Assembly (NCBI RefSeq): GCF_002008315.2
Contig: NZ_MVDG02000001.1
Span: 4,340,001 to 4,404,000, forward strand
DNA: 64,000 nt
Reading direction: 5' to 3'
From: Arthrobacter sp. KBS0703
GTDB taxonomy: Bacteria > Actinomycetota > Actinomycetes > Actinomycetales > Micrococcaceae
The notes beneath the pieces were generated by a model. It was not told the origin of the DNA. It was given only the letters and a program-made list of their open reading frames with translations, and ran no database searches. The translations under genes were made by a program, and so were the position numbers. Shown here piece by piece: positions 1 to 64,000 of this stretch (position 1 is the first letter of the stretch; each line of letters starts with the position of its first letter).

Positions 1-1673
1 TTCCGACGTCGACCGGATCACCTTCGACGGCTCCCTCCTGGACGCGCTGTCCATCCCCCATGTTCCGCAAGGGGAGTGGGGCGCCGTCGCCGTGGGCGTC
101 ATCTCCATCGCCCTGGTGGCCAGCGTCGAGTCGCTGCTCTCCGCCGTCGCCGTGGACAAGATGCACCACGGCGAGCGGACGGATTTCAACCGTGAACTCC
201 TCGGCCAGGGCGCCGCCAACGTGACATCCGGCCTGCTCGGCGGCCTGCCCGTCACCGGCGTGATCGTGCGCAGCGCGACGAACCTCGAAGCCGGGGCGCG
301 GACCCGCAAATCCGCCGTCCTCCACGGCATCTGGGTCCTGGTGTTCTCGCTGCTGCTCGCCGGGCTGATCCAGCTGGTTCCGGAGGCCGTGCTGGCGGGC
401 CTGCTCATCATTATCGGCCTGCGGCTGGTGAAGGTGGCCGACTTCAAGACCGCCCGGCTGACAGGTGACGTGACCGTCTATGCGCTGACACTTTTCACCG
501 TGGTCTTCGTTAACCTCCTGGCCGGCGTGCTGACCGGGCTGGGCCTGGCCGTGCTGCTGGTCCTCTGGCGCGTGGTCCGCGCCAGGATTCACGCAGAGCC
601 GCTGGGCGGATCCGACGGGCAGCGCTGGCGCGTGGTCATTGACGGCTCCTGCAGCTTCCTCTCGCTTCCCCGCCTCAGCAAGGTGCTGGCCTCGGTGCCG
701 CCGGCCTCGCGGGTGACCGTCGAACTGGACGTCGATTTCCTTGACCACCCGGTCCACGACACCCTGGATGCCTGGCGCCTCCGGCACGTGGGCAACGGCG
801 GCACTGTGGAGATTGAGGAAAGCGGCACCGCAAGGCTCCATGAGGCGCAGGCCGGCCCTCCCGTGCGGGGCAACTCACGCTCCGCGCTCCGCGGCGGGTT
901 TGCCCCCTGGCGCAGCTGGCAGGGCGACGGCGTGGCAGAAACCGCAGGCGCCGCGGGGGAGCGGATTCCGGCACCGGTGCGGTCGGTGCTGAACGGCGTG
1001 GACAGCTACCACCGCCGCCACGCACACCTGCTGCGGCCACACGTCCAGGAACTGTCCACGTTCCAGGACCGGACACCTTGTTCATCACCTGCGCTGATTC
1101 CCGGCTCGTGCCGAACCTGATCACGAGCAGCGGTCCGGGGACCTGTTTACGGTGCGGAACGTGGGCAACGTGGTGGGAAGCGAAAGCCTTGACCCCTCCG
1201 TTGAAGCAGCCCTGGACTTCGCGCTCGACGAGCTGTCCATCAAATCGGTGGTCATCTGCGGGCATTCGGGCTGCGGCGCCTTGACCGCACTGCTGGCCGG
1301 GGCCGGCCCCGCCGAGGCGGCGGACCGCAGCCCCGTCGAAGCGTGGCTGGAGCACGGCCGGCCCAGCCTGGCGGCAGTCCGCGCCGCCACCCGGTGCAGG
1401 CAGCCGCGGCAGAGGCCGGCTACGGAGCCGTGGACCAGCTGGCCATGGTCAACGTGGCCGTCCAGCTGGAGCTGCTGCAGCGCCACGCCGGCCTCGCGAA
1501 GGCACTCCTTGCCGACCAGGTGCACGTCACCGGCCTGTTCTATGACATCGCCACGGCCCGGGTTCTGCAGATCACGCCCTCCGGGATCAGCCACCTGGAT
1601 CCGCTGCCGCGCAACGCCGACGCCGGTACCGGTGCCGAGCCCGACACTAAGGGCGGGGCGCCCCGTGTAGGAG
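1..1673 (+). CDS. SulP-family anion permease fused to beta-carbonic anhydrase, partial, three frameshifts
   Basis: The gene enters from the left edge. Its first part (to about 780) is the last SulP membrane helices, and the stretch around 640-840 looks like a STAS domain. The second part is a beta-class carbonic anhydrase: the zinc motif CADSRLVP is near 1090 and HSGCGAL near 1262. SulP-CA fusions are thought to couple bicarbonate or anion uptake to CO2 hydration at the membrane. The frame steps back by one base three times, at about 1069 (GACCGG, expected GACCCGG), 1137 (GGGG, expected GGGGG) and 1387 (GCCAC, expected GCCCAC); adding one base at each restores one continuous protein. The three single-base losses look like sequencing errors and not decay. 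The 3' end runs into an adapter at 1674, so the true C-terminus is not visible. Confidence 0.85.
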
Positions 1674-1711
1674 CTGTCTCTTATACACATCTAGATGTGT
1701 ATAAGAGACAG
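1674..1711. other. Nextera mosaic-end junction (adapter artefact)
   Basis: The 19-bp mosaic end CTGTCTCTTATACACATCT is followed directly by its reverse complement, forming a 38-bp palindrome. This equals the circularisation junction of Nextera mate-pair libraries. It lies just after the carbonic anhydrase domain and before unrelated sequence, so the two flanks may or may not be neighbours in the genome. Confidence 0.97.
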
Positions 1712-1892
1712 GTCGCGCGGCGGACGGCCCGCGGTATCTTGGCCGGGGCGGCGGGCTGCGTACTCCGGGAAATTTCCGGGTAGTTCCGGCCCGGAAAGAC
1801 GGGTAGCTGCCTCGCGTGACTTGAGCACGCGGCCGGCCGTTGAATGGTCCTGGCAGGCAACGATCCAGATCGGCGGCGGGGGGGGCAACACC

Positions 1893-2018
1893 ATGACCGG
1901 TTCAAGAGATCCGGCTGCGCCCGGCCAGCGGTTCACGGTGGCCGGTCCTGAAGCGGCCGGTCCTGCCGCGCCAGTTCCTGAAGCGTCCGGTCCTGCACCG
2001 TCCGGGAACGGGCCATGA
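1893..2018 (+). CDS. possible small Pro/Ala-rich protein coupled to the next gene
   Basis: This 41-codon frame begins with MTGSRDPAAPGQ after a G-rich stretch and ends in the TGA of an ATGA overlap with the next start at 2015, which would allow coupled translation. The second half (about 1930-2012) is made of short repeats of a GGTCCTGAAGC-like unit, giving an AGPEA/AGPAA pattern. I do not recognise a family. It could equally be non-coding leader, and 1712-1892 upstream holds nothing I can name. Confidence 0.3.
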   Translation: MTGSRDPAAPGQRFTVAGPEAAGPAAPVPEASGPAPSGNGP

Positions 2019-2464
2019 ACGCCGGGCTGGCATCGGTCGTGCAATTCGCGGGATCGCTGCCGGGTTCCATCCTGCTGACCCTGGGCCAAGCGCTCGTGGT
2101 CGTGTGCGCCTGCTTCGACATGGTCCGGGTGCTCTCCGTTCCCCGTTCACACCGCCGCTACCTGGCCAACACGGTGTTCAGGACCCTCGCACCGCCGTCG
2201 ATCCTGTTCACGGCCACCAACGTGCTGATCGCCGCGGCGCGCGGCGCCTGGCCCGACGTCACTGCCGGGATGTTCGTGCTGGTGGTCGTGACCTACCGCT
2301 GGCGCACCGACAATGACGAGGACAACTGGTGGAAGGGCAAGGGCAAGGCGCTGGGCCGGTGGATCCGGACGCGGGCCGCGCTCCCGCCCGTGATGTCGCC
2401 GGCCGCGGCCTACTCGCCGCCGTCAGTCGTTGAAGAGCCCCGCCAGGTCCTCGGCCGTCAGTGA
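2015..2464 (+). CDS. small multi-helix membrane protein, unknown function
   Basis: The 149-residue product has hydrophobic stretches near residues 10-35 and 55-95, then a charged and Pro-rich tail including a DNDEDNWWKGKGK segment. No family is recognised. The start gives a four-base overlap with the small frame before it. The last 42 bases overlap the 3' end of the opposite-strand helicase gene; given how often single bases are missing in this assembly, the tail may be read in a wrong frame and the true stop could lie slightly earlier. Confidence 0.6.
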   Translation: MNAGLASVVQFAGSLPGSILLTLGQALVVVCACFDMVRVLSVPRSHRRYLANTVFRTLAPPSILFTATNVLIAAARGAWPDVTAGMFVLVVVTYRWRTDNDEDNWWKGKGKALGRWIRTRAALPPVMSPAAAYSPPSVVEEPRQVLGRQ

Positions 2465-5400
2465 ACCGCCGGAGAGTGCATCGCCCTCCATGACGTCCGC
2501 GAAGAGCTGGGACTTCTTGGCCTTCAGGGCCATGACTTTTTCTTCGATGGTGTCCTTGGCGACCAGCCGGTAGACCATGACGTTCCGGGCCTGGCCGATC
2601 CTGTGCGTGCGGTCCACCGCCTGCGCCTCGGACGCCGGGTTCCACCACGGATCGAGCAGGAACACGTAGTCGGCCTCGGTCAGGTTCAGGCCGAAGCCGC
2701 CGGCCTTGAGGCTGATCAGGAACACCGGCGCCGCACCGTTCTTGAACTCGTTCACCACATCGGTGCGGTTCCGGGTGCTGCCGTCGAGGTAGCAGAACTC
2801 GATGTTCTCCTCCACGAGGCGCTCGCGGACCTTGCCCAGGAAGCCCGTGAACTGGCTGAAGATCAGCGCGCGGTGGCCCTCGGCCACCAGGTCTTCGAGC
2901 TGCTCGAACAGCACGTCCAGCTTGCTGGACCTGACCCCGCTCAGGGACTCGTCCACCAGCGAGGCGTCCAGGCTCAGCTGCCGGAGCAGGGTCAGCGACT
3001 GGAAGATGGTGAAGCGGTTCTTGTTGACGTCCTCGATCAGGCCCAGGATCTTCTGGCGCTCGCGCTGCAGGTGGGTCTGGTACACCTTCTGGTGCCGCGG
3101 GTTCAGCACCACTTCCAGGATCTGTTCCTGCTTGGGCGGCAGGTCATGGATGACCTGCTCCTTGGTGCGGCGCATCATGAGGGGACGGACCCGACGGCGG
3201 AGCTTGTCCAGCTGCCCCTTGTCACCGTTCTTCTCCACCGGCTTTTGGTAATACTCGGCGAACCGCTTGGGGCTCGCGAACAGGCCCGGGGCCACAATCG
3301 AGGTCAGCGCCCAGAATTCCATGAGGTTGTTTTCCAGCGGCGTTCCCGTGATGGCCAGCTTGAAGCCGGCCGGCAGCTTCCGGGCGCACTGGTAAGCCTT
3401 GGACTGGTGGTTCTTCACGAACTGGGCCTCGTCCAGGACCAGTCCGGCCCAGTGCCGTGAGGCGTAGGCGTCGTAGTCGATCCGGAACAGCGCGTACGAC
3501 GTGATGACCACGTCCGCGCCCGCCATCGCCTCGGCGGCGTCGGTCCCGCTTTTCGCAAACGTCTCGCCGATCGCACGCACCGTCAGTCCGGGCGCGAAGC
3601 GGGCGGCTTCCGCCTCCCAGTTGCCCACAACGCTCGTGGGGGCCACCACCAGGAAGGGAGTGCCGCCGTCGGGCGCTGCACCCCCGCCGGCGACGGACGG
3701 CGCCCCGTCAACCGGCGGAGTCCCGTCAACCGGAGGGTGCTCCTTTGCGGCGCACATCAGGGCCAGCGCCTGCACGGTCTTGCCCAGGCCCATGTCGTCC
3801 GCGAGCACGCCGCCGAGCCCGTGCCGGTACAGGAAGCTCAGCCAGTTGTAGCCCTCCAGCTGGTACGGCCGCAGTTCCGCGTTCAGGGTGGCCGGCAGCG
3901 GCAGGCCGTTCACGCCGCCTTCCAGCAGTCCGCCCACCGCCTCGCGCCACGCTGCGGCCTGCTCGTCCACTATCCCCAGCTGCGCCAGCTCGTCCCACAG
4001 GCCGGCCTGGAAGCGGCTGATCTGCAGCGGGGCGTCCTTGTTGTCCTGCAGCTCGCGGGCCTCGTCGATCAGGGCGCGCAGCTGGTGCAGTTCCGGCAGG
4101 TCCAGCGAGAAGTACGCGCCGCTGGGAAGCAGCATGCGCGTCTGGCCCGCTGCCAGGGCGGAGAACAGCGCCGCGAAGGACACCGGCTGGCCCTCGAGGG
4201 TGATCACGATGCCGAGGTCGAACCAGTCCCGCTGGTCGGTCGCCTTCGTCGAAATCGCCACCACCGGGGCCTCGTCGGCCTCGCGGTAGTCCGCGATGTC
4301 GCCGGAGGTGTCCACGTCGACGCCGGGGGTGTCCCGGAGGCGGGGGAGGACCTCCTCGGTGAACGCAAGGGTGTCCAGTCCGCTGAGTTCGGACGTGGCC
4401 GCGAGCCGCGGCGTGCCCCAGCCGCCGCTGGCCGATTCGCCGAGCTTCGGCACCACGTCCCACGGCTGGCCCACCGCCTCCAGGATCCGCGCCTCGGCGG
4501 GATCGTCGCGGTAGCCGTGATCGCCAGGGTGGCGCCACAGCGGCTGCGCGGTGACGAGGTTTCCAGATGTGTAATGCCATTCCCAGTGCAGCCGGACGCG
4601 GTGGTCCGCTCCGTAGTTGGCCAGCAGCGACAGCTTGGGCACGGCCAGGGTGGGCAGCTCCACCGATTCGTCGGCAGCAGTGACCCGGGCGGTCTGCTTG
4701 AGCTTGGGGTAGAAGCCGGTGAGGAAGCGGCCCTCGTCCCGCGCCGGGATATGCAGCGTGCTCCCCGCCGTCACGAACGTCAGGAGCTCCTCGCTGAGCC
4801 CGCTTTCCAGCGGGGCCAGCGTGATCACGGTGTCGGCGGCGACCCCCGGCAGCGCATCCCCGCCGGAGGTGAGGAAGATGCCGTGCGCCGGGCGTCCGAT
4901 GGTACCCACCGAGGCCGGATCCACTTCCGCCCCTCCAACGCTGATGGTGGGCGCGAGTTCCAGCCCGCCGCCGTCGGGCGCGGTGCTGCCGAAACGGCCC
5001 AGACTCAGGCCCACGGCGGCGGGATCGTCCGCGACCCGGACCGGCTCCTGCCCGCGGCTGTGGACCAAGGCGACGCCGATTTTCCTGGCCTCGGCCAGCA
5101 GGCTCCACAGGTTCTTGCCGGCGAACGTGTTCATGCCCAGCCAGAGCGCGGACGACAAGTGTGCCCTGTTCGCGGCGGCGGTGTGCGCGGCGAGGAAGGC
5201 CTGCATCCATTCCACATGGGCCTCGTTGCACTCACGGCGGAAATTCAGGTAGCTCAGGGTGTTCCAGGAGACGTCGCCGCGGATCCACTTGCCTTTGGCG
5301 CCCATGATCACGGGCCTGGCCTTGAGCTGGCGGACGCTGCGGAGGGGGTCCCTGCGCCCCGTGTAGGAGAAGTGCGGGGCGGGTTCCTCCACCTCGAACT

Positions 5401-5857
5401 GCAGGGCCAGCGGGATGCCGCCGGTGGACGGGGTGATGCCGGGCTGCGAAATCAGCGGGCTCAGGGCCTGTTCCCAGTCCGCGAGCTCGGGCTGCAGCGG
5501 CTCGCGGGACAGCCGTGACACCTCGGACGGGGCCAGCAGTTTTACCCGGATTGCCGGGTTGTCCTCGGCGGCGAACAGCAGCGCCGCCACATGTTTGCAG
5601 TCCTTGCGGACAGGGCAGCTGCACACGCCCACCGTGCAGCTCCAGCCGCCGGCCTTCCGGACCAGCTTGGCGGTGGTCGAATACGGCACGTCTGATCCGC
5701 CGCGCACCTTGCCCAGCATCAGGCCGGTGGCGGCGTCGAAGGAAATCCCGGAGACGCGGCTGCCCATGGCATACGCGAGCCCGGCCGCAAGGGAGCGGTC
5801 GTTGATCGCGGGGGTCTGGATTGCCAGTGCCGCACTCTCGTCCGGTTGGGATGGCAT
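2423..5857 (-). CDS. SWIM zinc-finger SNF2/Rad54-family helicase
   Basis: This is a 1144-residue Swi2/Snf2 ATPase of the bacterial HepA-like type, presumed to remodel nucleic acid-protein complexes using ATP. A SWIM finger is visible at residues C79, C81, C87 and H89. A long middle region precedes the ATPase core: Walker A DDMGLGKT near residue 690, a LVLDEAQ box II, LTGTPLEN (read as AITGTPLENN), and the C-terminal helicase motif HRIGQ near residue 1085. It is transcribed alone, divergently from the DMP19-like gene with 178 bases between starts. The product ends LAGLFND, a usual end for this family, so I trust this stop over the overlapping frame on the other strand. Confidence 0.92.
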   Translation of the reverse strand: MPSQPDESAALAIQTPAINDRSLAAGLAYAMGSRVSGISFDAATGLMLGKVRGGSDVPYSTTAKLVRKAGGWSCTVGVCSCPVRKDCKHVAALLFAAEDNPAIRVKLLAPSEVSRLSREPLQPELADWEQALSPLISQPGITPSTGGIPLALQFEVEEPAPHFSYTGRRDPLRSVRQLKARPVIMGAKGKWIRGDVSWNTLSYLNFRRECNEAHVEWMQAFLAAHTAAANRAHLSSALWLGMNTFAGKNLWSLLAEARKIGVALVHSRGQEPVRVADDPAAVGLSLGRFGSTAPDGGGLELAPTISVGGAEVDPASVGTIGRPAHGIFLTSGGDALPGVAADTVITLAPLESGLSEELLTFVTAGSTLHIPARDEGRFLTGFYPKLKQTARVTAADESVELPTLAVPKLSLLANYGADHRVRLHWEWHYTSGNLVTAQPLWRHPGDHGYRDDPAEARILEAVGQPWDVVPKLGESASGGWGTPRLAATSELSGLDTLAFTEEVLPRLRDTPGVDVDTSGDIADYREADEAPVVAISTKATDQRDWFDLGIVITLEGQPVSFAALFSALAAGQTRMLLPSGAYFSLDLPELHQLRALIDEARELQDNKDAPLQISRFQAGLWDELAQLGIVDEQAAAWREAVGGLLEGGVNGLPLPATLNAELRPYQLEGYNWLSFLYRHGLGGVLADDMGLGKTVQALALMCAAKEHPPVDGTPPVDGAPSVAGGGAAPDGGTPFLVVAPTSVVGNWEAEAARFAPGLTVRAIGETFAKSGTDAAEAMAGADVVITSYALFRIDYDAYASRHWAGLVLDEAQFVKNHQSKAYQCARKLPAGFKLAITGTPLENNLMEFWALTSIVAPGLFASPKRFAEYYQKPVEKNGDKGQLDKLRRRVRPLMMRRTKEQVIHDLPPKQEQILEVVLNPRHQKVYQTHLQRERQKILGLIEDVNKNRFTIFQSLTLLRQLSLDASLVDESLSGVRSSKLDVLFEQLEDLVAEGHRALIFSQFTGFLGKVRERLVEENIEFCYLDGSTRNRTDVVNEFKNGAAPVFLISLKAGGFGLNLTEADYVFLLDPWWNPASEAQAVDRTHRIGQARNVMVYRLVAKDTIEEKVMALKAKKSQLFADVMEGDALSGGSLTAEDLAGLFND

Positions 5858-6035
5858 GGTGCGCGCTACTTTCAGCAGGTCAAAAATCTGCAGGTTATCT
5901 GATCCATCTTAGTCAGCCGGCAGGGGCCCTGAAACTTCGCCTGACGTTCACCTGCCTCTCAACCCGCGGGCGGAGGCGGCGCGTACGTTGAAAGGGTCCT
6001 GAGCACCACCGGCTTTTCAGCAGTAAGGAATTCCC

Positions 6036-6887
6036 ATGACTTCCAGCGAATACCCAGTCGTTCTGACCGTCGACGGCGCCAACGCCGGCAACGAGGAGGT
6101 TGTTGACGCCAACGTGACCGTGGTGAACACCATGTACCAGGAGCTGCTCAACTCCGAGGAGATCGCCCCCAACGCCCTGCGCAGCTTCTTTGTCGACTTC
6201 TACCTCGCCCAGTCGCTCGGCGGCGGGTTTGCGCAGTACGTGTTCACCGCACCGGAGCGCGAGGAAGTGGACGCCTACATCCGCGAAGGCCTCGAAGGGA
6301 TGGGCGCCGCCGCCCACCTGGAGCTTTTCGAACGTACCGTGGAGGCCTTTGAGTCCCTGTCGGAGGAGGAAGAGGAGATCTACCTGGACGGCGAGTCCGA
6401 CGGCGACGCCGAGCTCCCGGAGGCAGTGCAGGCGATGGAAGACCTCGACGCCGAATTCGAGTCGCTGCTCGAAACCGAGGACATCATCGCGCTCAACGCG
6501 ACCTGGCTCCGGGCGCAGGAGGGCCTGCTGATCCTGAACGAGGACGAACTGACCGCCCACATCGCCAAGCGCGTCGCCCGGATCCCGGACCTCGAAGAAC
6601 GGCGCGCCGAAGCCGAGGAGGAGGCACTGGAGAACGCCCCGGAATTCGAGGTCATCATCCGTGAACTCTGCGACATCGCCGGCTATGAGCTGCAGAAAAT
6701 CACCATGGGCGACCCCAACTACGAGCACAACGGCGAGACGGTCCTGGCCTGGCACTTCAACACCGACCACGGCGACTTCATCATGCTCGAGGACGACGCC
6801 GAGGCGTTCATGCTGAACCCCCTGACCAAGGAAATCGTGGCCGCCGTGGAGTTCGAGGAGCTGGACGAGGACCTGGTGGACGCCTAG
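6036..6887 (+). CDS. acidic DMP19/DUF4375-like protein
   Basis: The 283-residue protein is strongly acidic, with runs of Glu and Asp near residues 110-120 and 190-200. Residues about 30-70 (NTMYQELLNSEEIAP, then SLGGGFAQYVF) resemble the DMP19/DUF4375 core, in which a helical region is followed by a GGF-type loop. The function of that family is not established. An AAGGA ribosome site lies upstream of the ATG. It is a single-gene unit, and its downstream terminator, if any, is lost in the adapter junction at 6909. Confidence 0.6.
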   Translation: MTSSEYPVVLTVDGANAGNEEVVDANVTVVNTMYQELLNSEEIAPNALRSFFVDFYLAQSLGGGFAQYVFTAPEREEVDAYIREGLEGMGAAAHLELFERTVEAFESLSEEEEEIYLDGESDGDAELPEAVQAMEDLDAEFESLLETEDIIALNATWLRAQEGLLILNEDELTAHIAKRVARIPDLEERRAEAEEEALENAPEFEVIIRELCDIAGYELQKITMGDPNYEHNGETVLAWHFNTDHGDFIMLEDDAEAFMLNPLTKEIVAAVEFEELDEDLVDA

Positions 6888-6908
6888 CGCCGGGCGGCAG
6901 GCCGGCGT

Positions 6909-6972
6909 CTGTCTCTTATACACATCTAGATGTGTATAAGAGACAGCCCGGCGGGATGTGTATAAGAGACAG
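6909..6972. other. double Nextera mosaic-end junction (adapter artefact)
   Basis: A full 38-bp head-to-head mosaic-end junction covers 6909-6946. After only eight bases a second partial mosaic end (GATGTGTATAAGAGACAG) covers 6955-6972. An eight-base genomic insert between two adapters cannot be a real locus and marks adapter concatenation at a contig end. The rest of 6973-7107 holds no gene I can see. Confidence 0.97.
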
Positions 6973-7125
6973 CCCCTGAGGGGGGGCCGCCGCGCGGGGT
7001 TAAAGGTTTCCGCAGGGTCGCCTCCCGATACTGGCATCCACATCGGGCCATGGACCTGATGTGCATCACCGACGGGCTGGGGTTCAGCCAGGTGAAGTCT
7101 GGGGCCTTTGGAGGGGAGCTTTTCC

Positions 7126-8874
7126 ATGAAATCTGCAAAAAATCGTCAGCGCTTGGCGGTCGCCATCACGGCCGGTGCGCTGGCCGCACTGGCCGTACCG
7201 ACCGTGGCTGTACCGGCGTTCGCCGTCGTCAACCCGGTGCCTGTCGCGCCGCACTCAATTATTGTTTTCCCGGTTCGGGACTTTGTCTCAGCAGACGGCT
7301 ACGCGGCCACTGACCGGCCCACCATCCAGGTGCTACGCGCCAACGCCGTCATCGGCACGGCATCCAACCTCACGCCGCAGGACGATCCCGGCACACCGGG
7401 CTTTGACGGGCTCGTGGAAGTGAACCACCCCGGCGGAGGATGCTGGGAAGGGGTCACCCCGGACATCCGCCCGGGTGACGTCGTGCGCGTTCTCACGGCG
7501 CCCGACGTCGGGGACCAGACTTCAACGGCCAACGTCACTGTCACGCAGCGGGCCACGAAGACCGCTGCCGGGACCGTAGTGATGAAGGGGACCGCAGTCG
7601 CCCCCGGCGGCGGGCAGATTCCCGTCGATCAGCTGGAGGCCAGGATCGTTGCGGGCAACCAATCGTTCGCCCTTAACGGGAAGCGGACACTCCGCGCCAG
7701 CTCTGCCGTCGGCGGCGACGGCACCCTCGCCTATGACGGTCCGGGCCTCACTTCCTGGACGGCAACGTGGACCGGGCTGACCGGCGTCGGCGCTGACGGT
7801 GTTTCCGACGCAGACAGGGCATCGAACCCGACAAACTCGCAAAGCCGAAGCCTGTGGCTCGGCGCCGATCCTGCGGCCGGCACCGAGATCACGATCTACG
7901 AAGACGGCGAGATCGCCGGCCCGTCGGCACCGTGCACCGCGCCGCTTGCCAAGGGTCCGTCCGTTCCTGACCTGACCGCCGTCTCGGACACGGGCAGTTC
8001 CACCACGGACAACGTCACGCGCAGCACCACGCCCACCTTCACCGGAGCCGCGGCGCTGCCTGATGCCACCACCGTGAACCTCTACATAGATGGCATCGCC
8101 AGCGGAAGCGCGGCAGTAGCCGCAAACGGCAGCTACTCGGTCACGTCCAACAGGGCCTTGGCCAACGGGCAGCACACTGTCACCGCCGGTGAAGTTGCGG
8201 CCGGTGGAACGGAGACCATGTCCGCGGCGGGCCTCACGGTCACGGTCGATACCGTGGCGCCGGTCCTCACCTCGAAGGTCCCCGCTGCCGGTTTCCAGGG
8301 AGCCAGCCAGTCCACCAACGTCCTGGCAACCTTCAACGAGCCGATCGCCGGCCTGAGCACGTCGTCGTACACGCTGAAGAACTCCGGCGGGGCAACCCTC
8401 GCGGCCGCCGTCAGCTGGAACGCGGCCACCCGGGTCGCCACACTGAATCCGGCTGCGAATTTCGCCGCCGATGCTCGGTACACGGCGAGCCTCACGGCCG
8501 GAATCAGGGATCTCGCCGGGAACACGCTGGTCCCGACCTCCTTTGCCTTCACCACGGGCCCGCGCCCGGTGGTAACCGCGAAGTCGCCGGCAGCCAACGC
8601 GACGGGGGTCAGCCGCACGGCCAACGTCACGGTGACCTTCAGTGAGAGTGTCACCGGTGTAGCCAACGGCACCTTCGCCCTCCGCAACGCCGCAACGGGG
8701 GCGCTTGTGAGCTACGCCGTCAGCTACAACGCCACCACCCGGGTGGCAACGCTGAACCCGAACGTGACATTGGCGGCCAACACGAGGTACACGGCCACGG
8801 TTTCCGCGAGCATCAAGGATGCGGGAGGCAACCCTCTCAGCGGACAGTCCTGGAGCTTCACCACAGGAGGGTAG
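7126..8874 (+). CDS. secreted Ig-like (SbsA/Big_5 type) surface protein
   Basis: The 582-residue product starts with a clear signal peptide: MKSAKNRQR, a hydrophobic core, and AFA at about residue 34. The N-terminal third is unfamiliar. An Ig-like module covers about residues 285-380, followed by two tandem SbsA-like Ig domains at about 385-480 and 485-580, each ending FAFTTG or WSFTTG. Such domains form stalks or adhesion modules on exported proteins. No catalytic domain or cell-wall sorting signal is visible, so it is probably released or loosely attached. ATG at 7126 is preferred over an upstream TTG because GGAGGGGAG sits just before it. A strong hairpin follows the stop. Confidence 0.75.
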   Translation: MKSAKNRQRLAVAITAGALAALAVPTVAVPAFAVVNPVPVAPHSIIVFPVRDFVSADGYAATDRPTIQVLRANAVIGTASNLTPQDDPGTPGFDGLVEVNHPGGGCWEGVTPDIRPGDVVRVLTAPDVGDQTSTANVTVTQRATKTAAGTVVMKGTAVAPGGGQIPVDQLEARIVAGNQSFALNGKRTLRASSAVGGDGTLAYDGPGLTSWTATWTGLTGVGADGVSDADRASNPTNSQSRSLWLGADPAAGTEITIYEDGEIAGPSAPCTAPLAKGPSVPDLTAVSDTGSSTTDNVTRSTTPTFTGAAALPDATTVNLYIDGIASGSAAVAANGSYSVTSNRALANGQHTVTAGEVAAGGTETMSAAGLTVTVDTVAPVLTSKVPAAGFQGASQSTNVLATFNEPIAGLSTSSYTLKNSGGATLAAAVSWNAATRVATLNPAANFAADARYTASLTAGIRDLAGNTLVPTSFAFTTGPRPVVTAKSPAANATGVSRTANVTVTFSESVTGVANGTFALRNAATGALVSYAVSYNATTRVATLNPNVTLAANTRYTATVSASIKDAGGNPLSGQSWSFTTGG

Positions 8875-8886
8875 TACATCGAGACA

Positions 8887-8925
8887 TCCGGCCCGGCGCC
8901 GCCCGAGAGGCAGCGCCGGGCCGGA
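8887..8925 (+). terminator. GC-rich hairpin after the Ig-like protein gene
   Basis: A 13-bp perfect stem (TCCGGCCCGGCGC with its complement at 8913-8925) encloses a 13-base loop, starting 12 bases after the stop. There is no U-tract, as is common for actinobacterial terminators. Confidence 0.65.
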
Positions 8926-8964
8926 CCCATGTCCGCGAGCCGTGGAGCTGACGATGTCCCCGCT

Positions 8965-8983
8965 GGTTGAGCCTGTCGAAACC
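8965..8983. repeat. GGTTGAGCCTGTCGAAACC short intergenic repeat
   Basis: This imperfect palindrome matches a motif that I recall as frequent between genes in Micrococcales. Only this copy was found in the window. Its role is unknown. Confidence 0.4.
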
Positions 8984-9011
8984 CGCGGACCGCATCTTCC
9001 CGAGGTGACGT

Positions 9012-9041
9012 TTGACACATGCAAAACGTTTTGTGTATGGT
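9012..9041 (+). promoter_or_regulatory. promoter of the LacI-GH32 sugar operon
   Basis: TTGACA at 9012-9017 and TATGGT at 9036-9041 are separated by 18 bases. Operator 1 lies inside the spacer, so repressor binding should block RNA polymerase. Confidence 0.7.
9022..9033. promoter_or_regulatory. LacI-type operator 1
   Basis: CAAAACGTTTTG is a perfect 12-bp palindrome with the central CG typical of LacI/GalR operators, placed between the -35 and -10 boxes. Confidence 0.75.
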
Positions 9042-9056
9042 ATTTCACATCAAGCT

Positions 9057-9068
9057 CAAAACGTTTTG
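9057..9068. promoter_or_regulatory. LacI-type operator 2
   Basis: The second exact copy of CAAAACGTTTTG is centred 35 bp from operator 1 and lies just before the ribosome site of the regulator gene, which suggests autoregulation by two bound dimers. Confidence 0.75.
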
Positions 9069-9080
9069 CAAAGGATGTCG

Positions 9081-10109
9081 ATGACGACGCGAGTAGGGAT
9101 ACGCGAGGTAGCCAAAGCGGCCGGGGTCTCAGTGACCACTGTGTCGCACGCACTGAACGACGCCACCAGCTCGCGGGTCAAGGCCGAAACCCAGCAGCAC
9201 GTCCGGGACGTCGCCAGGAACCTTGGCTACGCACCAAACCGGCTGGCCAGCGGACTGCGCAACCAGCGCTCCCAGATCCTGGGCCTGGTCAGTGACGAGA
9301 TCACCACCACTCCGTTCGCCGGGGCCATGATCCGCGGAGCGCAGGACGCCGCCTACGAGCGCGGCTACGTGATGATGGTGGTCAACTCCGGCCTGGACAG
9401 CGAGCTCGAACACCGCGAAATCACCATGCTTCAACAGCACCAGGTGGACGGTGTGGTGTACGCCAGGCTGTACCACCAGGGTGTGCAGCTCCCGCAGGAA
9501 CTGGCTGGCATGCCCACCGTGCTCCTGGACGCCGTCACCGACGACCCCGCCGTCTCCTCCGTAGTCCCCGACGAGGTCAACGCCGCCGAAACCGCGGTCG
9601 AGGCCCTCATCCGGGCCGGCCACACGCGGATCGGCATGATCAACAACGTGGACGACATCCCTGCGACGCACGGCCGCCTCGACGGGTTCCGCAACGCGCT
9701 CCGGCGCCACGGAATCGAGCACGATCCGAGGCACCTGGTCATCGGCGTGGCCGAGACCGCCGGCGGCCGTGAAGCCGCGCTGGAACTTCTCAGCCAGCCG
9801 GGCCGTCCCACCGCGCTGTTCTGCTTCAGCGACCGGGTTGCCATGGGCGCGTACCAGGCAGCAACGGCGCTGGGGCTCCGCATCCCGGAGGACGTCTCCA
9901 TTGTGGGCATCGACAACCTTGAGCTCATCGCCGACGCCCTCTGGCCGGGGCTGACCACCGTGGCCCTCCCGCACTACGAGATGGGCCGGTGGGCAGTCAA
10001 CCGGATCCTCGATGACATCGAGGCTCCGGGCGCACCGGCCGAACAGGAACGGCTCGCCTGCCCCCTCATTGAACGGGGATCAGTGGGGCCGCCCCGGTCC
10101 GGGACCTAG
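9081..10109 (+). CDS. LacI-family repressor of the sugar operon
   Basis: The protein has an N-terminal helix-turn-helix (IREVAKAAGVSVTTVSHALN) with hinge, then a periplasmic-binding-protein-like sugar sensor ending in the family motif VSIVGIDNLELI. It probably represses its own gene and the downstream binding protein, permeases and GH32 hydrolase until a fructose-containing sugar binds. ATG at 9081 has AAGGA five bases before it and is preferred over ATG 9075. Two identical palindromic operators lie directly upstream. The binding-protein gene starts 132 bases after the stop with no second operator, so one transcript is likely. Confidence 0.9.
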   Translation: MTTRVGIREVAKAAGVSVTTVSHALNDATSSRVKAETQQHVRDVARNLGYAPNRLASGLRNQRSQILGLVSDEITTTPFAGAMIRGAQDAAYERGYVMMVVNSGLDSELEHREITMLQQHQVDGVVYARLYHQGVQLPQELAGMPTVLLDAVTDDPAVSSVVPDEVNAAETAVEALIRAGHTRIGMINNVDDIPATHGRLDGFRNALRRHGIEHDPRHLVIGVAETAGGREAALELLSQPGRPTALFCFSDRVAMGAYQAATALGLRIPEDVSIVGIDNLELIADALWPGLTTVALPHYEMGRWAVNRILDDIEAPGAPAEQERLACPLIERGSVGPPRSGT

Positions 10110-10241
10110 ACCGGCAGCACCAACCGTTACACCACCCGGCGTCCGCACAAAAAAGAGACGCAGCCGTTGCACCGGCCGCGTCCCTTCCGGACCCCCGGGC
10201 CAATCATCCACGCGCAAAATCAGCAGAAAGACTGGACCATC

Positions 10242-11485
10242 ATGAACAAGCGATTCACACGGATCCTGGCCACCAGCATAGCCGCGGCGGCACTCGTGGG
10301 CAGCCTCGGCGCCTGCGGCAAGGGCAGCGCCTCCGCCACTTCCGACGGCGCCAGCGAGATCACCATGTGGACCCACAACGCGGGCAACCCGGAGGAACTC
10401 GCGGCCATCAAAGCCGTGGTGGATTCCTACAACAAGAGCGGCGCCGCCAAAGCGCAGATCAAGGTTCAGGCGTTCCCGCAGGAGTCCTACAACGACTCCG
10501 TGGTCTCCGCGGCGGCGGCCGGCAAGCTTCCGTGCATCGTGGACATCGACGGACCGAACGTGCCGAACTGGGCCTGGGCCAAGTACCTGACCCCGCTGAA
10601 GCTCTCGGCCGACCTGTCCAAGAACCTGCCCAGCACCGTGGCCAAGTGGGAAGGCGAAACGTACGCCGTGGGCTACTACGACGTCGCCCTCGCCATGATG
10701 GCCCGGGCCTCGGACCTGAAGGCGGCCGGCGTGCGTGTGGCCACCGTCGAGAAGCCGTGGACCAAGGAGGAGTTCCAGGATGCGCTGACCAAGCTCAAGG
10801 CGCTGGGCAAGTGGCAGTACCCTCTGGACATGGGCACCGCCGGTTCGGGGGAGTGGCTACCGTACGGTTACTCGCCGTTCCTGCAGTCCTTCGGCGCGGA
10901 CCTGATCAACCGCGACGGCTTCCAGTCGGCGGACGGAACGCTCAACGGCGACAAAGCCGTCGCGTGGGCCGAATGGTTCCGCGGCCTGGCGGACCAGGGC
11001 TTCATGGCCAAGAAGAGCGGCAAGGATTCCACCCAGGACTTCCTGAACAACAAGAGCGGCCTCCTGTACACCGGCTCGTGGGCGGCTGACAAGGCACGGA
11101 AGGCCCTCGGCAAGGACCTCGTGGTCATGCCCACCGTGGACCTCGGCAACGGCCCGAAGATCGGCGGCGCCTCCTGGCAGTGGGGCGTGACCAGCGGCTG
11201 CAAGAACGCCGACGCCGCCATGGACTACCTTTCCTACTCCCTGAAGCCGGAAAACCTGGCCGCCGTGGCAAAGGCCACCGGAACCATCCCGGCCACCGAC
11301 GCGGCCGCGGCGCTGCTCCCGGCGTTCGCCGAAGGCGGCGCCAACCGGATCTTCATGGAATTCTCCCGCAACTACGCGGTCATGCGGCCGGAAACGCCCG
11401 CCTACCCGTTCATCGCCACCGAGTACGGCAAGGCGGTCCAGGACATCCTGGCCGGTGCCGACCCCAAGACCGTGCTGGACAAGGC
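10242..11485 (+). CDS. sugar ABC transporter substrate-binding lipoprotein, 3' end lost in adapter
   Basis: This is a family 1 solute-binding protein for ABC sugar import. It has a lipoprotein signal (basic start MNKRFTR, hydrophobic core, lipobox LGAC with Cys25), then the conserved MWTHNAGNPEE start of the mature domain. It should capture an oligosaccharide and hand it to the two permeases that follow; no ATPase gene is present, so a shared MsiK-type ATPase is expected elsewhere. The reading frame runs into the adapter at 11486 after VLDKA, so the last few residues and the stop are missing from the assembly. Confidence 0.9.
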
Positions 11486-11523
11486 CTGTCTCTTATACAC
11501 ATCTAGATGTGTATAAGAGACAG
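11486..11523. other. Nextera mosaic-end junction (adapter artefact)
   Basis: A full 38-bp head-to-head mosaic end interrupts the end of the binding-protein gene. The permease genes of the same operon follow, so the flanks are probably true neighbours with a short stretch missing. Confidence 0.97.
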
Positions 11524-11537
11524 CCAGCCGCCCCAAC

Positions 11538-11579
11538 GGCACGACGACGGCGGACGGCAACTGCCGCCGTCGTCGTGCC
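11538..11579 (+). terminator. strong hairpin between binding protein and permease genes
   Basis: GGCACGACGACGGCGG (11538-11553) pairs perfectly with 11564-11579 around a 10-base loop. Such mid-operon stems often stabilise the upstream binding-protein message or attenuate transcription, making binding protein more abundant than permease. Confidence 0.65.
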
Positions 11580-11607
11580 CCGGCACTGACTGTCAACGGA
11601 GACTCCC

Positions 11608-12572
11608 ATGACAACCACCCAGCTTCCCTCCCGCCGTCCCGACGCCACTGCCTCCGCCGCGGCGTCCGCGCGCCGCGCCAGCCTCGCCGCCGGCGCCCCG
11701 GCTACCTGCGCGAACAGCTCAGCGGCTGGGGCATGATCGCGCCGGCCGCGGTCCTGCTCCTCGCCTTCGTGTTCCTCCCCGCCATCCTCGGCTTCGGCCT
11801 GGCGTTCACCAATGCCCGCCTCATTTCCCCGCGGCCCGTGGAGTTCGTCGGCACGGACAACTTCGCCCGGCTCTTCGCCGATCCCACGTTCTGGCGCGCG
11901 CTCCTGAACGTCAGCTACTTCGCCGTCGTGGTTGTGCCCGTGCAGTCGGCCCTCGCGCTGGCCATGGCGCTGCTCATCAACAAGAAGTTCCGCGGTGTGA
12001 ACTTCTTCCGCACCGTCTACTTCCTGCCCGTGGTCACTTCCATGGTGGTGGTGTCGCTGCTGTGGCTGTTCATGTACCGCAAGGACGGGCTGATCAACGA
12101 GCTGCTGTCCACCTTCAGCTTCGGACTGATCCAGGGCGCTGACTGGCTCAACGATCCCGCCACCGCCATGCCGGCCATCATCGCGCTGTCCATCTGGCAG
12201 GCCGCCGGGTTCCACATGATCATCTGGCTCGCCGGGCTGCAGAGCATCTCCGGTGAACTGTACGAGGCTGCCCAGCTGGACGGCGCCAGCCGCTGGCACC
12301 AGTTCCGCTACGTGACCTGGCCTGGCCTCAAGCACACCCGGAGCCTGGTCCTGGTGACCATCACCATCCAGGCGCTCGGACTCTTCGACCAGGTCAGCGT
12401 GATGACCCAGGGCGGACCGCTCGACTCCACCACCACCATCATCTACGAGGCGGTGCGCTCCGGCTTCAAGCAGCAGGAGACCTCGTACGCCTCGGCCATT
12501 TCCCTTGTTTTCTTTGTCCTCGTGCTGCTGATCTCCGCGGTGCAGCGCTACCTGACCCGAGAGAAGGACTGA
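11608..12572 (+). CDS. ABC sugar permease, MalF/UgpA type (one frameshift)
   Basis: The product is a binding-protein-dependent transport inner-membrane protein with about six helices. The EAA loop that docks the ATPase is visible as YEAAQLDGASRWHQF. The best start, ATG at 11608 (MTTTQLPSRR) with GGAGAC upstream, is in a different frame from the membrane part, which reads cleanly from ATG 11733. Restoring one C in GCGCCCCGG at 11696-11699 joins the frames as APGYLREQLSGWG. The frameshift therefore looks like a homopolymer error. Confidence 0.85.
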
Positions 12573-12573
12573 C

Positions 12574-13452
12574 GTGAAAAACGCACTTCGACTCAGCTCG
12601 TTCGGCACCATGCTGGTGCGTATCGTGTTCGCCGCCGTCGCCGCGTTCCCCATCGTCTTCATGCTGGTGTCCTCGCTCAAGCCGGACCAGCAGATCTTCG
12701 GTGACATGTCCTCCGTCTCGGCGTTCCTGCCGATCGGCAACATCTCGCTGGACAACTACACCGCGGTGTTCGACCGCGTCCCGGCAGCCCGCTTCCTGAT
12801 CAACTCCATTGGCGTCTCTGCCGTCACCGTGGTGCTCGGAATCTTCATCAACAGCCTGTGCGCCTTCGGCCTGTCCCGCATGGAGGTCCGCGGCAAGCGC
12901 GTCGTGTTCACGGCCATCCTGGCCACGCTGATTGTGCCGTTCCAGACGCTGGCCCTCCCCTTGGTCTGGTGGGTGAACCAGCTGCCGTACTTCGAGCTCA
13001 ACGGGTTCAGCCTGGAGATTTCGAAGGGCTGGCTGGACACCTACCAGGTCCAGATCATCCCGTTCATTGCGAACGCGTTCTCCATCTACCTGTACCACCA
13101 GTACTTCGAGTCCATCCCGAAGGAACTCGACGAGGCCGCCAGGATCGACGGCGCCGGCTGGTTCAAGATCTACCGCCAGGTGGTCATGCCGCTCGCCGGC
13201 CCCGCCACCGCCACCGTGGCCATCCTGACGTTCCTGCCTGCCTGGAACTCCTACCTCTGGCCGCTCATGGTGGTCCAGTCGGAGGAACTGCGCCCGGTGA
13301 TGATCGGCATCCAGTACTTCTTCCAGCTCAACGTCTCCTGGGGCGAAGTGATGGCCTACGCGTCCCTGATTACGGTGCCCGTGGTGATCCTGTTCATCGC
13401 GTTCCAGCGCTCCTTCATCAACAGCATCGCCTCCAGCGGTGTCAAAGGCTGA
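12574..13452 (+). CDS. ABC sugar permease, MalG/UgpE type
   Basis: This second permease subunit has six predicted helices and the EAA motif DEAARIDGAGWFKIY. The GTG start lies one base after the stop of the first permease, so the two are translationally coupled and should form the heterodimeric channel. The substrate is inferred from the GH32 gene that follows: sucrose, a fructo-oligosaccharide or a levan fragment. Confidence 0.9.
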   Translation: MKNALRLSSFGTMLVRIVFAAVAAFPIVFMLVSSLKPDQQIFGDMSSVSAFLPIGNISLDNYTAVFDRVPAARFLINSIGVSAVTVVLGIFINSLCAFGLSRMEVRGKRVVFTAILATLIVPFQTLALPLVWWVNQLPYFELNGFSLEISKGWLDTYQVQIIPFIANAFSIYLYHQYFESIPKELDEAARIDGAGWFKIYRQVVMPLAGPATATVAILTFLPAWNSYLWPLMVVQSEELRPVMIGIQYFFQLNVSWGEVMAYASLITVPVVILFIAFQRSFINSIASSGVKG

Positions 13453-13478
13453 TTCCGTTTCTAGTTCGAAAGCGAACC

Positions 13479-15026
13479 ATGACTTCCCTGAACACCACCG
13501 CCGAGATCGACTGCCGGTACCGGCCCAAATGGCACTACGCCGCGGAACGCAACTGGCTGAACGATCCCAACGGCCTCGTGTACTCCAACGGCGTGTACCA
13601 CCTCTTCTACCAGCACAACCCGCATGCCGACGTCTGGGGCAACATGTCCTGGGGCCACGCGACCTCGGCCGATCTGCTGCACTGGGACGAACAGCCCGTC
13701 GCCATCCCCTGCGACGAGCAGGAGGCCATCTTCTCCGGCTCCGCCGTGGTGGATGTCCGCAACACCAGCGGGTTCGGTGTGGGGGGAGTGCCGCCGCTCG
13801 TGGCCATCTACACCAGCGCCTATTCGCCAGCCTCCCCGCTCGCGGGCCGGCAGGCGCAGTCCCTCGCCTACAGCACGGACGACGGCGCCACCTGGACGAA
13901 GTTCGCGGGCAACCCGGTGCTGGACCGGGAGTCCGCGGACTTCCGGGACCCGAAGGTCTTCTGGTACGACGGCGCGGCCGGTGGCTACTGGGTGATGGTC
14001 GCCGTCGAGGCACTCAAGCATGAAGTGGTCCTCTACAAGTCCCCGGACCTGAAGTCCTGGGAGTACCTCAGCACCTTCGGCCCGGCAAACGCCACCGACG
14101 GCGTCTGGGAGTGCCCGGATCTGTTCGAACTGCCCGTGGACGGCGACGCGCAGAACACCCGGTGGGTGCTGGTGGTCAACCTGAGCCCCGGCGGAATCGC
14201 CGGCGGTTCCGGCGGCCAGTACTTCATCGGAACGTTCGACGGCGTGGCGTTCCGTTCCGAAACCACCGTCACCGAAGGCCCGCAGGCCGGCGACAGCCGG
14301 ATGGCCGACTACGGCTGGCTGGACTGGGGCCGGGACTACTACGCGGCCGTGTCCTTCAGCAACGTCCCCGGCGGCCGCCGCCTCATGATCGGCTGGATGA
14401 ACAACTGGCAGTACGCCGCCGCCACGCCGTCGGACGGCTGGCGCAGCGCGATGTCACTGGTCCGGGAGGTACGGCTGGAAACCCGCGGCGGGCGTCCGGT
14501 GCTTGTGCAGGAGGCCCTGGATCCGCTGGCGGACGCCGGCACGGAGCTGCTCGCCGTGGACGGGCAGGAACTGGCCGACGGCGTCACCTGGCTTCCGGCT
14601 GCCGCCGCCGGGGACGTGCTGCGGATCGACGCCGAATTCCGGCCCGGCGCTGCCGGCAGGGTGGGCCTCGTGCTCCGCGCGGACCGGGATGCTGTAGGCG
14701 GGTTTGCCAGCGGCTCTGCCGGCGCGTCCGAACGGACCGTGCTGGCCTATGATGCGGCGTCGGGCGAACTCAGCCTGGACCGGACGGCGTCGGGCAATGT
14801 CGGCTTCCACGAGTCCTTCCCGTCAGTGGACCGGGTGGCCGTTCCCCTGCTTGACGGCCGGCTTCGGCTCCGGGTGTTCCTGGACCGCTGTTCGGTGGAG
14901 GTCTTCGCCCAGGACGGCCTGGCCACCATCACGGACCAGGTGTTCCCCGGCGATTCAAGCACCGCCGTCGGACTGCTGGCAGAGGGCGGCGCCGGCACCC
15001 TGGTGAGCCTCACCGTCACCGGCTAG
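13479..15026 (+). CDS. GH32 fructan/sucrose hydrolase
   Basis: This 515-residue glycoside hydrolase family 32 enzyme cleaves terminal beta-fructosyl bonds. All three catalytic motifs are present: WLNDPNG with nucleophile D29, FRDPK with D157 as transition-state stabiliser, and WECPDLF with acid/base E211. The five-bladed propeller is followed by a C-terminal beta-sandwich (about 345-515) with the typical RLRVFLDRCSVEVF strand. There is no signal peptide, so it acts in the cytosol on imported sugar. It is the last gene of the operon. Sucrose, inulin or levan oligomers cannot be told apart from sequence alone. Confidence 0.93.
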   Translation: MTSLNTTAEIDCRYRPKWHYAAERNWLNDPNGLVYSNGVYHLFYQHNPHADVWGNMSWGHATSADLLHWDEQPVAIPCDEQEAIFSGSAVVDVRNTSGFGVGGVPPLVAIYTSAYSPASPLAGRQAQSLAYSTDDGATWTKFAGNPVLDRESADFRDPKVFWYDGAAGGYWVMVAVEALKHEVVLYKSPDLKSWEYLSTFGPANATDGVWECPDLFELPVDGDAQNTRWVLVVNLSPGGIAGGSGGQYFIGTFDGVAFRSETTVTEGPQAGDSRMADYGWLDWGRDYYAAVSFSNVPGGRRLMIGWMNNWQYAAATPSDGWRSAMSLVREVRLETRGGRPVLVQEALDPLADAGTELLAVDGQELADGVTWLPAAAAGDVLRIDAEFRPGAAGRVGLVLRADRDAVGGFASGSAGASERTVLAYDAASGELSLDRTASGNVGFHESFPSVDRVAVPLLDGRLRLRVFLDRCSVEVFAQDGLATITDQVFPGDSSTAVGLLAEGGAGTLVSLTVTG

Positions 15027-15256
15027 GTGGCCGCGATCCGCGCACCACATAGCAACGCGGGGTCACTTACGGCCGCATGGGCACGCCACATTGGGCCGTA
15101 AGTGACCCCGCGTTGCGGTACCCTGACCTCCTCGAGACGACCCCGGATTTGCACGCCCCGGTGGGCTGCGGCCCATCCCAGGAGGGTGTTGGCTATGGGC
15201 CGCAGGTGCGGATGATCCTCATACTGGCCATCGATGAGTTCGTCGGCGTCGCGCAT
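15023..15256 (-). pseudogene. possible short coding remnant, unrecognised
   Basis: On the minus strand 15120-15256 translates as a protein-like stretch (MRDADELIDGQYEDH, then LLGWAAAHRG) that could extend further upstream, but its 3' part is replaced by the long inverted repeat at 15052-15116. I do not recognise a family. It could be the stump of a gene cut by the repeat or simply an open frame. Confidence 0.25.
15052..15116. repeat. 23-bp perfect inverted repeat between convergent genes
   Basis: Arms 15052-15074 and 15094-15116 are exact complements (core CGCGGGGTCACTTACGG) around a 19-base loop. It lies 26 bases after the GH32 stop and could end transcription from both sides, but the arm length and lack of U-tract make it unlike an ordinary terminator. 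See the similar elements at 21978, 25821 and 29777. Confidence 0.85.
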
Positions 15257-15286
15257 GCAGGCGCGGAGCTCGGCGTCGCTGGTAGT

Positions 15287-15312
15287 GCCGGCGCCTGCAG
15301 GCAGGCGCCGGC
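15287..15312 (-). terminator. hairpin after the lipoprotein gene
   Basis: GCCGGCGCCTGC (15287-15298) is followed after two bases by its exact complement (15301-15312), beginning 18 bases past the minus-strand stop at 15331. Confidence 0.6.
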
Positions 15313-15330
15313 GGCCAGGATTGCTGGCTG

Positions 15331-15846
15331 TTACTTCATCATGGTGCCGTCGGGCGCCACCAGGTACCAGACGTTGCCCACGCCCTGGCCCGTGACGTCA
15401 CCGGGGGCCTTGTCCTTCTGCCAAAGGTAGACCGGCATGCCATCGACGGTCACCTGCTTCTTGCCGTCGGCCGTGGTGATGGTTCCGACCTTGCCGGTCA
15501 CGCCTTCAACCTTCGGGGTGTCGTTGGTGGTGATGACCGGCGGCCACTTGACCAGGCAGTCACCGGTGCAGTTGCTCTTTCCGGAGTCCTTTACGTCCTT
15601 GGTGAAGTAGTAGACGCTCATGCCCTTGCCGTCAACCACAATGTTGCCTGCGCTGGACGATGCCGTCTTAAGGTCCACCGTGGCCGAATCGCTGGACGTG
15701 GCCGACTCGCTGGCACTGGTGGCGGGTGAAGCGGTTGTGGTCGCCGGGGCGGCCGTGGTGGGTGAGGTGCCGGATCCGCCGCCACAGGCGGTCAGCGATG
15801 CGGCAAGGGCCAGAACTGCGAGGCCAACGCTCAGTTGCTTGTTCAT
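15331..15846 (-). CDS. secreted-repeat lipoprotein (COG4315 type)
   Basis: The 171-residue lipoprotein has a signal peptide ending in LTAC (Cys21), a Thr/Ser/Ala-rich linker to about residue 60, and two copies of the secreted repeat domain: GKGMSVYYFTKDVKDSG with CTGDCLVKWPPV, then GMPVYLWQKDKAPGDVTGQGV. Members often sit beside ECF sigma genes and are exported, but their chemistry is unknown. It faces the ECF sigma gene, and a GAACC-N16-CGTC promoter upstream suggests that this sigma factor transcribes it. Confidence 0.88.
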   Translation of the reverse strand: MNKQLSVGLAVLALAASLTACGGGSGTSPTTAAPATTTASPATSASESATSSDSATVDLKTASSSAGNIVVDGKGMSVYYFTKDVKDSGKSNCTGDCLVKWPPVITTNDTPKVEGVTGKVGTITTADGKKQVTVDGMPVYLWQKDKAPGDVTGQGVGNVWYLVAPDGTMMK

Positions 15847-15898
15847 GTGCTGCTCCTTGGCTCAGGCCGGCAGACTGGGAACCGGCGCTATCTGGAAT

Positions 15899-15923
15899 GA
15901 CGCACAAAGGTGAAGAATGGTTC
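15899..15923 (-). promoter_or_regulatory. ECF-type promoter of the lipoprotein gene
   Basis: On the minus strand GAACC (15923-15919) is followed after 16 bases by CGTC (15902-15899), the usual GAAC/CGTC pattern of ECF sigma factors. It lies 53 bases before the start codon. Confidence 0.6.
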
Positions 15924-15947
15924 AAAGGATTTGCGACTGTCTGAAAT

Positions 15948-15972
15948 GAACTTTTCAGCGGCCGCCGACGTC
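15948..15972 (+). promoter_or_regulatory. ECF-type promoter of the sigma/anti-sigma operon
   Basis: GAACT at 15948-15952 and CGTC at 15969-15972 are 16 bases apart, matching the promoter on the opposite strand and implying autoregulation of the sigma factor. Confidence 0.55.
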
Positions 15973-15988
15973 GTATTTGCCAGGAACA

Positions 15989-16006
15989 CCGGTTCGCGCG
16001 AACCGG
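15989..16006. promoter_or_regulatory. 18-bp perfect palindrome in the sigma gene leader
   Basis: CCGGTTCGCGCGAACCGG is fully self-complementary and lies about 30 bases before the sigma start, just past the predicted transcription start. It may be an operator or a leader hairpin. Confidence 0.5.
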
Positions 16007-16035
16007 CTTCATCGTGTCACTGCAGGGAGGTCGTC

Positions 16036-16536
16036 ATGCCACTGGATGAGGACGTGGTGGCCGCGATCTACCGTGAGCACGGAACAGCCCTGCGCCGATT
16101 CGTGCTCAGCGCCTCCCGCGATCCGCACCTGGCTGATGACATCGTGCAGGAAACGGTCCTGCGCGTCTGGCAGCAGGCGCCCAAGATCACGGGCAGCATG
16201 CGCAGCTACCTGTTCCGGACCGCCCGGAACGTCATGATCGACAACTACCGGAGATCCCAGCGCAGGCCGCAGGAGGCGGATGACCGGGACCTGGCGGACC
16301 CGGCGGAGGTCACCGGCCGGGTCGATGAGCTGTTGAACAGGGTGCTGATGGAGGAGGCGTTGCTCCGGTTGAGTGCGGAGCACCGCGATGTGCTGGTGGC
16401 GCTGCACTACCGGCGTTTCACGGTGAGCGAGGCCGCAGTCCAGCTCAACATTCCGAGCGGCACGGTTAAATCGAGGGCCTTCTATGCGGTGAAGGCCCTG
16501 CGGACAATTCTTGATGAAATGGGTGTGGAACGGTGA
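16036..16536 (+). CDS. ECF-family RNA polymerase sigma factor
   Basis: This 166-residue sigma-70 family protein has only regions 2 and 4. Region 2 holds DIVQETVLRVWQ and YLFRTARNVMID, and region 4 carries the helix-turn-helix VSEAAVQLNIPSGTVKSRAFYAVKALR. Sequence and partners suggest the SigK/SigL-like groups. The start ATG follows GGGAGG. The stop overlaps the GTG of the anti-sigma gene, so the two are coupled. Its likely targets here are its own operon and the lipoprotein gene on the other side. Confidence 0.92.
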   Translation: MPLDEDVVAAIYREHGTALRRFVLSASRDPHLADDIVQETVLRVWQQAPKITGSMRSYLFRTARNVMIDNYRRSQRRPQEADDRDLADPAEVTGRVDELLNRVLMEEALLRLSAEHRDVLVALHYRRFTVSEAAVQLNIPSGTVKSRAFYAVKALRTILDEMGVER

Positions 16537-17219
16537 ACGGCAAGGAACTCCATGAGTTGCTGGGGGCATACCTGCTGGGAGGACTGGATAACGCGGACAA
16601 GACGCGCTTCGAGGACCATCTCCAGCAATGCGGCCTGTGCCGCCGCGAACTGGCGGATCTGAAAAGCCTTCCCGGGCTGCTGGCCGCCGTACCGGTGCCC
16701 GACGCCGTGGCGCTCGCCGTCCCTGCGTACCGGGGGCCCGGCTCGACCCCCGGTACCGGGGAGCCGGCGGCCAGCGTTCCGCAGCCCGTCTTCGACGAAC
16801 TGGCCGCCCGACGTCGGACTTCCCGACGGCGGATCGCGGCCCTGATCGGCGGGGTCGCCGCCGCCTGCCTTGCCCTGGGCTTCGCGGCCGCGCCGCTTCT
16901 GGACCCGGCGAAGAAACTGGACGCGAGCTATTCCGTGCAGGCGGACACCGGCATCCAGGTCACCGTGGGCATGGTGAAGAAGACGTGGGGCACTGAGTTG
17001 GACGTGGACGGACGGAGGCTGCCGCAGGACGGAAAGCTGTCGCTCTGGGTGAAGGACCGCACCGGGGCCGAGGACCGCGCCTGCGCCTGGATGGCGACAC
17101 CCAGCGGCCGGGTCAAGGTCACGAGTGCCACGCCTGTTCAGTACACGAGCATCGCCAGCGTGGAGCTACGGAACGACCGGCAGCAGACCATAGCCGTCGT
17201 GGCCGTGCCGGGTGGCTGA
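16533..17219 (+). CDS. zinc-finger anti-sigma factor with one membrane helix
   Basis: The N-terminal domain carries the ZAS motif H29-x3-C33-x2-C36 that binds the sigma factor in the cytosol. A single membrane helix lies near residues 105-130, and an extracellular RskA-like C-terminal domain (about 130-228) follows, with YSVQADTGIQVTVGMVKK. It should hold the sigma factor inactive until an external or redox signal triggers release or proteolysis. The GTG start overlaps the sigma stop by four bases. Confidence 0.88.
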   Translation: MNGKELHELLGAYLLGGLDNADKTRFEDHLQQCGLCRRELADLKSLPGLLAAVPVPDAVALAVPAYRGPGSTPGTGEPAASVPQPVFDELAARRRTSRRRIAALIGGVAAACLALGFAAAPLLDPAKKLDASYSVQADTGIQVTVGMVKKTWGTELDVDGRRLPQDGKLSLWVKDRTGAEDRACAWMATPSGRVKVTSATPVQYTSIASVELRNDRQQTIAVVAVPGG

Positions 17220-17229
17220 GCGGGCCTGA

Positions 17230-18081
17230 CTACATCCGTGCCAGTTTCGCCCGCACCACCATGTACACGCCGTAGCAGATGAGTCCGACGCCGACGGCGG
17301 CCAGGACATAGATTCCGAACGGCTGCTCACGCAGCGCCTTGAGCCCGCCGTCGAGTCCCGTCGATTCCTCCGGATGTGCCGTGACGGAGGCGATGACCAC
17401 CAGCAGGCCGGTCACGAAGAGGGCCACGCCCTTGGCCACATACCCGGCGACGCCCAGCGCGGTCACGGCCGTCCGTGCGTTGGCCGAGCCGGGCATGTTG
17501 ATGTGCTTCTCAAAGGACTTCTTGAACCCACGGATCGCGTAGATGATCCCTGTGATGGCCACGGCCGCTCCGATCAGCACCAGGAGCAGGACGCCGCCCG
17601 GCGCTTTCAGCAGGGTGACGGTCATGTCGCTGGCGGACTCCCTGTTGTCCTGGCCTGCGCCGCGTGCGTAGGCTGCCAGCGTGAAGGCGAGGCCGGCGTA
17701 AACAGCGGCCTGCAGCGCGGCCTTGAGTTTCTTGGCCGTTTTGTCCTTTGCCGGCAGGTGCTCGAAGTCGAAAACGGCGTCACTGGTCTGCCACAGGGCC
17801 AGGGCCACGCACGCCGCGAAGCTGCCCCAGAGAAGCACAGGCCCGAAAGGCTGGCTGGCCAGCTGCCCGACTGCGCCGCTGACATCGGCCCGGCCGCCCT
17901 TTCCGGTGGCCAGTCCGATGGCGATCGTTCCGATCAGGAAATGCAGGACGCCGCTGACGGCAAATCCTGCCCTGGCCAGCATCTCGAGCGCGGGCGAATT
18001 CGTGGCATCCTCGGCCTTGTCCGCTGCGCTTCTCAGTTCTCGTTTGATGATCGTTCCTTTGCGCCGGCACGCTCCGTGCAT
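17230..18081 (-). CDS. DUF1206 membrane protein
   Basis: The 283-residue protein is built of three repeated two-helix DUF1206 units, each beginning with a ARAGFAVSGVLHFLIG, YAGLAFTLAAYA or ALGVAGYVAKGVALFVTG-type stretch. The function of the family is unknown. The start is uncertain: ATG at 18081 has GGGAG directly against it, while a good AAAGGA lies inside the frame with no start codon at the right distance; a base error there is possible. Confidence 0.85.
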   Translation of the reverse strand: MHGACRRKGTIIKRELRSAADKAEDATNSPALEMLARAGFAVSGVLHFLIGTIAIGLATGKGGRADVSGAVGQLASQPFGPVLLWGSFAACVALALWQTSDAVFDFEHLPAKDKTAKKLKAALQAAVYAGLAFTLAAYARGAGQDNRESASDMTVTLLKAPGGVLLLVLIGAAVAITGIIYAIRGFKKSFEKHINMPGSANARTAVTALGVAGYVAKGVALFVTGLLVVIASVTAHPEESTGLDGGLKALREQPFGIYVLAAVGVGLICYGVYMVVRAKLARM

Positions 18082-18187
18082 CTCCCGCGGCTACCCGCCA
18101 CACGTTTATCGTGCCACGGGACCGGGTTCCGGAACAGACGTCAGAGCGAGCAACTGCGGCAGGCTCCTGACCGGGTTGCCGGCCCGG

Positions 18188-19135
18188 CTAGAGCCGCCGG
18201 TAGCAGAGGTCGAAGATCAACCGTCCGGCCTCGTGCGCCTTGCTCTCGAAGCTGGTGCGGATGCGGCCCTCGAACCGCGGCGCCCACCCGCCGGTTTCGT
18301 CAATGCCCTCGTTGGGGCCGGTGTGCTCCGTGCTCACCGGGGCGCGGCCTTCCTTCACCGGTGCCCCGCCCACGAGCGATTCGACGCCGCTCTGCCAGAC
18401 GTGGGTGAGGGGGCTCTCCGGACCGCGGCGCTCGCCGTCGTGCAGGTTCTCAAAGGCGGCGGAGCCGGCGAGGACGTCGCGGACGTGCACCGCATAGTTG
18501 GACCAGTCCGTGGCGATCCGCCAGAGGCCGCCCGGCTTGATCGCCCTTGCGGCGAGGTCGGCGAACTCGGGCTGGATGAGCCGGCGCTTGTGGTGCCGGG
18601 ACTTGTGCCAGGGATCGGGGAAGAAGATCCACAGTTCGCTGACGGATCCCGGCGGCAGCATGGTGGCCAGGACCTCAGGGGCGTTGGCCTCTACGACCCG
18701 GACGTTGGTGAGTCCGCGGCTGTTGATCTTGATCATCGTGTTGGCCAGCCCGGGCGTGTAGACCTCAACGGCCAGGAAATCCTGCTCCGGGTTCTGCTCG
18801 GCGGCGTGGCAGATGGCGTCCCCAAGGCCCGAGCCGATCTCGACGATCAGCGGCGCCGTGCGGCCGAACTCGGCCTCGGCGTCGAACGTGTAGTCCGGGT
18901 GCACGGACGTGTTCGCAACGTGCCGCGGAACGTCCACCGCCCAGCGGTCCGAGTGCGCCTCCCAAGCAGCCTGGCGGCGTCCCTGGAGCCGGGTTCCGCG
19001 GCGCACAAAGCTGACCGGCCGCCCGCCGTAGGTGCCGAAGGATGCCTGGCTGCCGGGGGTGACGGGCCGGGGCTGGTTCGGGTTTGCGGGCTGCTGGTTT
19101 TCGGGCGGCTGGGGGGATTCCGGGGATTCACTCAT
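18188..19135 (-). CDS. trmB: tRNA (guanine-N7-)-methyltransferase
   Basis: TrmB methylates G46 in the variable loop of tRNAs using SAM. The SAM site (VEIGSGLGD) and the diagnostic FPDPWHKSRHHKRRL motif are both present, with ATDWSNYA near the end. The start MSESPESP at 19135 has a GGAGGGG site; an upstream ATG at 19195 lacks one. The first 35 residues are a Pro/Gln-rich extension, common in actinobacterial homologues. Confidence 0.95.
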   Translation of the reverse strand: MSESPESPQPPENQQPANPNQPRPVTPGSQASFGTYGGRPVSFVRRGTRLQGRRQAAWEAHSDRWAVDVPRHVANTSVHPDYTFDAEAEFGRTAPLIVEIGSGLGDAICHAAEQNPEQDFLAVEVYTPGLANTMIKINSRGLTNVRVVEANAPEVLATMLPPGSVSELWIFFPDPWHKSRHHKRRLIQPEFADLAARAIKPGGLWRIATDWSNYAVHVRDVLAGSAAFENLHDGERRGPESPLTHVWQSGVESLVGGAPVKEGRAPVSTEHTGPNEGIDETGGWAPRFEGRIRTSFESKAHEAGRLIFDLCYRRL

Positions 19136-19322
19136 CCCCTCCAGAATACCGGGACGGGCGGCGTCCAAATGGCGGTTCCCCGCCCAACCCTGCAAGCGTA
19201 AAGTGTTGCTATCCCAGCGGCCGGCCGCTCACCGGCCCACGCTTATGGCTGTCCGTGTCCGGAGACCAGCAGTCCCGTCCGGCAGCCGACCATTCCATAT
19301 CACCGGGCCTTCAGGACATGCC

Positions 19323-20570
19323 ATGGAATCATCAACGCCCGAGCCAGGGACAAAGGAAAATGCCGGAACCATCGCGATCCTGGGGGGAGGTCCGTCCGGG
19401 CTGGTGCTCGCGATTGCGCTGGCCCGCCGCGGACTCAGCTCAACAGTTTTCGAGCGTGACGTCCATCCCGACGCCGCCCCGCGCTTCAACCCGGACCGTT
19501 CCTACACCATCGACATCTCCGGGCACGGGCTGAAGGCACTGCGGCACATTGATGCCTGCGGCGAGTTCGACGACAGAATGATCAGGTTCAAGGGCCTCAA
19601 GATCCCTGGCAGGGGAACGGAGGAATGGACCCTCCCCGGATGGACCGGATCGCGGGGCGACATTCTCCGCGCACTCATGGCCGTCCTCGAAAAATACGGT
19701 GACCTGGTGACCACGGAGTTCGAGACGCGCGTGGAAAGCGCGGACCCGTCATCCGGATCCCTGACGGTGGCAGCCAAGTCCGAGCTCCCGACGACGAGGA
19801 CGTTTGACCTCATCGTCGGCGCTGACGGGGCCGGTTCCACAATCCGCGCGGCCCTCCAGGAGCAGATCGCCGGGTTCACCGTCACGGCCAAATCCTTCCC
19901 CAACTACTGCACCATGATCGAACTCGACAAGGTGGGAAACCGCCTGGACGAGAACTACCTGCACGGTCTGTCGACGCGCCCCTTCTGCGTTGCCGGAGCC
20001 ACCAAGGGTGACGAAGGGTCCCCTTCCGCCAGATGGTTCTGCGCCGTCGGGACGAAGAAGGAAATCAAATTCTCCTCGGCCGACGAAGCCCGGCGCTTCC
20101 TGCGGGAACGCTGCCCGCGCGTTCTCGAGTTCGCCGGTGACGGGCAGGTCGAGGCCTTCGCGCAGCGGACGTGCTATCACATCGGACGCAGCCTGAACTG
20201 CTCGCAGTTCCACGGCGGCAAAGCCGTGCTGATCGGCGACGCGGCGGCCCCCTACCCGCCCATCGGACAGGGCGTGAACGGCGCCATGGAGTCGGCCATG
20301 ACGCTCGATCAGTGCATCAGCGCCGCGGGGAGCACTCCGGACCAGTTGCCCGTCGCGGCGGCAAGATACACCGCCGTGTGGAAACCGGAAGCGGACGCGG
20401 TGTCGTGGATCAGTGAACGGAGCCTGTTTGAAAACCGTTTCCACACGGTCCGTGCCCTCGCGACGTCGATGGTGGGCCTGAGCATCTTCGCCCAAGCCAA
20501 GAGCGCGGAAGTTCCCTACTCGGAGGTCAGGCGCAAGGCCGAACGGCTCTGGCCGCTCTGGGCACGGTGA
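19323..20570 (+). CDS. FAD-dependent monooxygenase, kynurenine 3-monooxygenase-like
   Basis: The 415-residue flavoprotein has the FAD-binding GGGPSGLVLAIALARRG at about residues 21-37, the DG-type motif VGADGAGS near 165, and GDAAAPYPPIGQGVNGAMESA near 300, the ribityl-binding GD motif. These mark a class A aromatic hydroxylase using NAD(P)H and O2. KMO-like enzymes share this layout, but no kynurenine pathway genes are nearby, so the substrate is open. It is a single gene facing the same way as the MFS gene 60 bases later. Confidence 0.8.
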   Translation: MESSTPEPGTKENAGTIAILGGGPSGLVLAIALARRGLSSTVFERDVHPDAAPRFNPDRSYTIDISGHGLKALRHIDACGEFDDRMIRFKGLKIPGRGTEEWTLPGWTGSRGDILRALMAVLEKYGDLVTTEFETRVESADPSSGSLTVAAKSELPTTRTFDLIVGADGAGSTIRAALQEQIAGFTVTAKSFPNYCTMIELDKVGNRLDENYLHGLSTRPFCVAGATKGDEGSPSARWFCAVGTKKEIKFSSADEARRFLRERCPRVLEFAGDGQVEAFAQRTCYHIGRSLNCSQFHGGKAVLIGDAAAPYPPIGQGVNGAMESAMTLDQCISAAGSTPDQLPVAAARYTAVWKPEADAVSWISERSLFENRFHTVRALATSMVGLSIFAQAKSAEVPYSEVRRKAERLWPLWAR

Positions 20571-20630
20571 CGCGCCGCGGAGGGGAAAGCAGCAGGCCGG
20601 TGGCCCGGGACTGCGCGGCGTCCTGCCAGA

Positions 20631-21950
20631 ATGGGCACTGTGACGCCTACTGAAATTCCGCGGTCCGCCAGCACGCCCCGCACGGAAGTCCCGTCTGTCT
20701 CGGCCCCGTCGCTGTCCGCCCTTGTAGACGCCGAGATCGACGACGTTCCGGCGGCCGGGCCCACCCGCGTCGGCAGCCGCCGAGCGCTGGTGTACCTCGG
20801 ACTGTGCCTGGTGCTGATCGGGCTGAACCTGCGGACGGTGTTCTCCAGCTTTTCGGCCGTGCTTCCGGAGGTGACGGCCGACGTCGGCCTGCCGGGCTGG
20901 GCGGTGGTGGTGCTCACCACCGTGCCGGTGACACTGCTCGGGGTGTTTGCGCCGCTCGCCCCGGTCCTGGCGCGCCGGTTCGGCGCCGAGCGCGTGCTGT
21001 TCGGCGCGATGGCTGTCCTGACCGCCGGCCTCCTCCTCCGCCCCACGGACGTCCCCGGCGCCGGCCATCTGCCGGCCCTGCTCGCCGGAACGGCAGCGTG
21101 CGGCGCGGCGATCGCGCTCTGCAACGTGCTGCTGCCCGGGCTCGTGAAACGCGACTTTCCGCACCGGCTGGGACTGATGGGCGGCCTGTACACCACCGCC
21201 ATTTGCGCCTCCGCAGCCCTGGGCGCCGGGTTCACCTACCCCGTCTTCACCGCGACCGGGCACTGGGCTTCGGCGCTGTGGTTCTGGGCGGCGCCGGCCG
21301 CCGTGGTGCTGTTGCTGTTCCTCCCGGTTGCCGCGCGGCAACGGCACGGGCGGCACCAGGCCGTCCGGGACGGCGTGAACGTGTGGCGTTCCGCCGTTGC
21401 CTGGCAGGTCACGATTTTCATGGTGCTGCAGGCCATGATGTCCTTCAGCGTTTTTGCCTGGCTGGCGCCGATCCTGCGCGAGCGCGCCGTGGACGGCGGC
21501 ACGGCCGGCCTGATCGTGTCGGCGTCGATCGTGCTGCAGATGCTCGGCTCGCTCTTCGCCCCCGCCCTCGCCGCGCGGTTCCGGGACCAGCGGGTGATCA
21601 ACACGGTGGTGGCGCTCATGACCGGGGGCGGCTTCGCGCTGAGCATCTTCGGTCCGCCGGAGCTGATCTGGCTGTGGACCGGGCTGCTGGGGCTGGGGCA
21701 GGGCAGCCTCACGGCCGTAGCCCTGACCATGATCATGCTCCGCACCCGCGACGGCCACACCGCCGCCCACCTCTCCGGCATGATGCAGGGCGTGGGCTAC
21801 GGGCTGGGCTCCACCGGAACGCTCATGGTGGGCCAGCTGCACCAGGCCACGGGATCGTTTGCGGCCGCCGGGGTGCTGTTCCTGGGGGTGGGCGCGCTGG
21901 CCGCGGTCTTCGGGTACCGCGCGGGCCGGAACCGCTACATCGGCGGCTGA
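20631..21950 (+). CDS. MFS transporter, CynX/NimT (cyanate/nitroimidazole) family
   Basis: The 439-residue protein has 12 predicted helices after a 45-residue polar N-terminus. LVLIGLNLRTVFSSFSAVLPEV and the later PLVKRDFPHRLGLMGGLYTT region match the CynX-like group of exporters or importers of small anions and drugs. The substrate is unknown. A long inverted repeat lies between its stop and the next convergent gene. Confidence 0.82.
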   Translation: MGTVTPTEIPRSASTPRTEVPSVSAPSLSALVDAEIDDVPAAGPTRVGSRRALVYLGLCLVLIGLNLRTVFSSFSAVLPEVTADVGLPGWAVVVLTTVPVTLLGVFAPLAPVLARRFGAERVLFGAMAVLTAGLLLRPTDVPGAGHLPALLAGTAACGAAIALCNVLLPGLVKRDFPHRLGLMGGLYTTAICASAALGAGFTYPVFTATGHWASALWFWAAPAAVVLLLFLPVAARQRHGRHQAVRDGVNVWRSAVAWQVTIFMVLQAMMSFSVFAWLAPILRERAVDGGTAGLIVSASIVLQMLGSLFAPALAARFRDQRVINTVVALMTGGGFALSIFGPPELIWLWTGLLGLGQGSLTAVALTMIMLRTRDGHTAAHLSGMMQGVGYGLGSTGTLMVGQLHQATGSFAAAGVLFLGVGALAAVFGYRAGRNRYIGG

Positions 21951-21977
21951 CTGCACGCCGCGCCCCTCCACCAACGC

Positions 21978-22037
21978 GTTGAGCTATCAGTTGTTGCTGT
22001 TCTGAGCCTCCAGAACAGCAACAACTGATAGCTCAAC
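21978..22037. repeat. 27-bp perfect inverted repeat between convergent genes
   Basis: Arms 21978-22004 and 22011-22037 are exact complements (outer part GTTGAGCTATCAGTTG) with a six-base loop AGCCTC. The hairpin is far longer than a standard terminator and lies between two convergent MFS genes. Confidence 0.9.
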
Positions 22038-22070
22038 CGGGCCGGGCCGGGCCGGGCCGGACGGGACGGG
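22038..22070. repeat. GGGCC-type short tandem repeat
   Basis: About four to five copies of the five-base unit CCGGG lie directly after the long inverted repeat and before the stop of the next gene. Copy number may be unreliable in this assembly. Confidence 0.6.
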
Positions 22071-23360
22071 TCAGCGCGTCAGGTCCTTGCCCTTGGTCTC
22101 GGGAATGGTGAAGATGAACACCGCGCTCACGGCCAGCAGCGCCACCGCGTACACGTTGAACAGGTTGGGCAGCTGGAGTGTGGTGCCGAGCCACTGCTGC
22201 AGGTACGGAGCGGTCCCGCCGAACAGCGCCACGCAGATGGAATACGGCACGCCCACGCCCACGGTCCGGATGCTCGTGGGGAACAGCTCCGCGTAGACGG
22301 CGGGCACAATGGCGGCGCTCGCGGCGATGAAGATGAGCATCACGGACATGCTCACCGCCAGCTGCCAGGCAGAGTCCTTCAGCAGCCAGGTCATGGGGAA
22401 GTGCATGACGGCGGCTCCGATGGCCCCGGCCCACAGCACCTTCTTGCGGCCGATCCGGTCTGAGAGCTTGCCCCAGAACGGCAAGGCGGCAATGAACACG
22501 ATGTTGCCGATGACGCCGGCCCACAGTGCTTCTCCGCGGTCAATCTTCAACGCGGTTGTGGCATAGCTGGGGGCCACCACGCCCCAGATGTAATAGATCA
22601 CGGTGAGGCCAACCGTCAGGCCGATCACCTGCAGGGCCTGCTTGCGGTATCGGACAATCTGCGGCCAGATGGGCGCGCGCTTCTCCGTGGCGGTCTCCCC
22701 CTCGAAGACGTCCGTCTCGTGCAGCTTCGAGCGCATGATCAGCGCGTACAGGCCCATCGCGGCGCCGATCAGGAATGGGATCCGCCAGCCCCAGGCGTTC
22801 ATGACCTCGGTGCTCAGCGCCATGTTCAGGACGGCGCCCAGCAGCGTGCCGAACAGGATGCCCACGGTGCCGGACGTGTAGATCAGCGTGGCCCAGAATC
22901 CGCGGTGCTCCCTGGGCGCCATCTCCGAGAGATAGGTCTGCGACGACGGCAGCTCACCGCCGTGGGCCAGGCCCTGCACCAGCCGGGCCACCAGCAGCAT
23001 GAGCGACGCCCACGCGCCGACCGCGGCGAACGTCGGCGCGACGCCGATCATCAGGCTTCCCAGCGAGGCGAGCCCGACGGCGAGCGTCATGGAGGCCTTG
23101 CGGCCCACCCTGTCGCCGATCCAGCCGAAGAGGAACCCGCCGAACGGGCGGGCCACGAAGCCGACGGCGAAAATCGCCAGGGTGGACAGCACGGCTGATG
23201 CGGGATCCGACTTGCTGAAGAGCTGGCTGGCGATGAAGGGCGTGAAGGTCGCGTAGATGGCCCAGTCGTACCACTCGACGGCGTTGCCGATGCCGGTGCC
23301 GACGATGGTCTTCCCGGTGGACATCCGGTCCGCGCGCTGCGGGTTGATGATGGCGGTCAT
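22071..23360 (-). CDS. MHS-family MFS transporter (metabolite:H+ symporter)
   Basis: The 429-residue, 12-helix transporter has the MHS signature near the start (GNAVEWYDWAIYATF) and the loop motif GWIGDRVGRKASM. Family members import dicarboxylates, betaine, shikimate or similar organic acids with protons. It lies 24 bases downstream of the M20 amidohydrolase gene on the same strand, so it probably imports that enzyme's substrate, perhaps an N-acyl amino acid or a related conjugate. Confidence 0.88.
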   Translation of the reverse strand: MTAIINPQRADRMSTGKTIVGTGIGNAVEWYDWAIYATFTPFIASQLFSKSDPASAVLSTLAIFAVGFVARPFGGFLFGWIGDRVGRKASMTLAVGLASLGSLMIGVAPTFAAVGAWASLMLLVARLVQGLAHGGELPSSQTYLSEMAPREHRGFWATLIYTSGTVGILFGTLLGAVLNMALSTEVMNAWGWRIPFLIGAAMGLYALIMRSKLHETDVFEGETATEKRAPIWPQIVRYRKQALQVIGLTVGLTVIYYIWGVVAPSYATTALKIDRGEALWAGVIGNIVFIAALPFWGKLSDRIGRKKVLWAGAIGAAVMHFPMTWLLKDSAWQLAVSMSVMLIFIAASAAIVPAVYAELFPTSIRTVGVGVPYSICVALFGGTAPYLQQWLGTTLQLPNLFNVYAVALLAVSAVFIFTIPETKGKDLTR

Positions 23361-23384
23361 GGATTTCTCCCTGTGGTGGGTGGG

Positions 23385-24669
23385 CTAGGAAGCGGCGGTT
23401 GCAGTGGATGCGGGGGCCTGGGCGGCCAGTGATGCCAGGCGCGAGATGGCGAGTTCCGCATAGAGAGCGGCCCCGTCAGCCAGCACGCCGTCGTCGAACG
23501 TTGCGTACGGTGAGTGGTTGAACGGCGAGGTGGCGTGGTCTGTGCCGGGAGGCACAGCGCTCAGGCCGATGAACGTGCCCGGCACCTCGGCGAGAACGCG
23601 GGAGAAGTCCTCCGAGCCGCCCAGCGGGGTGGCCCACCGCGACAGCCTCGATTCGCCGAAGAGCCTGGCGATGACGTTTTCCGCAGTGTGCGTCTCGGCC
23701 TCGTCCGTGATGGTGAGCGGATACTCCTGCTGGTAGTCCACGTGGACGTCGAGGCCGTGCGCGGCCGCGATTCCCTGGAGCAGCCGGGGCACGGAGTCCA
23801 TCATCCGCTGCCGGGATTCGTCGGAGAAGGTCCGGATGGTGGCCTCGATGCGGGCGGTCTCCGGGATGACGTTGCGCTTGGTGCCGGCCTGCAGCACGCC
23901 CACGGACAGGACCACGGGATCAAACATGTTGAACTGGCGGGTGACCATGACCTGCAGGGCGGTCACCATTTCCGCGGCCGCGGTGACGGGGTCCTTGGCC
24001 GCGTGCGGGGTGGAGCCGTGGCCGCCGGCGCCCAGCACCGTGACAACCAGGCCGTCCGAGGCGCTGAGCATGACGCCCGGCTTGGTGCAGAACGTGCCGT
24101 GCGGCTCAAGGGAGGAAAACACGTGCATGCCGTAGGCGGCGTCCACGCGCCGGCCGGAGGCATCCAGCACGCCTTCCCGGATCATGTAGCTGGCGCCGTC
24201 GAAGCCCTCCTCGCCCGGCTGGAACATCAGCACCTGTCTCTTATACACATCTAGATGTGTATAAGAGACAGCCGGTGCCGGCGTTCCGCGAGGAGCGTGG
24301 CCGCGCCGGCGAGCATGGACGTGTGGAGGTCGTGGCCGCACGCGTGCATGGCGCCGTCGACCGTGGAGGTGTAGTCCACCCCGGTCTTCTCCTGGACGGG
24401 CAGCCCGTCCATGTCGGCGCGGAGGAGCACCGCCGGGGCGCTGCCCGGCGTCACGTTCGCGGCGCCGCCCGTCGCCCCGCCGCGCAGGACGGCGGTGACC
24501 GACGTCGTGTCCTTGCCCAGCGTGATTTCGTACGGCAGGCCGTCCAGGGCCTGCAGGACCTTTCCTGGGTCCGCGGCAAGTGGAGGCCGATCTCCGGCTC
24601 CCGGTGCAGGTCGTGGCGGAGCCGGGCAATATCGCCCTGCATCTCCCGGGCGTCTGCGGCAATCGGCAC
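23385..24669 (-). CDS. M20 amidohydrolase (HipO/AmaA type), broken by adapter and one missing base
   Basis: This is a zinc amidohydrolase of the M20D group that cleaves N-acyl or peptide-like amides. ADMDGLP, the metal-binding HACGHDLHTSML and FQPGEEG with its catalytic Glu are visible. GTG at 24669 (VPIAADAREMQGD) follows GAGGAG. The frame is broken at 24561-24563, where TTT should be TTTT to give RTQEKVLQALDGLPYE, and again by the adapter at 24234-24271. Removing the 38-bp adapter rejoins the frame exactly between AERRHR and VLMFQPGEEG, although homologues suggest about five residues are lost. It lies upstream of the MHS transporter and opposite an Lrp-type regulator. Confidence 0.88.
24234..24271. 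other. Nextera mosaic-end junction inside the M20 gene (adapter artefact)
   Basis: A full 38-bp head-to-head mosaic end sits within a gene whose two halves are clearly the same protein, showing that the flanks are true neighbours. Confidence 0.98.
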
Positions 24670-24710
24670 GTGTACTCCTCGTCTGTGGTTCCGGCGTTGT
24701 GGGTCTATTC

Positions 24711-24727
24711 TGAAGTGGCCTACTTCA
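24711..24727. promoter_or_regulatory. palindromic operator between the M20 gene and the Lrp-type gene
   Basis: TGAAGT-GGCCT-ACTTCA is a 17-bp near-perfect palindrome in the 133-base divergent region. It is a likely site for the Lrp/AsnC-like protein encoded at 24803. Confidence 0.55.
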
Positions 24728-24802
24728 CAGCCCGCCAAAGTGCTGGAAAAATGCATATAGGGTGCTGAATGCGCAGGATTCGCGCAGAACGGAGGGATCG
24801 CC

Positions 24803-25840
24803 GTGGAACTCAGCGAGGAGGACCTTGCGCTCATCCATGCCCTGCAGATCGCACCGCGGGTGAGTTGGGCCGACGCCGCCGAGATCCTAGGCGTCCACGC
24901 CACCACGCTCGCGGCCCGGTGGGAGCGGCTGCGGGCGGCCGGCGCCTCCTGGATCACGGCGCACCTGATCGGTGACCCGAAACAGATGTGCCTCGCGTTC
25001 GTGGCCGTGGACTGCGAGATGAACCGCCGGGAGGACGTCACGGCCCGGCTCGCCGCGATGCCGGAGATCGTCACGGTGGAAGAGGCCGCAAGCAACCGGG
25101 ACCTCATGCTGACCGTCATCACGGGATCGCTGGAGGAGTTCAGCACCAACGTGGTCTCCCGGCTGAAGGACATTGACGGCCTGCTCAAATACCAGACGTC
25201 ACTGTGCACGAGGCTGCACGCCGGTGGTGATTCCTGGCGGCTGAACGTGCTGAGCCGTGTGCAGCAGGCATCCTTCAGGGCACTCGCGAAACCCGGGCCC
25301 GCGGAGCCCGAGCGTCCCGACGCCGTGCAGGCGCCGCTGCCCGCGAGCCACCTGGCCCTGCTGCCGTTCCTCGCCAAGGACGGGCGTGCGACTGCGGCCG
25401 ACATCGCTCGTGCGCTCGGCCGCAGCCCGGCAACGGTCCAGCGGCAGCTGAACCGCGTGCTGGCCAGCGGGATCCTGTCCATGCGGTGCGAGATTGCGCA
25501 AAGGTATTCGGCCTTTCCCGTGACGTGCCAGTGGTTCGTCAACGTCCCGGCCGGGCAGCACGAAGCCGCCGCGGCCGCCCTCCGGACCATCCGGAACGTG
25601 CGGCTGAGCGCCTCAACCACGGGGCCTACGAACTTCGTGATCATCATGTGGCTCCAGACCCTGGCCGACGTGATGGATGCCGAACTTGCCCTGCAGCAGA
25701 AGGTCCCCGGCATCGAACTGGTCGAAAGCGTCGTCATGCTGACAACCGTCAAGCGGGTGGGCTGGATCCTGAACCCGGACTCGACGGCGAGCGGCGCCGT
25801 CGTCGTTGCTGCCGGATCCGCCCAACTGGGTAGCAGCTGA
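24803..25840 (+). CDS. Lrp/AsnC regulator with two tandem modules
   Basis: The 345-residue protein contains two AsnC-like units: a helix-turn-helix at about residues 5-45 (IHALQIAPRVSWADAAEILGV) with a ligand domain to about 160, and a second one at about 180-220 (LLPFLAKDGRATAADIARALGRS) with its own ligand domain to about 330. Usual Lrp proteins are about 150 residues. It probably senses an amino acid or acyl amino acid and controls the divergent amidohydrolase and transporter genes. GTG at 24803 follows GGAGGG. Confidence 0.85.
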   Translation: MELSEEDLALIHALQIAPRVSWADAAEILGVHATTLAARWERLRAAGASWITAHLIGDPKQMCLAFVAVDCEMNRREDVTARLAAMPEIVTVEEAASNRDLMLTVITGSLEEFSTNVVSRLKDIDGLLKYQTSLCTRLHAGGDSWRLNVLSRVQQASFRALAKPGPAEPERPDAVQAPLPASHLALLPFLAKDGRATAADIARALGRSPATVQRQLNRVLASGILSMRCEIAQRYSAFPVTCQWFVNVPAGQHEAAAAALRTIRNVRLSASTTGPTNFVIIMWLQTLADVMDAELALQQKVPGIELVESVVMLTTVKRVGWILNPDSTASGAVVVAAGSAQLGSS

Positions 25841-25886
25841 CGCGCTTCTCAGCGCCGGGTACCGCGTGTGCTGCTACCTACTTGGG
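25821..25886. repeat. 17-bp inverted repeat, family CCCAACTAGGTAGCAGC, copy 1
   Basis: CCCAACTGGGTAGCAGC at 25821-25837 and GCTGCTACCTACTTGGG at 25870-25886 pair at 15 of 17 positions. The left arm is the last codons of the Lrp-type gene and directly precedes its stop. A second copy with the same arms lies at 29777-29842. Confidence 0.75.
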
Positions 25887-25920
25887 AGGGGGCGTGGGGC
25901 GTGGGGCGGCCGCGGCGGGG

Positions 25921-25958
25921 CTGTCTCTTATACACATCTAGATGTGTATAAGAGACAG
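25921..25958. other. Nextera mosaic-end junction (adapter artefact)
   Basis: A full 38-bp head-to-head mosaic end cuts the 3' end of the soxR gene. The G-rich sequence just left of it (25887-25920) carries no gene. Confidence 0.97.
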
Positions 25959-26420
25959 GCCGGGGGCGGGTTCCCAGCGGCGCGGACCGGAACCGCCGGT
26001 GCCGAGTTCATCGGCCGGATTCTGCAGCCGGCAGGCCTTGAGGCTGAGGCAGCCGCAGCCGATGCACCCGTCCAGGTCCTGCCGCAGGTGATGCAGGGCC
26101 TCGATGCGGGCGTCCAGTTCCGAGCGCCACAGCCGCGAGAGCCTGGACCAGTCGCGCTTGGTGGGAGTGCGGCCCTCCGGCAGCGAATCCAATGCCGTGC
26201 GGATGTCCTTGAGCGGAATTCCCACGCGCTGCGAGACGCGGATGAACGCCACCCGGCGCAGCATGTCCCGGCCGTAGCGGCGCTGGTTGCCCGGGGTACG
26301 TTCCGAGCTGATGAGCCCGTTGCGTTCGTAGAAATGAAGGGCCGACGGCGCCACGCCGCTCCGCGCTGACAGCTCGCCGATGGTCAGGGCCGGGTGCGTT
26401 GCGCCCGCCTCGTGTGGCAT
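25959..26420 (-). CDS. soxR: redox-sensing MerR-family regulator SoxR, 3' end lost
   Basis: SoxR binds a [2Fe-2S] cluster and activates target promoters when the cluster is oxidised. The MerR helix-turn-helix covers residues 12-35 (LTIGELSARSGVAPSALHFYE) and the cluster ligands are C119, C122, C124 and C130 in the spacing CxxCxCx5C. After WEPAPG the frame enters the adapter at 25958, so only the last few residues are missing. It is divergent from an MFS gene that has a SoxR box in its promoter; in actinobacteria SoxR usually controls drug efflux and oxidases and not SoxS. Confidence 0.93.
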
Positions 26421-26527
26421 GCTGTCCCCCTAGCTCCAGCGACGGCGCCGGCCGGCACCGTCGCCTACCGTGACCGCCGCCCGTGACCAGCCCTATGACC
26501 GCCCGCCCCTCCCCGAGGCGCAGCCTT

Positions 26528-26558
26528 GACCTCAACCTTAGTTGAGGTTTTACGGTTG
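26528..26558 (+). promoter_or_regulatory. SoxR-controlled promoter with SoxR box
   Basis: TTGACC (26528-26533) and TACGGT (26553-26558) are 19 bases apart, the over-long spacing expected for MerR-type activation. The spacer holds ACCTCAAC-CTTA-GTTGAGGT (26531-26550), a perfect SoxR-box palindrome. The expected transcription start falls on or next to the ATG at 26564. Confidence 0.85.
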
Positions 26559-26563
26559 CGTCC

Positions 26564-27943
26564 ATGACTACCGATCAGGCCGCCGTGCACGAATCCGCCC
26601 CGCCGCTTCCCGCCCCGCCAGCCGCCGGGATCCTCCAGCGCCCCTACCTCCTGGTGACCGTTGGCGCGTGCGCGCTGGTGTTCCTGGCGGCTTTTGAATC
26701 CCTTGCCGTGACCACCATCATGCCGGTGGTGAGCCGCGAGCTCGGCGGAGCCGCCCTGTACGCGCTCGCCTTCGCGGGTCCGCTGGCCACCGGCGTGATC
26801 GGCATGGTGGGCGCCGGGAACTGGTCCGACCGCCGCGGCCCCGTGGCGCCGCTGTATGTCTCGGTTGCCGTCTTTGCCCTGGGCCTGCTGGTGGCGGGCA
26901 CGGCCGGAAGCATGGCCGTCCTGGTGGCGGGCCGCCTGGTCCAGGGGCTGGGCGGCGGCGCCATGACCGTGGCCCTGTACGTGGTGGTGGCCCGCGCCTA
27001 TCCTGCCGTCCTGCACGCCAAGATCTTCGCCGCCTTCTCCGCCGCTTGGGTCATCCGTCCCTCGTGGGCCCGTTCGCCGCCGGGCTCGTGGCGCAGCTGG
27101 CGAGCTGGCACTGGGTGTTCCTCGGCGTCGTGGTGCTTGTGCTGCCGGCGCTGGCCATGCTGGTTCCGGCGCTGCGCAGGGTCCGGTCCGGCCCCGAGGA
27201 CCGGCGGCACCGTGGGCCATCGGGCGGCTGGCCTGGGCTGCGCTCGCCGCGCTGGCCGTGCTGGGGCTGAACCTGTCCTCCGGGATACCGGTGGCCGGTC
27301 CGCTCGTGGCGGGGGCCGCCGTCGTGGTTGCGCTGCTGGCCGTCAGGCCGCTGGTGCCGCGGGGACCCTGACCGCCCGCCGCGGGCTGCCCAGCGTGATC
27401 CTCACCCGCGGGCTCGCGTCCGCCGCCTTCTTCGGGGCCGAGGTCTACCTGCCCTACCTGCTCGTGGAACGCTACGCTTTCTCGCCCACGTTCGCCGGCC
27501 TCACCCTTACCGGCGGCGCGCTCGCCTGGGCCGCGGCCTCCGGGATCCAGGGGCGCCTCGGCGGGCGGCTGGGCAGTCCCGTCGCGGTCCGGATCGGCGC
27601 GCTGCTGGTGTTCGCCGCGATCGTCCTGGCCCTGGTGACCACAGCCTTCGCCTGGCCGGCCGCCGTCGCGATCTTCGGCTGGATACTCGCCGGCGGCGGC
27701 ATGGGACTGATGTACCCGCGGCTGAGCGTCATGACCCTCGCCCTCTCCACGCCGGACACGGAAGGCTTCAACAGCTCGGCGATGTCCATCTCCGATTCCC
27801 TCGGCGGGGCCCTTGCGCTCGCCACCACCGGGATCGTGTTCACCGCGCTGACGACAACGGCGGCCTCCTTCGCCGGGGTCTTCGCCCTGACGGCGGTGAT
27901 CGCCGCAGCCGGGGTCGCCATCGCGCCGCGGGTTGCGGACTGA
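26564..27943 (+). CDS. MFS efflux transporter under SoxR control (three single-base losses)
   Basis: The product is a 14-helix-type MFS exporter. VTTIMPVVSRELGG and the loop NWSDRRGPVAPLY are seen before the break, and VILTRGLASAAFFGAEVYLPYLLVERY after it. The middle is out of frame: one C is missing at 27055 (ATCCG, expected ATCCCG), one at 27201 (GACCGG, expected GACCCGG) and one base at 27361-27364 (GGGG before ACC). With these restored the middle reads AWVIPSLVGPFAAGLVAQL and AIGRLAWAALAAL. The three losses cancel, so the outer parts share one frame by chance. It probably exports redox-cycling drugs. Confidence 0.85.
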   Translation: MTTDQAAVHESAPPLPAPPAAGILQRPYLLVTVGACALVFLAAFESLAVTTIMPVVSRELGGAALYALAFAGPLATGVIGMVGAGNWSDRRGPVAPLYVSVAVFALGLLVAGTAGSMAVLVAGRLVQGLGGGAMTVALYVVVARAYPAVLHAKIFAAFSAAWVIRPSWARSPPGSWRSWRAGTGCSSASWCLCCRRWPCWFRRCAGSGPAPRTGGTVGHRAAGLGCARRAGRAGAEPVLRDTGGRSARGGGRRRGCAAGRQAAGAAGTLTARRGLPSVILTRGLASAAFFGAEVYLPYLLVERYAFSPTFAGLTLTGGALAWAAASGIQGRLGGRLGSPVAVRIGALLVFAAIVLALVTTAFAWPAAVAIFGWILAGGGMGLMYPRLSVMTLALSTPDTEGFNSSAMSISDSLGGALALATTGIVFTALTTTAASFAGVFALTAVIAAAGVAIAPRVAD

Positions 27944-27992
27944 GGCTCGGGCCGGGGACCGGCGCCGGCGTTTGCGGGCTGGCACCGGCGTT

Positions 27993-28589
27993 TCAGAGGC
28001 GCGGCAGGACCCTGTAGTAGAGGTGGGTGACGGCGTCGCCCTGGATCGCCCTGGTCTGCTCCAGTTTCACCGGCGCCGCGGCGAGGTTGTCGAAAAAGCG
28101 GATCCCCTCGCCCAGCAGCCAGGGCGCCAGGTTGACCCGGATCTCGTCCACGAGCCCGGCGTCGATGGCCTGCCGGATGACGTCGGGACCGGCCAGGCCC
28201 ACATCCTTGTCGCCGGCGAGCGCCGTCGCGGCCTTGACCGCGTCGGCGAACCCGGTGGTGACGAACGTGTACGGGATTCCCTCGCGGGGCCAGCCGTCCG
28301 GAACGGAGTGGCTGAGCACCACGATGGGGCAGCTGATGGGGTGCTGCCCGTCCCAGCCGTGCGTGATGTCGAAAATCCTGCGGCCCACCAGCAGGGCGCC
28401 CGCGGTGGACATGGTGCGGCGCAGGTGCTCTGCGCTCGCCTCCGTGACGTGCCAGGTCATGTCCGGCCGGGCGGTGGGCACGGCCACCGGCCCGTTGCTG
28501 TACCAGTCGAAGAGGCCGTTCACGGAGTCGTCCGGGAGGGCGATGTAGCCGTCCAGGGACATCGTCATTTCAGCGACAAGCCTTGCCAT
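27993..28589 (-). CDS. dihydrofolate reductase/RibD-C family protein
   Basis: The 198-residue protein begins MARLVAEMTMSLDGYIA, the family's first strand and helix, and has LLVGRRIFDITHGWDG and DVGLAGPDVIRQAIDAGLVDEI, the NADPH-binding part of the RibD C-terminal fold. These YyaP-like proteins are probable NADPH reductases with unknown substrates. It is transcribed leftward; the methyltransferase gene ends 42 bases upstream of its start, so the two may share a transcript. Confidence 0.85.
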   Translation of the reverse strand: MARLVAEMTMSLDGYIALPDDSVNGLFDWYSNGPVAVPTARPDMTWHVTEASAEHLRRTMSTAGALLVGRRIFDITHGWDGQHPISCPIVVLSHSVPDGWPREGIPYTFVTTGFADAVKAATALAGDKDVGLAGPDVIRQAIDAGLVDEIRVNLAPWLLGEGIRFFDNLAAAPVKLEQTRAIQGDAVTHLYYRVLPRL

Positions 28590-28631
28590 GGATCCACACT
28601 CCTAGCGTCGGCATTTAGGGGAGATCGGCTT

Positions 28632-29351
28632 TTAGTCGGCGGCCTTCAGCCGGGTGGCGCGGAGGACGGCGTCGGCGAGGATGGCCACCTGCCCGTCGGG
28701 GCCGGTGGCTTCCCGTTCCCGGCTTTCCGCCACCTCCACGCTCCACTCAGGCGGCGCGATGCCGAGTTCGGCCACCAGCTGCTCAGCGGTGAAATACCTC
28801 TGCGTTCCCAGGTGGCTGTCGGTGTCGTGGCTGCCCGCTGCATGCCTGGCCCACGGCGGCAGGCCGTCCGGGTGGTGCCCCACCACAAGCAGCGTCCCGC
28901 CCGGCCGCACGGCGTCCGCGGCAATCCGGTGTGACCGCTGCCAGGGCATTTCCGTGGAGTGCAGGAATTGTGCGGAGACGAGGTCGAACCGCTCCTCGGG
29001 TACCCATGTTTCCAGGTTCCGCTGCAGCCACGTGACGCGGTGGCCGGACCTTGAGTCTGCCGCGTGGGCGGCCGCCCGTTCCAGCGCGACGGCGGACACA
29101 TCCACCGCGGTCACCGTCCAGCCGTGCTCCGCGAGCCAGAGGGCGTCCGCGCCTTCGCCGCAGCCGACGTCCAGCGCGGTTCCGGGTGCGAGGCCGGCGG
29201 CTTCGGCGACGAGCTGCGGGTTGGGCCGGCCGCTCCACACCCGGGTCCGGCTCCGGTACATTTCGTCCCAAAGCTGCGCGGCGCTGTCGTGCCCTTCTTT
29301 GGCGCGGCCCGCTGCGGCCTGACCTTCGGGGGAGTGCTGGTGGTCGGTCAT
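28632..29351 (-). CDS. class I SAM-dependent methyltransferase
   Basis: The 239-residue protein has motif I LDVGCGEGADALWLAEHG near residue 60 and a following AVDVSAVALERA acidic turn. The N-terminal LWDEMYRSRTRVWSGRPNPQLVAE resembles tellurite/thiopurine-type methyltransferases (TehB/TPMT-like). The substrate is unknown. Its start lies two bases downstream of the stop of the DUF1801 gene, so the two are likely coupled. Confidence 0.85.
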   Translation of the reverse strand: MTDHQHSPEGQAAAGRAKEGHDSAAQLWDEMYRSRTRVWSGRPNPQLVAEAAGLAPGTALDVGCGEGADALWLAEHGWTVTAVDVSAVALERAAAHAADSRSGHRVTWLQRNLETWVPEERFDLVSAQFLHSTEMPWQRSHRIAADAVRPGGTLLVVGHHPDGLPPWARHAAGSHDTDSHLGTQRYFTAEQLVAELGIAPPEWSVEVAESREREATGPDGQVAILADAVLRATRLKAAD

Positions 29352-29353
29352 GG

Positions 29354-29749
29354 CTATTGGTCCTTCTTAATCCTGCGCCAGCCGCCGGCGCGGTTGGTGG
29401 CGATGATGGACCTGAACATGTCGGTCAGCGCCGGGGCGTTGATCGACTCGCCTTCGGAGAAGGCCACCGTGCGGCCCGTCTTGTTCTCGTGCCCTCCGGT
29501 GATGAGGTGCTCCGGGTCAGGGGTCAGCCCGCCGTCGTAGAGGAAAACGTTGACGTGGTCCTTGGCGGCGAGAAGCGCGCAGATGTTTCCCTGGAGCTCG
29601 AAGTAGGGCTGGCGGGTGCGCTTGATGGTTTCCGCCACCTCCGGATCGGCGGCGTGGACCAGCTCGCGGACCTCCCGGCACACGGCCTGCTGCCACTGGG
29701 GCAGCGCATCGATGTAGGCGTCCACACGCGGATCTGCGGTGTAGTCCAT
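29354..29749 (-). CDS. DUF1801 (YdhG/YjhG-like) protein
   Basis: The 131-residue protein shows the DUF1801 pattern: YIDALPQWQQAVCREVRELV, then VAETIKRTRQPYFELQGNICAL and VFLYDGG. The fold is SRPBCC-unrelated and the biochemical role unknown. ATG at 29749 follows an AGGG site; an upstream ATG at 29797 would run through the inverted repeat and is rejected. It is followed closely by the methyltransferase gene. Confidence 0.82.
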   Translation of the reverse strand: MDYTADPRVDAYIDALPQWQQAVCREVRELVHAADPEVAETIKRTRQPYFELQGNICALLAAKDHVNVFLYDGGLTPDPEHLITGGHENKTGRTVAFSEGESINAPALTDMFRSIIATNRAGGWRRIKKDQ

Positions 29750-29776
29750 GGGGATACCCTGCCACAGAATCCCTGG

Positions 29777-29842
29777 CCCAACTAGGTCGCAGCACACGTC
29801 GTTTTCAGGGGCTGGAACGGCGCGAGCTGCTACCTAGTTGGG
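29777..29842. repeat. 17-bp inverted repeat, family CCCAACTAGGTAGCAGC, copy 2
   Basis: CCCAACTAGGTCGCAGC at 29777-29793 and GCTGCTACCTAGTTGGG at 29826-29842 pair at 16 of 17 positions around a 32-base spacer. It lies seven bases past the nirD stop and may end the nir transcript. Spacing and arms match the copy at 25821. Confidence 0.8.
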
Positions 29843-29848
29843 GGTGTA

Positions 29849-30223
29849 TCAGGGCAGCTGCAGGACGATGTTCCGGTTCCCGTCCGCGAACACCGGATAG
29901 CTGCGCAGCGGGCCGGCGCCGGTGGTGGAGCATCCGGTATCCAGCTCAAAGGCGTGCTGGTGCAGCGGGCACATCACCACTGCCTGGTCGATGGTGCCGT
30001 CGGCGATCGGGCCGCCCTTGTGCGGACAGATGGCGGAGACGGCGCGGAGCGAACCGTCCCGGAGGCGGAACACCGCGATCTGCTCGCCCGCCACCCCAAA
30101 CGCGCGGCCCTCGCCCACGGGAACCTGGTCCAGCGGGCCAAGGTGGTGCAGGCCGGCGCCCTGGCCGGTGCCCTGGCCGGCGCCCTGGCCGGCGCCCTGT
30201 CCGGGGCTCAGGTCGGTGCTCAT
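29849..30223 (-). CDS. nirD: nitrite reductase small subunit
   Basis: NirD is the Rieske-like partner of assimilatory NADH nitrite reductase. The cluster-type motifs CPHKGGP and CPLHQHAF are both present, so unlike many NirD proteins it keeps the potential [2Fe-2S] ligands. The N-terminus (about residues 8-24) is a GQGAGQGAGQGTGQGAG run encoded by a 12-base repeat near 30160-30205. The ATG overlaps the nirB stop by four bases. Confidence 0.9.
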   Translation of the reverse strand: MSTDLSPGQGAGQGAGQGTGQGAGLHHLGPLDQVPVGEGRAFGVAGEQIAVFRLRDGSLRAVSAICPHKGGPIADGTIDQAVVMCPLHQHAFELDTGCSTTGAGPLRSYPVFADGNRNIVLQLP

Positions 30224-32733
30224 CGGACCGGCACCTGGGGGAGGACCTCAAGGGGGAGCGAGGTGCGGAACTGGCCGGGCGTGAAGGGGTCGTCGCGTTC
30301 AGTCCACGGGTCAACGTAGGCGTCCACCGAGTCCTGCATGGCGGCGTCCAGCTGCGCGGCCAGGCCTTCCGCGTCGTCCACAATCACTGCCCGCAGGTGC
30401 TCGATCCCCACCCGCGGCACGAACGCGTAGGTCCGTTCCAGCCAGTTGGCGCGCTCGCGGTAGTACTGCATGAACCGGCCCGCCAGCAGCTTCACGGTCT
30501 CGGGGCCGTCCACCGTGGCCAGCAGGTCGCCCTTCCGGATGTGCGCGCCGGCCGCCCCGCCCACATAGATCTCCCAGCGGCCGCCGTCCACTGCCACCAC
30601 CCCCACGTCCTTGACCAGCGACTCGGCGCAGTTCCGCGGGCAGCCGGACACGGCCAGCTTCAGCTTCGCCGGCGACTCGATGCCCTGGAAGCGCGACTCG
30701 ATCTCGATGCCCAGCCTGGTGGAATCACCCGTGCCGAAGCGGCAGTACTCCTGCCCCACGCAGGTCTTCACCGTGCGGAAGCTCTTGCCGTACGCGTAGC
30801 CGGAGGGCATGTCGAGATCGGCCCAGACCTTCGGCAGGTTTTCCTTGGGAACACCCAGCAGGTCAATCCGCTGCCCGCCGGTCAGCTTCACCATGGGGAT
30901 CTTGTACTTGTCCGCGACGTCGGCGATCCGGCGGAGCTGCTCCGGTGACGTCACGCCGCCCTTCATCTGCGGCACCACGGAGAACGTGCCGTCGCGCTGG
31001 ATATTGGCGTGGACGCGGTCGTTGACGAACCGGGCGTCGCGCTCGTCAATGTACTCGCCGGCCCACATCATCTTGAGCAGCGAGGCCAGGCCCATCTTGG
31101 ATTTCGCGTCCTCGGCGCCGCCCGGGGCCAGCGCGGCGAACACCGCGGACACGGACCGCAGCCCCCGCTCGCGGATGGCCGCCATCAGCGCGGCCTTCTC
31201 CAGCGGCACGCCCGGAACGTAGTACGCCGCCGCGGGCTCCTCCTCCACGGCGCCGTCGGCGGCCCACTCCACTACCTGCCGGACCAGCAGCTTGCACGAA
31301 CCGCAGCCCTTGCCCGCCCGAGTGGCCTCCATGACTCCGCCCAGCGTGGTGCAGCCACCGGCCACCGTATCCACCAGCGCCTGCTTGCTGACGCCGTTGC
31401 AGTTGCAGACCTGCGCGTCGCCGTCCAGTTCGGCCACTCCCGCTTCTTCGCCCGGGCCGCCGATGTCGAACAGCAGCGCAACGCGTTCATCGGGCAGCGG
31501 CAGGCCGCGGTCGAACGCCTGCGTCAGATATGCCACTTTGCGGCTGTCCCCGAGCAGCGTGGCGCCCACGATCTTGCTGTCCCGGATCACGATGGACTTG
31601 AAGACCCCGCGGCTCGGCTCCGAAAAGACCACGTGTTCATCGGTGTCCCGTTCGGGAGCCTGCAGCCCCATGGAGGCGACATCGACGCCGGCCACCTTGA
31701 GTTTGGTGGCGGTCCGGGAACCCAGGTAGGCCGCTTTCGGATTGGCGCCGGTGACGTGGTCGGCCAGCACGGCGGCCTGCTCCCACAGCGGCGCCACCAG
31801 GCCGTACACCTCGCCGCGGTGCTGAACACACTCTCCCACCGCGTAGATCTCGTCCTCGTCGGGCACGCGCATCTGGTCGTCCACCACGATGGCGCGCTCC
31901 ACGGGCAGGCCGCTCGTGACGGCGACGTCCACGTTGGGCCGGATGCCGGCGGCCATCACCACCATGTCGCATTCGATGTCCGGCCTGTCCCGCAGCCGGA
32001 CGCCGCGGACCTTGTCCGCGCCCAGCACGGCCGTGGTCCGGCTGCCCGTGTGGACCGTGATGCCGAGGGCTTCCACGCTGCGGCGCAGCACCGCCCCGCC
32101 GTCGGGCCCCATCTGCGCGTTCATCAGATGCCCGCCGGAGTGGACCACCTCCACGTCGATGTCGTGGCTTTGCAGCCCGCGCGCGGCCTCCAGTCCCAAA
32201 AGCCCGCCGCCGATCACCACGGCGCGGTGATTGTTGTCCTGCTGGGCGTACGACACCATGCCCGTGGTGTCGTCGATGGTGCGGAACGCGAAGATCCCGG
32301 GCAGCAGCCGCCCGCCCGGCGTGTACATGCCGTCCATGGGCGGCCGGTGCGAGCGGCTGCCGGTGGCGATGACCAGGACGTCGTACGGGGTGGCCCGGCC
32401 GTTGTCGGAAAACACCAGCTTGGCGAAACGGTCGATCCTGTCCACCCGGACGCCGGCGTGCAGCGTGATGTCGTTTTCCTGGTACCAGGCCAGCGAATTG
32501 AGAAAGATGTTGCCGGTGTCCTCCTCGCCGGAGAGGACGTGGCTGAGCATGATCCGGTTGTAGTTCCCGTAAGGCTCGTCACCGAACATGGTGATCCGGT
32601 ACTGCACCGCCCCGCCGCGGGCCAGGATCTCCTCGACGGCGCGCGCGCCCGCCATGCCGTTGCCGATCACCACCAGCCGACGGCGGGAATCAACGGTTTT
32701 GGTCCGGGAGGCCCGGCCGGCCAGCGCGGTCAT
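30220..32733 (-). CDS. nirB: assimilatory nitrite reductase [NAD(P)H] large subunit
   Basis: NirB reduces nitrite to ammonium in the cytosol with six electrons from NAD(P)H. Domains in order: FAD/NAD-binding reductase (VVIGNGMAGARAVEEIL at about residue 21; VVIGGGLLGLEAARGL at about 170), a BFD-like [2Fe-2S] module (CNCNGVSKQAL, then GCGSCKLLV near 475), and the ferredoxin-like and sirohaem/[4Fe-4S] module (CVGQEYCRFG and SGCPRNCAES near 660-700). The length of 837 is usual. The start overlaps the stop of the upstream small gene as TGATG, and the end overlaps nirD. Confidence 0.96.
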   Translation of the reverse strand: MTALAGRASRTKTVDSRRRLVVIGNGMAGARAVEEILARGGAVQYRITMFGDEPYGNYNRIMLSHVLSGEEDTGNIFLNSLAWYQENDITLHAGVRVDRIDRFAKLVFSDNGRATPYDVLVIATGSRSHRPPMDGMYTPGGRLLPGIFAFRTIDDTTGMVSYAQQDNNHRAVVIGGGLLGLEAARGLQSHDIDVEVVHSGGHLMNAQMGPDGGAVLRRSVEALGITVHTGSRTTAVLGADKVRGVRLRDRPDIECDMVVMAAGIRPNVDVAVTSGLPVERAIVVDDQMRVPDEDEIYAVGECVQHRGEVYGLVAPLWEQAAVLADHVTGANPKAAYLGSRTATKLKVAGVDVASMGLQAPERDTDEHVVFSEPSRGVFKSIVIRDSKIVGATLLGDSRKVAYLTQAFDRGLPLPDERVALLFDIGGPGEEAGVAELDGDAQVCNCNGVSKQALVDTVAGGCTTLGGVMEATRAGKGCGSCKLLVRQVVEWAADGAVEEEPAAAYYVPGVPLEKAALMAAIRERGLRSVSAVFAALAPGGAEDAKSKMGLASLLKMMWAGEYIDERDARFVNDRVHANIQRDGTFSVVPQMKGGVTSPEQLRRIADVADKYKIPMVKLTGGQRIDLLGVPKENLPKVWADLDMPSGYAYGKSFRTVKTCVGQEYCRFGTGDSTRLGIEIESRFQGIESPAKLKLAVSGCPRNCAESLVKDVGVVAVDGGRWEIYVGGAAGAHIRKGDLLATVDGPETVKLLAGRFMQYYRERANWLERTYAFVPRVGIEHLRAVIVDDAEGLAAQLDAAMQDSVDAYVDPWTERDDPFTPGQFRTSLPLEVLPQVPVR

Positions 32734-33080
32734 CAGTGTTCCACCATGCCCATGTCAATCACCACGGCGCCGCTGACTCCGGTGTCCGCCAGGAGCCTGA
32801 GCTCGATCAGCGAACCGCCGTCGATGTCCTCCACCACCCGGAGCGGAACGTGGACGTCGCCCTTGGCCCCGATGGGGAAGTACCGCATGGGCACACCGTC
32901 CCGCATCAGCACCACTGTGACCAGCTCGGCGGAGGAGTTGCCGCCCCGGAAATACAGCGTCTGGTTGATCACGCCGTCGGGAACGTAGTGCGAGAGCTGG
33001 CTGTGGATGGGCACCGGCTTTTCCAGGCCGGCTCCGTCGAAGGGGAAGATGCCCTGGAGGAAGAGGTTCTTCAAGGTCAC
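32733..33080 (-). CDS. conserved small protein at the head of the nir operon, unknown function
   Basis: The 115-residue product (VTLKNLFLQGIFPFDG onward) has no signal peptide or motif that I recognise. It is rich in beta-strand-like stretches such as IELRLLADTGVSGAVVIDM. GTG at 33080 follows GAAAGGATC; an ATG further up at 33137 lacks a ribosome site. The stop overlaps nirB as TGATG, so it is translated with nitrite reductase and probably helps its expression, assembly or stability. I recall similar proteins beside nirBD in Arthrobacter but no assigned role. Confidence 0.75.
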   Translation of the reverse strand: MTLKNLFLQGIFPFDGAGLEKPVPIHSQLSHYVPDGVINQTLYFRGGNSSAELVTVVLMRDGVPMRYFPIGAKGDVHVPLRVVEDIDGGSLIELRLLADTGVSGAVVIDMGMVEH

Positions 33081-33234
33081 GGTCAGATCCTTTCGGCGGG
33101 GGATGCTGCACCGGTTGTCGGCCGGCCACGTGTCCATCCTTCGCCGCGGTTGTTACAGCGCCCGGCGGGCCATGTAATTTCCGTTTAACACCTTCCTCAC
33201 CGTGGACGCGGACGCGGACGCGGACAACAACGAA

Positions 33235-33272
33235 GCCGCGCCGCGGAACACCGGAGTGTTCCGCCGCGCGGC
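33235..33272 (-). terminator. hairpin terminator of the amino acid permease gene
   Basis: GCCGCGCCGCGGAACAC (33235-33251) and its complement at 33256-33272 pair at 16 of 17 positions with loop CGGA, 23 bases past the permease stop on the minus strand. Confidence 0.75.
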
Positions 33273-33294
33273 TTGTGGTTTGGGTTTCTGGAAG

Positions 33295-34779
33295 CTAGGC
33301 CTTGGCCGCGGGCGACGCGGCGCGGGCGGTGGAGTCCGCCGTCCATTCCGCGATCCGGGCCTGCTGCAGGGGTGTCTGGCGGTTGAAGTACCAGGCCGCG
33401 CCCAACAGCAGGAACCACAGCGGGGCAACCACCAGGGCGAGCCGCGTGTCGTCAGCCTGGGCCAAGGCCACGAGCATGAACACGAAGAACGCCAGGACGA
33501 CGTACGGCATGAAGGAACCGCCGGGCATCTTGAACGACGACGACGCGTGCAGTTCCGGGCGCCGGCGGCGGAACGCGATGTAGCTGACCAGGATCATGGA
33601 CCAGACGAACATGGTGAGGACGGACGCCACTGAGGTGACCACGGTGAAGGCGCCGATCACGGAGTCGCCCGCGTACAGCAGGACCAGCCCGGCCAGCAGG
33701 AAGATGCAGGAGAACAGGAGGGCGTTCTGCGGGACCTTGCGGACGCTCAGCTTGCCGAAGGATTTCGGGGCGTTGCCGTCCTGGGCCAGGCCGTAGACCA
33801 TGCGCGAGGTTGAGTAGATGCCGGAGTTGGCGCTGGACGCGGCGGACGTCAGGACCACCAGGTTGATGACCACGGCGGCGATCCCCAGGCCGGCAAGGGT
33901 GAACATGCCGATGAACGGGCTGCTGGCGGGGTCGATGCTACGCCAGGGGTTGACGGCCATGATGACCACGAGTGCGCCGACGTAGAAGAGCAGGACGCGG
34001 ATGGGAATGGAGTTGATGGCCCGGGGGAGGTTCTTTTCGGGGTCCTTGGTTTCAGCTGCCGCCGTGCCGACCAGTTCGATGCCGGCGAAGGCGAAGATGG
34101 CGATCTGGAAGCCGAGGATGAAGCCGAACATCCCGTGCGGGAACATCCCGCCGTCGTTCCAGATGTTGGCAAGGCTGGCCACCGCGCCGCTGGGCGAGGT
34201 GAAGTGGGTGGCGATCATGATGACGCCGGTGGCGATCAGGGCGATGATCGCCACCACCTTGATGATCGCAAACCAGAACTCCGCTTCGCCGAAGGCCTTG
34301 ACCGTGGGAAGGTTCAGCAGGATCAGGACCACTGGCGTAATCAGCGCGGGAATCCACAGGGGCGTGCCGGGGGCCAGCTTGTCGACGTAGCCGGCGATCG
34401 CCACGATGTCGGCCACGCCCGTCACCACCCAGAAGAACCAGTAGGACCAGCCCGTGAAGAATCCGGCCCAGGGACCCAGGAGGTCGCCCGCGAAATCGCT
34501 GAAGGACTTGTAGTTCAGGTTGGAGAGCAGGATCTCGCCCATGGCGCGCATGACGAAGAACAGCATGAAGCCGATGATCATGTACACGAAGATCACGGAA
34601 GGCCCGGCCAGGGAGATGGTCTTGCCGGAGCCCATGAAGAGCCCGGTGCCGATTGCGCCGCCGATGGCCAGGAGCTGGATGTGGCGGTTGCTCAGGGCCC
34701 GGGCGAGGTGCTCGCCCTTGCCGGCTGCGGCAGTTTCTGTGGGGGATTGAACGGGAACGGTGGTGGTGCGTTCAGACAT
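33295..34779 (-). CDS. APC-family amino acid permease (CycA/AnsP-like)
   Basis: The 494-residue protein has 12 predicted helices and the amino acid permease signature near its start (LSNRHIQLLAIGGAIGTGLFMGSG, helix 1). It is close to the D-serine/D-alanine/glycine (CycA) and related symporters. ATG at 34779 (MSERTTTVPV) follows GGAAGAAG; the longer frame to 34869 has no support. It stands alone upstream of the nir operon, with its own terminator between, so it is not part of it. Confidence 0.88.
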   Translation of the reverse strand: MSERTTTVPVQSPTETAAAGKGEHLARALSNRHIQLLAIGGAIGTGLFMGSGKTISLAGPSVIFVYMIIGFMLFFVMRAMGEILLSNLNYKSFSDFAGDLLGPWAGFFTGWSYWFFWVVTGVADIVAIAGYVDKLAPGTPLWIPALITPVVLILLNLPTVKAFGEAEFWFAIIKVVAIIALIATGVIMIATHFTSPSGAVASLANIWNDGGMFPHGMFGFILGFQIAIFAFAGIELVGTAAAETKDPEKNLPRAINSIPIRVLLFYVGALVVIMAVNPWRSIDPASSPFIGMFTLAGLGIAAVVINLVVLTSAASSANSGIYSTSRMVYGLAQDGNAPKSFGKLSVRKVPQNALLFSCIFLLAGLVLLYAGDSVIGAFTVVTSVASVLTMFVWSMILVSYIAFRRRRPELHASSSFKMPGGSFMPYVVLAFFVFMLVALAQADDTRLALVVAPLWFLLLGAAWYFNRQTPLQQARIAEWTADSTARAASPAAKA

Positions 34780-35220
34780 TAAGTCTTCTTCCTTGTCACA
34801 GGTGCCGGCAATTGCACGAGGCGCACTGCCGGCCGCGTTGATCCGCCAGCAATGTGACGGAACTAACAATTTGGGGATGGGTTAAGACTAGGGCGGGCGG
34901 ACTGCCCCGCGGGCTGTTATCCGGAGGCGCCGGCCGTCCGCACCATTCGCGCCATCGCCCGCGAAGGTCCCGGTGCCCCGACGCGGGAAAGGGCATTCTC
35001 CCTGCGTAGGCGGGATGTGCGGACTGTGCCCAGTCAGGGCCGTGGCTGTCAGCCGGGCTGCGGGCCGCCGCGGAGGTGGTCGACATATGTTCAGCATGAC
35101 AGCCTCAAATGTCGCCCGATGTCCGATGTAATGTTCGTCACGGTCCGGGGCGGCGGTTGGCCGGCCCGGGGCGGTGAGCGGGCCGGTGGCGGGGCGGATG
35201 AAGGGAGCGGGGGCGGCTGA
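34780..35220. other. intergenic region without a recognisable gene
   Basis: These 440 bases separate the divergent permease and helicase transcription units. They must hold the permease promoter on the minus strand. Several short GC-rich inverted repeats are present, but no open frame has a ribosome site and protein-like composition, and no RNA gene is apparent. Confidence 0.6.
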
Positions 35221-35339
35221 TGCTAGACTGGTGGAACTTGATGTGCAGTGATGCCCACTTTGTTCCGGTCCATCAACCGGAATCCCGCAACGGACCCGTC
35301 CTTGTGGGGAGTGGGCTTTTTTCATGTGAGAGGCACATC
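35221..35339 (+). ncRNA. structured leader / attenuator of the DEAD-box helicase gene
   Basis: An extended -10 box TGC-TAGACT (35221-35229) would start RNA near 35236. The RNA folds as a three-way junction: P1 GCCCACT (35253-35259) with AGTGGGC (35310-35316); P2 TTCCGGT (35263-35269) with ACCGGAA (35276-35282); P3 CCCGCAA/TTGTGGG with an inner GGA/TCC (35284-35308). P1 is followed directly by TTTTTT (35317-35322), giving an intrinsic terminator. An outer helix GATGTGC (35240-35246) with GCACATC (35333-35339) can enclose it. The helicase start lies about 140 bases further, so this could be an attenuator or a separate small RNA. I do not recognise a named family. Confidence 0.65.
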
Positions 35340-35482
35340 CTGCGTCGATGAACGCTATTTGGTCCCAGCCGCATTATGCCGGCCGGTTGATCACCTGACT
35401 TTTCCTCGGCGACCCCCTGAGCCAACCGGCATCGGGGGCCGATATCCGCTTGGATACCGCCCGAAAGACCCTGATAAAACAC

Positions 35483-37405
35483 ATGACTACTTTCGCTGCC
35501 CTCGGCACGCCCAAGGCGCTTGCCGACACCCTGACAGCCCAGGGAATTGTTGAACCGTTCCCCATCCAGGTCAAGACCCTCCCGGACACCCTGGCCGGGC
35601 GCGACGTCCTGGGCCGTGGCCGCACCGGCTCCGGCAAGACCATCGCCTTCGCCATCCCGCTGGTTGCCCGCCTCGCCGAGCGCGAAGCCAAGCATTTCCG
35701 CAAGCCCGGCCGTCCCATGGGCCTGGTCCTTGCACCCACCCGTGAACTGGCCACGCAGATCAACGCCACCATCGAACCGATGGCCAAGGCCATGGGCCTG
35801 AACACCACCGTGATCTACGGCGGCATCTCCCAGGCGCGCCAGGAGAAGGCCCTGCGCGCCGGCGTCGACATCGTCATCGCCTGCCCGGGCCGCCTGGAGG
35901 ACCTCATCCGCCAGCGCATCCTGACCCTCGAAGCCGTTGAGGTCACCGTGCTGGACGAGGCCGACCACATGGCCGACCTCGGATTCCTGCCCGTGGTCAA
36001 GAAGCTCATGGACATGACCCCCACCCAGGGCCAGCGTCTGCTGTTCTCCGCCACCCTGGACAACGGCGTGGACAAGATCGTCCAGCGATACCTGTCCAAC
36101 CCGCTGACCCACTCGGTGGACGATCCGCAGGCCGCGGTGACCACCATGGAACACCACGTTCTGGTGGTCAACGACCAGACCATCAAGAAGCAGCTGATCG
36201 TCGAGCTCGCCTCGGGCGCCGGCCGCCGCGTGCTCTTCATGCGCACCAAGCACCACGCCCGCAAGCTGGCCAAGACCCTCACCGACGCCGGCATTCCCGC
36301 CGTCGACCTGCACGGCAACCTGTCGCAGAACGCCCGTGACCGCAACCTGGCCGAGTTCTCCTCCGGCGAGGTCCGCGTCCTGGTGGCCACCGACGTCGCC
36401 GCCCGCGGCGTCCACGTGGACGACGTCGAACTGGTCATCCACGTTGACCCGCCCACGGAGCACAAGGCGTACCTGCACCGCTCCGGCCGTACGGCACGTG
36501 CCGGTTCGGACGGAACCGTGGTCACGCTGACCCTGCCCGAGCAGCAGTCCGACGTCAAGAAGCTGATGAAGGCTGCCGGCGTCGAGGTCAACTTCGAGCG
36601 CGTCACCGCCAACTCGCCGCTGGTCGCCGAACTGGTGGGCGAAATGGCCGACAAAATTGATCCGCGCACCCGCGCCGCACTGCTCGCGGCCAAGGCTGCG
36701 CAGCACGGCGGCGGCACCTCCACCGGTGCCAACGCAGAACGCAAGCGCGCACGCCGCCAGGCTGCACCCACCACGGGTGGCCGCGGCGGACGCGGGGGAC
36801 GCGGCCGGGTATCGGCCGAGGCTCCCCGCACCGACCTGCCCCGTGCCGAGCGCCGCGCCGTGGCCTACGAAGGCCAGGCCGCAGCCCGCAACGCCGCAGA
36901 CCGCGTCATCGAGCAGAACGAGGACCGGGCCCAGGCAGCAGCAGCCGCACGCCGCAACGCCCGTGGCCGTGGCACGGCGTCCACGCATCGCAACGACGTT
37001 CCGGCGGCTGGCGGCCGTTCATCGGCAGGCCGCGGTTCGGACGGACGTTCCGAATCCCGCGTCACCCGCAGCGATGCTCCCCGTGGCGGCACCGGCCGCC
37101 CGGCCACCGGCGGCCAGCGCAGCGGACGTCCGGCAACGGGCCAGCGTGCCGCGGGAGCCCCTGCCGGCACCGGCGGAGGCAACACCGGCGCACGCACCAG
37201 CGGCGGCAGCACCGGCGGCCAGCGCGCTGCAGGCGGCAACAAGGCTGTTTGGTCCTCCAACACCGGCGGCACCTCGGGCGGTTCCTACGCCGGCGGCGGC
37301 AACGGCCGTTCCGGCGAAGGCCGTCCGGCACGCAGCGGCCCCGCCGCGCATCGGCTCCGGCATCGAACGAACGCCGCGGCCGCTAGGGTTACGGTTTTCC
37401 GCTAG
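35483..37405 (+). CDS. DEAD-box RNA helicase with long Gly/Arg-rich tail
   Basis: ATP-dependent RNA helicase, probably acting in ribosome assembly or cold adaptation. Core motifs: Q motif (PFPIQVKTL), GRTGSGKT, APTRELA, VLDEADHMADLG, SAT (LLFSATLDN), and HRSGRTARAG. After about residue 400 comes a 200-residue basic Gly/Arg/Ala-rich tail, likely RNA-binding. The last residues are read in a shifted frame: one C missing at 37339-37342 (GGCCCCGCC) would change the end to RRASAPASNERRGR with stop at 37384-37386, a more natural end. A long structured leader precedes the gene. The ATG at 35483 has only a weak ribosome site. Confidence 0.92.
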   Translation: MTTFAALGTPKALADTLTAQGIVEPFPIQVKTLPDTLAGRDVLGRGRTGSGKTIAFAIPLVARLAEREAKHFRKPGRPMGLVLAPTRELATQINATIEPMAKAMGLNTTVIYGGISQARQEKALRAGVDIVIACPGRLEDLIRQRILTLEAVEVTVLDEADHMADLGFLPVVKKLMDMTPTQGQRLLFSATLDNGVDKIVQRYLSNPLTHSVDDPQAAVTTMEHHVLVVNDQTIKKQLIVELASGAGRRVLFMRTKHHARKLAKTLTDAGIPAVDLHGNLSQNARDRNLAEFSSGEVRVLVATDVAARGVHVDDVELVIHVDPPTEHKAYLHRSGRTARAGSDGTVVTLTLPEQQSDVKKLMKAAGVEVNFERVTANSPLVAELVGEMADKIDPRTRAALLAAKAAQHGGGTSTGANAERKRARRQAAPTTGGRGGRGGRGRVSAEAPRTDLPRAERRAVAYEGQAAARNAADRVIEQNEDRAQAAAAARRNARGRGTASTHRNDVPAAGGRSSAGRGSDGRSESRVTRSDAPRGGTGRPATGGQRSGRPATGQRAAGAPAGTGGGNTGARTSGGSTGGQRAAGGNKAVWSSNTGGTSGGSYAGGGNGRSGEGRPARSGPAAHRLRHRTNAAAARVTVFR

Positions 37406-37407
37406 TC

Positions 37408-37451
37408 AAAATGACGGACGCTACGGGGATTCCCGTAGCGTCCGTCATTTT
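37408..37451. terminator. bidirectional terminator between helicase and hydrolase genes
   Basis: A perfect 20-bp stem (37408-37427 with 37432-37451, core TGACGGACGCTACGGG) has loop GATT. A-tract and T-tract at the ends suit termination in both directions for these convergent genes. Confidence 0.95.
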
Positions 37452-37513
37452 CCGCAGCGCCAGCCCTGATCCGCCGCGCCAGTCACGATGCGCAGCGAGC
37501 AAAGGCGCAGCCC

Positions 37514-38164
37514 TCACCAGCCGCGGGACCGCCACTCGGCCAGGTGCGGGCGCTCCGCACCCAGCGTGGTGGGCTTGCCGTGGCCCGGATGCACCACGGT
37601 GTCGTCCGGATACACGTTGAACAGCCGCTCGGTCACGTCGCTGAGCAGCTGGGCGAACCGCGCAGGATCGTTCTGCGTATTGCCCACGCCGCCCGGGAAC
37701 AGCGAGTCCCCGGAAAAGATGTGGGCGGGGCCTTCCGGATCCTGGTAAACCAGTGCAATGGACCCCGGCGTGTGCCCGCGGAGATGCACTGCCGTCACGT
37801 CGAAGCCGTCGAAGTTGCCGACGTCCCCGTGGTCCAGCAGTACGTCGACCGTCACCGGAAGTTCCGGCGCGTCGTCGGTTCCCGCGGCAGTCCGGGCCCC
37901 GGTTGCCTCCACCAGGCCGGGCAGTGCCCTGACATGGTCCCAATGCTGGTGTGTGGTGGCCACCAGCTCCAGCTTCGGCGTCGCCGAGGTGTCTGCCGAG
38001 GCGTTCGCGAGCATCGACTGAATCGCAGGAAGATCGTCAGCGGCGTCGATCAGCAGCTGCGCACCGGACGTCCTGGCGGTGAGCAGATACACGTTGTTGT
38101 CCATCTCGCTGACCGAAATGCGGCGGATGGTGATGTCCCGGAGTGAGTGAATAAGCGTGTCCAT
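37514..38164 (-). CDS. MBL-fold hydrolase, glyoxalase II-like
   Basis: The 216-residue metallo-beta-lactamase fold protein has the metal motif THQHWDH near residue 75, HLRGHTPGS near 130, FSGDSLFPGG and HPGHGKPT at the end. These match small glyoxalase II-like hydrolases that act on thioesters; the exact substrate is unknown. ATG at 38164 (MDTLIHSLRD) is preferred, since the upstream 45 bases lack a start signal. It converges on the helicase gene across the strong terminator. Confidence 0.85.
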   Translation of the reverse strand: MDTLIHSLRDITIRRISVSEMDNNVYLLTARTSGAQLLIDAADDLPAIQSMLANASADTSATPKLELVATTHQHWDHVRALPGLVEATGARTAAGTDDAPELPVTVDVLLDHGDVGNFDGFDVTAVHLRGHTPGSIALVYQDPEGPAHIFSGDSLFPGGVGNTQNDPARFAQLLSDVTERLFNVYPDDTVVHPGHGKPTTLGAERPHLAEWRSRGW

Positions 38165-38329
38165 GCGGTTCAGTCTACGAAGCTGAGCCAACACGGCACG
38201 TCGAGCCAAGACAGTGCGCTGAGCACAGTGCCGCCGCGCCCACCGCGGATTCCAGTATCGGAATGCGGAGGAGCGGCGGTTTTGTGCGTTCAGTTGCCGG
38301 CGCGGCCGGCCACGTCCGGGATGTCGGGC

Positions 38330-39334
38330 CTACTCGCGTCCCTGAGACACCCACTGCGGATTGGCGGACCGGGAGCCGACGACGGCGTCCGCGGCGCCGT
38401 CGAGCACGTCCAGTTGAGCGGCACTGAACCCGAGCGACAGGGCGCCCAGGTTTTCGTCGATGCGGTGCGCTTTGCGGGTGCCGGGAATCGGGACCACCGG
38501 CAGGCCGAGCCGCCTGCCGTGGGCCAGCAGCCAGGCCAGGGCCACTTGGGCCGGAGTTGCTTCCAGCTCGGCAGCCACGGACCGCACGGCCTCAACGACA
38601 CCTTCGTTGGCGTGCAACGCTCCCTCGGCGAAGCGCGGAATGTTGCGCCGGAAGTCGTTGTCGCCCAGCCGGGATGCGTCGACCGTTCCGGTCAAGAAAC
38701 CACGGCCGAGCGGCGAATACGGCACGAACCCCACACCCAGTTCCGCGGCGGCCGGAACCACGTTCCGTTCCACGTCACGGCTCCAGATGGACCATTCGCT
38801 CTGGACCGCGGCGATGGGGTGGATGGCCGCGGCGTCGCGCAGTTCACTGGCCGTCACCTCGGACAGGCCCAGATGGCGGACCTTGCCCGCCTGCACCAGT
38901 TCGGCCATGGCCCCGACCGTCTCAGCGATGGGAACACGGACGTCCCGCCGGTGCATGTAGTAGAGGTCGATCACGTCGGTGCCGAGCCGCCGGAGGCTGC
39001 GGTCGGCCGCCTCCTTGACGTACGCGGCGTCCCCGCGGATATCGGTGTAGCCCGTGGACGGCGTGCCCACGAGGGAAAACTTCGTGGCCAGCTGGACGTC
39101 GCCGCGGCGGTCCTTGAGCAGCTTGGCGATCAGCTCCTCGTTGCTCCCGCCGCCGTAAATGTCCGCGGTGTCGATGAAGCTGATGCCCGCGTCCACCGCA
39201 TGCTGCAGCGTGCGGAGCGCCTCGGCCGGGTCGACCTCGCCGTACACGGGGGTGAGCGCCATTCCGCCGAACCCAAGCGGACTCACGCGGAGGCCGTCGC
39301 CCAGGTGAAGCGATGCTGCCGAGTTGTTCGTCAT
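38330..39334 (-). CDS. aldo/keto reductase
   Basis: The 334-residue (beta/alpha)8 NADPH oxidoreductase has the AKR tetrad visible as DTADIYGG (Asp and Tyr), LATKFSLVG (Lys) and YYMHRRD (His), and the C-terminal coenzyme loop VVPIPGTRKAHRIDENLGA. It resembles the YajO/AKR13-like group that reduces aldehydes and ketones. ATG at 39334 is chosen because the codons before it have no ribosome site. It is a single gene. Confidence 0.92.
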   Translation of the reverse strand: MTNNSAASLHLGDGLRVSPLGFGGMALTPVYGEVDPAEALRTLQHAVDAGISFIDTADIYGGGSNEELIAKLLKDRRGDVQLATKFSLVGTPSTGYTDIRGDAAYVKEAADRSLRRLGTDVIDLYYMHRRDVRVPIAETVGAMAELVQAGKVRHLGLSEVTASELRDAAAIHPIAAVQSEWSIWSRDVERNVVPAAAELGVGFVPYSPLGRGFLTGTVDASRLGDNDFRRNIPRFAEGALHANEGVVEAVRSVAAELEATPAQVALAWLLAHGRRLGLPVVPIPGTRKAHRIDENLGALSLGFSAAQLDVLDGAADAVVGSRSANPQWVSQGRE

Positions 39335-39493
39335 CTCAATCTCCATCTCCAGGGAAGTACCGTCCCAGCCAAGAACCAAGAAGGCCGGGCAGGTATTCCG
39401 GCAAGTCATTCCAGGGCCGGCCGCTGGATCTCACCGGTTATCGCTTCCGGCTAACCGGATTCCTCGGCGTTTCCCTGCGACCCGCCGGGCCGC

Positions 39494-39868
39494 TCAAAGG
39501 TGGGGAGGTTCAGTGCCGGTGCTTGGGCGGCCGGCCGGCAGCATCTTGAGTCCCGCGGCGCAGGCCACGATCCCGGCGATGAACAGCACCTTGAGGAGGC
39601 TGAAGGGCTCGACGCCGGTGGCCATGGCCCAGCCGACGGTCAGGGCCGCGCCGATCCCCACCCAGACGGCGTAGGCCGTGCCGAGGGGGATGGTCTTCAC
39701 CGCCATGCCCAGACCTTGCAGGCTGAGCGCGGCGGTCACGGCGAAAACAACCGTCGGCAGCGGCCGGGTCAGGCCGTCGGACTGGCCCAGTGCGGTGGCC
39801 CAGACGGCCTCCAGGACGGCCGAGGCGAGCAGGATGATCCAGACCGTGGCAGGCTTCGTAAGCATCAT
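39494..39868 (-). CDS. small multidrug resistance (SMR) subunit, second of a pair
   Basis: The 124-residue four-helix protein keeps the essential Glu in helix 1 (AVLEAVWATAL) and the helix 3 packing motif GTAYAVWVGIGAA. Together with the upstream gene it should form an antiparallel heterodimer exporting cations or guanidinium-like compounds in exchange for protons. Its ATGATGA start overlaps the stop of the partner, so translation is coupled. The C-terminal PAGRPSTGTEPPHL tail is an extra 15 residues. Confidence 0.88.
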   Translation of the reverse strand: MMLTKPATVWIILLASAVLEAVWATALGQSDGLTRPLPTVVFAVTAALSLQGLGMAVKTIPLGTAYAVWVGIGAALTVGWAMATGVEPFSLLKVLFIAGIVACAAGLKMLPAGRPSTGTEPPHL

Positions 39869-40188
39869 GCCACCGCCTTCAGGCCAACCACGCACGCGGC
39901 GATCCCGGCGAGCAGCAGGATGCGCCCCGCCGTCGGCCGTTCCACCTTGGCCGCTATCGCATAGACGGAGGTCAGCACCACGCCCACGCCGACCCACACC
40001 GCGTACGCGGTTCCGGTGGGAATGGACTGCATGGCGACGGCAAGGCCGGCGGTGCTGGCAGCGACCGACGCGAGGAAGAGGGCCATCGGCGCGATCCGGC
40101 GCCGTCCCGAGGAGCGGGACGCGCGGTGCAGCGCTGCGGCCCAGACGGCCTCGAGCGCGCCCGAGAAAATGAGGATTAACCACGACAT
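39865..40188 (-). CDS. small multidrug resistance (SMR) subunit, first of a pair
   Basis: The 107-residue protein has four helices, the Glu-containing GALEAVWAAAL and GTAYAVWVGVGVV. Paired SMR genes (YkkCD, EbrAB, NepAB types) work as heterodimers with opposite membrane orientation: the more basic loop RASRSSGRRR here contrasts with the acidic-to-neutral loop in the partner. The leader contains a short AGGTCC-N8-GGACCT repeat but I could not match it to a known guanidine riboswitch. Confidence 0.9.
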   Translation of the reverse strand: MSWLILIFSGALEAVWAAALHRASRSSGRRRIAPMALFLASVAASTAGLAVAMQSIPTGTAYAVWVGVGVVLTSVYAIAAKVERPTAGRILLLAGIAACVVGLKAVA

Positions 40189-40241
40189 GACAGATCCTTT
40201 GGCCAGTCTTGTCGCGGTCCGGGTACTGAACCGTCGTCCGG

Positions 40242-40261
40242 AGGTCCGCCGAACGGGACCT
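40242..40261. promoter_or_regulatory. short inverted repeat upstream of the SMR pair
   Basis: AGGTCC (40242-40247) and GGACCT (40256-40261) enclose eight bases, 54 bases before the first SMR start. It could be an operator or leader stem. Confidence 0.35.
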
Positions 40262-40361
40262 TGGTCCTCAGCCTAGCAACGCCCGACGGCGGCGGCCACT
40301 GTTGGTGGCAAAGCTCACCGGAGCTCGGTGCAGGCCGCCGGCCGTCAGGGACTGCCCGCTG

Positions 40362-40892
40362 TCAGAGGGCGCCGCCGGCGGCCTCCGGGCCGGACGAATC
40401 ACGGCCGCCGTCGCCGATGGTTTCCCGGGCTATGAAGTTCTCGATGTCGAAGAGGTTGTCCGCGCGCTCGGCGATGTTCAGCAGCGTGGTCATGGAGGCG
40501 ACCTCCTCCACCTGCTCCTTTAGGAACCACAGCATGAACTGTTCACCCAGGGCATCGTCCTCGGCGCGGGCGGCGCGGAACAGGCCTTCGATGCTGCGCG
40601 TGACTTCCTTTTCCTGCTGCAGCGCGAGGGCGAGCGGTTCCGTGACGGACGCGAAGTCGTTGCGGACTGCGGGTACCCCGGGAATCTCCACGTGAACGTC
40701 ACGGTCAAGCATGTACTGGACCATCATCATGGCGTGGTTGCGTTCCTCCACCGACTGCCGGTAGAAGTACTTGGCCAACTGGGGGAGGTCCTGGTTAGCG
40801 AACCAGACGGCCACGGCCACGTACTGCTGAGAGGCCGAGAATTCGTTGCCGATCTGGAGGGACAGGAGATCGTTGAACTTTGACTTGGTCAT
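40362..40892 (-). CDS. bacterial ferritin (Ftn/BfrB-like)
   Basis: The 176-residue protein stores iron as a 24-mer shell. Ferroxidase residues E17, Y24, E50 and H54 are visible in IGNEFSASQQY and SVEERNHAMMM, and further ligands in KEQVEEVASM. There is no haem-binding Met of bacterioferritin, so it is of the non-haem type. The tail GDGGRDSSGPEAAGGAL is a flexible extension. A candidate iron-dependent regulator site lies 50-75 bases upstream. Confidence 0.92.
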   Translation of the reverse strand: MTKSKFNDLLSLQIGNEFSASQQYVAVAVWFANQDLPQLAKYFYRQSVEERNHAMMMVQYMLDRDVHVEIPGVPAVRNDFASVTEPLALALQQEKEVTRSIEGLFRAARAEDDALGEQFMLWFLKEQVEEVASMTTLLNIAERADNLFDIENFIARETIGDGGRDSSGPEAAGGAL

Positions 40893-40941
40893 GGCCCGAG
40901 TCTAGGTTCGGGCGTCCCGGGCGGCCAGTGTGGAAAGGCTC

Positions 40942-40965
40942 AGGTAAGCAAGCGTAGGCTAGCCT
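40942..40965. promoter_or_regulatory. candidate iron box upstream of ferritin
   Basis: AGGTAAGC and, six bases on, the palindrome AGGCTAGCCT resemble half-sites of the IdeR/DtxR consensus. IdeR is known to activate ferritin genes from upstream boxes in mycobacteria. The second half overlaps the stop of the HutD gene. The match is partial. Confidence 0.35.
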
Positions 40966-41573
40966 GCCACCGGATCGATGGACACGACGGCCAGGAACCC
41001 GCGGCCCAGGATTTCGGGCGTCTGCGTGTCTGAACCGACGACGGCGTCATAGCGGTTGAGTGCCTCCGGTTCACCCGGCGCCGTGGCGGGTTCGGCAGCG
41101 GGTTCGGCTGCGGTGTCAGCGACGGCGACGGTGGCCTGGCCCTGGAGCAATATGCCGAGCTGACCCTCAAATACGGGATGCGCCCGCTTTTTCGAGAGCT
41201 CCACGATCGAGGTGTAGCCCTTGAACGCTCCGGTGCGGGTGATGACGTTCAGGTCGCGGATGTCGCCGGTGGGCAGGGCACTTGAGGTCGCAGCTTCGCC
41301 CGAGAACCGGAAGGGCCGGTACTTCTCGAGCGGGTGTTCGCCGCCGTCCACGGTCAGCAGCAGGAGCTCGCCGTCGATCACGGTCAGCACGCGCTCCATG
41401 CCCGGAAAGGCCGAGAAGTCTCCGGCTTTGGAGACGTCGGCGATGCTGACGCGCCAGTCCCACACGCCGTCCTGCGCAGAGGCGGCCAGGGGATGGCTGG
41501 CCAGCTCCCGGGTGACCCCGCCCCCGTTCCGCCAGGGTTGGGGTCTGAGGTCTGCGAAACGGATGATCTCCAT
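40959..41573 (-). CDS. HutD/Ves family cupin-like protein
   Basis: The 204-residue protein begins MEIIRFADLRPQPWRNGGGVTRELA, the HutD/Ves signature, and continues WDWRVSIADVSKAGDFSAFPGMERVLTVIDGE. HutD proteins have a bicupin fold, are linked to histidine degradation and possibly bind formylglutamate. No hut genes lie nearby. A region at about residues 150-170 is Ala/Glu/Pro-rich and looks like an insertion. Confidence 0.88.
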   Translation of the reverse strand: MEIIRFADLRPQPWRNGGGVTRELASHPLAASAQDGVWDWRVSIADVSKAGDFSAFPGMERVLTVIDGELLLLTVDGGEHPLEKYRPFRFSGEAATSSALPTGDIRDLNVITRTGAFKGYTSIVELSKKRAHPVFEGQLGILLQGQATVAVADTAAEPAAEPATAPGEPEALNRYDAVVGSDTQTPEILGRGFLAVVSIDPVAG

Positions 41574-41739
41574 CCGCCCAGCCTAGCCCGGGCAGGCCCT
41601 GCTGTGCGGCAGCCGCCTGCTCGGCCGCCTGTTCCAGCGGCCGGTTCCATTTGCCGTTGCCCGCGCCTTCCGCCCCGCGTAAAGTCGGCACAGCATTCCT
41701 ACGCCGTTGGGGAACAGTTCAACTACAAGGAGCCGGTTT

Positions 41740-42336
41740 ATGTTCGTCAAAGTGTGCGGGCTGAGTACGCCTGAATCCATCCGCGAGGCAGTGGACGCTG
41801 GCGCGGACGCGGTGGGTTTCGTCCTGACGGCCAGTCCCCGGGCAGTGTCTCCGGCGCAGGTCACCAAGCTGCTCAGCGAGGTTCCGGGCGGCGTAGCCGC
41901 CGTCGGCGTTTTCCGCCACGAGCCCGCCGCGGATGCCGTGGCCATTGCCCGCGCCGCCGGTCTGGACTGGATCCAGCTCCACGGCGCCCGCACTCCCGGG
42001 GACGTCAAGACAGCGCACGACGCCGGCATGAAGGTCATCCGGGCAGTCACCATGGATGACGCGCCGGACGCGTTCACCAGTTGGGGCGAGGAACTGCTGC
42101 TGATCGACGCCGCCGTTCCCGGATCGGGCGAGGCCTGGGACTACGGCTCCGTGCGCGCAAAGGGACTCGAAGGGCGTAAGTGGCTCCTTGCCGGCGGCCT
42201 GGATCCGGCAAACGTCGCAGAAGCAGCCCGGGCTGCCGGCGCCTGGGGCGTGGACGTCTCCTCCGGCGTCGAACTTTCCCGGGGAGTCAAGGATCTGGCG
42301 AAGATCCGCGCCTTCGTTACCGCGGCGAAGTCCTAA
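41740..42336 (+). CDS. trpF: phosphoribosylanthranilate isomerase
   Basis: TrpF converts N-(5-phosphoribosyl)anthranilate to CdRP in tryptophan synthesis. The TIM-barrel motifs are clear: FVKVCGLSTPES with catalytic Cys7 (counting from FVK as residues 2-4), GFVLTASPRAV, IQLHG, LLAGGLDPANV and GVDVSSGVE. ATG at 41740 follows AAGGAG at a good distance. The gene stands away from other trp genes. In many actinobacteria trpF is absent and PriA does both jobs, so a separate TrpF is worth noting. Confidence 0.93.
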   Translation: MFVKVCGLSTPESIREAVDAGADAVGFVLTASPRAVSPAQVTKLLSEVPGGVAAVGVFRHEPAADAVAIARAAGLDWIQLHGARTPGDVKTAHDAGMKVIRAVTMDDAPDAFTSWGEELLLIDAAVPGSGEAWDYGSVRAKGLEGRKWLLAGGLDPANVAEAARAAGAWGVDVSSGVELSRGVKDLAKIRAFVTAAKS

Positions 42337-42375
42337 GGAAGTTGCTCTTGACCGCCATGCCCGGCGGTGGGATAT

Positions 42376-42391
42376 TTAACTTGTTCGTTAA
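42376..42391. promoter_or_regulatory. AT-rich inverted repeat before the SRPBCC/ArsR cluster
   Basis: TTAAC-TTGTTC-GTTAA at 42376-42391, with another GGTTAA near 42402, stands out in a 154-base AT-richer gap. It could be the operator for the ArsR-type protein encoded at 43409. Confidence 0.4.
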
Positions 42392-42489
42392 TTAATGCAT
42401 CGGTTAAACACCTAAACCGCTGGCGGGCCGGAATCCCGGCGAATCCGATGCCATCCCGTATGAGTCCGCATGAGATTCAGGAGTCCGAC

Positions 42490-42996
42490 ATGAGCACGCA
42501 GCAGGAACGCCAATCCTTCACCCTTTCCATGGAGCGCGAATTCGACGCTCCCCGGGACCTGGTCTTCAAGGCGTTTATGGACCCGCAAACCCTGTCCGCC
42601 TGGTTCGGCCCGGAGGGCGTGGACACTCCGCTGGACCGCATCGAGGTGGAGCCTCGGGTCGGCGGCGTGTGGCGCATGGTGATGGTCTATGAGGAGGACG
42701 GCGTCCCCAAGGAATCGCCTATCGATTCGGTCATCCAGGAATACGATCCGCCGCGGCTCCTGGCGACGTCGCAGTTGGACTCGGACCTTGCCGAGGGGCA
42801 AACGCACGTCATGAGTCTGCGGCTGGAGTTTGAGGACATCGGCGGGCGCACGCTGCTACGGCTGACCCAGTCCGGCTTCAACAGCCAGGAGTACGCCGAC
42901 ATGACGCGCGACGGCTGGGCGAGTTCCTTCACCCTGCTGGACGCTGAGCTCGGGAGGACGCGGCCGAAGAGTGATGCGGGGACAATTAACTCATGA
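42490..42996 (+). CDS. SRPBCC (AHSA1-like) protein
   Basis: The 168-residue protein has the START-like fold pattern: FTLSMEREFDAPRDLVFKAFMDPQTLSAWFGPEGV followed by GGVWRMVM and a C-terminal helix with DGWASSFTLLDAEL. These form a hydrophobic ligand pocket; ligands are mostly unknown. ATG at 42490 follows AGGAG. The stop overlaps the next gene by four bases. The downstream ArsR gene and second SRPBCC gene suggest a regulated cluster. Confidence 0.88.
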   Translation: MSTQQERQSFTLSMEREFDAPRDLVFKAFMDPQTLSAWFGPEGVDTPLDRIEVEPRVGGVWRMVMVYEEDGVPKESPIDSVIQEYDPPRLLATSQLDSDLAEGQTHVMSLRLEFEDIGGRTLLRLTQSGFNSQEYADMTRDGWASSFTLLDAELGRTRPKSDAGTINS

Positions 42997-43394
42997 AGAC
43001 CATACTCAACATCATCTGGCTGGTATTCGGCGGACTCTGGCTGGCGGTTGGCTACTTTGCCGCCGGCGTCATCTGCTGCCTCCTCATTGTGACCATTCCG
43101 TGGGGCATCGCGTCGTTCAGGATCGCGTCGTACACGCTGTGGCCGTTCGGCCGCATGGTGGTGGACAAGCCGGGAGGCAACGGCGTCTTCGCGCTGTTGG
43201 GAAACGTGATCTGGCTCCTCGTGGCCGGCATCTGGATCGCGATCGGCCACGTGGTCACGGCGTTCGCGATGGCCGTCACCATCATCGGGATTCCGCTGGC
43301 CATCGCCAACCTGAAGCTCATTCCGGTGTCGCTGATGCCCCTCGGCAAGCAGATCGTTCCCACCAGCACACCTTTCGTCACCACCTACCGCTGA
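42993..43394 (+). CDS. YccF-domain inner-membrane protein
   Basis: The 133-residue protein has two YccF units (LNIIWLVFGGLWLAVGY and LGNVIWLLVAGIWIAIGH), each with two hydrophobic helices and a conserved IPWG or IIGIP turn. The function is unknown. Its ATG lies inside the stop of the preceding gene (ATGA), and the ArsR gene begins 14 bases after its stop, so all belong to one operon. Confidence 0.9.
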   Translation: MKTILNIIWLVFGGLWLAVGYFAAGVICCLLIVTIPWGIASFRIASYTLWPFGRMVVDKPGGNGVFALLGNVIWLLVAGIWIAIGHVVTAFAMAVTIIGIPLAIANLKLIPVSLMPLGKQIVPTSTPFVTTYR

Positions 43395-43408
43395 CAGGCC
43401 GGCAATGA

Positions 43409-43759
43409 ATGGCAAACGACCAGCTCAGCATGATCTTCGCTGCCCTGGCGGACCCCACGCGGCGCGCCATCCTGGCGCGCCTGGCCGAGGGGGAGGCCAC
43501 GGTCAACGAACTCGCGGAGCCGTTTGAGATCAGCCTCCCGGCCGTCTCCCGCCACCTGAAGGTATTGGAGGCAGCCGGGCTGATCTCGCGCAGCCGCAAC
43601 GCGCAATGGCGCTCCAGCCGCCTCGAGGCCGCGCCGCTCGGCGCTGCCACGCAGTGGATGGAGACGTACCGCCGCTTCTGGGACATGAGCTTCGACAAGC
43701 TCGATGCCCACCTGAAGAGAATCCAGACCACGGAAAGGGAGGAAGACCAAAATGTCTGA
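43409..43759 (+). CDS. ArsR-family regulator
   Basis: The 116-residue winged-helix protein begins LSMIFAALADPTRRAILARLAEGEATVNELAEPFEISLPAVSRHLKVLE, the standard ArsR fold. It lacks the Cys metal box, like other ArsR proteins paired with SRPBCC partners. It probably represses this operon. Its stop overlaps the start of the next SRPBCC gene by eight bases. Confidence 0.9.
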   Translation: MANDQLSMIFAALADPTRRAILARLAEGEATVNELAEPFEISLPAVSRHLKVLEAAGLISRSRNAQWRSSRLEAAPLGAATQWMETYRRFWDMSFDKLDAHLKRIQTTEREEDQNV

Positions 43760-44245
43760 GCAACTGACCCCAATGCCATCCACGGCGCCGGACGAGTTGA
43801 TGCTTGTCATCACCCGCCACTTCGAGGCGCCCATTCAAACCGTGTGGTCGGCCCTGACGGATCTCAACCAGGCGCCGGCATGGTGGGGGCCGCACGGGTT
43901 CCACGTCCCGCGCGAGACCATCGAGGCCGACTTCGAAGTCGGCGGACGCTACCGTGCCTGCATGGTCCAGGAGGAGACCGGCCAGCGGCTTTGGTGGAGC
44001 GGCATCCACACACGCATCGAACCGCCCACCACCTTCGAATACACCTACGCCTGGGACAACGAAGACGGCACGCGGGGCTACGAGACTGAAGTGGCCATCA
44101 AGCTGGAGGAGGAGGCCGGCGGCACCCGGATGACCTTCACCCCTGTCTCTTATACACATCTAGATGTGTATAAGAGACAGGCCACGGCGGCGGCTGGGGC
44201 GAGGCCTTTGACCGGCTGGCAGCCCACCTGAGGTCCGCCGCATAG
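43752..44245 (+). CDS. SRPBCC (AHSA1-like) protein split by an adapter
   Basis: The first part reads LMLVITRHFEAPIQTVWSAL and APAWWGPHGFHVP, a typical AHSA1/activator-of-Hsp90-like domain, up to RMTFT at 44142. After the 38-bp adapter (44143-44180) the frame resumes as HGGGWGEAFDRLAAHLRSAA and ends at 44245. Excising the adapter joins the two parts in frame, though a few codons may be missing. Genes of this ArsR-coupled type are often co-induced with their repressor. Confidence 0.88.
44143..44180. other. Nextera mosaic-end junction inside an SRPBCC gene (adapter artefact)
   Basis: A full 38-bp head-to-head mosaic end; both flanks code for the same protein. Confidence 0.98.
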
Positions 44246-44272
44246 CGTCCGGCGCGGCCCGGCCGCAGGCCG

Positions 44273-45163
44273 TCACTGGCCGGCTGACTCGAGTTCGCCC
44301 CGGAGGTTCCGCCGCGCCGCTTCCAGCCACAACTCGCGGGCACGGCGGCTGTGGAACAGCGGGTCGAGTTCCAGCAGCCCGCGCACGACGGCGGCCCGGC
44401 CGCCGCGAAGTCGGCGTCGCCTTTGTATAAGAGACAGCGCGTAGTCTTCGCGGACGGCGGCCACGTACCTGGCGTAGGGCTCCGGTTCGCCGCCGAGAAC
44501 CGACAGGTCCGCGTCGCAGAGGAGGGCGCCGTCGTCGTCCCCTGCCGGAGGCCGGTGGTCAGACGTCAGGCGGACCAGCCGTGCCACCTCCGCAACGTCC
44601 CCGGCGGGGAGTCCGGCCTCGGTGAGCCTGAGCTCGGCGAGGCGGGCCGACTCCTCCTCGTCCAGGCCGGCGGCGCCGCGGTAGACGGCGTCGTGGAACC
44701 AGGCCGCGAGAACCACGGTGCGCGGGGGTTCTGCGGGTTCGGTGAGCAGGTCCAGCGCCTCGAGCACCGCCAGCAGGTGCGTGCAGCCGTGATACCGGCG
44801 GTGGCTCTCGCTCCAGCGGTCAAGAAGGTCCAGGAACAGGGCATCGTGGCCGGCCATCACCGTGTTCCAGCGGTTGAGCAACGGGGTCTTCAGCGATGTG
44901 TTGCGCTCGCGGGCGGGGATCCTGAGTCCGCTGGCGATCAGCTTCCGGACCAGGATCCGGGCCTCCACGGGAATGGCGCCCGCCGCTACGAGCGCATCGT
45001 AGCGGCGCTCGGGCACATCGTAGTGGTCGCCGTCGAACGCCCGCTCCGGGATCTCAGCCGCGGCGGCAAACGCGTGCAGTTCTGCCAGTGAGGCGTCCGA
45101 AATCAGGTGCGAAAAGTGTGTTCCGTGCGCAGGCCAGAGAGGCGGATCCAGGTAAACGGCCAT
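44273..45163 (-). CDS. DUF4031-HD phosphohydrolase fusion, damaged by adapter fragment
   Basis: Residues 1-90 are a DUF4031 domain (MAVYLDPPLWPAHGTHFSHL, then AFDGDHYDVPERRYDALVAAGA and KLIASGLRIPARERN). Residues about 105-285 are a predicted metal-dependent HD hydrolase with HRRYHGCTHLLAVLEAL, AAWFHDAVYRG and CDADLSVLGG. A 14-base mosaic-end piece at 44424-44437 has been read as the nonsense LSLIQ. Just after it GDADFAAGRAAV can be recovered by adding one G to a GG run. The native sequence was probably YA, a few residues, then GDADFAAGRAAVVRG. The substrate is unknown. Confidence 0.85.
   Translation of the reverse strand: MAVYLDPPLWPAHGTHFSHLISDASLAELHAFAAAAEIPERAFDGDHYDVPERRYDALVAAGAIPVEARILVRKLIASGLRIPARERNTSLKTPLLNRWNTVMAGHDALFLDLLDRWSESHRRYHGCTHLLAVLEALDLLTEPAEPPRTVVLAAWFHDAVYRGAAGLDEEESARLAELRLTEAGLPAGDVAEVARLVRLTSDHRPPAGDDDGALLCDADLSVLGGEPEPYARYVAAVREDYALSLIQRRRRLRGGRAAVVRGLLELDPLFHSRRARELWLEAARRNLRGELESAGQ
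44424..44437. other. partial mosaic-end fragment inside the HD gene (adapter artefact)
   Basis: TGTATAAGAGACAG is the last 14 bases of the mosaic end. It breaks the expected HD-domain sequence. Confidence 0.9.
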
Positions 45164-45197
45164 GCAGGAAGTCTAGTCCCCGGGCCCCTGGGGTTCC

Positions 45198-45225
45198 CGG
45201 CAGGCGGCCTGCCCGCCGCCTGCCG
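45198..45225 (-). terminator. hairpin after the ConA-like protein gene
   Basis: CGGCAGGCGGC (45198-45208) and its exact complement (45215-45225) enclose six bases, 24 bases past the stop at 45249. Confidence 0.7.
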
Positions 45226-45248
45226 TTCTGGAATTCGCGCGGGACGTA

Positions 45249-45986
45249 CTACGACGCCCTGACGACGACGTCGTCGATGTATTCGTCTCCCATCTGGCGG
45301 GCGTGCTCGGCACCCAGCTGCACTGCGCTCAGGCTCGAGACGCCGAGGTTGACGACACTGCTGGAATACTCGGCTGCGCCGTCGAACCACACCTTGATTG
45401 TTGACTGGCTGCCGTTGGCGGTCACCGTCATTTGGGCATGGTGCCAGGTGTTCAACGGGATGCTGGAGGACTTCAGCTTGGTGTAGGTGAAAGTCGTCCC
45501 GCCCGGGTTGGTGACGCGCAGCCAGAGCTGCCCGTTGCTGTTGTAGCGGTAGATGTCCGCGATCCGGTTGCCGCCTGAGAAGAACCGAAGGTACGGGACA
45601 TCGTTTCCGGCCACGCCTGCGGTGGTGATGTTGAACCAGCCGTCGGCGCTTGCTGTCTTGGTGCCCGAGCTCAGGGATGCCGACATTTTGGCGATAGATC
45701 CGGAGTCGGCGGTCACATGGAGTTTGACGGAGCACAGCCCCTTCTGGTGCTGTGAGGAGGAGATGTTGGCCGTTCCGGTTCCCGCGGTGGTCTTGACGAA
45801 GGGAACAATGGAACCTTCGAAGCTCGTGGCGGCCACCACGTTCGTTCCGGCCAGCGTGCTGGTTGGTGCCGTTGTGTTGGGGTTGCACGTGACCGCGTTG
45901 GCGGCCTGTGACGAGGCGAAGATCAGTCCACCGGACAACATCACGCCGACGGCACCTGCTGTGCCCAGTTTCTTCAACTTGCTCAT
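45249..45986 (-). CDS. secreted ConA-like/LamG-type protein
   Basis: The 245-residue protein has a signal peptide (MSKLKKL, hydrophobic core, AANA at about residue 31). The mature part is a single jelly-roll-like domain: FEGSIVPF, SVKLHVTADSG, DGWFNITTAG, YNSNGQLWLRVTNP, LNTWHHAQMTVTANGSQSTIKVWFDG and DEYIDDVVVRA. Such domains bind or cleave polysaccharide; no catalytic signature is certain. ATG at 45986 is used. It lies downstream of the polysaccharide operon and ends with its own hairpin, so it may bind the exported polymer. Confidence 0.75.
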   Translation of the reverse strand: MSKLKKLGTAGAVGVMLSGGLIFASSQAANAVTCNPNTTAPTSTLAGTNVVAATSFEGSIVPFVKTTAGTGTANISSSQHQKGLCSVKLHVTADSGSIAKMSASLSSGTKTASADGWFNITTAGVAGNDVPYLRFFSGGNRIADIYRYNSNGQLWLRVTNPGGTTFTYTKLKSSSIPLNTWHHAQMTVTANGSQSTIKVWFDGAAEYSSSVVNLGVSSLSAVQLGAEHARQMGDEYIDDVVVRAS

Positions 45987-46085
45987 TTGGTAGTCCTCAC
46001 TATCTTGTTTTGTGTCTTTGGTAACCGGCCGGTGGGCCGGTCCCGGCGGAGCGGCCGGGCAGGCCATGCCAGGAGCGAAACGCCA

Positions 46086-46256
46086 TTACAGCAGCTGGAT
46101 GAGCTTGGCCAGGAGCGAGACGCAGATGAGGGAAAGGAGGGCCGCAGCGGTGTAAACCGCGGCTTTCGGCAGCGGGGCGTCCGGCCGAACTATGCGCAAG
46201 GCATCACACGTAACCAATGCCACGACGGTGGCAAATCCTGTCAGGAAGATGATCAT
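46086..46256 (-). CDS. 56-residue two-helix membrane protein
   Basis: MIIFLTGFATVVALVTCDALR forms one helix and AAVYTAAALLSLICVSLLAKLIQLL a second. The ATG lies within the stop region of the preceding gene (ATGA overlap), and it is the last gene of the polysaccharide operon. No family recognised. Confidence 0.65.
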   Translation of the reverse strand: MIIFLTGFATVVALVTCDALRIVRPDAPLPKAAVYTAAALLSLICVSLLAKLIQLL

Positions 46257-46630
46257 CGCGCACCTGCCAGGGAGTCGCGGGAGCGCTGGACGCCGAGCGC
46301 CAGTAGTCCCAGGGTGATCAGCGACAGGAGGCACACCGCCGCCGGCGGCGACCAGATCCGCGAAAAGACCATGGCCGTGGAGATGATGGTGGCGAGCGCG
46401 AGGCTGGAAGCCACGGCAATGGACACAGCCAGCGGGAGGGTGCCGCGTGCCTCGGGACTGTCCGGCGGCCCGAACCGAAGAAGCATGACCAGGGCTGTGC
46501 CGGGGCCTGCCAGGATCAGCAGCCCGATCACCAAGAGCCTCAGGCCCTCCGGCCCGAAGAAGGAGAGCGGTATGGCGGCGATGGCAATGCCGCCCACCGC
46601 ATACGTCACGTACTTTCTATCAAATGCCAT
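46253..46630 (-). CDS. small four-helix membrane protein
   Basis: The 125-residue protein has four hydrophobic segments (about 10-25, 30-50, 65-90, 95-115). The GPGTALVMLLRFGPP stretch between helices 2 and 3 is seen in membrane proteins of glycan clusters but I cannot name a family. It overlaps the gene before it by 11 bases and the one after by four, so it is part of the operon. Confidence 0.7.
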   Translation of the reverse strand: MAFDRKYVTYAVGGIAIAAIPLSFFGPEGLRLLVIGLLILAGPGTALVMLLRFGPPDSPEARGTLPLAVSIAVASSLALATIISTAMVFSRIWSPPAAVCLLSLITLGLLALGVQRSRDSLAGAR

Positions 46631-48593
46631 TGCCTGCTCCTTTGATGTGGAAGACCACGCCGCCGGCCTCATCGAACACTTTCGTCCAGCCGGGGCTGGC
46701 GCCGCACGTTGCAATGAAGTGGTCAAGGTCCCCGGGGGGCGTCGTTTCGAGAAGTTCAGCCGCCCGTTTTTGGCTTGTTGTGATGATCAGGTAGGCGCCT
46801 GACCGCTGTGCAATTCTGTTGGTTGCATCGCACGTCAGCGGGGCGGCGTCGGGCCGTGGCTGGGCCGCCAGAAGCTCCCGGTAGTCGTACTCGGCGTATT
46901 TCTGGAACTGCCACGGGGTGTTGCGCACTGCCTCGATGAGGATTGATCCTGTCGGGGCTGTCGCGTAGAGCTTGTTGACCAGCGAGATTTCTTCCGGCGT
47001 GAACTTCTCCATGCTGTCATTGCCGTAGCGGGTCACCACGGTGGCGCCGGCCAGAACAGATCCCAGCATCAGCAGGGCAATGATCCGTTTCCAGCCGGGC
47101 GCGCCCTGCCTGTCCGGGATCAGGATGAGTACGGCCAGGCAGGCAGCGAACGGCAGGCTGAAAAGGTACAGGCGAAGAAGCAGTTCGCCGCCGTATGGCT
47201 GCCCGGGAATCAGGGCCAGCGGGGCCAGCGCTCCCACCGCGGCAGTGAGCCACGCGGTCCGCCGCCGGTGGGCCATGAAAGCCCCCACTGCGGCCAGGAC
47301 CCAGACCAGCGCCACCTCGGCAAGCCGCGTGTAGACCACCAGCACGTGGGCCTCGCTGCCGTTCACGCGTTGTGTTACGGCGCCGAGGGTGTTGGCCTGG
47401 ACGTCGCCGAACGATCCGAACAGCTGGGACAGATGACCCTCGAAGTACGCAGAGGCCGCGAACACCAGCCAGCCGATCGGCAGGACCGCGGCGAGGATGG
47501 GCAGGTAGCGCAGCCGGAGCCGGCCTGTCAGGACGAAGAGGGCCAGGATGGGGATCACCGCGAAGGGGGTGAGCTGGTGGGACGCCGTCATGGCCAGGAG
47601 GAACCCGGCGCAGACCACCAGCAGGACGGCAGCGTCCGCCGGGGGAGGGCTTGCCATGCCCTGATGGGGCACGGTGGGGTCAAGTTTGGCCACGGTGTGG
47701 GCCAGTGACCTTGTGAACGGCTTGCTGCCGGTGGGCCAGGCCCATCCGCTGAAGACGCTCAGGAGACAGGCGAGCAGGGTGACGAGCAGCAGGAAGGCGT
47801 ACGCCTGCGGGGACAGGTAGTCCTGCCCGACCCAGCTGGTCAGGAAGAAGATCCAGACCCCCGCCCACGCCTGCCGCGGCTGCGACGTCAGCCGCGTTGC
47901 CAGTGCCAGCAGCGGGGCCATCAGCAGCAGGTTGATTCCCAGCGGCGCCCACGTTGCAACACCCATCAGGTCCCGGACTCCGGTGGCGCCGGACACGAGC
48001 CCCAGGAGGTCGAAGAAGCCGGGCCAGTTGAAGTACGCGTCAAGATTCGTGTCCAGCTGGCCGGACTTGGCGATGTGGTCGGCAATGCCGAGGTGCCGGT
48101 AGCTGGCCTCGAGGCGGGGCAGGCCGTGGATGATGGGATCCGCGGCATGCAGGATAACCACGAGGACCATGACCTGGCCGGCCAGCAACGTCGGTGTGTA
48201 CCGGCGCAGATTCAGGCTGGCCACGAATCCTGCCAGGCTGAGTGCGAGGGCAACGTAGTAGGCGGGCGGAAGTGCCTCGACGAGCCCCGTCCCGCCGATC
48301 CGCGCGGGATCCACGCTCAGCAGGCTCCAGATTCCCAGCGCCAGGGCCACGGCTGCAAGCCCGGCCAGAGCGGCAAGCTGCCAGGGACGCGACGATTCAT
48401 GACGGACGACGGCGGGAGGCTGGGTGCCGCCGTGCTTGGCGCCGGCATGCTTGATTTCGGCATGCTTGGTGTCGCCATGCTTGCCGTCATGACGCCCGTC
48501 GTGCTTGGCACCGCCGTGCGTCGTGTCGGCGTGACGGTGGGGTGCGGGTGACAGTGGTGTCGTCGGTGCGGACGACGTGGGTTCGGGTGTCAT
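46620..48593 (-). CDS. large polymerase/ligase-like membrane protein with His-rich N-terminus
   Basis: The 657-residue protein has about 12 membrane helices and a C-terminal extracellular domain (about 555-657). LDAYFNWPGFF near residue 190 and the large loops resemble Wzy-type polymerases or GT-C glycosyltransferases of surface polysaccharide clusters. Residues 19-54 contain nine His in an x3-K-H-like five-residue repeat (KHGDTKHAEIKHAGAKH). It overlaps the GT2-flippase gene by four bases. Its likely role is to polymerise or transfer lipid-linked sugar units at the outer membrane face; this is inferred from context and topology. Confidence 0.7.
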   Translation of the reverse strand: MTPEPTSSAPTTPLSPAPHRHADTTHGGAKHDGRHDGKHGDTKHAEIKHAGAKHGGTQPPAVVRHESSRPWQLAALAGLAAVALALGIWSLLSVDPARIGGTGLVEALPPAYYVALALSLAGFVASLNLRRYTPTLLAGQVMVLVVILHAADPIIHGLPRLEASYRHLGIADHIAKSGQLDTNLDAYFNWPGFFDLLGLVSGATGVRDLMGVATWAPLGINLLLMAPLLALATRLTSQPRQAWAGVWIFFLTSWVGQDYLSPQAYAFLLLVTLLACLLSVFSGWAWPTGSKPFTRSLAHTVAKLDPTVPHQGMASPPPADAAVLLVVCAGFLLAMTASHQLTPFAVIPILALFVLTGRLRLRYLPILAAVLPIGWLVFAASAYFEGHLSQLFGSFGDVQANTLGAVTQRVNGSEAHVLVVYTRLAEVALVWVLAAVGAFMAHRRRTAWLTAAVGALAPLALIPGQPYGGELLLRLYLFSLPFAACLAVLILIPDRQGAPGWKRIIALLMLGSVLAGATVVTRYGNDSMEKFTPEEISLVNKLYATAPTGSILIEAVRNTPWQFQKYAEYDYRELLAAQPRPDAAPLTCDATNRIAQRSGAYLIITTSQKRAAELLETTPPGDLDHFIATCGASPGWTKVFDEAGGVVFHIKGAGNGI

Positions 48594-50710
48594 GGTTTCT
48601 CGATTCCAGTCGACTGGTTGAGTGCCGCTGGCTGGACCTCGACGGGGTCAGCTGCGGACAGGGCTAAGCTCAGCTTTCTGAGGCGGAAGACTGCGATCAG
48701 CGCGGCCGCGGCCTGGGCAGCGGACCACAGCGCGGACACGCCGGTGAGGCCGAACTCCTGGGCAGTGAACGCGGCGGGCGCCACCACCAGGACGGCAGCG
48801 AGGACAGCCACGGCCGTGGCTTCAACGAGGCGCCCGCGGGCGCGGCAAATGCCGAAGTAGACCTGGGTCACGCAGCTCAGCAGCAACGCCGGCACCAGGA
48901 CGGGCAGCAAGATCCAGGCCGACGAGTACTGCGGACCAAGGACGCCCAGAAGGAAGGGACCTGCCACGAGCAGGATGGCGCCGGCCGCGAGCGTGAGGGC
49001 CAGGCTGGCCCTGAGTGCCGAGGACACCATGCCTGTTTTTGGCCTGGTGCCGGCCAGCGCGGTCTGCAGCGAGAATCCGGCGGACTGCGGGACGAAGAAG
49101 ACGGCGGATGCCATCATCCACACGATGTACCAGGAGGCCGTTGAGGCCGGCCCGAGCGTGGCGGCAACGATCAGCGGAAGCAGATAGCCGGGGGCGCGGT
49201 CCGCCAGCATCAGGGCGTGGTTCGGAAGTCCCGGCTTCAGCAGTGCGACGGCGGGACCGGGCCGGAGCCCGCCCCTCCAGTCCGGCGAGACGCCGGCACG
49301 GCGGAGCTGGCGCAGTCCCACGAACACGCTGGCCAGGGCTCCGGCAGCCACGGCACCCACCACCACCGTCAGTTCGCGGAGCCCGGCGGCCAGCGCCACG
49401 CCCATCGCGGCGAGCTGCACCAGGCTTTGCACGAGGCTCCGGACCAGGGCGCGGTCGGCGCGCTCCTGCGCGACTCCCACATGGTCCAGTTGGTAGGCGG
49501 CGGCGGCAAATACGGCCGTCGCTATGAAAATGCCCGTGACGAGGGGATCGTTCCAGGCCCGGCCGACGCCCGACCCCAGCGCGAACGTCACGGCTGCCAT
49601 GGCACCGGCCCCCACGACGGTGGAGACGCCCACGGTCAGCAGGCTGCTGGCAATCAGGCGGCGTCCGCCGTCGGACTGCCCGGGGAGGAGGGTGAGTGTC
49701 GCCGGCCCGACACCGAGCATCCCCAACTGAACCGTCAGCAGCGCAGCGGCCACCACGGCGGATCCCATGCCGATTTGCTCGGGCGGCAGCATGAGCGCCG
49801 CGAGAGCCCAGAACAGGAAGCCCGTCATCATGGGGGCTACCCTGGCCGCCGTCAGCCAGGCAGCGTTGCCGCTCACGGACAGCCCGGCACCGCGTGGGCG
49901 CAGGATCTCGCCGAACATGGAGCCGTAGTTATAGAGCATGAAGCCTGCCCAATAGGGAAGGAATCGCGGCGCGTGCAGCAGGGAAAGGCCCGTTCCCCGG
50001 ACGGTGGCCAACAGCGGCAATGCCAGCATCCAGCCGGCGCGGGCGGGGTGCTTGCGGATGGTGCGGGCCATTCCGGCGCCGTCCTGGACCCACTGGTCGC
50101 GGGCGGCATCGAACGTGTCGGCGAACCTGTGGCGCACGGCAGTCGTGCTGGAGACGCCCAGCCGGTAACCGGCCTCTTCGAGCCGTATCCTCAGCTCGAT
50201 GTCCTCGCCCGAGCGGAAGGTGTCGTCGAAAGCGACGGACAGCAGCACCTTTCTGCGCATGAGCGTGGCACAGACCCCGAACCACGAACGGACGCGGCTG
50301 TGGTTGTGGTGCCAGGCCAGGGCCGCGCCCCAGTAGCCCGGACCGTCGCTCTCACTGACAAGCCCGAACTGAAGTCCGTCGTAGCCGCAGACCTTGAATT
50401 CGTCCAGGAGTCCGCCCAGGGCACCCGGCGGAACCACCACGTCCGCATCGATGAGCGCCACGAGATCGCAGCTGGCGCTCTGGACGCCGAGCATCCTGGC
50501 CGCGGGGAGGCCGCGGCCTTCGTCGGAAATGACCCGGGCACCGAGTGAGCGTGCGATCTCGGCAGTGGCGTCAGTCGAGCAGCCGTCCACGACGATGATT
50601 TCCCGGGGCCTCTCGCTGCGGATGGACTCCAGGCACTCGCGCAGCCAGCTCGCCGCATTGCGCGCGGGAACCACCACCGACACCTCAAGATCGCTCACGT
50701 GGCCCCGCAT
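48590..50710 (-). CDS. GT2 glycosyltransferase fused to a Wzx/MATE-like flippase
   Basis: One 706-residue frame joins two normally separate proteins. Residues 1-270 are a GT-A family 2 transferase: SVVVPARNAASWL, the DxD-type ALIDADVVVP (D88, D90) and GEDIELRIRLEEAGYRL. From about residue 280 to 690 there are some 12-14 helices of a polysaccharide flippase, including PQSAGFSLQTALAG and ILLPVLVPALLLSCVTQVYFG. The fusion would couple sugar addition to lipid-linked export. The start lies one base after the stop of the P-loop gene, and the end overlaps the next gene. Confidence 0.85.
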   Translation of the reverse strand: MRGHVSDLEVSVVVPARNAASWLRECLESIRSERPREIIVVDGCSTDATAEIARSLGARVISDEGRGLPAARMLGVQSASCDLVALIDADVVVPPGALGGLLDEFKVCGYDGLQFGLVSESDGPGYWGAALAWHHNHSRVRSWFGVCATLMRRKVLLSVAFDDTFRSGEDIELRIRLEEAGYRLGVSSTTAVRHRFADTFDAARDQWVQDGAGMARTIRKHPARAGWMLALPLLATVRGTGLSLLHAPRFLPYWAGFMLYNYGSMFGEILRPRGAGLSVSGNAAWLTAARVAPMMTGFLFWALAALMLPPEQIGMGSAVVAAALLTVQLGMLGVGPATLTLLPGQSDGGRRLIASSLLTVGVSTVVGAGAMAAVTFALGSGVGRAWNDPLVTGIFIATAVFAAAAYQLDHVGVAQERADRALVRSLVQSLVQLAAMGVALAAGLRELTVVVGAVAAGALASVFVGLRQLRRAGVSPDWRGGLRPGPAVALLKPGLPNHALMLADRAPGYLLPLIVAATLGPASTASWYIVWMMASAVFFVPQSAGFSLQTALAGTRPKTGMVSSALRASLALTLAAGAILLVAGPFLLGVLGPQYSSAWILLPVLVPALLLSCVTQVYFGICRARGRLVEATAVAVLAAVLVVAPAAFTAQEFGLTGVSALWSAAQAAAALIAVFRLRKLSLALSAADPVEVQPAALNQSTGIEKP

Positions 50711-50711
50711 C

Positions 50712-51812
50712 TCATTCCTCCAGCGTCGAACTGATCAGGTTGGCCACGTAATCCGAGGTCCGGTCCGCGGACCACGAGGCGGGGATCCGCAGGAGGGAGC
50801 ACGGGACCCCATCCAGGGCCCTCCGCACCACAGCCGCCTTCTGGCTGAAGAATTCCTCGAGGGGGACGAGCCCGGTGGCACCCAGGGCCTCGATGAGCCT
50901 GCGCGAGACCATGGGCAGTTCCGAATGGAAGTTCCCCACGATGCGGGAGGTCATCCATTCAGGGCTGCGCATCTCGTGCCGTGCGTCGGAGCCGTCGTAC
51001 CGTTCCAGGAAGATCGCCAGCCGGGTCAGAGCCCCGGATGAGATGCGGTCCGTTCCGAAGACTTCTTCCGGATGGACCATCCGGTGTTCCGGCGACCAGC
51101 GGCGGGTGAACGCCGCGGTCTTGGGATACCTGACGATCACCGGATGGACTGCCGTCGCCAGCTTGGCCACGGAATTCGTGAGCCAGCCCGGCGCCAGGGG
51201 CTTCCGGGCGCCGCTGAAGACGTCCGGGTAGATGGTCCGGTGATGGGGCTTGAGGAACATCGGTTTCGCGTAGCCCATGAGCCTGCCGTCAGCGTCGAGG
51301 AAGGCCCAGTCATCGGCCATGAACCGCACGCCCGGAATCGCAGTGAGCTTGGCGACCGTGCTGGTCTTGCCGACTCCGCCCCACGCGGGCAGCAGGACGC
51401 CGGAACCGCGGTAGTCCACCACCGCGGCATGGACCATGGCTGCGTTTTCCCTGATGCAGAGCCGGTCAAGCAGCGGGATGACGGCCGTCAGCAGTTCGCC
51501 GCTGCCTTGGATGGCGTAACCGTCCCGGGTCTCGATGATGTGCACGCGGTCGGCGGGTAGGTAGAGGGAGTCCGCCGTGAAACGGTATGCGTCCTCGGCG
51601 TGTGACTGGTTTGCCACCGCCGTCGTTTCTCTGCTGATGTGCAGCCGCAGCGGTGCGCTGGATCCGCCCAGGAACGGAGCGAGCATATCCCGCAGCTGCG
51701 ATTCGCCGGGCGTGCCGGGGGCCACATCGATGCCCACGAGGCCGTGGACGTCGAAGCTGGCACCCGTTGAAGGGACGGACTCCTTCATCACGTCTTTTTC
51801 GGACTGGCTCAT
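50712..51812 (-). CDS. HPr-kinase-like P-loop protein in the polysaccharide operon
   Basis: The 366-residue protein has AMVHAAVVDYRGSGVLLPA leading into Walker A GGVGKTS (residues 145-151) and then ADDWAFLDADG (166-176), the arrangement of the HprK C-terminal kinase. The N-terminal HprK domain is missing and about 110 different residues take its place. There is no HPr gene nearby. Similar proteins are reported in exopolysaccharide and lasso peptide clusters, with phosphorylation of a sugar carrier or peptide as the suggested role. Substrate here is unknown. Confidence 0.75.
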   Translation of the reverse strand: MSQSEKDVMKESVPSTGASFDVHGLVGIDVAPGTPGESQLRDMLAPFLGGSSAPLRLHISRETTAVANQSHAEDAYRFTADSLYLPADRVHIIETRDGYAIQGSGELLTAVIPLLDRLCIRENAAMVHAAVVDYRGSGVLLPAWGGVGKTSTVAKLTAIPGVRFMADDWAFLDADGRLMGYAKPMFLKPHHRTIYPDVFSGARKPLAPGWLTNSVAKLATAVHPVIVRYPKTAAFTRRWSPEHRMVHPEEVFGTDRISSGALTRLAIFLERYDGSDARHEMRSPEWMTSRIVGNFHSELPMVSRRLIEALGATGLVPLEEFFSQKAAVVRRALDGVPCSLLRIPASWSADRTSDYVANLISSTLEE

Positions 51813-51873
51813 GACCGGCGCAATCCGGCTGTTCCGGCGTTGTGGGTGGGGATGGGGTTCAGATAAGTGTGCA

Positions 51874-52881
51874 TCAGTTGATTTCCCTCCAGCTGGCGTG
51901 TGGCGCGTGTGGTCCGGCTGCCGGGCTTGCCGGCTCGGTCGGAAGGCTGCGTCCCCGCAGGTATCCGAACGTTGTCACTGCGAGTACCGCGATGACGGTC
52001 AGGGCCCTGCTGAAACCGGCGGGATCCTTCCCCCGGAGCTGGTCCAGGATGCCCGAGGCCACTGCGCGCGGCAACATCCTGCGGACATACCGGCGTTCGG
52101 CTCCGAGCGCCCTCTTATGCCCCACGATCTTGCTGACCTGGGCCTTCGACATGCCTTCGGACCAGGAGCGGCGCAACATGTAGCTCAGCGTGCCCCGCTG
52201 GACAGGAACGAAGTGGCGCACCAGGGCCGCAGGTTCGTACACCACGCGGCCGCCGGGCGAACCGATGACCGCCCTGATGCAGATCTCCGTCTCCTCGCAG
52301 CCGAGCGGCAGGGAATTCTGGCGGCCGAGTGAGGTGTTGAATCCGCCGACGACGTCCAGGACCTCGGAGCGGAAGGACATGTTGGCGCCGATGACGTTGC
52401 GAACCTCTGCCGCGACCTTGGGCATGCCGCGGTACGAGCAGCCGACGATCCAGTCGAGCTCTTCGGCGAAGTGCGCGGGGCGTTGCGTTTCCCACATCGG
52501 CACAACGCGTCCGCCGACGGCCAGGACATCGTGGTCGTCATACAGTGCGGTCAGCCGTTCCAGCCAGTCCGGTGCGGCCTCGGCGTCGTCGTCGAGGAAG
52601 GCTACGATGCCTGCCGTGGCGGCGGCCGCTCCGGTATTGCGGGCGCCGGACAGGCCCTTGGGGCCGGTATTTTCCAGGATCACCACATCGGAAACCGTGA
52701 AGATGAGCCTCTTGTAGAGGTCCATGTTGTAGTCGACCACGACGATCGTTTGCTGGGGCGGCACCGTTTGGGCGCGGACGGATTCGACGGCGGTCATCAG
52801 CATGTCCCAGCGGTCTTCCGTGTAGGAGCAGATCACCACGGAAACGGCAGGCAGTCCCTCGGAGTGATACATGTCATTCAC
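51874..52881 (-). CDS. family 2 glycosyltransferase (DDD type)
   Basis: The 335-residue GT-A protein has VSVVICSYTEDRWDMLMTAVESV, KGLSGARNTGAAAAT, the nucleotide-sugar and metal site VAFLDDDAEAAPDWL near residue 95, and ETEICIRA near 190. The C-terminal ALTVIAVLAVTTFGYLRG is a possible membrane anchor. GTG at 52881 lies eight bases inside the preceding gene; ATG at 52872 is an alternative. It is the second gene of the operon and probably adds a sugar to the lipid-linked repeat. Confidence 0.88.
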   Translation of the reverse strand: MNDMYHSEGLPAVSVVICSYTEDRWDMLMTAVESVRAQTVPPQQTIVVVDYNMDLYKRLIFTVSDVVILENTGPKGLSGARNTGAAAATAGIVAFLDDDAEAAPDWLERLTALYDDHDVLAVGGRVVPMWETQRPAHFAEELDWIVGCSYRGMPKVAAEVRNVIGANMSFRSEVLDVVGGFNTSLGRQNSLPLGCEETEICIRAVIGSPGGRVVYEPAALVRHFVPVQRGTLSYMLRRSWSEGMSKAQVSKIVGHKRALGAERRYVRRMLPRAVASGILDQLRGKDPAGFSRALTVIAVLAVTTFGYLRGRSLPTEPASPAAGPHAPHASWREIN

Positions 52882-53737
52882 CCGCCATGAGTCCCAGGAC
52901 CGTCTGGGGATCGGTCGGGACGTGCGGAAGGGAGATGTTGGGGTACTTGTATTTCACGCGCCGCAGGGCTTCTGCACGGGCGCCGGCCGTGGGCGCGTCC
53001 CACCCGATGCATTCGCGGGCCAGGGTCCGCAGCACCCGCCACCCGTCGCGGAACGTATGGAGGTTCGAGTTGCCGGAGATCCTTGTGAGTTCGTTGCTCG
53101 GAACCTCGGCAATCCGAAGCCCCGCCCGGGAGGCCCGGACGATCAGCTCCGTCTCGATTTCAAAGCCGTCCGATTCCAGCTCCAGGATCTCGAGGCATTC
53201 GCGGCGCATTGCAATGTAGCCATAGCACAGGTCCGAGTAGTTGCTGTGGAGCACGAGGTTGGCCAGCCCGGTCAGTGCCCTGTTGCCGGCGCTGCGCAGC
53301 AGGGTGATGTCGTCCGAGCCTCCGCCCGTGACGTAGCGCGAGCCTTTGACGAAGTCGAACTCGTGCTGGAGCGGCGAGACAAACCAGCCGATCTCCTGGG
53401 GGTCCATGCTCCCGTCAGCGTCGAGCATGACGATGATGTCACCGGAAGCGGCTGCGAATCCGGCCCGGACAGCCACGCCCTTGCCGGCGTGGGGCTCCGA
53501 AACGACGACCACGTCGAGGCGGAGGGCGCGGGCAACGTCGACGGTGCTGTCAAGGGAACGCCCGTCAACAATGACTACTTCGTCCACATATGAGGGCATG
53601 CGGCGAAGGACCCAAGGGAGGTTCATGGCTTCGTTCAGGGTGGGGATCACCACGCTGACGGAGGCCACAGGGGGCGGCACCGAATCCGGTGCGCGCAGAT
53701 TAGAAACAAGTATAGGGATGGTCACTAGCCTCACCAC
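52874..53737 (-). CDS. family 2 glycosyltransferase (DPM/DPG synthase type)
   Basis: The 287-residue GT2 has ASVSVVIPTLNEAMNLPWVLRRM, VVIVDGRSLDSTVDVA, IVMLDADGSMDPQEI (DxD at about residue 108) and GSRYVTGGGSDD, matching dolichyl-phosphate-type sugar transferases; it may load a sugar on a polyprenyl carrier. It is the first gene of the seven-gene leftward operon. The start is a GTG at 53737; a GTG four codons later is possible. Confidence 0.88.
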   Translation of the reverse strand: MVRLVTIPILVSNLRAPDSVPPPVASVSVVIPTLNEAMNLPWVLRRMPSYVDEVVIVDGRSLDSTVDVARALRLDVVVVSEPHAGKGVAVRAGFAAASGDIIVMLDADGSMDPQEIGWFVSPLQHEFDFVKGSRYVTGGGSDDITLLRSAGNRALTGLANLVLHSNYSDLCYGYIAMRRECLEILELESDGFEIETELIVRASRAGLRIAEVPSNELTRISGNSNLHTFRDGWRVLRTLARECIGWDAPTAGARAEALRRVKYKYPNISLPHVPTDPQTVLGLMAGE

Positions 53738-53755
53738 TCATGGAGTTGTTTGCTT

Positions 53756-53828
53756 TTGCCACCACAGCAGCCCTCCCGGCTATCAACCCGGAGGTAGACC
53801 AAAGCGCTCGCTGCTGCGGTAGTGGCAA
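53756..53828. promoter_or_regulatory. imperfect long inverted repeat upstream of the polysaccharide operon
   Basis: TTGCCAC...AGCAGC (53756-53771) pairs with GCTGCT...GTGGCAA (53810-53828) with an internal mismatch loop. It lies in the leader of the leftward operon, 19 bases before its first codon, and may be a leader hairpin or operator. The promoter itself is not obvious. Confidence 0.5.
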
Positions 53829-53927
53829 CTTGCTTGCACTCCCCCTCGTACATGTTCGATTCAGCAACTTGTAAAAAGCTTGGGGTTCCTTGAAGGCGCC
53901 CCAGTTTTGGGGGTCGACAGAACCTTG

Positions 53928-53951
53928 GTGACAGGTAGTCTCTGGTGTCAC
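53928..53951. promoter_or_regulatory. GTGACA-N12-TGTCAC palindrome upstream of the GH16 lipoprotein gene
   Basis: Six-base arms lie 10 bases before the ATG at 53961, a position suited to repression of the rightward gene. A GTGAC/GTCAC repeat is also found upstream of the protease gene at 56364. Confidence 0.4.
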
Positions 53952-53960
53952 ACTGTCCCC

Positions 53961-55060
53961 ATGGGTTTCTCTGAGCGCGGGAGCCGTCCCGACATTCCCC
54001 GCCGCCGCCCGGGCCTCCGGCATATGGCAGTGCTCGCCACGGTGGCGATGCTGGCCGCCTGCGGGCCTGTCGCCAAGGAAGCGCAGAGGCTGCCGCTCGG
54101 AGAGCTGCCGCCCGTGGACCCGCCCACCACGACGGCCCCTTCCTCTGCCCCTGTCTCTTATACACATCTAGATGTGTATAAGAGACAGCCTTCTGCCAAC
54201 CCGCTCCGCGCCCCCCGCGGCCCCAGCGGAACCGGCCGCCAGCGCGGCGCCTCCCGCCGCCGCTCCTGCCGCCCCGCCCTGTCTCTTATACACATCTCAC
54301 TGTGCCCCCGATCAATCCGCTCACGGCCAAGCTGCCGGTGGGCGACCTGCCCGGATGGAAACAGGTCTTCCGGGAGGATTTCAACGCCGGCGATGTTCCC
54401 ATCGGTGCTTTTCCCGGCCCGGCGTACGAGGCCAATTGGAGCGCGGGGTACAAGGACGGGATTCCGGACACGGCCGGTCAAACGGGGAAGAACTCCCGCT
54501 ATTACCCGACCAAAGTGCTCAGCGTCAAAAACGGAATGCTGGACTGGTTCCTCCATACGGAGAAGGGCATCTCCATGGGCGCCGCGCCCACGCCCAAGAT
54601 TCCGAACAACAGCTCCAATCCGCACCGTGCCAACAGCCTGCTCTACGGCAGGATCTCAGTCCGGTTCAAGGGGGATGCCCTTCCGGGTTTCAAAACGGCG
54701 TGGCTGTTGTGGCCGGACAGCGGCGTGTGGCCGAGGGACGGGGAGATCGACTACCCCGAAGGTGACCTCGCCACATCTTTCTACGGAGCCGTGCACCACC
54801 GCAGCAACAACCCGCATGAGTCCGACCTGATCAGGTCCTACGCCCTGTTCACCACGTGGCACGTCGCCACCATGGAGTGGAGCCCCGGGAAGGTCGAATT
54901 CTTCCTGGACGGTGTTTCGCTGGGAGCCGGAACCAGCAAGGTTCCGAACACGCCCATGCACTACATCCTGCAGACCGAATCGTGCCTGCCGGTCTGCCCG
55001 GCGCCGACGACGACCGGGCACGTCTACCTCGACTGGATCGCCATCTGGACGAAGGGCTGA
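53961..55060 (+). CDS. GH16-like lipoprotein, split by two adapter copies
   Basis: The lipoprotein signal has lipobox MLAAC near residue 37, followed by a Pro/Ala/Thr-rich linker, then a ConA-like glycoside hydrolase domain of family 16 type (from VGDLPGWKQVFREDFN). The catalytic stretch reads GEIDYPEGD, matching ExDxxE with nucleophile and acid/base Glu. Adapters at 54151-54188 and 54279-54297 split the linker. Removing the second one joins AAPAAPP to TVPPINPL in frame; at the first, some bases are lost. It faces the polysaccharide operon and may trim or bind its product at the cell surface. Confidence 0.83.
54151..54188. other. Nextera mosaic-end junction inside the GH16 lipoprotein gene (adapter artefact)
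   Basis: A full 38-bp head-to-head mosaic end. The 90-base piece between it and the next adapter still codes for the Pro/Ala-rich linker. Confidence 0.98.
54279..54297. other. single mosaic end inside the GH16 lipoprotein gene (adapter artefact)
   Basis: One 19-bp mosaic end CTGTCTCTTATACACATCT without its partner. Its removal restores the reading frame. Confidence 0.97.
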
Positions 55061-55099
55061 CCCGTCCGGACCAGGCGGACCTACCTGCCGCTGACGGGG

Positions 55100-56224
55100 C
55101 TACTTCCGTTCGATGCTGAAGGCGTCGGTGAACGTGTAACCCTCTGCGGGGACAAATCTGGCCGCAAGCCGGTCTGCGGTGGCCTTCACGTCCAGGGTGC
55201 CCAGGGCAGGGTCACGGTTCCGGCCGGACCAGGCGGCGAAGTATCTGGCTTCGGAATCGTCATCACGCACGTCGTAGAGCCCCACTCCGCCTGTTCCCAC
55301 GGTCGCAAAAACGGTTCCCGCGCCCTGGACCATGCTGGCGTCGGAATCGGTGATGCAGCCACTGGAGAAGGTGTCGGGCACCAGGGCGGGACACCCGACG
55401 CCGCCGCCCAGCTGGTGGCTGCGCTGGTACATGTGGTCATGACCCGTCAGCACCAGGTCCGCCCTCTTCTCCATCAGCATGTTGGTAAAGTCCTGCCCGG
55501 CCTGGCAGTCGTATTTGCCCACGCTGAGGCAGGGGGTGTGCATTCCCACCACCGTCCAGGGAATGTTCCGCGACTTCGCACCGTCGAGGGCGTCAGCGGT
55601 CCATTTCCAGCGCTCGCTGTTCCGCGAGTAATCCAAAGGGTTTCCGTCATGGAAATCGATGCCAGGAGACACCATGATGAACCGCACCAAGGGTTTTTGC
55701 TCCGGATAATCCAGGTACCACTGCGTTCCGTACTCGCCCTGGAGGCCGGGCAGCCTGTTCGGCAGGCACCTGGCGATGTTGGCGATGTCGCCGTCGTGGC
55801 CGTCGCTTTCATGGTTTCCGGTGACCACCTGATAGGGGAAATCGGTGCCCAGTTTGCCGGTGACCATGTCGCAGAATTCCTGCTCGATCCCGGCCTCGTA
55901 GGAGTAGTCCCCGAGCCCCAGGTTCAGCTGCGGCCGGAGTCCGGCGATGGTGTCCAGGACTTTCCTGGCGCCGGTGCTGACTCCCACGTCGCCCTGTGCC
56001 GTGAAGTGGGCCGTGGCTGCCGCCGGGTCGGAGGACGTGGCCGTTGCCGAGGGACTGGAGGTTGCCGGGGGACTGGACGTGCCGGGCGAAGCGGACGACA
56101 CCGGCGGGCTCGACGGCGGCGGCTGAGGCGGTCCGGGTTGGCAGCCGGCCAGCAGCAGAGCCGCGGCCACAAGGGCTGCCGGAACGACGCCGGACCACCT
56201 CCGGGGTCTCGACGGTCCAGTCAT
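55100..56224 (-). CDS. calcineurin-like metallophosphoesterase lipoprotein
   Basis: The 374-residue protein has a lipoprotein signal ending LLLAGC near residue 28, a 40-residue Pro/Ser/Thr linker and a phosphoesterase domain: GDVGVST, GLGDYSYE, VVTGNHESDGHDGD, VVGMHTP and LTGHDHMYQRS, together the five metal-site motifs. It acts outside the membrane; it could hydrolyse a phosphodiester of a surface polymer or of a nucleotide. It converges on the GH16 lipoprotein gene with about 40 bases between stops. Confidence 0.9.
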   Translation of the reverse strand: MTGPSRPRRWSGVVPAALVAAALLLAGCQPGPPQPPPSSPPVSSASPGTSSPPATSSPSATATSSDPAAATAHFTAQGDVGVSTGARKVLDTIAGLRPQLNLGLGDYSYEAGIEQEFCDMVTGKLGTDFPYQVVTGNHESDGHDGDIANIARCLPNRLPGLQGEYGTQWYLDYPEQKPLVRFIMVSPGIDFHDGNPLDYSRNSERWKWTADALDGAKSRNIPWTVVGMHTPCLSVGKYDCQAGQDFTNMLMEKRADLVLTGHDHMYQRSHQLGGGVGCPALVPDTFSSGCITDSDASMVQGAGTVFATVGTGGVGLYDVRDDDSEARYFAAWSGRNRDPALGTLDVKATADRLAARFVPAEGYTFTDAFSIERK

Positions 56225-56363
56225 GATCCCTCACATCACAGAACGGAACCTGATGCCGCGGGCCAGGCGCCGGGCAAGGCAGGCTTACTCCTAGGCCCTC
56301 AGACTAATGCCAGTTCGGAGGGCAAGACCATAGCCCCAACACCGGCGTGACGCCCTCGAATTT

Positions 56364-56384
56364 GTGACAGCTTTAGTCACTAAA
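56364..56384. promoter_or_regulatory. palindromes in the protease promoter region
   Basis: GTGAC-N7-GTCAC (56364-56380) overlaps the perfect palindrome TTTAGTCACTAAA (56372-56384). A TTGTGA-N18-TATGAC promoter (56362-56391) can be drawn around it, so this may be the operator of the rightward protease gene. Confidence 0.45.
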
Positions 56385-56458
56385 TATGACAACTACTGTA
56401 ACTGCACCGTAGTGTCTCAGGTGAACCGTTTGCGCCGTGGAACGAAGGAGTCGCCGCA

Positions 56459-57211
56459 ATGAAGATCGCCAAACTGCTCGCCGCTGCGGCCGCCGCCGCG
56501 CTGCTGCTGATGCCCGCTAACAGCGCCACCGCCGCCCCGGCAGAGGACAGTACAGTCCACAAGAACATCGCCGGAGGCAGCACCACATCCGTCTCTGCAG
56601 CGCCCTTCGCGGCCCAGGTTTCGTTCGATGCCGCCGGCACCAGGGTGGGCTGTGCCGGCAGCCAGATCTCGGCCAGCTGGGTCATCACCGCCAAGCACTG
56701 CAACTCCACGAGCCTGCGGTCCGTGCGCCTCGGTTCCACGTATCTGCAAAGCGGCGGGACCGTGCGGACGGTGGCCGCGCGCTACGCCTCGCCAATGGGA
56801 GACGTTCTGCTGCTGAAGCTGTCCGCCCCGCACTACGGGACCTATGTGGGCCTGTCCGGTTCCTTCCCCGCGAGCGGAGAGGCCGCCAAGGTCTATGGCT
56901 GGGGCTACCAGTCCGAAGGTTCCGGCGCCATGTCCTACTTCCTGAAAGCCGCCGACGTCACCGTTACGGGGCAGGGCTCCGACCCTTCCGGCGGTCCGAC
57001 CGTCACGACGCGGTCCCGAACCGGCCACACCCTCAACGGTGATTCGGGAGGCCCGCTGATCGTCAACGGCAAGCTCACGGGCGTGCTGTCCACGTCCAGC
57101 ATCCTGCCGGCGCAGAACCCCTCCGACTACACGGGCTACACCAACGACCACGCGTCCGTTGCGCGGAACCTGAGCTGGATCACCAGCGTTTCCGGGGTCC
57201 CGGGCTCCTAG
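56459..57211 (+). CDS. secreted trypsin-like serine protease (S1)
   Basis: The 250-residue precursor has a signal peptide (to about ATAA at residues 22-25) and a short propeptide; the mature protease likely begins at IAGGS (residue 36). The catalytic triad is H79 in VITAKHC, D114 in GDVLLLKL and S195 in NGDSGGPL; TAKHC replaces the usual TAAHC. C64 and C80 can form the usual disulfide around the histidine. Streptomyces trypsins are similar. A strong terminator follows. It is monocistronic. Confidence 0.92.
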   Translation: MKIAKLLAAAAAAALLLMPANSATAAPAEDSTVHKNIAGGSTTSVSAAPFAAQVSFDAAGTRVGCAGSQISASWVITAKHCNSTSLRSVRLGSTYLQSGGTVRTVAARYASPMGDVLLLKLSAPHYGTYVGLSGSFPASGEAAKVYGWGYQSEGSGAMSYFLKAADVTVTGQGSDPSGGPTVTTRSRTGHTLNGDSGGPLIVNGKLTGVLSTSSILPAQNPSDYTGYTNDHASVARNLSWITSVSGVPGS

Positions 57212-57229
57212 TGCACCCGGGACGCAGGC

Positions 57230-57275
57230 AACCGGCGGGCGGCGCCTTGGGGGAGCCGCCCGCCGGTTTATTTTT
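57230..57275 (+). terminator. intrinsic terminator of the protease gene
   Basis: AACCGGCGGGCGGC (57230-57243) and its exact complement (57255-57268) form a 14-bp stem followed by TTATTTTT. Confidence 0.92.
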
Positions 57276-57296
57276 GCTTTCCGCGGCTGCGTGGCC

Positions 57297-57632
57297 TTAC
57301 ATGCCGGGGATGTCGAGTGCCTCGTAGACCTGGATGCTCGCGCCCGGCATCATCAGGTGGGGGTGGCCCTCCAGCAGCGCCAGGGCGCCGTCCATGTCGT
57401 CGGCCTGGAGGATTCCGTACCCGCCAACCTGGGTGTTGGTGTCACTGGTTCCGGCGGCCGTGACCTCCTTGCCTGCGCCGAGCGGGTTCCCCATGTCCAC
57501 GATGCCGTCGCCGGCCCTGGCTGCCCACTCCATCCAGGCCTTCATGCCCTCCTGGGCGGCTTCGGGGGAGCTCTCCGCCATCTGCGACTGTGCGGACTGC
57601 GGTGCGTTGTAAAGGACTACGAACTTCGTCAT
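57297..57632 (-). CDS. YCII/DGPF-domain protein
   Basis: The 111-residue protein begins MTKFVVLYNAPQSA and has AWMEWAARAGDGIVDMGNPLG and GGYGILQADDMDGALALLEGHPHL, the usual YCII-related pattern of a small alpha+beta ferredoxin-like fold. The function is not known; some members are near ECF sigma-41 genes, which is not the case here. ATG at 57632 follows AAAGGAGC. Confidence 0.87.
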   Translation of the reverse strand: MTKFVVLYNAPQSAQSQMAESSPEAAQEGMKAWMEWAARAGDGIVDMGNPLGAGKEVTAAGTSDTNTQVGGYGILQADDMDGALALLEGHPHLMMPGASIQVYEALDIPGM

Positions 57633-57811
57633 TTCGGGTGCTCCTTTTGAACGTGCCGTTGGAACCATCGGTCCCGGTCACAGGTCCGATCCTAGGGGGA
57701 TTCGGATGCTGGGGATACAGTTCAGAGGCAGTGGTTCGCCGGAAGTTCACTTGCTCCTGGCAGCCTGTTTTCGCTGTGGGCAAACTCGGGCAGAGAGCGC
57801 CTAGAGCCAAA

Positions 57812-57832
57812 GTTGAGCGTTGTAGACTCAAC
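57812..57832. promoter_or_regulatory. HAIR element (HspR operator) of clpB
   Basis: GTTGAGC-N7-ACTCAAC matches the HspR inverted repeat CTTGAGT-N7-ACTCAAG at all but the outermost pairs. It lies 33 bases before the clpB start, where HspR would block transcription until heat or misfolded protein titrates DnaK. Confidence 0.85.
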
Positions 57833-57864
57833 CTAAGTATTTCACCTTCCGGAAGGAGCTCGCT

Positions 57865-60534
57865 TTGGACGTCAAATTCACCACCAAGAGCCAGGAGGCT
57901 CTTTCGGCTGCAGCCATGAATGCCTCCACGGCCGGCAATCCGCAAGTGGAGCCGGCCCATCTGCTCAAGGCGCTGATGGATCAGCGGGAGGGGGTCGCCG
58001 TCGCTCTTCTCCGTGCCACCGGCGCGGATCCGGATGCCGTCAGCGTGCAGGCGAGCACCGCCATCAAGGCACTCCCGGCCAGTTCGGGGAGCTCCGTGCA
58101 GCAGGCGCAGCTGTCCCGCACCGCCCTCCAGGCCATCCAGAACGCCCAGAACGAGGCGGACAAGCTTGGTGATTCCTTCGTCTCCACGGAGCACCTGCTG
58201 CTTGGCCTCTCGGCCGGCAGCGGCGGGGCGGGAAAGCTGATGCGCGACGCCGGTGCCTCCCATGAGGCGCTGCTCGCCGCCCTGCCGGGTGTCCGCGGCG
58301 ACCGCAAGGTGACGAGCGCGGATCCGGAAAACACTTTCCAGGCGCTCGAAAAGTTCGGCACGGACCTGACGTCCATGGCCCGTGCCGGCAGGCTGGACCC
58401 CGTCATCGGCCGGGACACCGAGATCCGGCGGATCATCCAGGTGCTGAGCCGCCGTACCAAGAACAACCCGGTGATCATCGGCGAGCCCGGCGTGGGCAAG
58501 ACAGCCGTCGTCGAAGGCCTGGCGCAGCGGATCGTGGCCGGCGACGTGCCCGAAAGCCTGCGCGGCAAGACCCTGATCGCGCTGGACCTGGCCTCCATGG
58601 TGGCGGGTGCCAAGTACCGCGGTGAGTTCGAGGAGCGGCTCAAGGCGGTACTGGAGGAAATCAAGAACTCGGACGGCCAGATCGTCACGTTCATCGACGA
58701 GATCCACACCGTGGTGGGGGCGGGCGCCACGGGGGAGAGCTCCATGGATGCCGGCAACATGCTCAAGCCCATGCTGGCCCGCGGCGAGCTCCGCCTGATC
58801 GGTGCCACCACCCTGGATGAGTACCGCGAGAACATCGAGAAGGACCCCGCCCTGGAGCGCCGCTTCCAGCAGGTCTACGTCGGCGAGCCCAGCGTGGACG
58901 ACACCATCGGCATCCTCCGCGGCCTCAAGGAGCGCTACGAAGCGCACCACAAGGTGGCCATAGCCGACTCCGCCCTCGTCGCCGCCGCCACGCTGTCCAA
59001 CCGCTACATTTCCGGAAGGCAGCTGCCGGACAAAGCGATCGACCTCGTGGACGAGGCCGCCTCCCGGCTGCGCATGGAGATCGACTCGGCGCCGGAGGAA
59101 ATCGACCAGCTGCGCCGGGCCGTGGACCGCCTCACCATGGAGGAACTGGCCCTGGACGGAGAGACGGACGCCGCCTCGGTGGAGCGCCTGGCCGTGCTGC
59201 GCGCAGACATGGCTGACAAGAAGGAAGCCCTCGCCGCCCTCAACGCCCGCTGGGAGGCGGAGAAGGCCGGCCTCAACCGCGTGGGTGAGCTGAAGGCCCG
59301 GCTGGACGAACTGCGCTCAGCGGCGGACAAGTACCAGCGCGAAGGCGACCTCGAAGCGGCATCGCGGATCCTGTACGGCGAGCTGCCGGCGCTGGAGCGC
59401 GAGCTCAACGCCGCCGCGGAAGAGGAATCGGCCCGCGAAGCCAGCGGAGCCGCAAAGCCCGAGCTCATGGTGGCTGAGGAAGTCACGGCGGATGACATTG
59501 CCGAGGTCATCTCGGCCTGGACGGGCATTCCCGCCGGGCGGATGCTGCAGGGTGAAAGCCAGAAGCTGCTGCACATGGAGGAGGAACTCGGCAAGCGGCT
59601 GATCGGCCAGTCCAAGGCCGTGACCACCGTGTCCGACGCCGTTCGCCGGGCCCGCGCCGGAATCAGCGATCCCAACCGGCCCACCGGATCGTTCCTGTTC
59701 CTCGGACCCACGGGCGTCGGCAAGACAGAGCTCGCCAAGGCCCTGGCTGATTTCCTCTTCGACGACGAACACGCCATGGTCAGGATCGACATGTCCGAGT
59801 ACGGCGAGAAGCACTCCGTCGCGCGGCTGGTGGGGGCGCCTCCGGGCTACGTCGGCTACGAGGAAGGCGGCCAGCTGACCGAGGCCGTCCGCCGCAGGCC
59901 CTACTCGGTGGTGCTGCTCGACGAGGTGGAGAAGGCCCACCCGGAAGTTTTCGATATCCTCCTGCAGGTGCTCGACGACGGCCGCCTCACCGACGGCCAG
60001 GGCCGCACCGTGGACTTCCGCAACGCCATTCTGGTGCTCACATCCAACCTGGGAAGCCAGTTCCTGGTGGACCCCACCCTGGACCCGGAGGCCAAGCGGA
60101 ATGCGGTGATGGCCACCGTGCAGGCGTCCTTCAAGCCGGAGTTCCTGAACCGGCTTGACGAGGTGGTGCTGTTCGACGCCCTCACGGTGGACGAGCTCGC
60201 CAGGATCGTGGAGCTCCAGGTGGCAGAGCTGTCCCGGCGGCTGCGCGAACGGCGGCTCTCGCTCGAGGTGACCGACGGCGCCCGCGCCTGGCTGGCGATG
60301 TCCGGCTTTGACCCGGCCTACGGCGCCCGGCCGCTGCGCCGCCTGGTGCAGCGCGAAATCGGCGACCGGCTGGCCAAGGCCATCCTGGCCGGCGAAATCG
60401 CCGACGGCGACACCGTGCTTGTGGACACCGCGGCCGACGTCGACGAGCTCACCATTGAGGGGCTCGAGGCCCTCGTGGGGCCCGACGGCGGCACTCCCGC
60501 CGGGAGCGGACTCTCGATCCGCCGGAAGGGCTAG
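57865..60534 (+). CDS. clpB: ATP-dependent disaggregase ClpB
   Basis: The 889-residue Hsp100 protein rescues aggregated proteins with DnaK. Two Clp-N repeats (residues 1-150), first AAA+ with GEPGVGKT near 205, the coiled-coil middle domain at about 405-525, second AAA+ with GPTGVGKT near 613, and the ClpB C-terminal domain are all present. The start is TTG (57865) preceded by GGAAGGAG. The length is slightly above the usual 850-870 because of a 25-residue Gly/Pro-rich tail. A HAIR operator upstream points to HspR control. Confidence 0.97.
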
Positions 60535-61164
60535 CTACGGGAGCAGGCTGGACTTGATGATGTTGCCGGCCGCCGAGGTGACGTAGCAGTCCACGCGGCG
60601 GTCGCCCTGGCCCCAGCTCGCGGTGCTGGGGTAGGCAAGCCGGTAGGTCAGGTCGTAGGCGTTGGATTTGTCGGTCAGCGCCGCCGACTGGCAGGCCTCC
60701 CGAGCCTTGGCTTTCATGGCTTCGCCGCCGGGGTAGCTGTCCGCGGCCTCGTAACGGTGGGCAGCCACGAGTTGGGCGGAATGATCCGTGCCGCACGCCA
60801 CCACCGTGGACTCGATCGCCTCGGGATCGAAGTCCTTGAAGCAGTCACCCACGCGGAAATCCAGCGGACTCACTCCCTTCACGGGAAGGCTGGGCCGGGG
60901 GGTCGCGGACGGCGCGGCAGGGGAAGCCGTTTCCTGGGGCGTCCCGGGCTGGTTCGCGGACTGCAGCGTGGCCGTAGCCAGCAGCGAGGTCAGCAGCCAG
61001 ATGAGCAGGCCGCCCACGGCCAGCAACACGGCCACGAACCCGGCTTTGACCAGGGACTGCCTGACGTTCGCCGTGAGAAGGCGCGCCGTCCGGGATGTGA
61101 CCCGTGGCGGCTTTGATGGAGGGGGTGGAATGGTCTGATGGTTTTCAATCAATGGGGGCGGCAC
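60535..61164 (-). CDS. septum-formation-like membrane-anchored protein
   Basis: The 209-residue protein has a cytosolic Pro-rich N-terminus, one membrane helix (about residues 42-65, FVAVLLAVGGLLIWLLTSLLA), a Pro/Ser/Ala-rich linker and an extracellular domain beginning LDFRVGDCFKDFDPEAIES with VVACGTDHSAQLVA and DRRVDCYV; the three Cys pattern resembles the actinobacterial septum formation domain (VGDCF, C..PH). Its role is unknown. Its stop is next to that of clpB with no gap; the two are convergent. Confidence 0.7.
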   Translation of the reverse strand: MPPPLIENHQTIPPPPSKPPRVTSRTARLLTANVRQSLVKAGFVAVLLAVGGLLIWLLTSLLATATLQSANQPGTPQETASPAAPSATPRPSLPVKGVSPLDFRVGDCFKDFDPEAIESTVVACGTDHSAQLVAAHRYEAADSYPGGEAMKAKAREACQSAALTDKSNAYDLTYRLAYPSTASWGQGDRRVDCYVTSAAGNIIKSSLLP

Positions 61165-61423
61165 CCCTTCCTGGCGTTCTCGGCATTGAGTAGTCGGTTT
61201 GCGGGAGGTACTGATCAGGAGACTCTACCGAAGAAAAAATTCCATGCGACCCCCTGATTGCCGCGGTTGCGGCCGCGACACCGGCCCGGCCGGCGCCCGG
61301 CTGGCGAGCAGTTGCCGCCGAAAGCATGTAATCTAGGGTTACGACAAATTGACCAAACATTCCGGGGCCTCACCGATAGCCAAGGTGACCACCTCCGGTC
61401 CAAGTACAAAAGGGGGTCACGCC

Positions 61424-61657
61424 ATGGGGCGCGGCCGTCAAAAGGCAAAAGCTACCAAGCAGGCTCGGGACATCAAGTACTACTCCCCGAACACTGACTA
61501 TTCGGCCCTTCAGCGTGAGCTGACGGGTCCGGGAAGTCGTGCAACGAGCCATTTCGCTAATGAACCGGTCGAACCGGACTATTCAGCCTACGTGGATAAG
61601 TACGCGGACGATTTGGACGAAGACGACGACGAAGTAGACACCCGTCGGATCGGTTAG
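61424..61657 (+). CDS. DUF3073 actinobacterial protein
   Basis: The 77-residue basic-then-acidic protein starts MGRGRQKAKATKQARDIKYYSPNTDYSALQREL (first part shown: MGRGRQKAKATKQ). DUF3073 is conserved across actinobacteria, always near purM, and of unknown function. The N-terminal third is Lys/Arg-rich and the last third is Asp-rich (DDLDEDDDEVD). ATG at 61424 is preferred after AGGGGG. A terminator lies about 150 bases downstream. Confidence 0.92.
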   Translation: MGRGRQKAKATKQARDIKYYSPNTDYSALQRELTGPGSRATSHFANEPVEPDYSAYVDKYADDLDEDDDEVDTRRIG

Positions 61658-61805
61658 TCGTTCCAGCCTGAACGTGCCGTAAGGCACTCGGCTGAATGCC
61701 GCCGTCGTACCTGTGTGCGTCGTTCTTTTCAGGCACCCGTTTTTTCTTGCTCCCTGAATTCCGGAGGCTAGCCTCCCGAGTCCGGGGTCCCGCACAACTA
61801 TTACG

Positions 61806-61848
61806 CCCGCCGGGCATGCCAGCCATTGGCATGCCCGGCGGGTTTTTT
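61806..61848 (+). terminator. strong intrinsic terminator
   Basis: CCCGCCGGGCATGCCA (61806-61821) and its exact complement (61827-61842) form a 16-bp stem with a five-base loop, followed by TTTTTT. It ends the DUF3073 transcript; a weaker GTGCC-GTAA-GGCAC stem lies at 61674-61687. No gene is seen in 61658-61947. Confidence 0.93.
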
Positions 61849-61956
61849 AGTGCCCTGGTGTCTTCGAGCAGCCCGGAGCGGCTCGTGGCCTTCACCGGAC
61901 GGCCTGTGCACGTCTAGCCTGTTAGGGATGTCTGTCCAACGGAAGGAATGAGCGGC

Positions 61957-62784
61957 ATGGTCCAGCGCAACGGGTACAACCACGGGGAGGTGTGCTGGAC
62001 AGACGTTCAGACCCCCGATGTGGCGGCCGCGAAGTCCTTCTATGCCGCGGTGTTCGGCTGGCGCTACGAGGACCTCCCGACGCCGGACGGGCGCAGCTAC
62101 GCGAAGGCCTTCCTGGACGATGACCTCGTGGCGGTCATCGCGCCGCAGCCCCCGGACCAGGAAGCGGCCTCCGCACCCGCCCAGTGGAACGTCTACCTCG
62201 CCGCCGACGACGCCCGCGCCATCGCCGAAGAGGCGCCGCACGCCGGCGGCACGCTGCAGTTCGGGCCGGAGGAAGTCGCGGACACCGGAACCATGGTGTT
62301 CGTGGAGCCACCCGGCGGCGGCGCCACCGGCGTCTGGCAGGCCGGAACCCATCCGGGCAGCGGGCGGTACGGCGAGCCCGGCGCGTTCTCCTGGGCCGAG
62401 CTCGTGACGCCCGAGCCGGCGGCCGCCGTCGGATTTTTCCAGCGGCTGTTCGGCCACGGCGTGACCGAATATCCGCAGGACGACGGCGGCACGTACACCA
62501 CGCTGATGGTGGACGGCGCCGAAGTGGCCGGGGTCGTCCCGGCTCCGTCGCGGGATGAGGAGCCGTCGCCGGATGACGAGGCAGGACCGGATGAGGACTC
62601 AGGCCCGGAGGAGGAGCTGGGGTGGCAGGTCTATTTCGGCGTGTCCAGCGTGTCCGAGGCCGTGCTCGCCGCCGTCGCAGCCGGCGCCGAAGTGCTGATC
62701 GAGCCCGAGTTCGTCGACGACGGCGGAACCATCGCCACGCTGAAGGACCCGCAGGGCGGCGTCTTCAGCGTCCTGGAGGTCTAG
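61957..62784 (+). CDS. double VOC (glyoxalase-fold) protein
   Basis: The 275-residue protein has two VOC domains: the first (about residues 5-120) begins HGEVCWTDVQTPDVAAAKSFYAAVFGW, the second (about 145-275) begins FSWAELVTPEPAAAVGFFQRLFG. An acidic Pro-rich insert (PSPDDEAGPDEDSG) lies within the second. The pair resembles Streptomyces 27-kDa hydroxylase-like or CFP30B proteins, whose reaction is not defined. The ATG at 61957 is nine bases from GGAAGGA; the ATG at 61948 touches it. Confidence 0.85.
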   Translation: MVQRNGYNHGEVCWTDVQTPDVAAAKSFYAAVFGWRYEDLPTPDGRSYAKAFLDDDLVAVIAPQPPDQEAASAPAQWNVYLAADDARAIAEEAPHAGGTLQFGPEEVADTGTMVFVEPPGGGATGVWQAGTHPGSGRYGEPGAFSWAELVTPEPAAAVGFFQRLFGHGVTEYPQDDGGTYTTLMVDGAEVAGVVPAPSRDEEPSPDDEAGPDEDSGPEEELGWQVYFGVSSVSEAVLAAVAAGAEVLIEPEFVDDGGTIATLKDPQGGVFSVLEV

Positions 62785-62807
62785 TTCCGGAGCGCTCGAC
62801 GACGAAC

Positions 62808-63971
62808 TTAGGCGTAGGTGTTGACCATCTGGACGGCGCCGCCGTCCACGCCCTTGGCGCCCTGGACGTAGTCCGGCCCGGTCTTGAGGACGGAGTCGGA
62901 GTCGGCGCTGACGGCGCCCATGATCCAGGACGGCAGGCCACGATCGTTCAGGCGTGCCACGGCGGCGTCCGCCGCGTCCGCGGAGACGATGGCCACCATG
63001 CCCACGCCGAGGTTGAGCGTGCGCTCGAGGTCTGCCAGCGGGACGCGGCCGAGCTCCGAGACCAGCTTGAAGATGGCCGGCAGCTCCCAGGTGGAGCGGT
63101 CAACCGTCGCCACGAGGCCCTGCGGCAGGACGCGGGCCAGGTTGGCGGCCAGCCCGCCGCCGGTGACGTGGCTGAAGCCGTGGACGGCCCGGTCACCCGA
63201 TACGGGGAACGCGCGGGCGAGGTCGAGGCAGTCAGCGGCGTAGACGCGGGTGGGTTCCAGCAGTTCCTCGCCCAGCGTGCGGCCGAGTTCGGAGACCTGG
63301 CGGTCGAGGGCCCAGCCGGCGTGGTTGATGACGCGGCGGACCAGCGAGTAGCCGTTGGAGTGCAGGCCGGAGGAAGCCATGCCGATCACCACATCGCCGG
63401 CACGGACACGGTCCGGTCCCAGCAGTGCGTCGGCTTCAACAACGCCGGTGGCAGCGCCGGCGACGTCGTATTCGTGCTCGCCCAGCAGGCCGGGGTGTTC
63501 CGCGGTTTCCCCGCCCACGAGCGCGGTGCCGGCCACGGAGCACGCGGCCGCGATGCCGCGGACGATGTCCGCGATGCGCTCGGGAACCACCTTGCCGCAG
63601 GCGATGTAGTCGGTCATGAACAGCGGCTCGGCGCCCACCACCACGATGTCGTCCACCACCATGCCCACGAGGTCGAAGCCGATGGTGTCGTGGATGTCCA
63701 TGGCCTGGGCGATGGCAACCTTGGTGCCCACGCCGTCCGTGGAGGTGGCCAGCAGGGGCCGCTTGTAGGTCAGGAGCTTCGAGACGTCGTACAGGCCGGC
63801 GAACCCGCCGACACCCCCGATCACCGATGCGTTGTGGGTCGCCTTGACGGCGCCCTTCATGAGCTCGACGGCGCGGTCGCCCGCTTCGACGTCGACACCC
63901 GCGGACGCGTAGGTGATGCCGGCGTTGTTCTGGGCGGCATTCATGTCAGCAGTGGGGGATGCGGAAGTCAT
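62808..63971 (-). CDS. purM: phosphoribosylformylglycinamidine cyclo-ligase (AIR synthetase)
   Basis: PurM makes aminoimidazole ribotide from FGAM with ATP in purine synthesis. The motifs GVDVEAGDRAVELMK, LLATSTDGVGTKVAIA, DYIACGKVVPERIADIVRGIA, ALVGGETAEHPGLL, GMASSGLHSNGYSLVRR and FSHVTGGGLAANLARVLP are all present. The length of 387 residues is a little above usual because of an N-terminal extension (about residues 1-16). The gene points left and the window ends 29 bases upstream; purF is expected beyond the edge. Confidence 0.96.
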   Translation of the reverse strand: MTSASPTADMNAAQNNAGITYASAGVDVEAGDRAVELMKGAVKATHNASVIGGVGGFAGLYDVSKLLTYKRPLLATSTDGVGTKVAIAQAMDIHDTIGFDLVGMVVDDIVVVGAEPLFMTDYIACGKVVPERIADIVRGIAAACSVAGTALVGGETAEHPGLLGEHEYDVAGAATGVVEADALLGPDRVRAGDVVIGMASSGLHSNGYSLVRRVINHAGWALDRQVSELGRTLGEELLEPTRVYAADCLDLARAFPVSGDRAVHGFSHVTGGGLAANLARVLPQGLVATVDRSTWELPAIFKLVSELGRVPLADLERTLNLGVGMVAIVSADAADAAVARLNDRGLPSWIMGAVSADSDSVLKTGPDYVQGAKGVDGGAVQMVNTYA

Positions 63972-64000
63972 ACGGACTCTTTCTTATCAGCGCCGACGGT

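Follow-up and report, generated by a model that had tools for sequence, protein, structure and literature searches.

What does it mean that one 38-bp palindrome recurs, letter for letter, at seven places in a stretch of 64 kb (hereafter the window, the whole stretch of DNA analysed)? The element consists of CTGTCTCTTATACACATCT followed by AGATGTGTATAAGAGACAG, two 19-nt halves that abut with 0 nt between them, and is identical to its own reverse complement. The first-pass annotation had read it as a mark of untrimmed Nextera mate-pair reads and had placed exact copies at 1674, 6909, 11486, 24234, 25921, 44143, and 54151 and partial copies at 6955, 44424, and 54279. Each exact copy was found precisely at its position, and the partial copies were likewise present: a half matching at 18 of 19 letters at 6954–6972 (exact from 6955), a mosaic-end fragment of 14 nt at 44424–44437, and a complete half (19/19) at 54279–54297. 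A scan of the window at up to three mismatches yielded no full 38-bp copy beyond the seven exact ones, and the 38-mer occurred 0 times in each of 100 dinucleotide shuffles of the window. The sites are as follows.

1674..1711, no strand: exact copy of the 38-bp adapter junction, in which a false ATG start lies at 1690 (minus strand); poor alignments gave −12 and −105
6909..6972, no strand: composite of 64 bp (exact junction 6909–6946, 7 bp, 18/19 half 6954–6972); ~56 other bases in one relative
11486..11523, no strand: 38-bp adapter junction; a solute-binding-protein ORF, 10167–11516 (PF13416), terminates within it
24234..24271, no strand: 38-bp adapter junction inside ORF 23385–24662 (minus strand); 15 bp instead in 5/5 relatives
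25921..25958, no strand: 38-bp adapter junction; yields the peptide VSYTHLDVYKRQ in ORF 25806–26369 (plus strand)
44143..44180, no strand: 38-bp adapter junction; 33 bp instead in 4/5 relatives; false ATG start at 44159 (minus strand)
44424..44437, minus strand: 14-nt mosaic-end piece within ORF 44273–45163 (minus strand); 5 bp instead in 5/5 relatives
54151..54188, no strand: 38-bp adapter junction in which two false ATG starts lie, at 54167 (minus strand) and 54172 (plus strand)
54279..54297, plus strand: 19-nt half junction, mosaic end only; 19/19 match

Each half is the synthetic Tn5 mosaic end, an engineered form of the Tn5 end, and we take the exact 38-mer to be the sequence of the Illumina Nextera mate-pair kit. 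In the literature covered, the same 38 letters are printed in a single paper, PMC7357533, as a biotin-labelled ring adapter that circularises fragments of ~4 kb; in the relevant passages of that paper, the fragments are sheared and the kit is unnamed. PMC4676930 describes the trimming of such adapters ahead of assembly. Neither the four junction peptide strings tried (see below) nor a paper on adapter pollution of databases was found in the literature covered, from which subscription journals were largely absent.

The source genome (4.86 Mb, 37 contigs), which is rated 99.99% complete and has at least 251 adapter junctions, contains 251 exact copies of the 38-mer. When exact 38-mer matches were sought in 100 further genomes, sampled evenly across the genus, none had a copy, leaving the source genome as the only carrier among 101. 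The 464 kb of sequence in which the window lies hold 38 exact copies and no N. Outside these copies there are 13 exact halves, of which, judged by the sequence around them, 6 belong to five junctions altered at one end and 7 stand alone; the inner 32-letter core occurs there in 43 junctions, of which 38 are intact at both ends and 5 are altered at one. At C1:4153381–4153438, outside the window, lies a 58-bp tandem junction made of a half, a damaged half, and a half in the opposite sense. The one-end-altered junctions, this tandem form included, look as would be expected of adapter remains.

Presence of the element is independent of the organism, the identical 38-mer being found in at least 120 stretches of a genome collection that come, by record title, from at least 19 other organisms; the listed carriers include Scytonema, Enterococcus, Collinsella, Ideonella, Bacillus, Rhizobium, and Streptomyces. 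Viral contigs carry it as well, in seven stretches (L161–L167), and in L161, L163, L166, and L167 it lies within ~10–50 bases of one end of the stretch. Exact copies were also seen in five enterobacterial plasmid records (NZ_CP032357.1, NZ_MT039157.1, NZ_KY978628.1, NZ_MF589339.1, and NZ_MF918372.1). E. coli genomes and phage collections gave no 38-mer match at megablast sensitivity.

We then compared the junctions with the corresponding DNA of relatives. For 12 sites (9 within the window, 3 beyond it), the two flanks were fused directly, leaving out the adapter, and aligned to relatives; each single-site search compared the five best relatives by locus rather than all matching ones. At 8 of the 12 sites a length could be measured, and there the adapter stood in place of 5 to ~56 bp kept by the relatives, between flanks that were otherwise collinear. 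Outside the window, all five relatives had 13 extra bases at C1:4055283 and 35 at C1:4055461, and at C1:4170664 they had 5 (2/5) or 7 (3/5). Within it, the extra bases numbered 15 at 24234 and 5 at 44424 in all five relatives, 33 at 44143 in four of five (the fifth did not align), and 56 at the 6909–6972 composite, for which a single relative was available. At 11486, the three closest relatives had 51, 50, and 48 extra bases and three more distant ones 9, 36, and 12. The sites at 1674, 25921, 54151, and 54279 gave low alignment scores or scattered values for the replaced length.

In a separate flank comparison, the 38 copies of the 464 kb were set against 480 kb of one relative. Both flanks were collinear at 6 of the 38 sites, two of them tightly, with 53 bp replaced at C1:4219260 and, again, 51 bp at 11486; four loosely aligned sites (162, −353, −105, and 30) were set aside, the value of 30 being site 6909 counted without its half copy. 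Among 300 random control places only 59–60 were collinear, indicating that most of the 464 kb is not syntenic with the compared part of the relative; the median estimate in this control was 0 for uncut sequence and 38 when 38 bp were cut, with 51 and 52 places tight enough. When the joined-flank method was applied to 25 shifted places as a control, 96 of the 110 alignments gave a value of 0, including one at a locus that was too short for alignment. The remaining 14 comprised five near 4055283, eight at two places left of 44143 that lie outside or at the edge of the homology, and one at the same short locus. The control place near 4055283 is situated between genes, in a variable stretch between two conserved blocks, and gave −13 to −34 in five relatives. 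Natural length differences between relatives thus do occur, though at that control place they are negative and unequal.

Taken together, these alignments show that, wherever it could be measured, the adapter replaces a short piece of real sequence in otherwise collinear DNA. Each measured junction marks a small hidden deletion, and therefore excising the adapter would not restore the true sequence. This refines the earlier reading: the element is more than left-over adapter, having taken the place of 5–56 bp at GC-rich spots. It is identical over 38 nt to the Nextera mate-pair junction adapter, and half and worn forms are also present here; unlike that adapter in reads, it sits in an assembled contig and stands for real bases.

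Three other origins were weighed. One is that Tn5-type mosaic ends were truly inserted into the chromosome, either through transposition or in a mini-transposon mutagenesis, which would agree with the half-site being the synthetic Tn5 mosaic end. However, there is no transposon here: the inverted ends enclose no payload, their halves abut directly, and 251 copies lie in one genome. Tn5 transposition leaves a 9-bp target duplication, which was seen at 0 of 38 copies (and, exactly, at 1 of 146 junctions with enough flank in other genomes), and at the 8 of 12 measured sites the target is not intact, with 5–56 bp missing rather than duplicated. We accord this origin a negligible probability. Hardly any likelihood attaches either to a family of palindromic repeats native to the host, similar to REP or BIME elements. 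The copies are indeed dispersed and palindromic, but no exact copy exists in the 100 other genus genomes, no diverged full copy was detected in the window at up to three mismatches, and 38 of 43 core copies are whole at both ends. In addition, the half-site has only 7 G or C among its 19 letters inside a stretch of 67% GC, and the identical sequence appears in cyanobacterial, Enterococcus, Bacillus, Streptomyces, and other records.

The junctions might instead be assembled true chimeric mate-pair reads that link places thousands of bases apart; two ends that lie far apart are indeed brought together in every mate-pair read, as set out in PMC4074385 (Skewer). Against this, at the eight measured sites the flanks are collinear with those of relatives and merely 5–56 bp apart, making chimeric joins very improbable as the general explanation, and the sites at 1674, 25921, 54151, and 54279 could still be of this kind. 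In our view the 38-bp repeats are almost certainly untrimmed Nextera-type mate-pair circularisation adapters that were merged into the assembly and replaced real DNA. The untrimmed-junction reading of the first-pass annotation is thus borne out by the printed adapter, by 251 copies against 0 of 100 genus genomes, by the assemblies of other groups, by the lack of 9-bp duplications (0/38), and by the replaced bases at 8 of 12 sites. The feature is a laboratory assembly artefact and not biology, as that annotation had correctly recognised.

The surroundings of the junctions suggest how adapters may have come to replace genomic bases. Within 25 bp on each side of the 38 copies, GC content was 0.767 compared to 0.666 elsewhere (0 of 5000 resamples were as high), and this excess faded with distance, to 0.703 within 250 bp. 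Spacings below 300 bp separated 4 of 37 neighbouring pairs, where 0.9 were expected. By eye, the right flank of 11486 contains a GC-rich inverted repeat. GC-rich flanks and clustering fit short coverage gaps at hard-to-sequence places that were closed by merging contig ends. Reads of a mate-pair library of this type run from the genome into the junction (mosaic end plus reverse-complement mosaic end), and the adapters were almost certainly left untrimmed before assembly. Where a small gap in coverage fell in very GC-rich DNA, the contigs to its left and right would both have stopped within junction sequence. In assembly or scaffolding, the two ends may then have been merged through the palindromic adapter that they shared, which would thereby have been substituted for 5 to ~56 bp of real DNA. 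We infer the low coverage and the end-merging step; the remainder of this scheme rests on the identity of the adapter, its genome-wide presence, its absence in relatives, the replacement, the GC-rich flanks, and the lack of N.

The artefact has consequences for gene models. Translation of the junction gives LSLIHI-stop-MCIRD in frame 1, in which the stop is followed directly by ATG, CLLYTSRCV-stop-ET in frame 2, and VSYTHLDVYKRQ in frame 3; the three tell-tale peptides named by the first-pass annotation were therefore correct. Of 134 listed ORFs in the window that reach 150 aa or more, five start inside a full junction (1121–1690, minus; 24257–24760, plus; 43530–44159, minus; 53700–54167, minus; 54172–54765, plus). 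A Pfam scan of ten ORFs returned no family for five of them (1121–1690, 5913–7127, 24451–25752, 43530–44159, and 53880–54830). In ORF 23385–24662 (minus strand), the match to an M20 peptidase begins just past junction 24234, at profile position 62, and ORF 44273–45163 (minus strand) has DUF4031 near its start. Adapter junctions thus interrupt genes, create false ATG starts (MCIRD...), and add junk peptide to proteins with unrelated domains. Such peptides can lead homology searches astray and distort counts of pseudogenes, and the relevance of the junctions is one of quality control only; adapter excision without new reads would keep the deletions.

We lean towards the view that in public untrimmed mate-pair assemblies generally the 38-mer is the sign of a small deletion concealed at a GC-rich or hairpin-forming gap, not of a mere insertion, a generalisation from a deletion pattern measured in the source genome only. 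If true, databases could be searched for wrongly broken genes with the palindrome and its peptides (VSYTHLDVYKRQ, and MCIRD at false starts) as the key. Pollution of protein databases by these peptides, likewise anticipated from the sequence, was indeed observed. A query of 43 residues that spans the junction peptide in ORF 25806–26369, run against database proteins within set length limits, matched 76 of 314 candidates at E <= 10 (P0003–P0078), of which 75 contained VSYTHLDVYKRQ exactly and 10 had MCIRD at their start. The junction peptide has therefore spread in the protein database well beyond the source genome. The contigs that encode these proteins measure 506 to 5631 bases, and the Pfam domains of the proteins are unrelated, ABC transporter and transpeptidase domains being examples.
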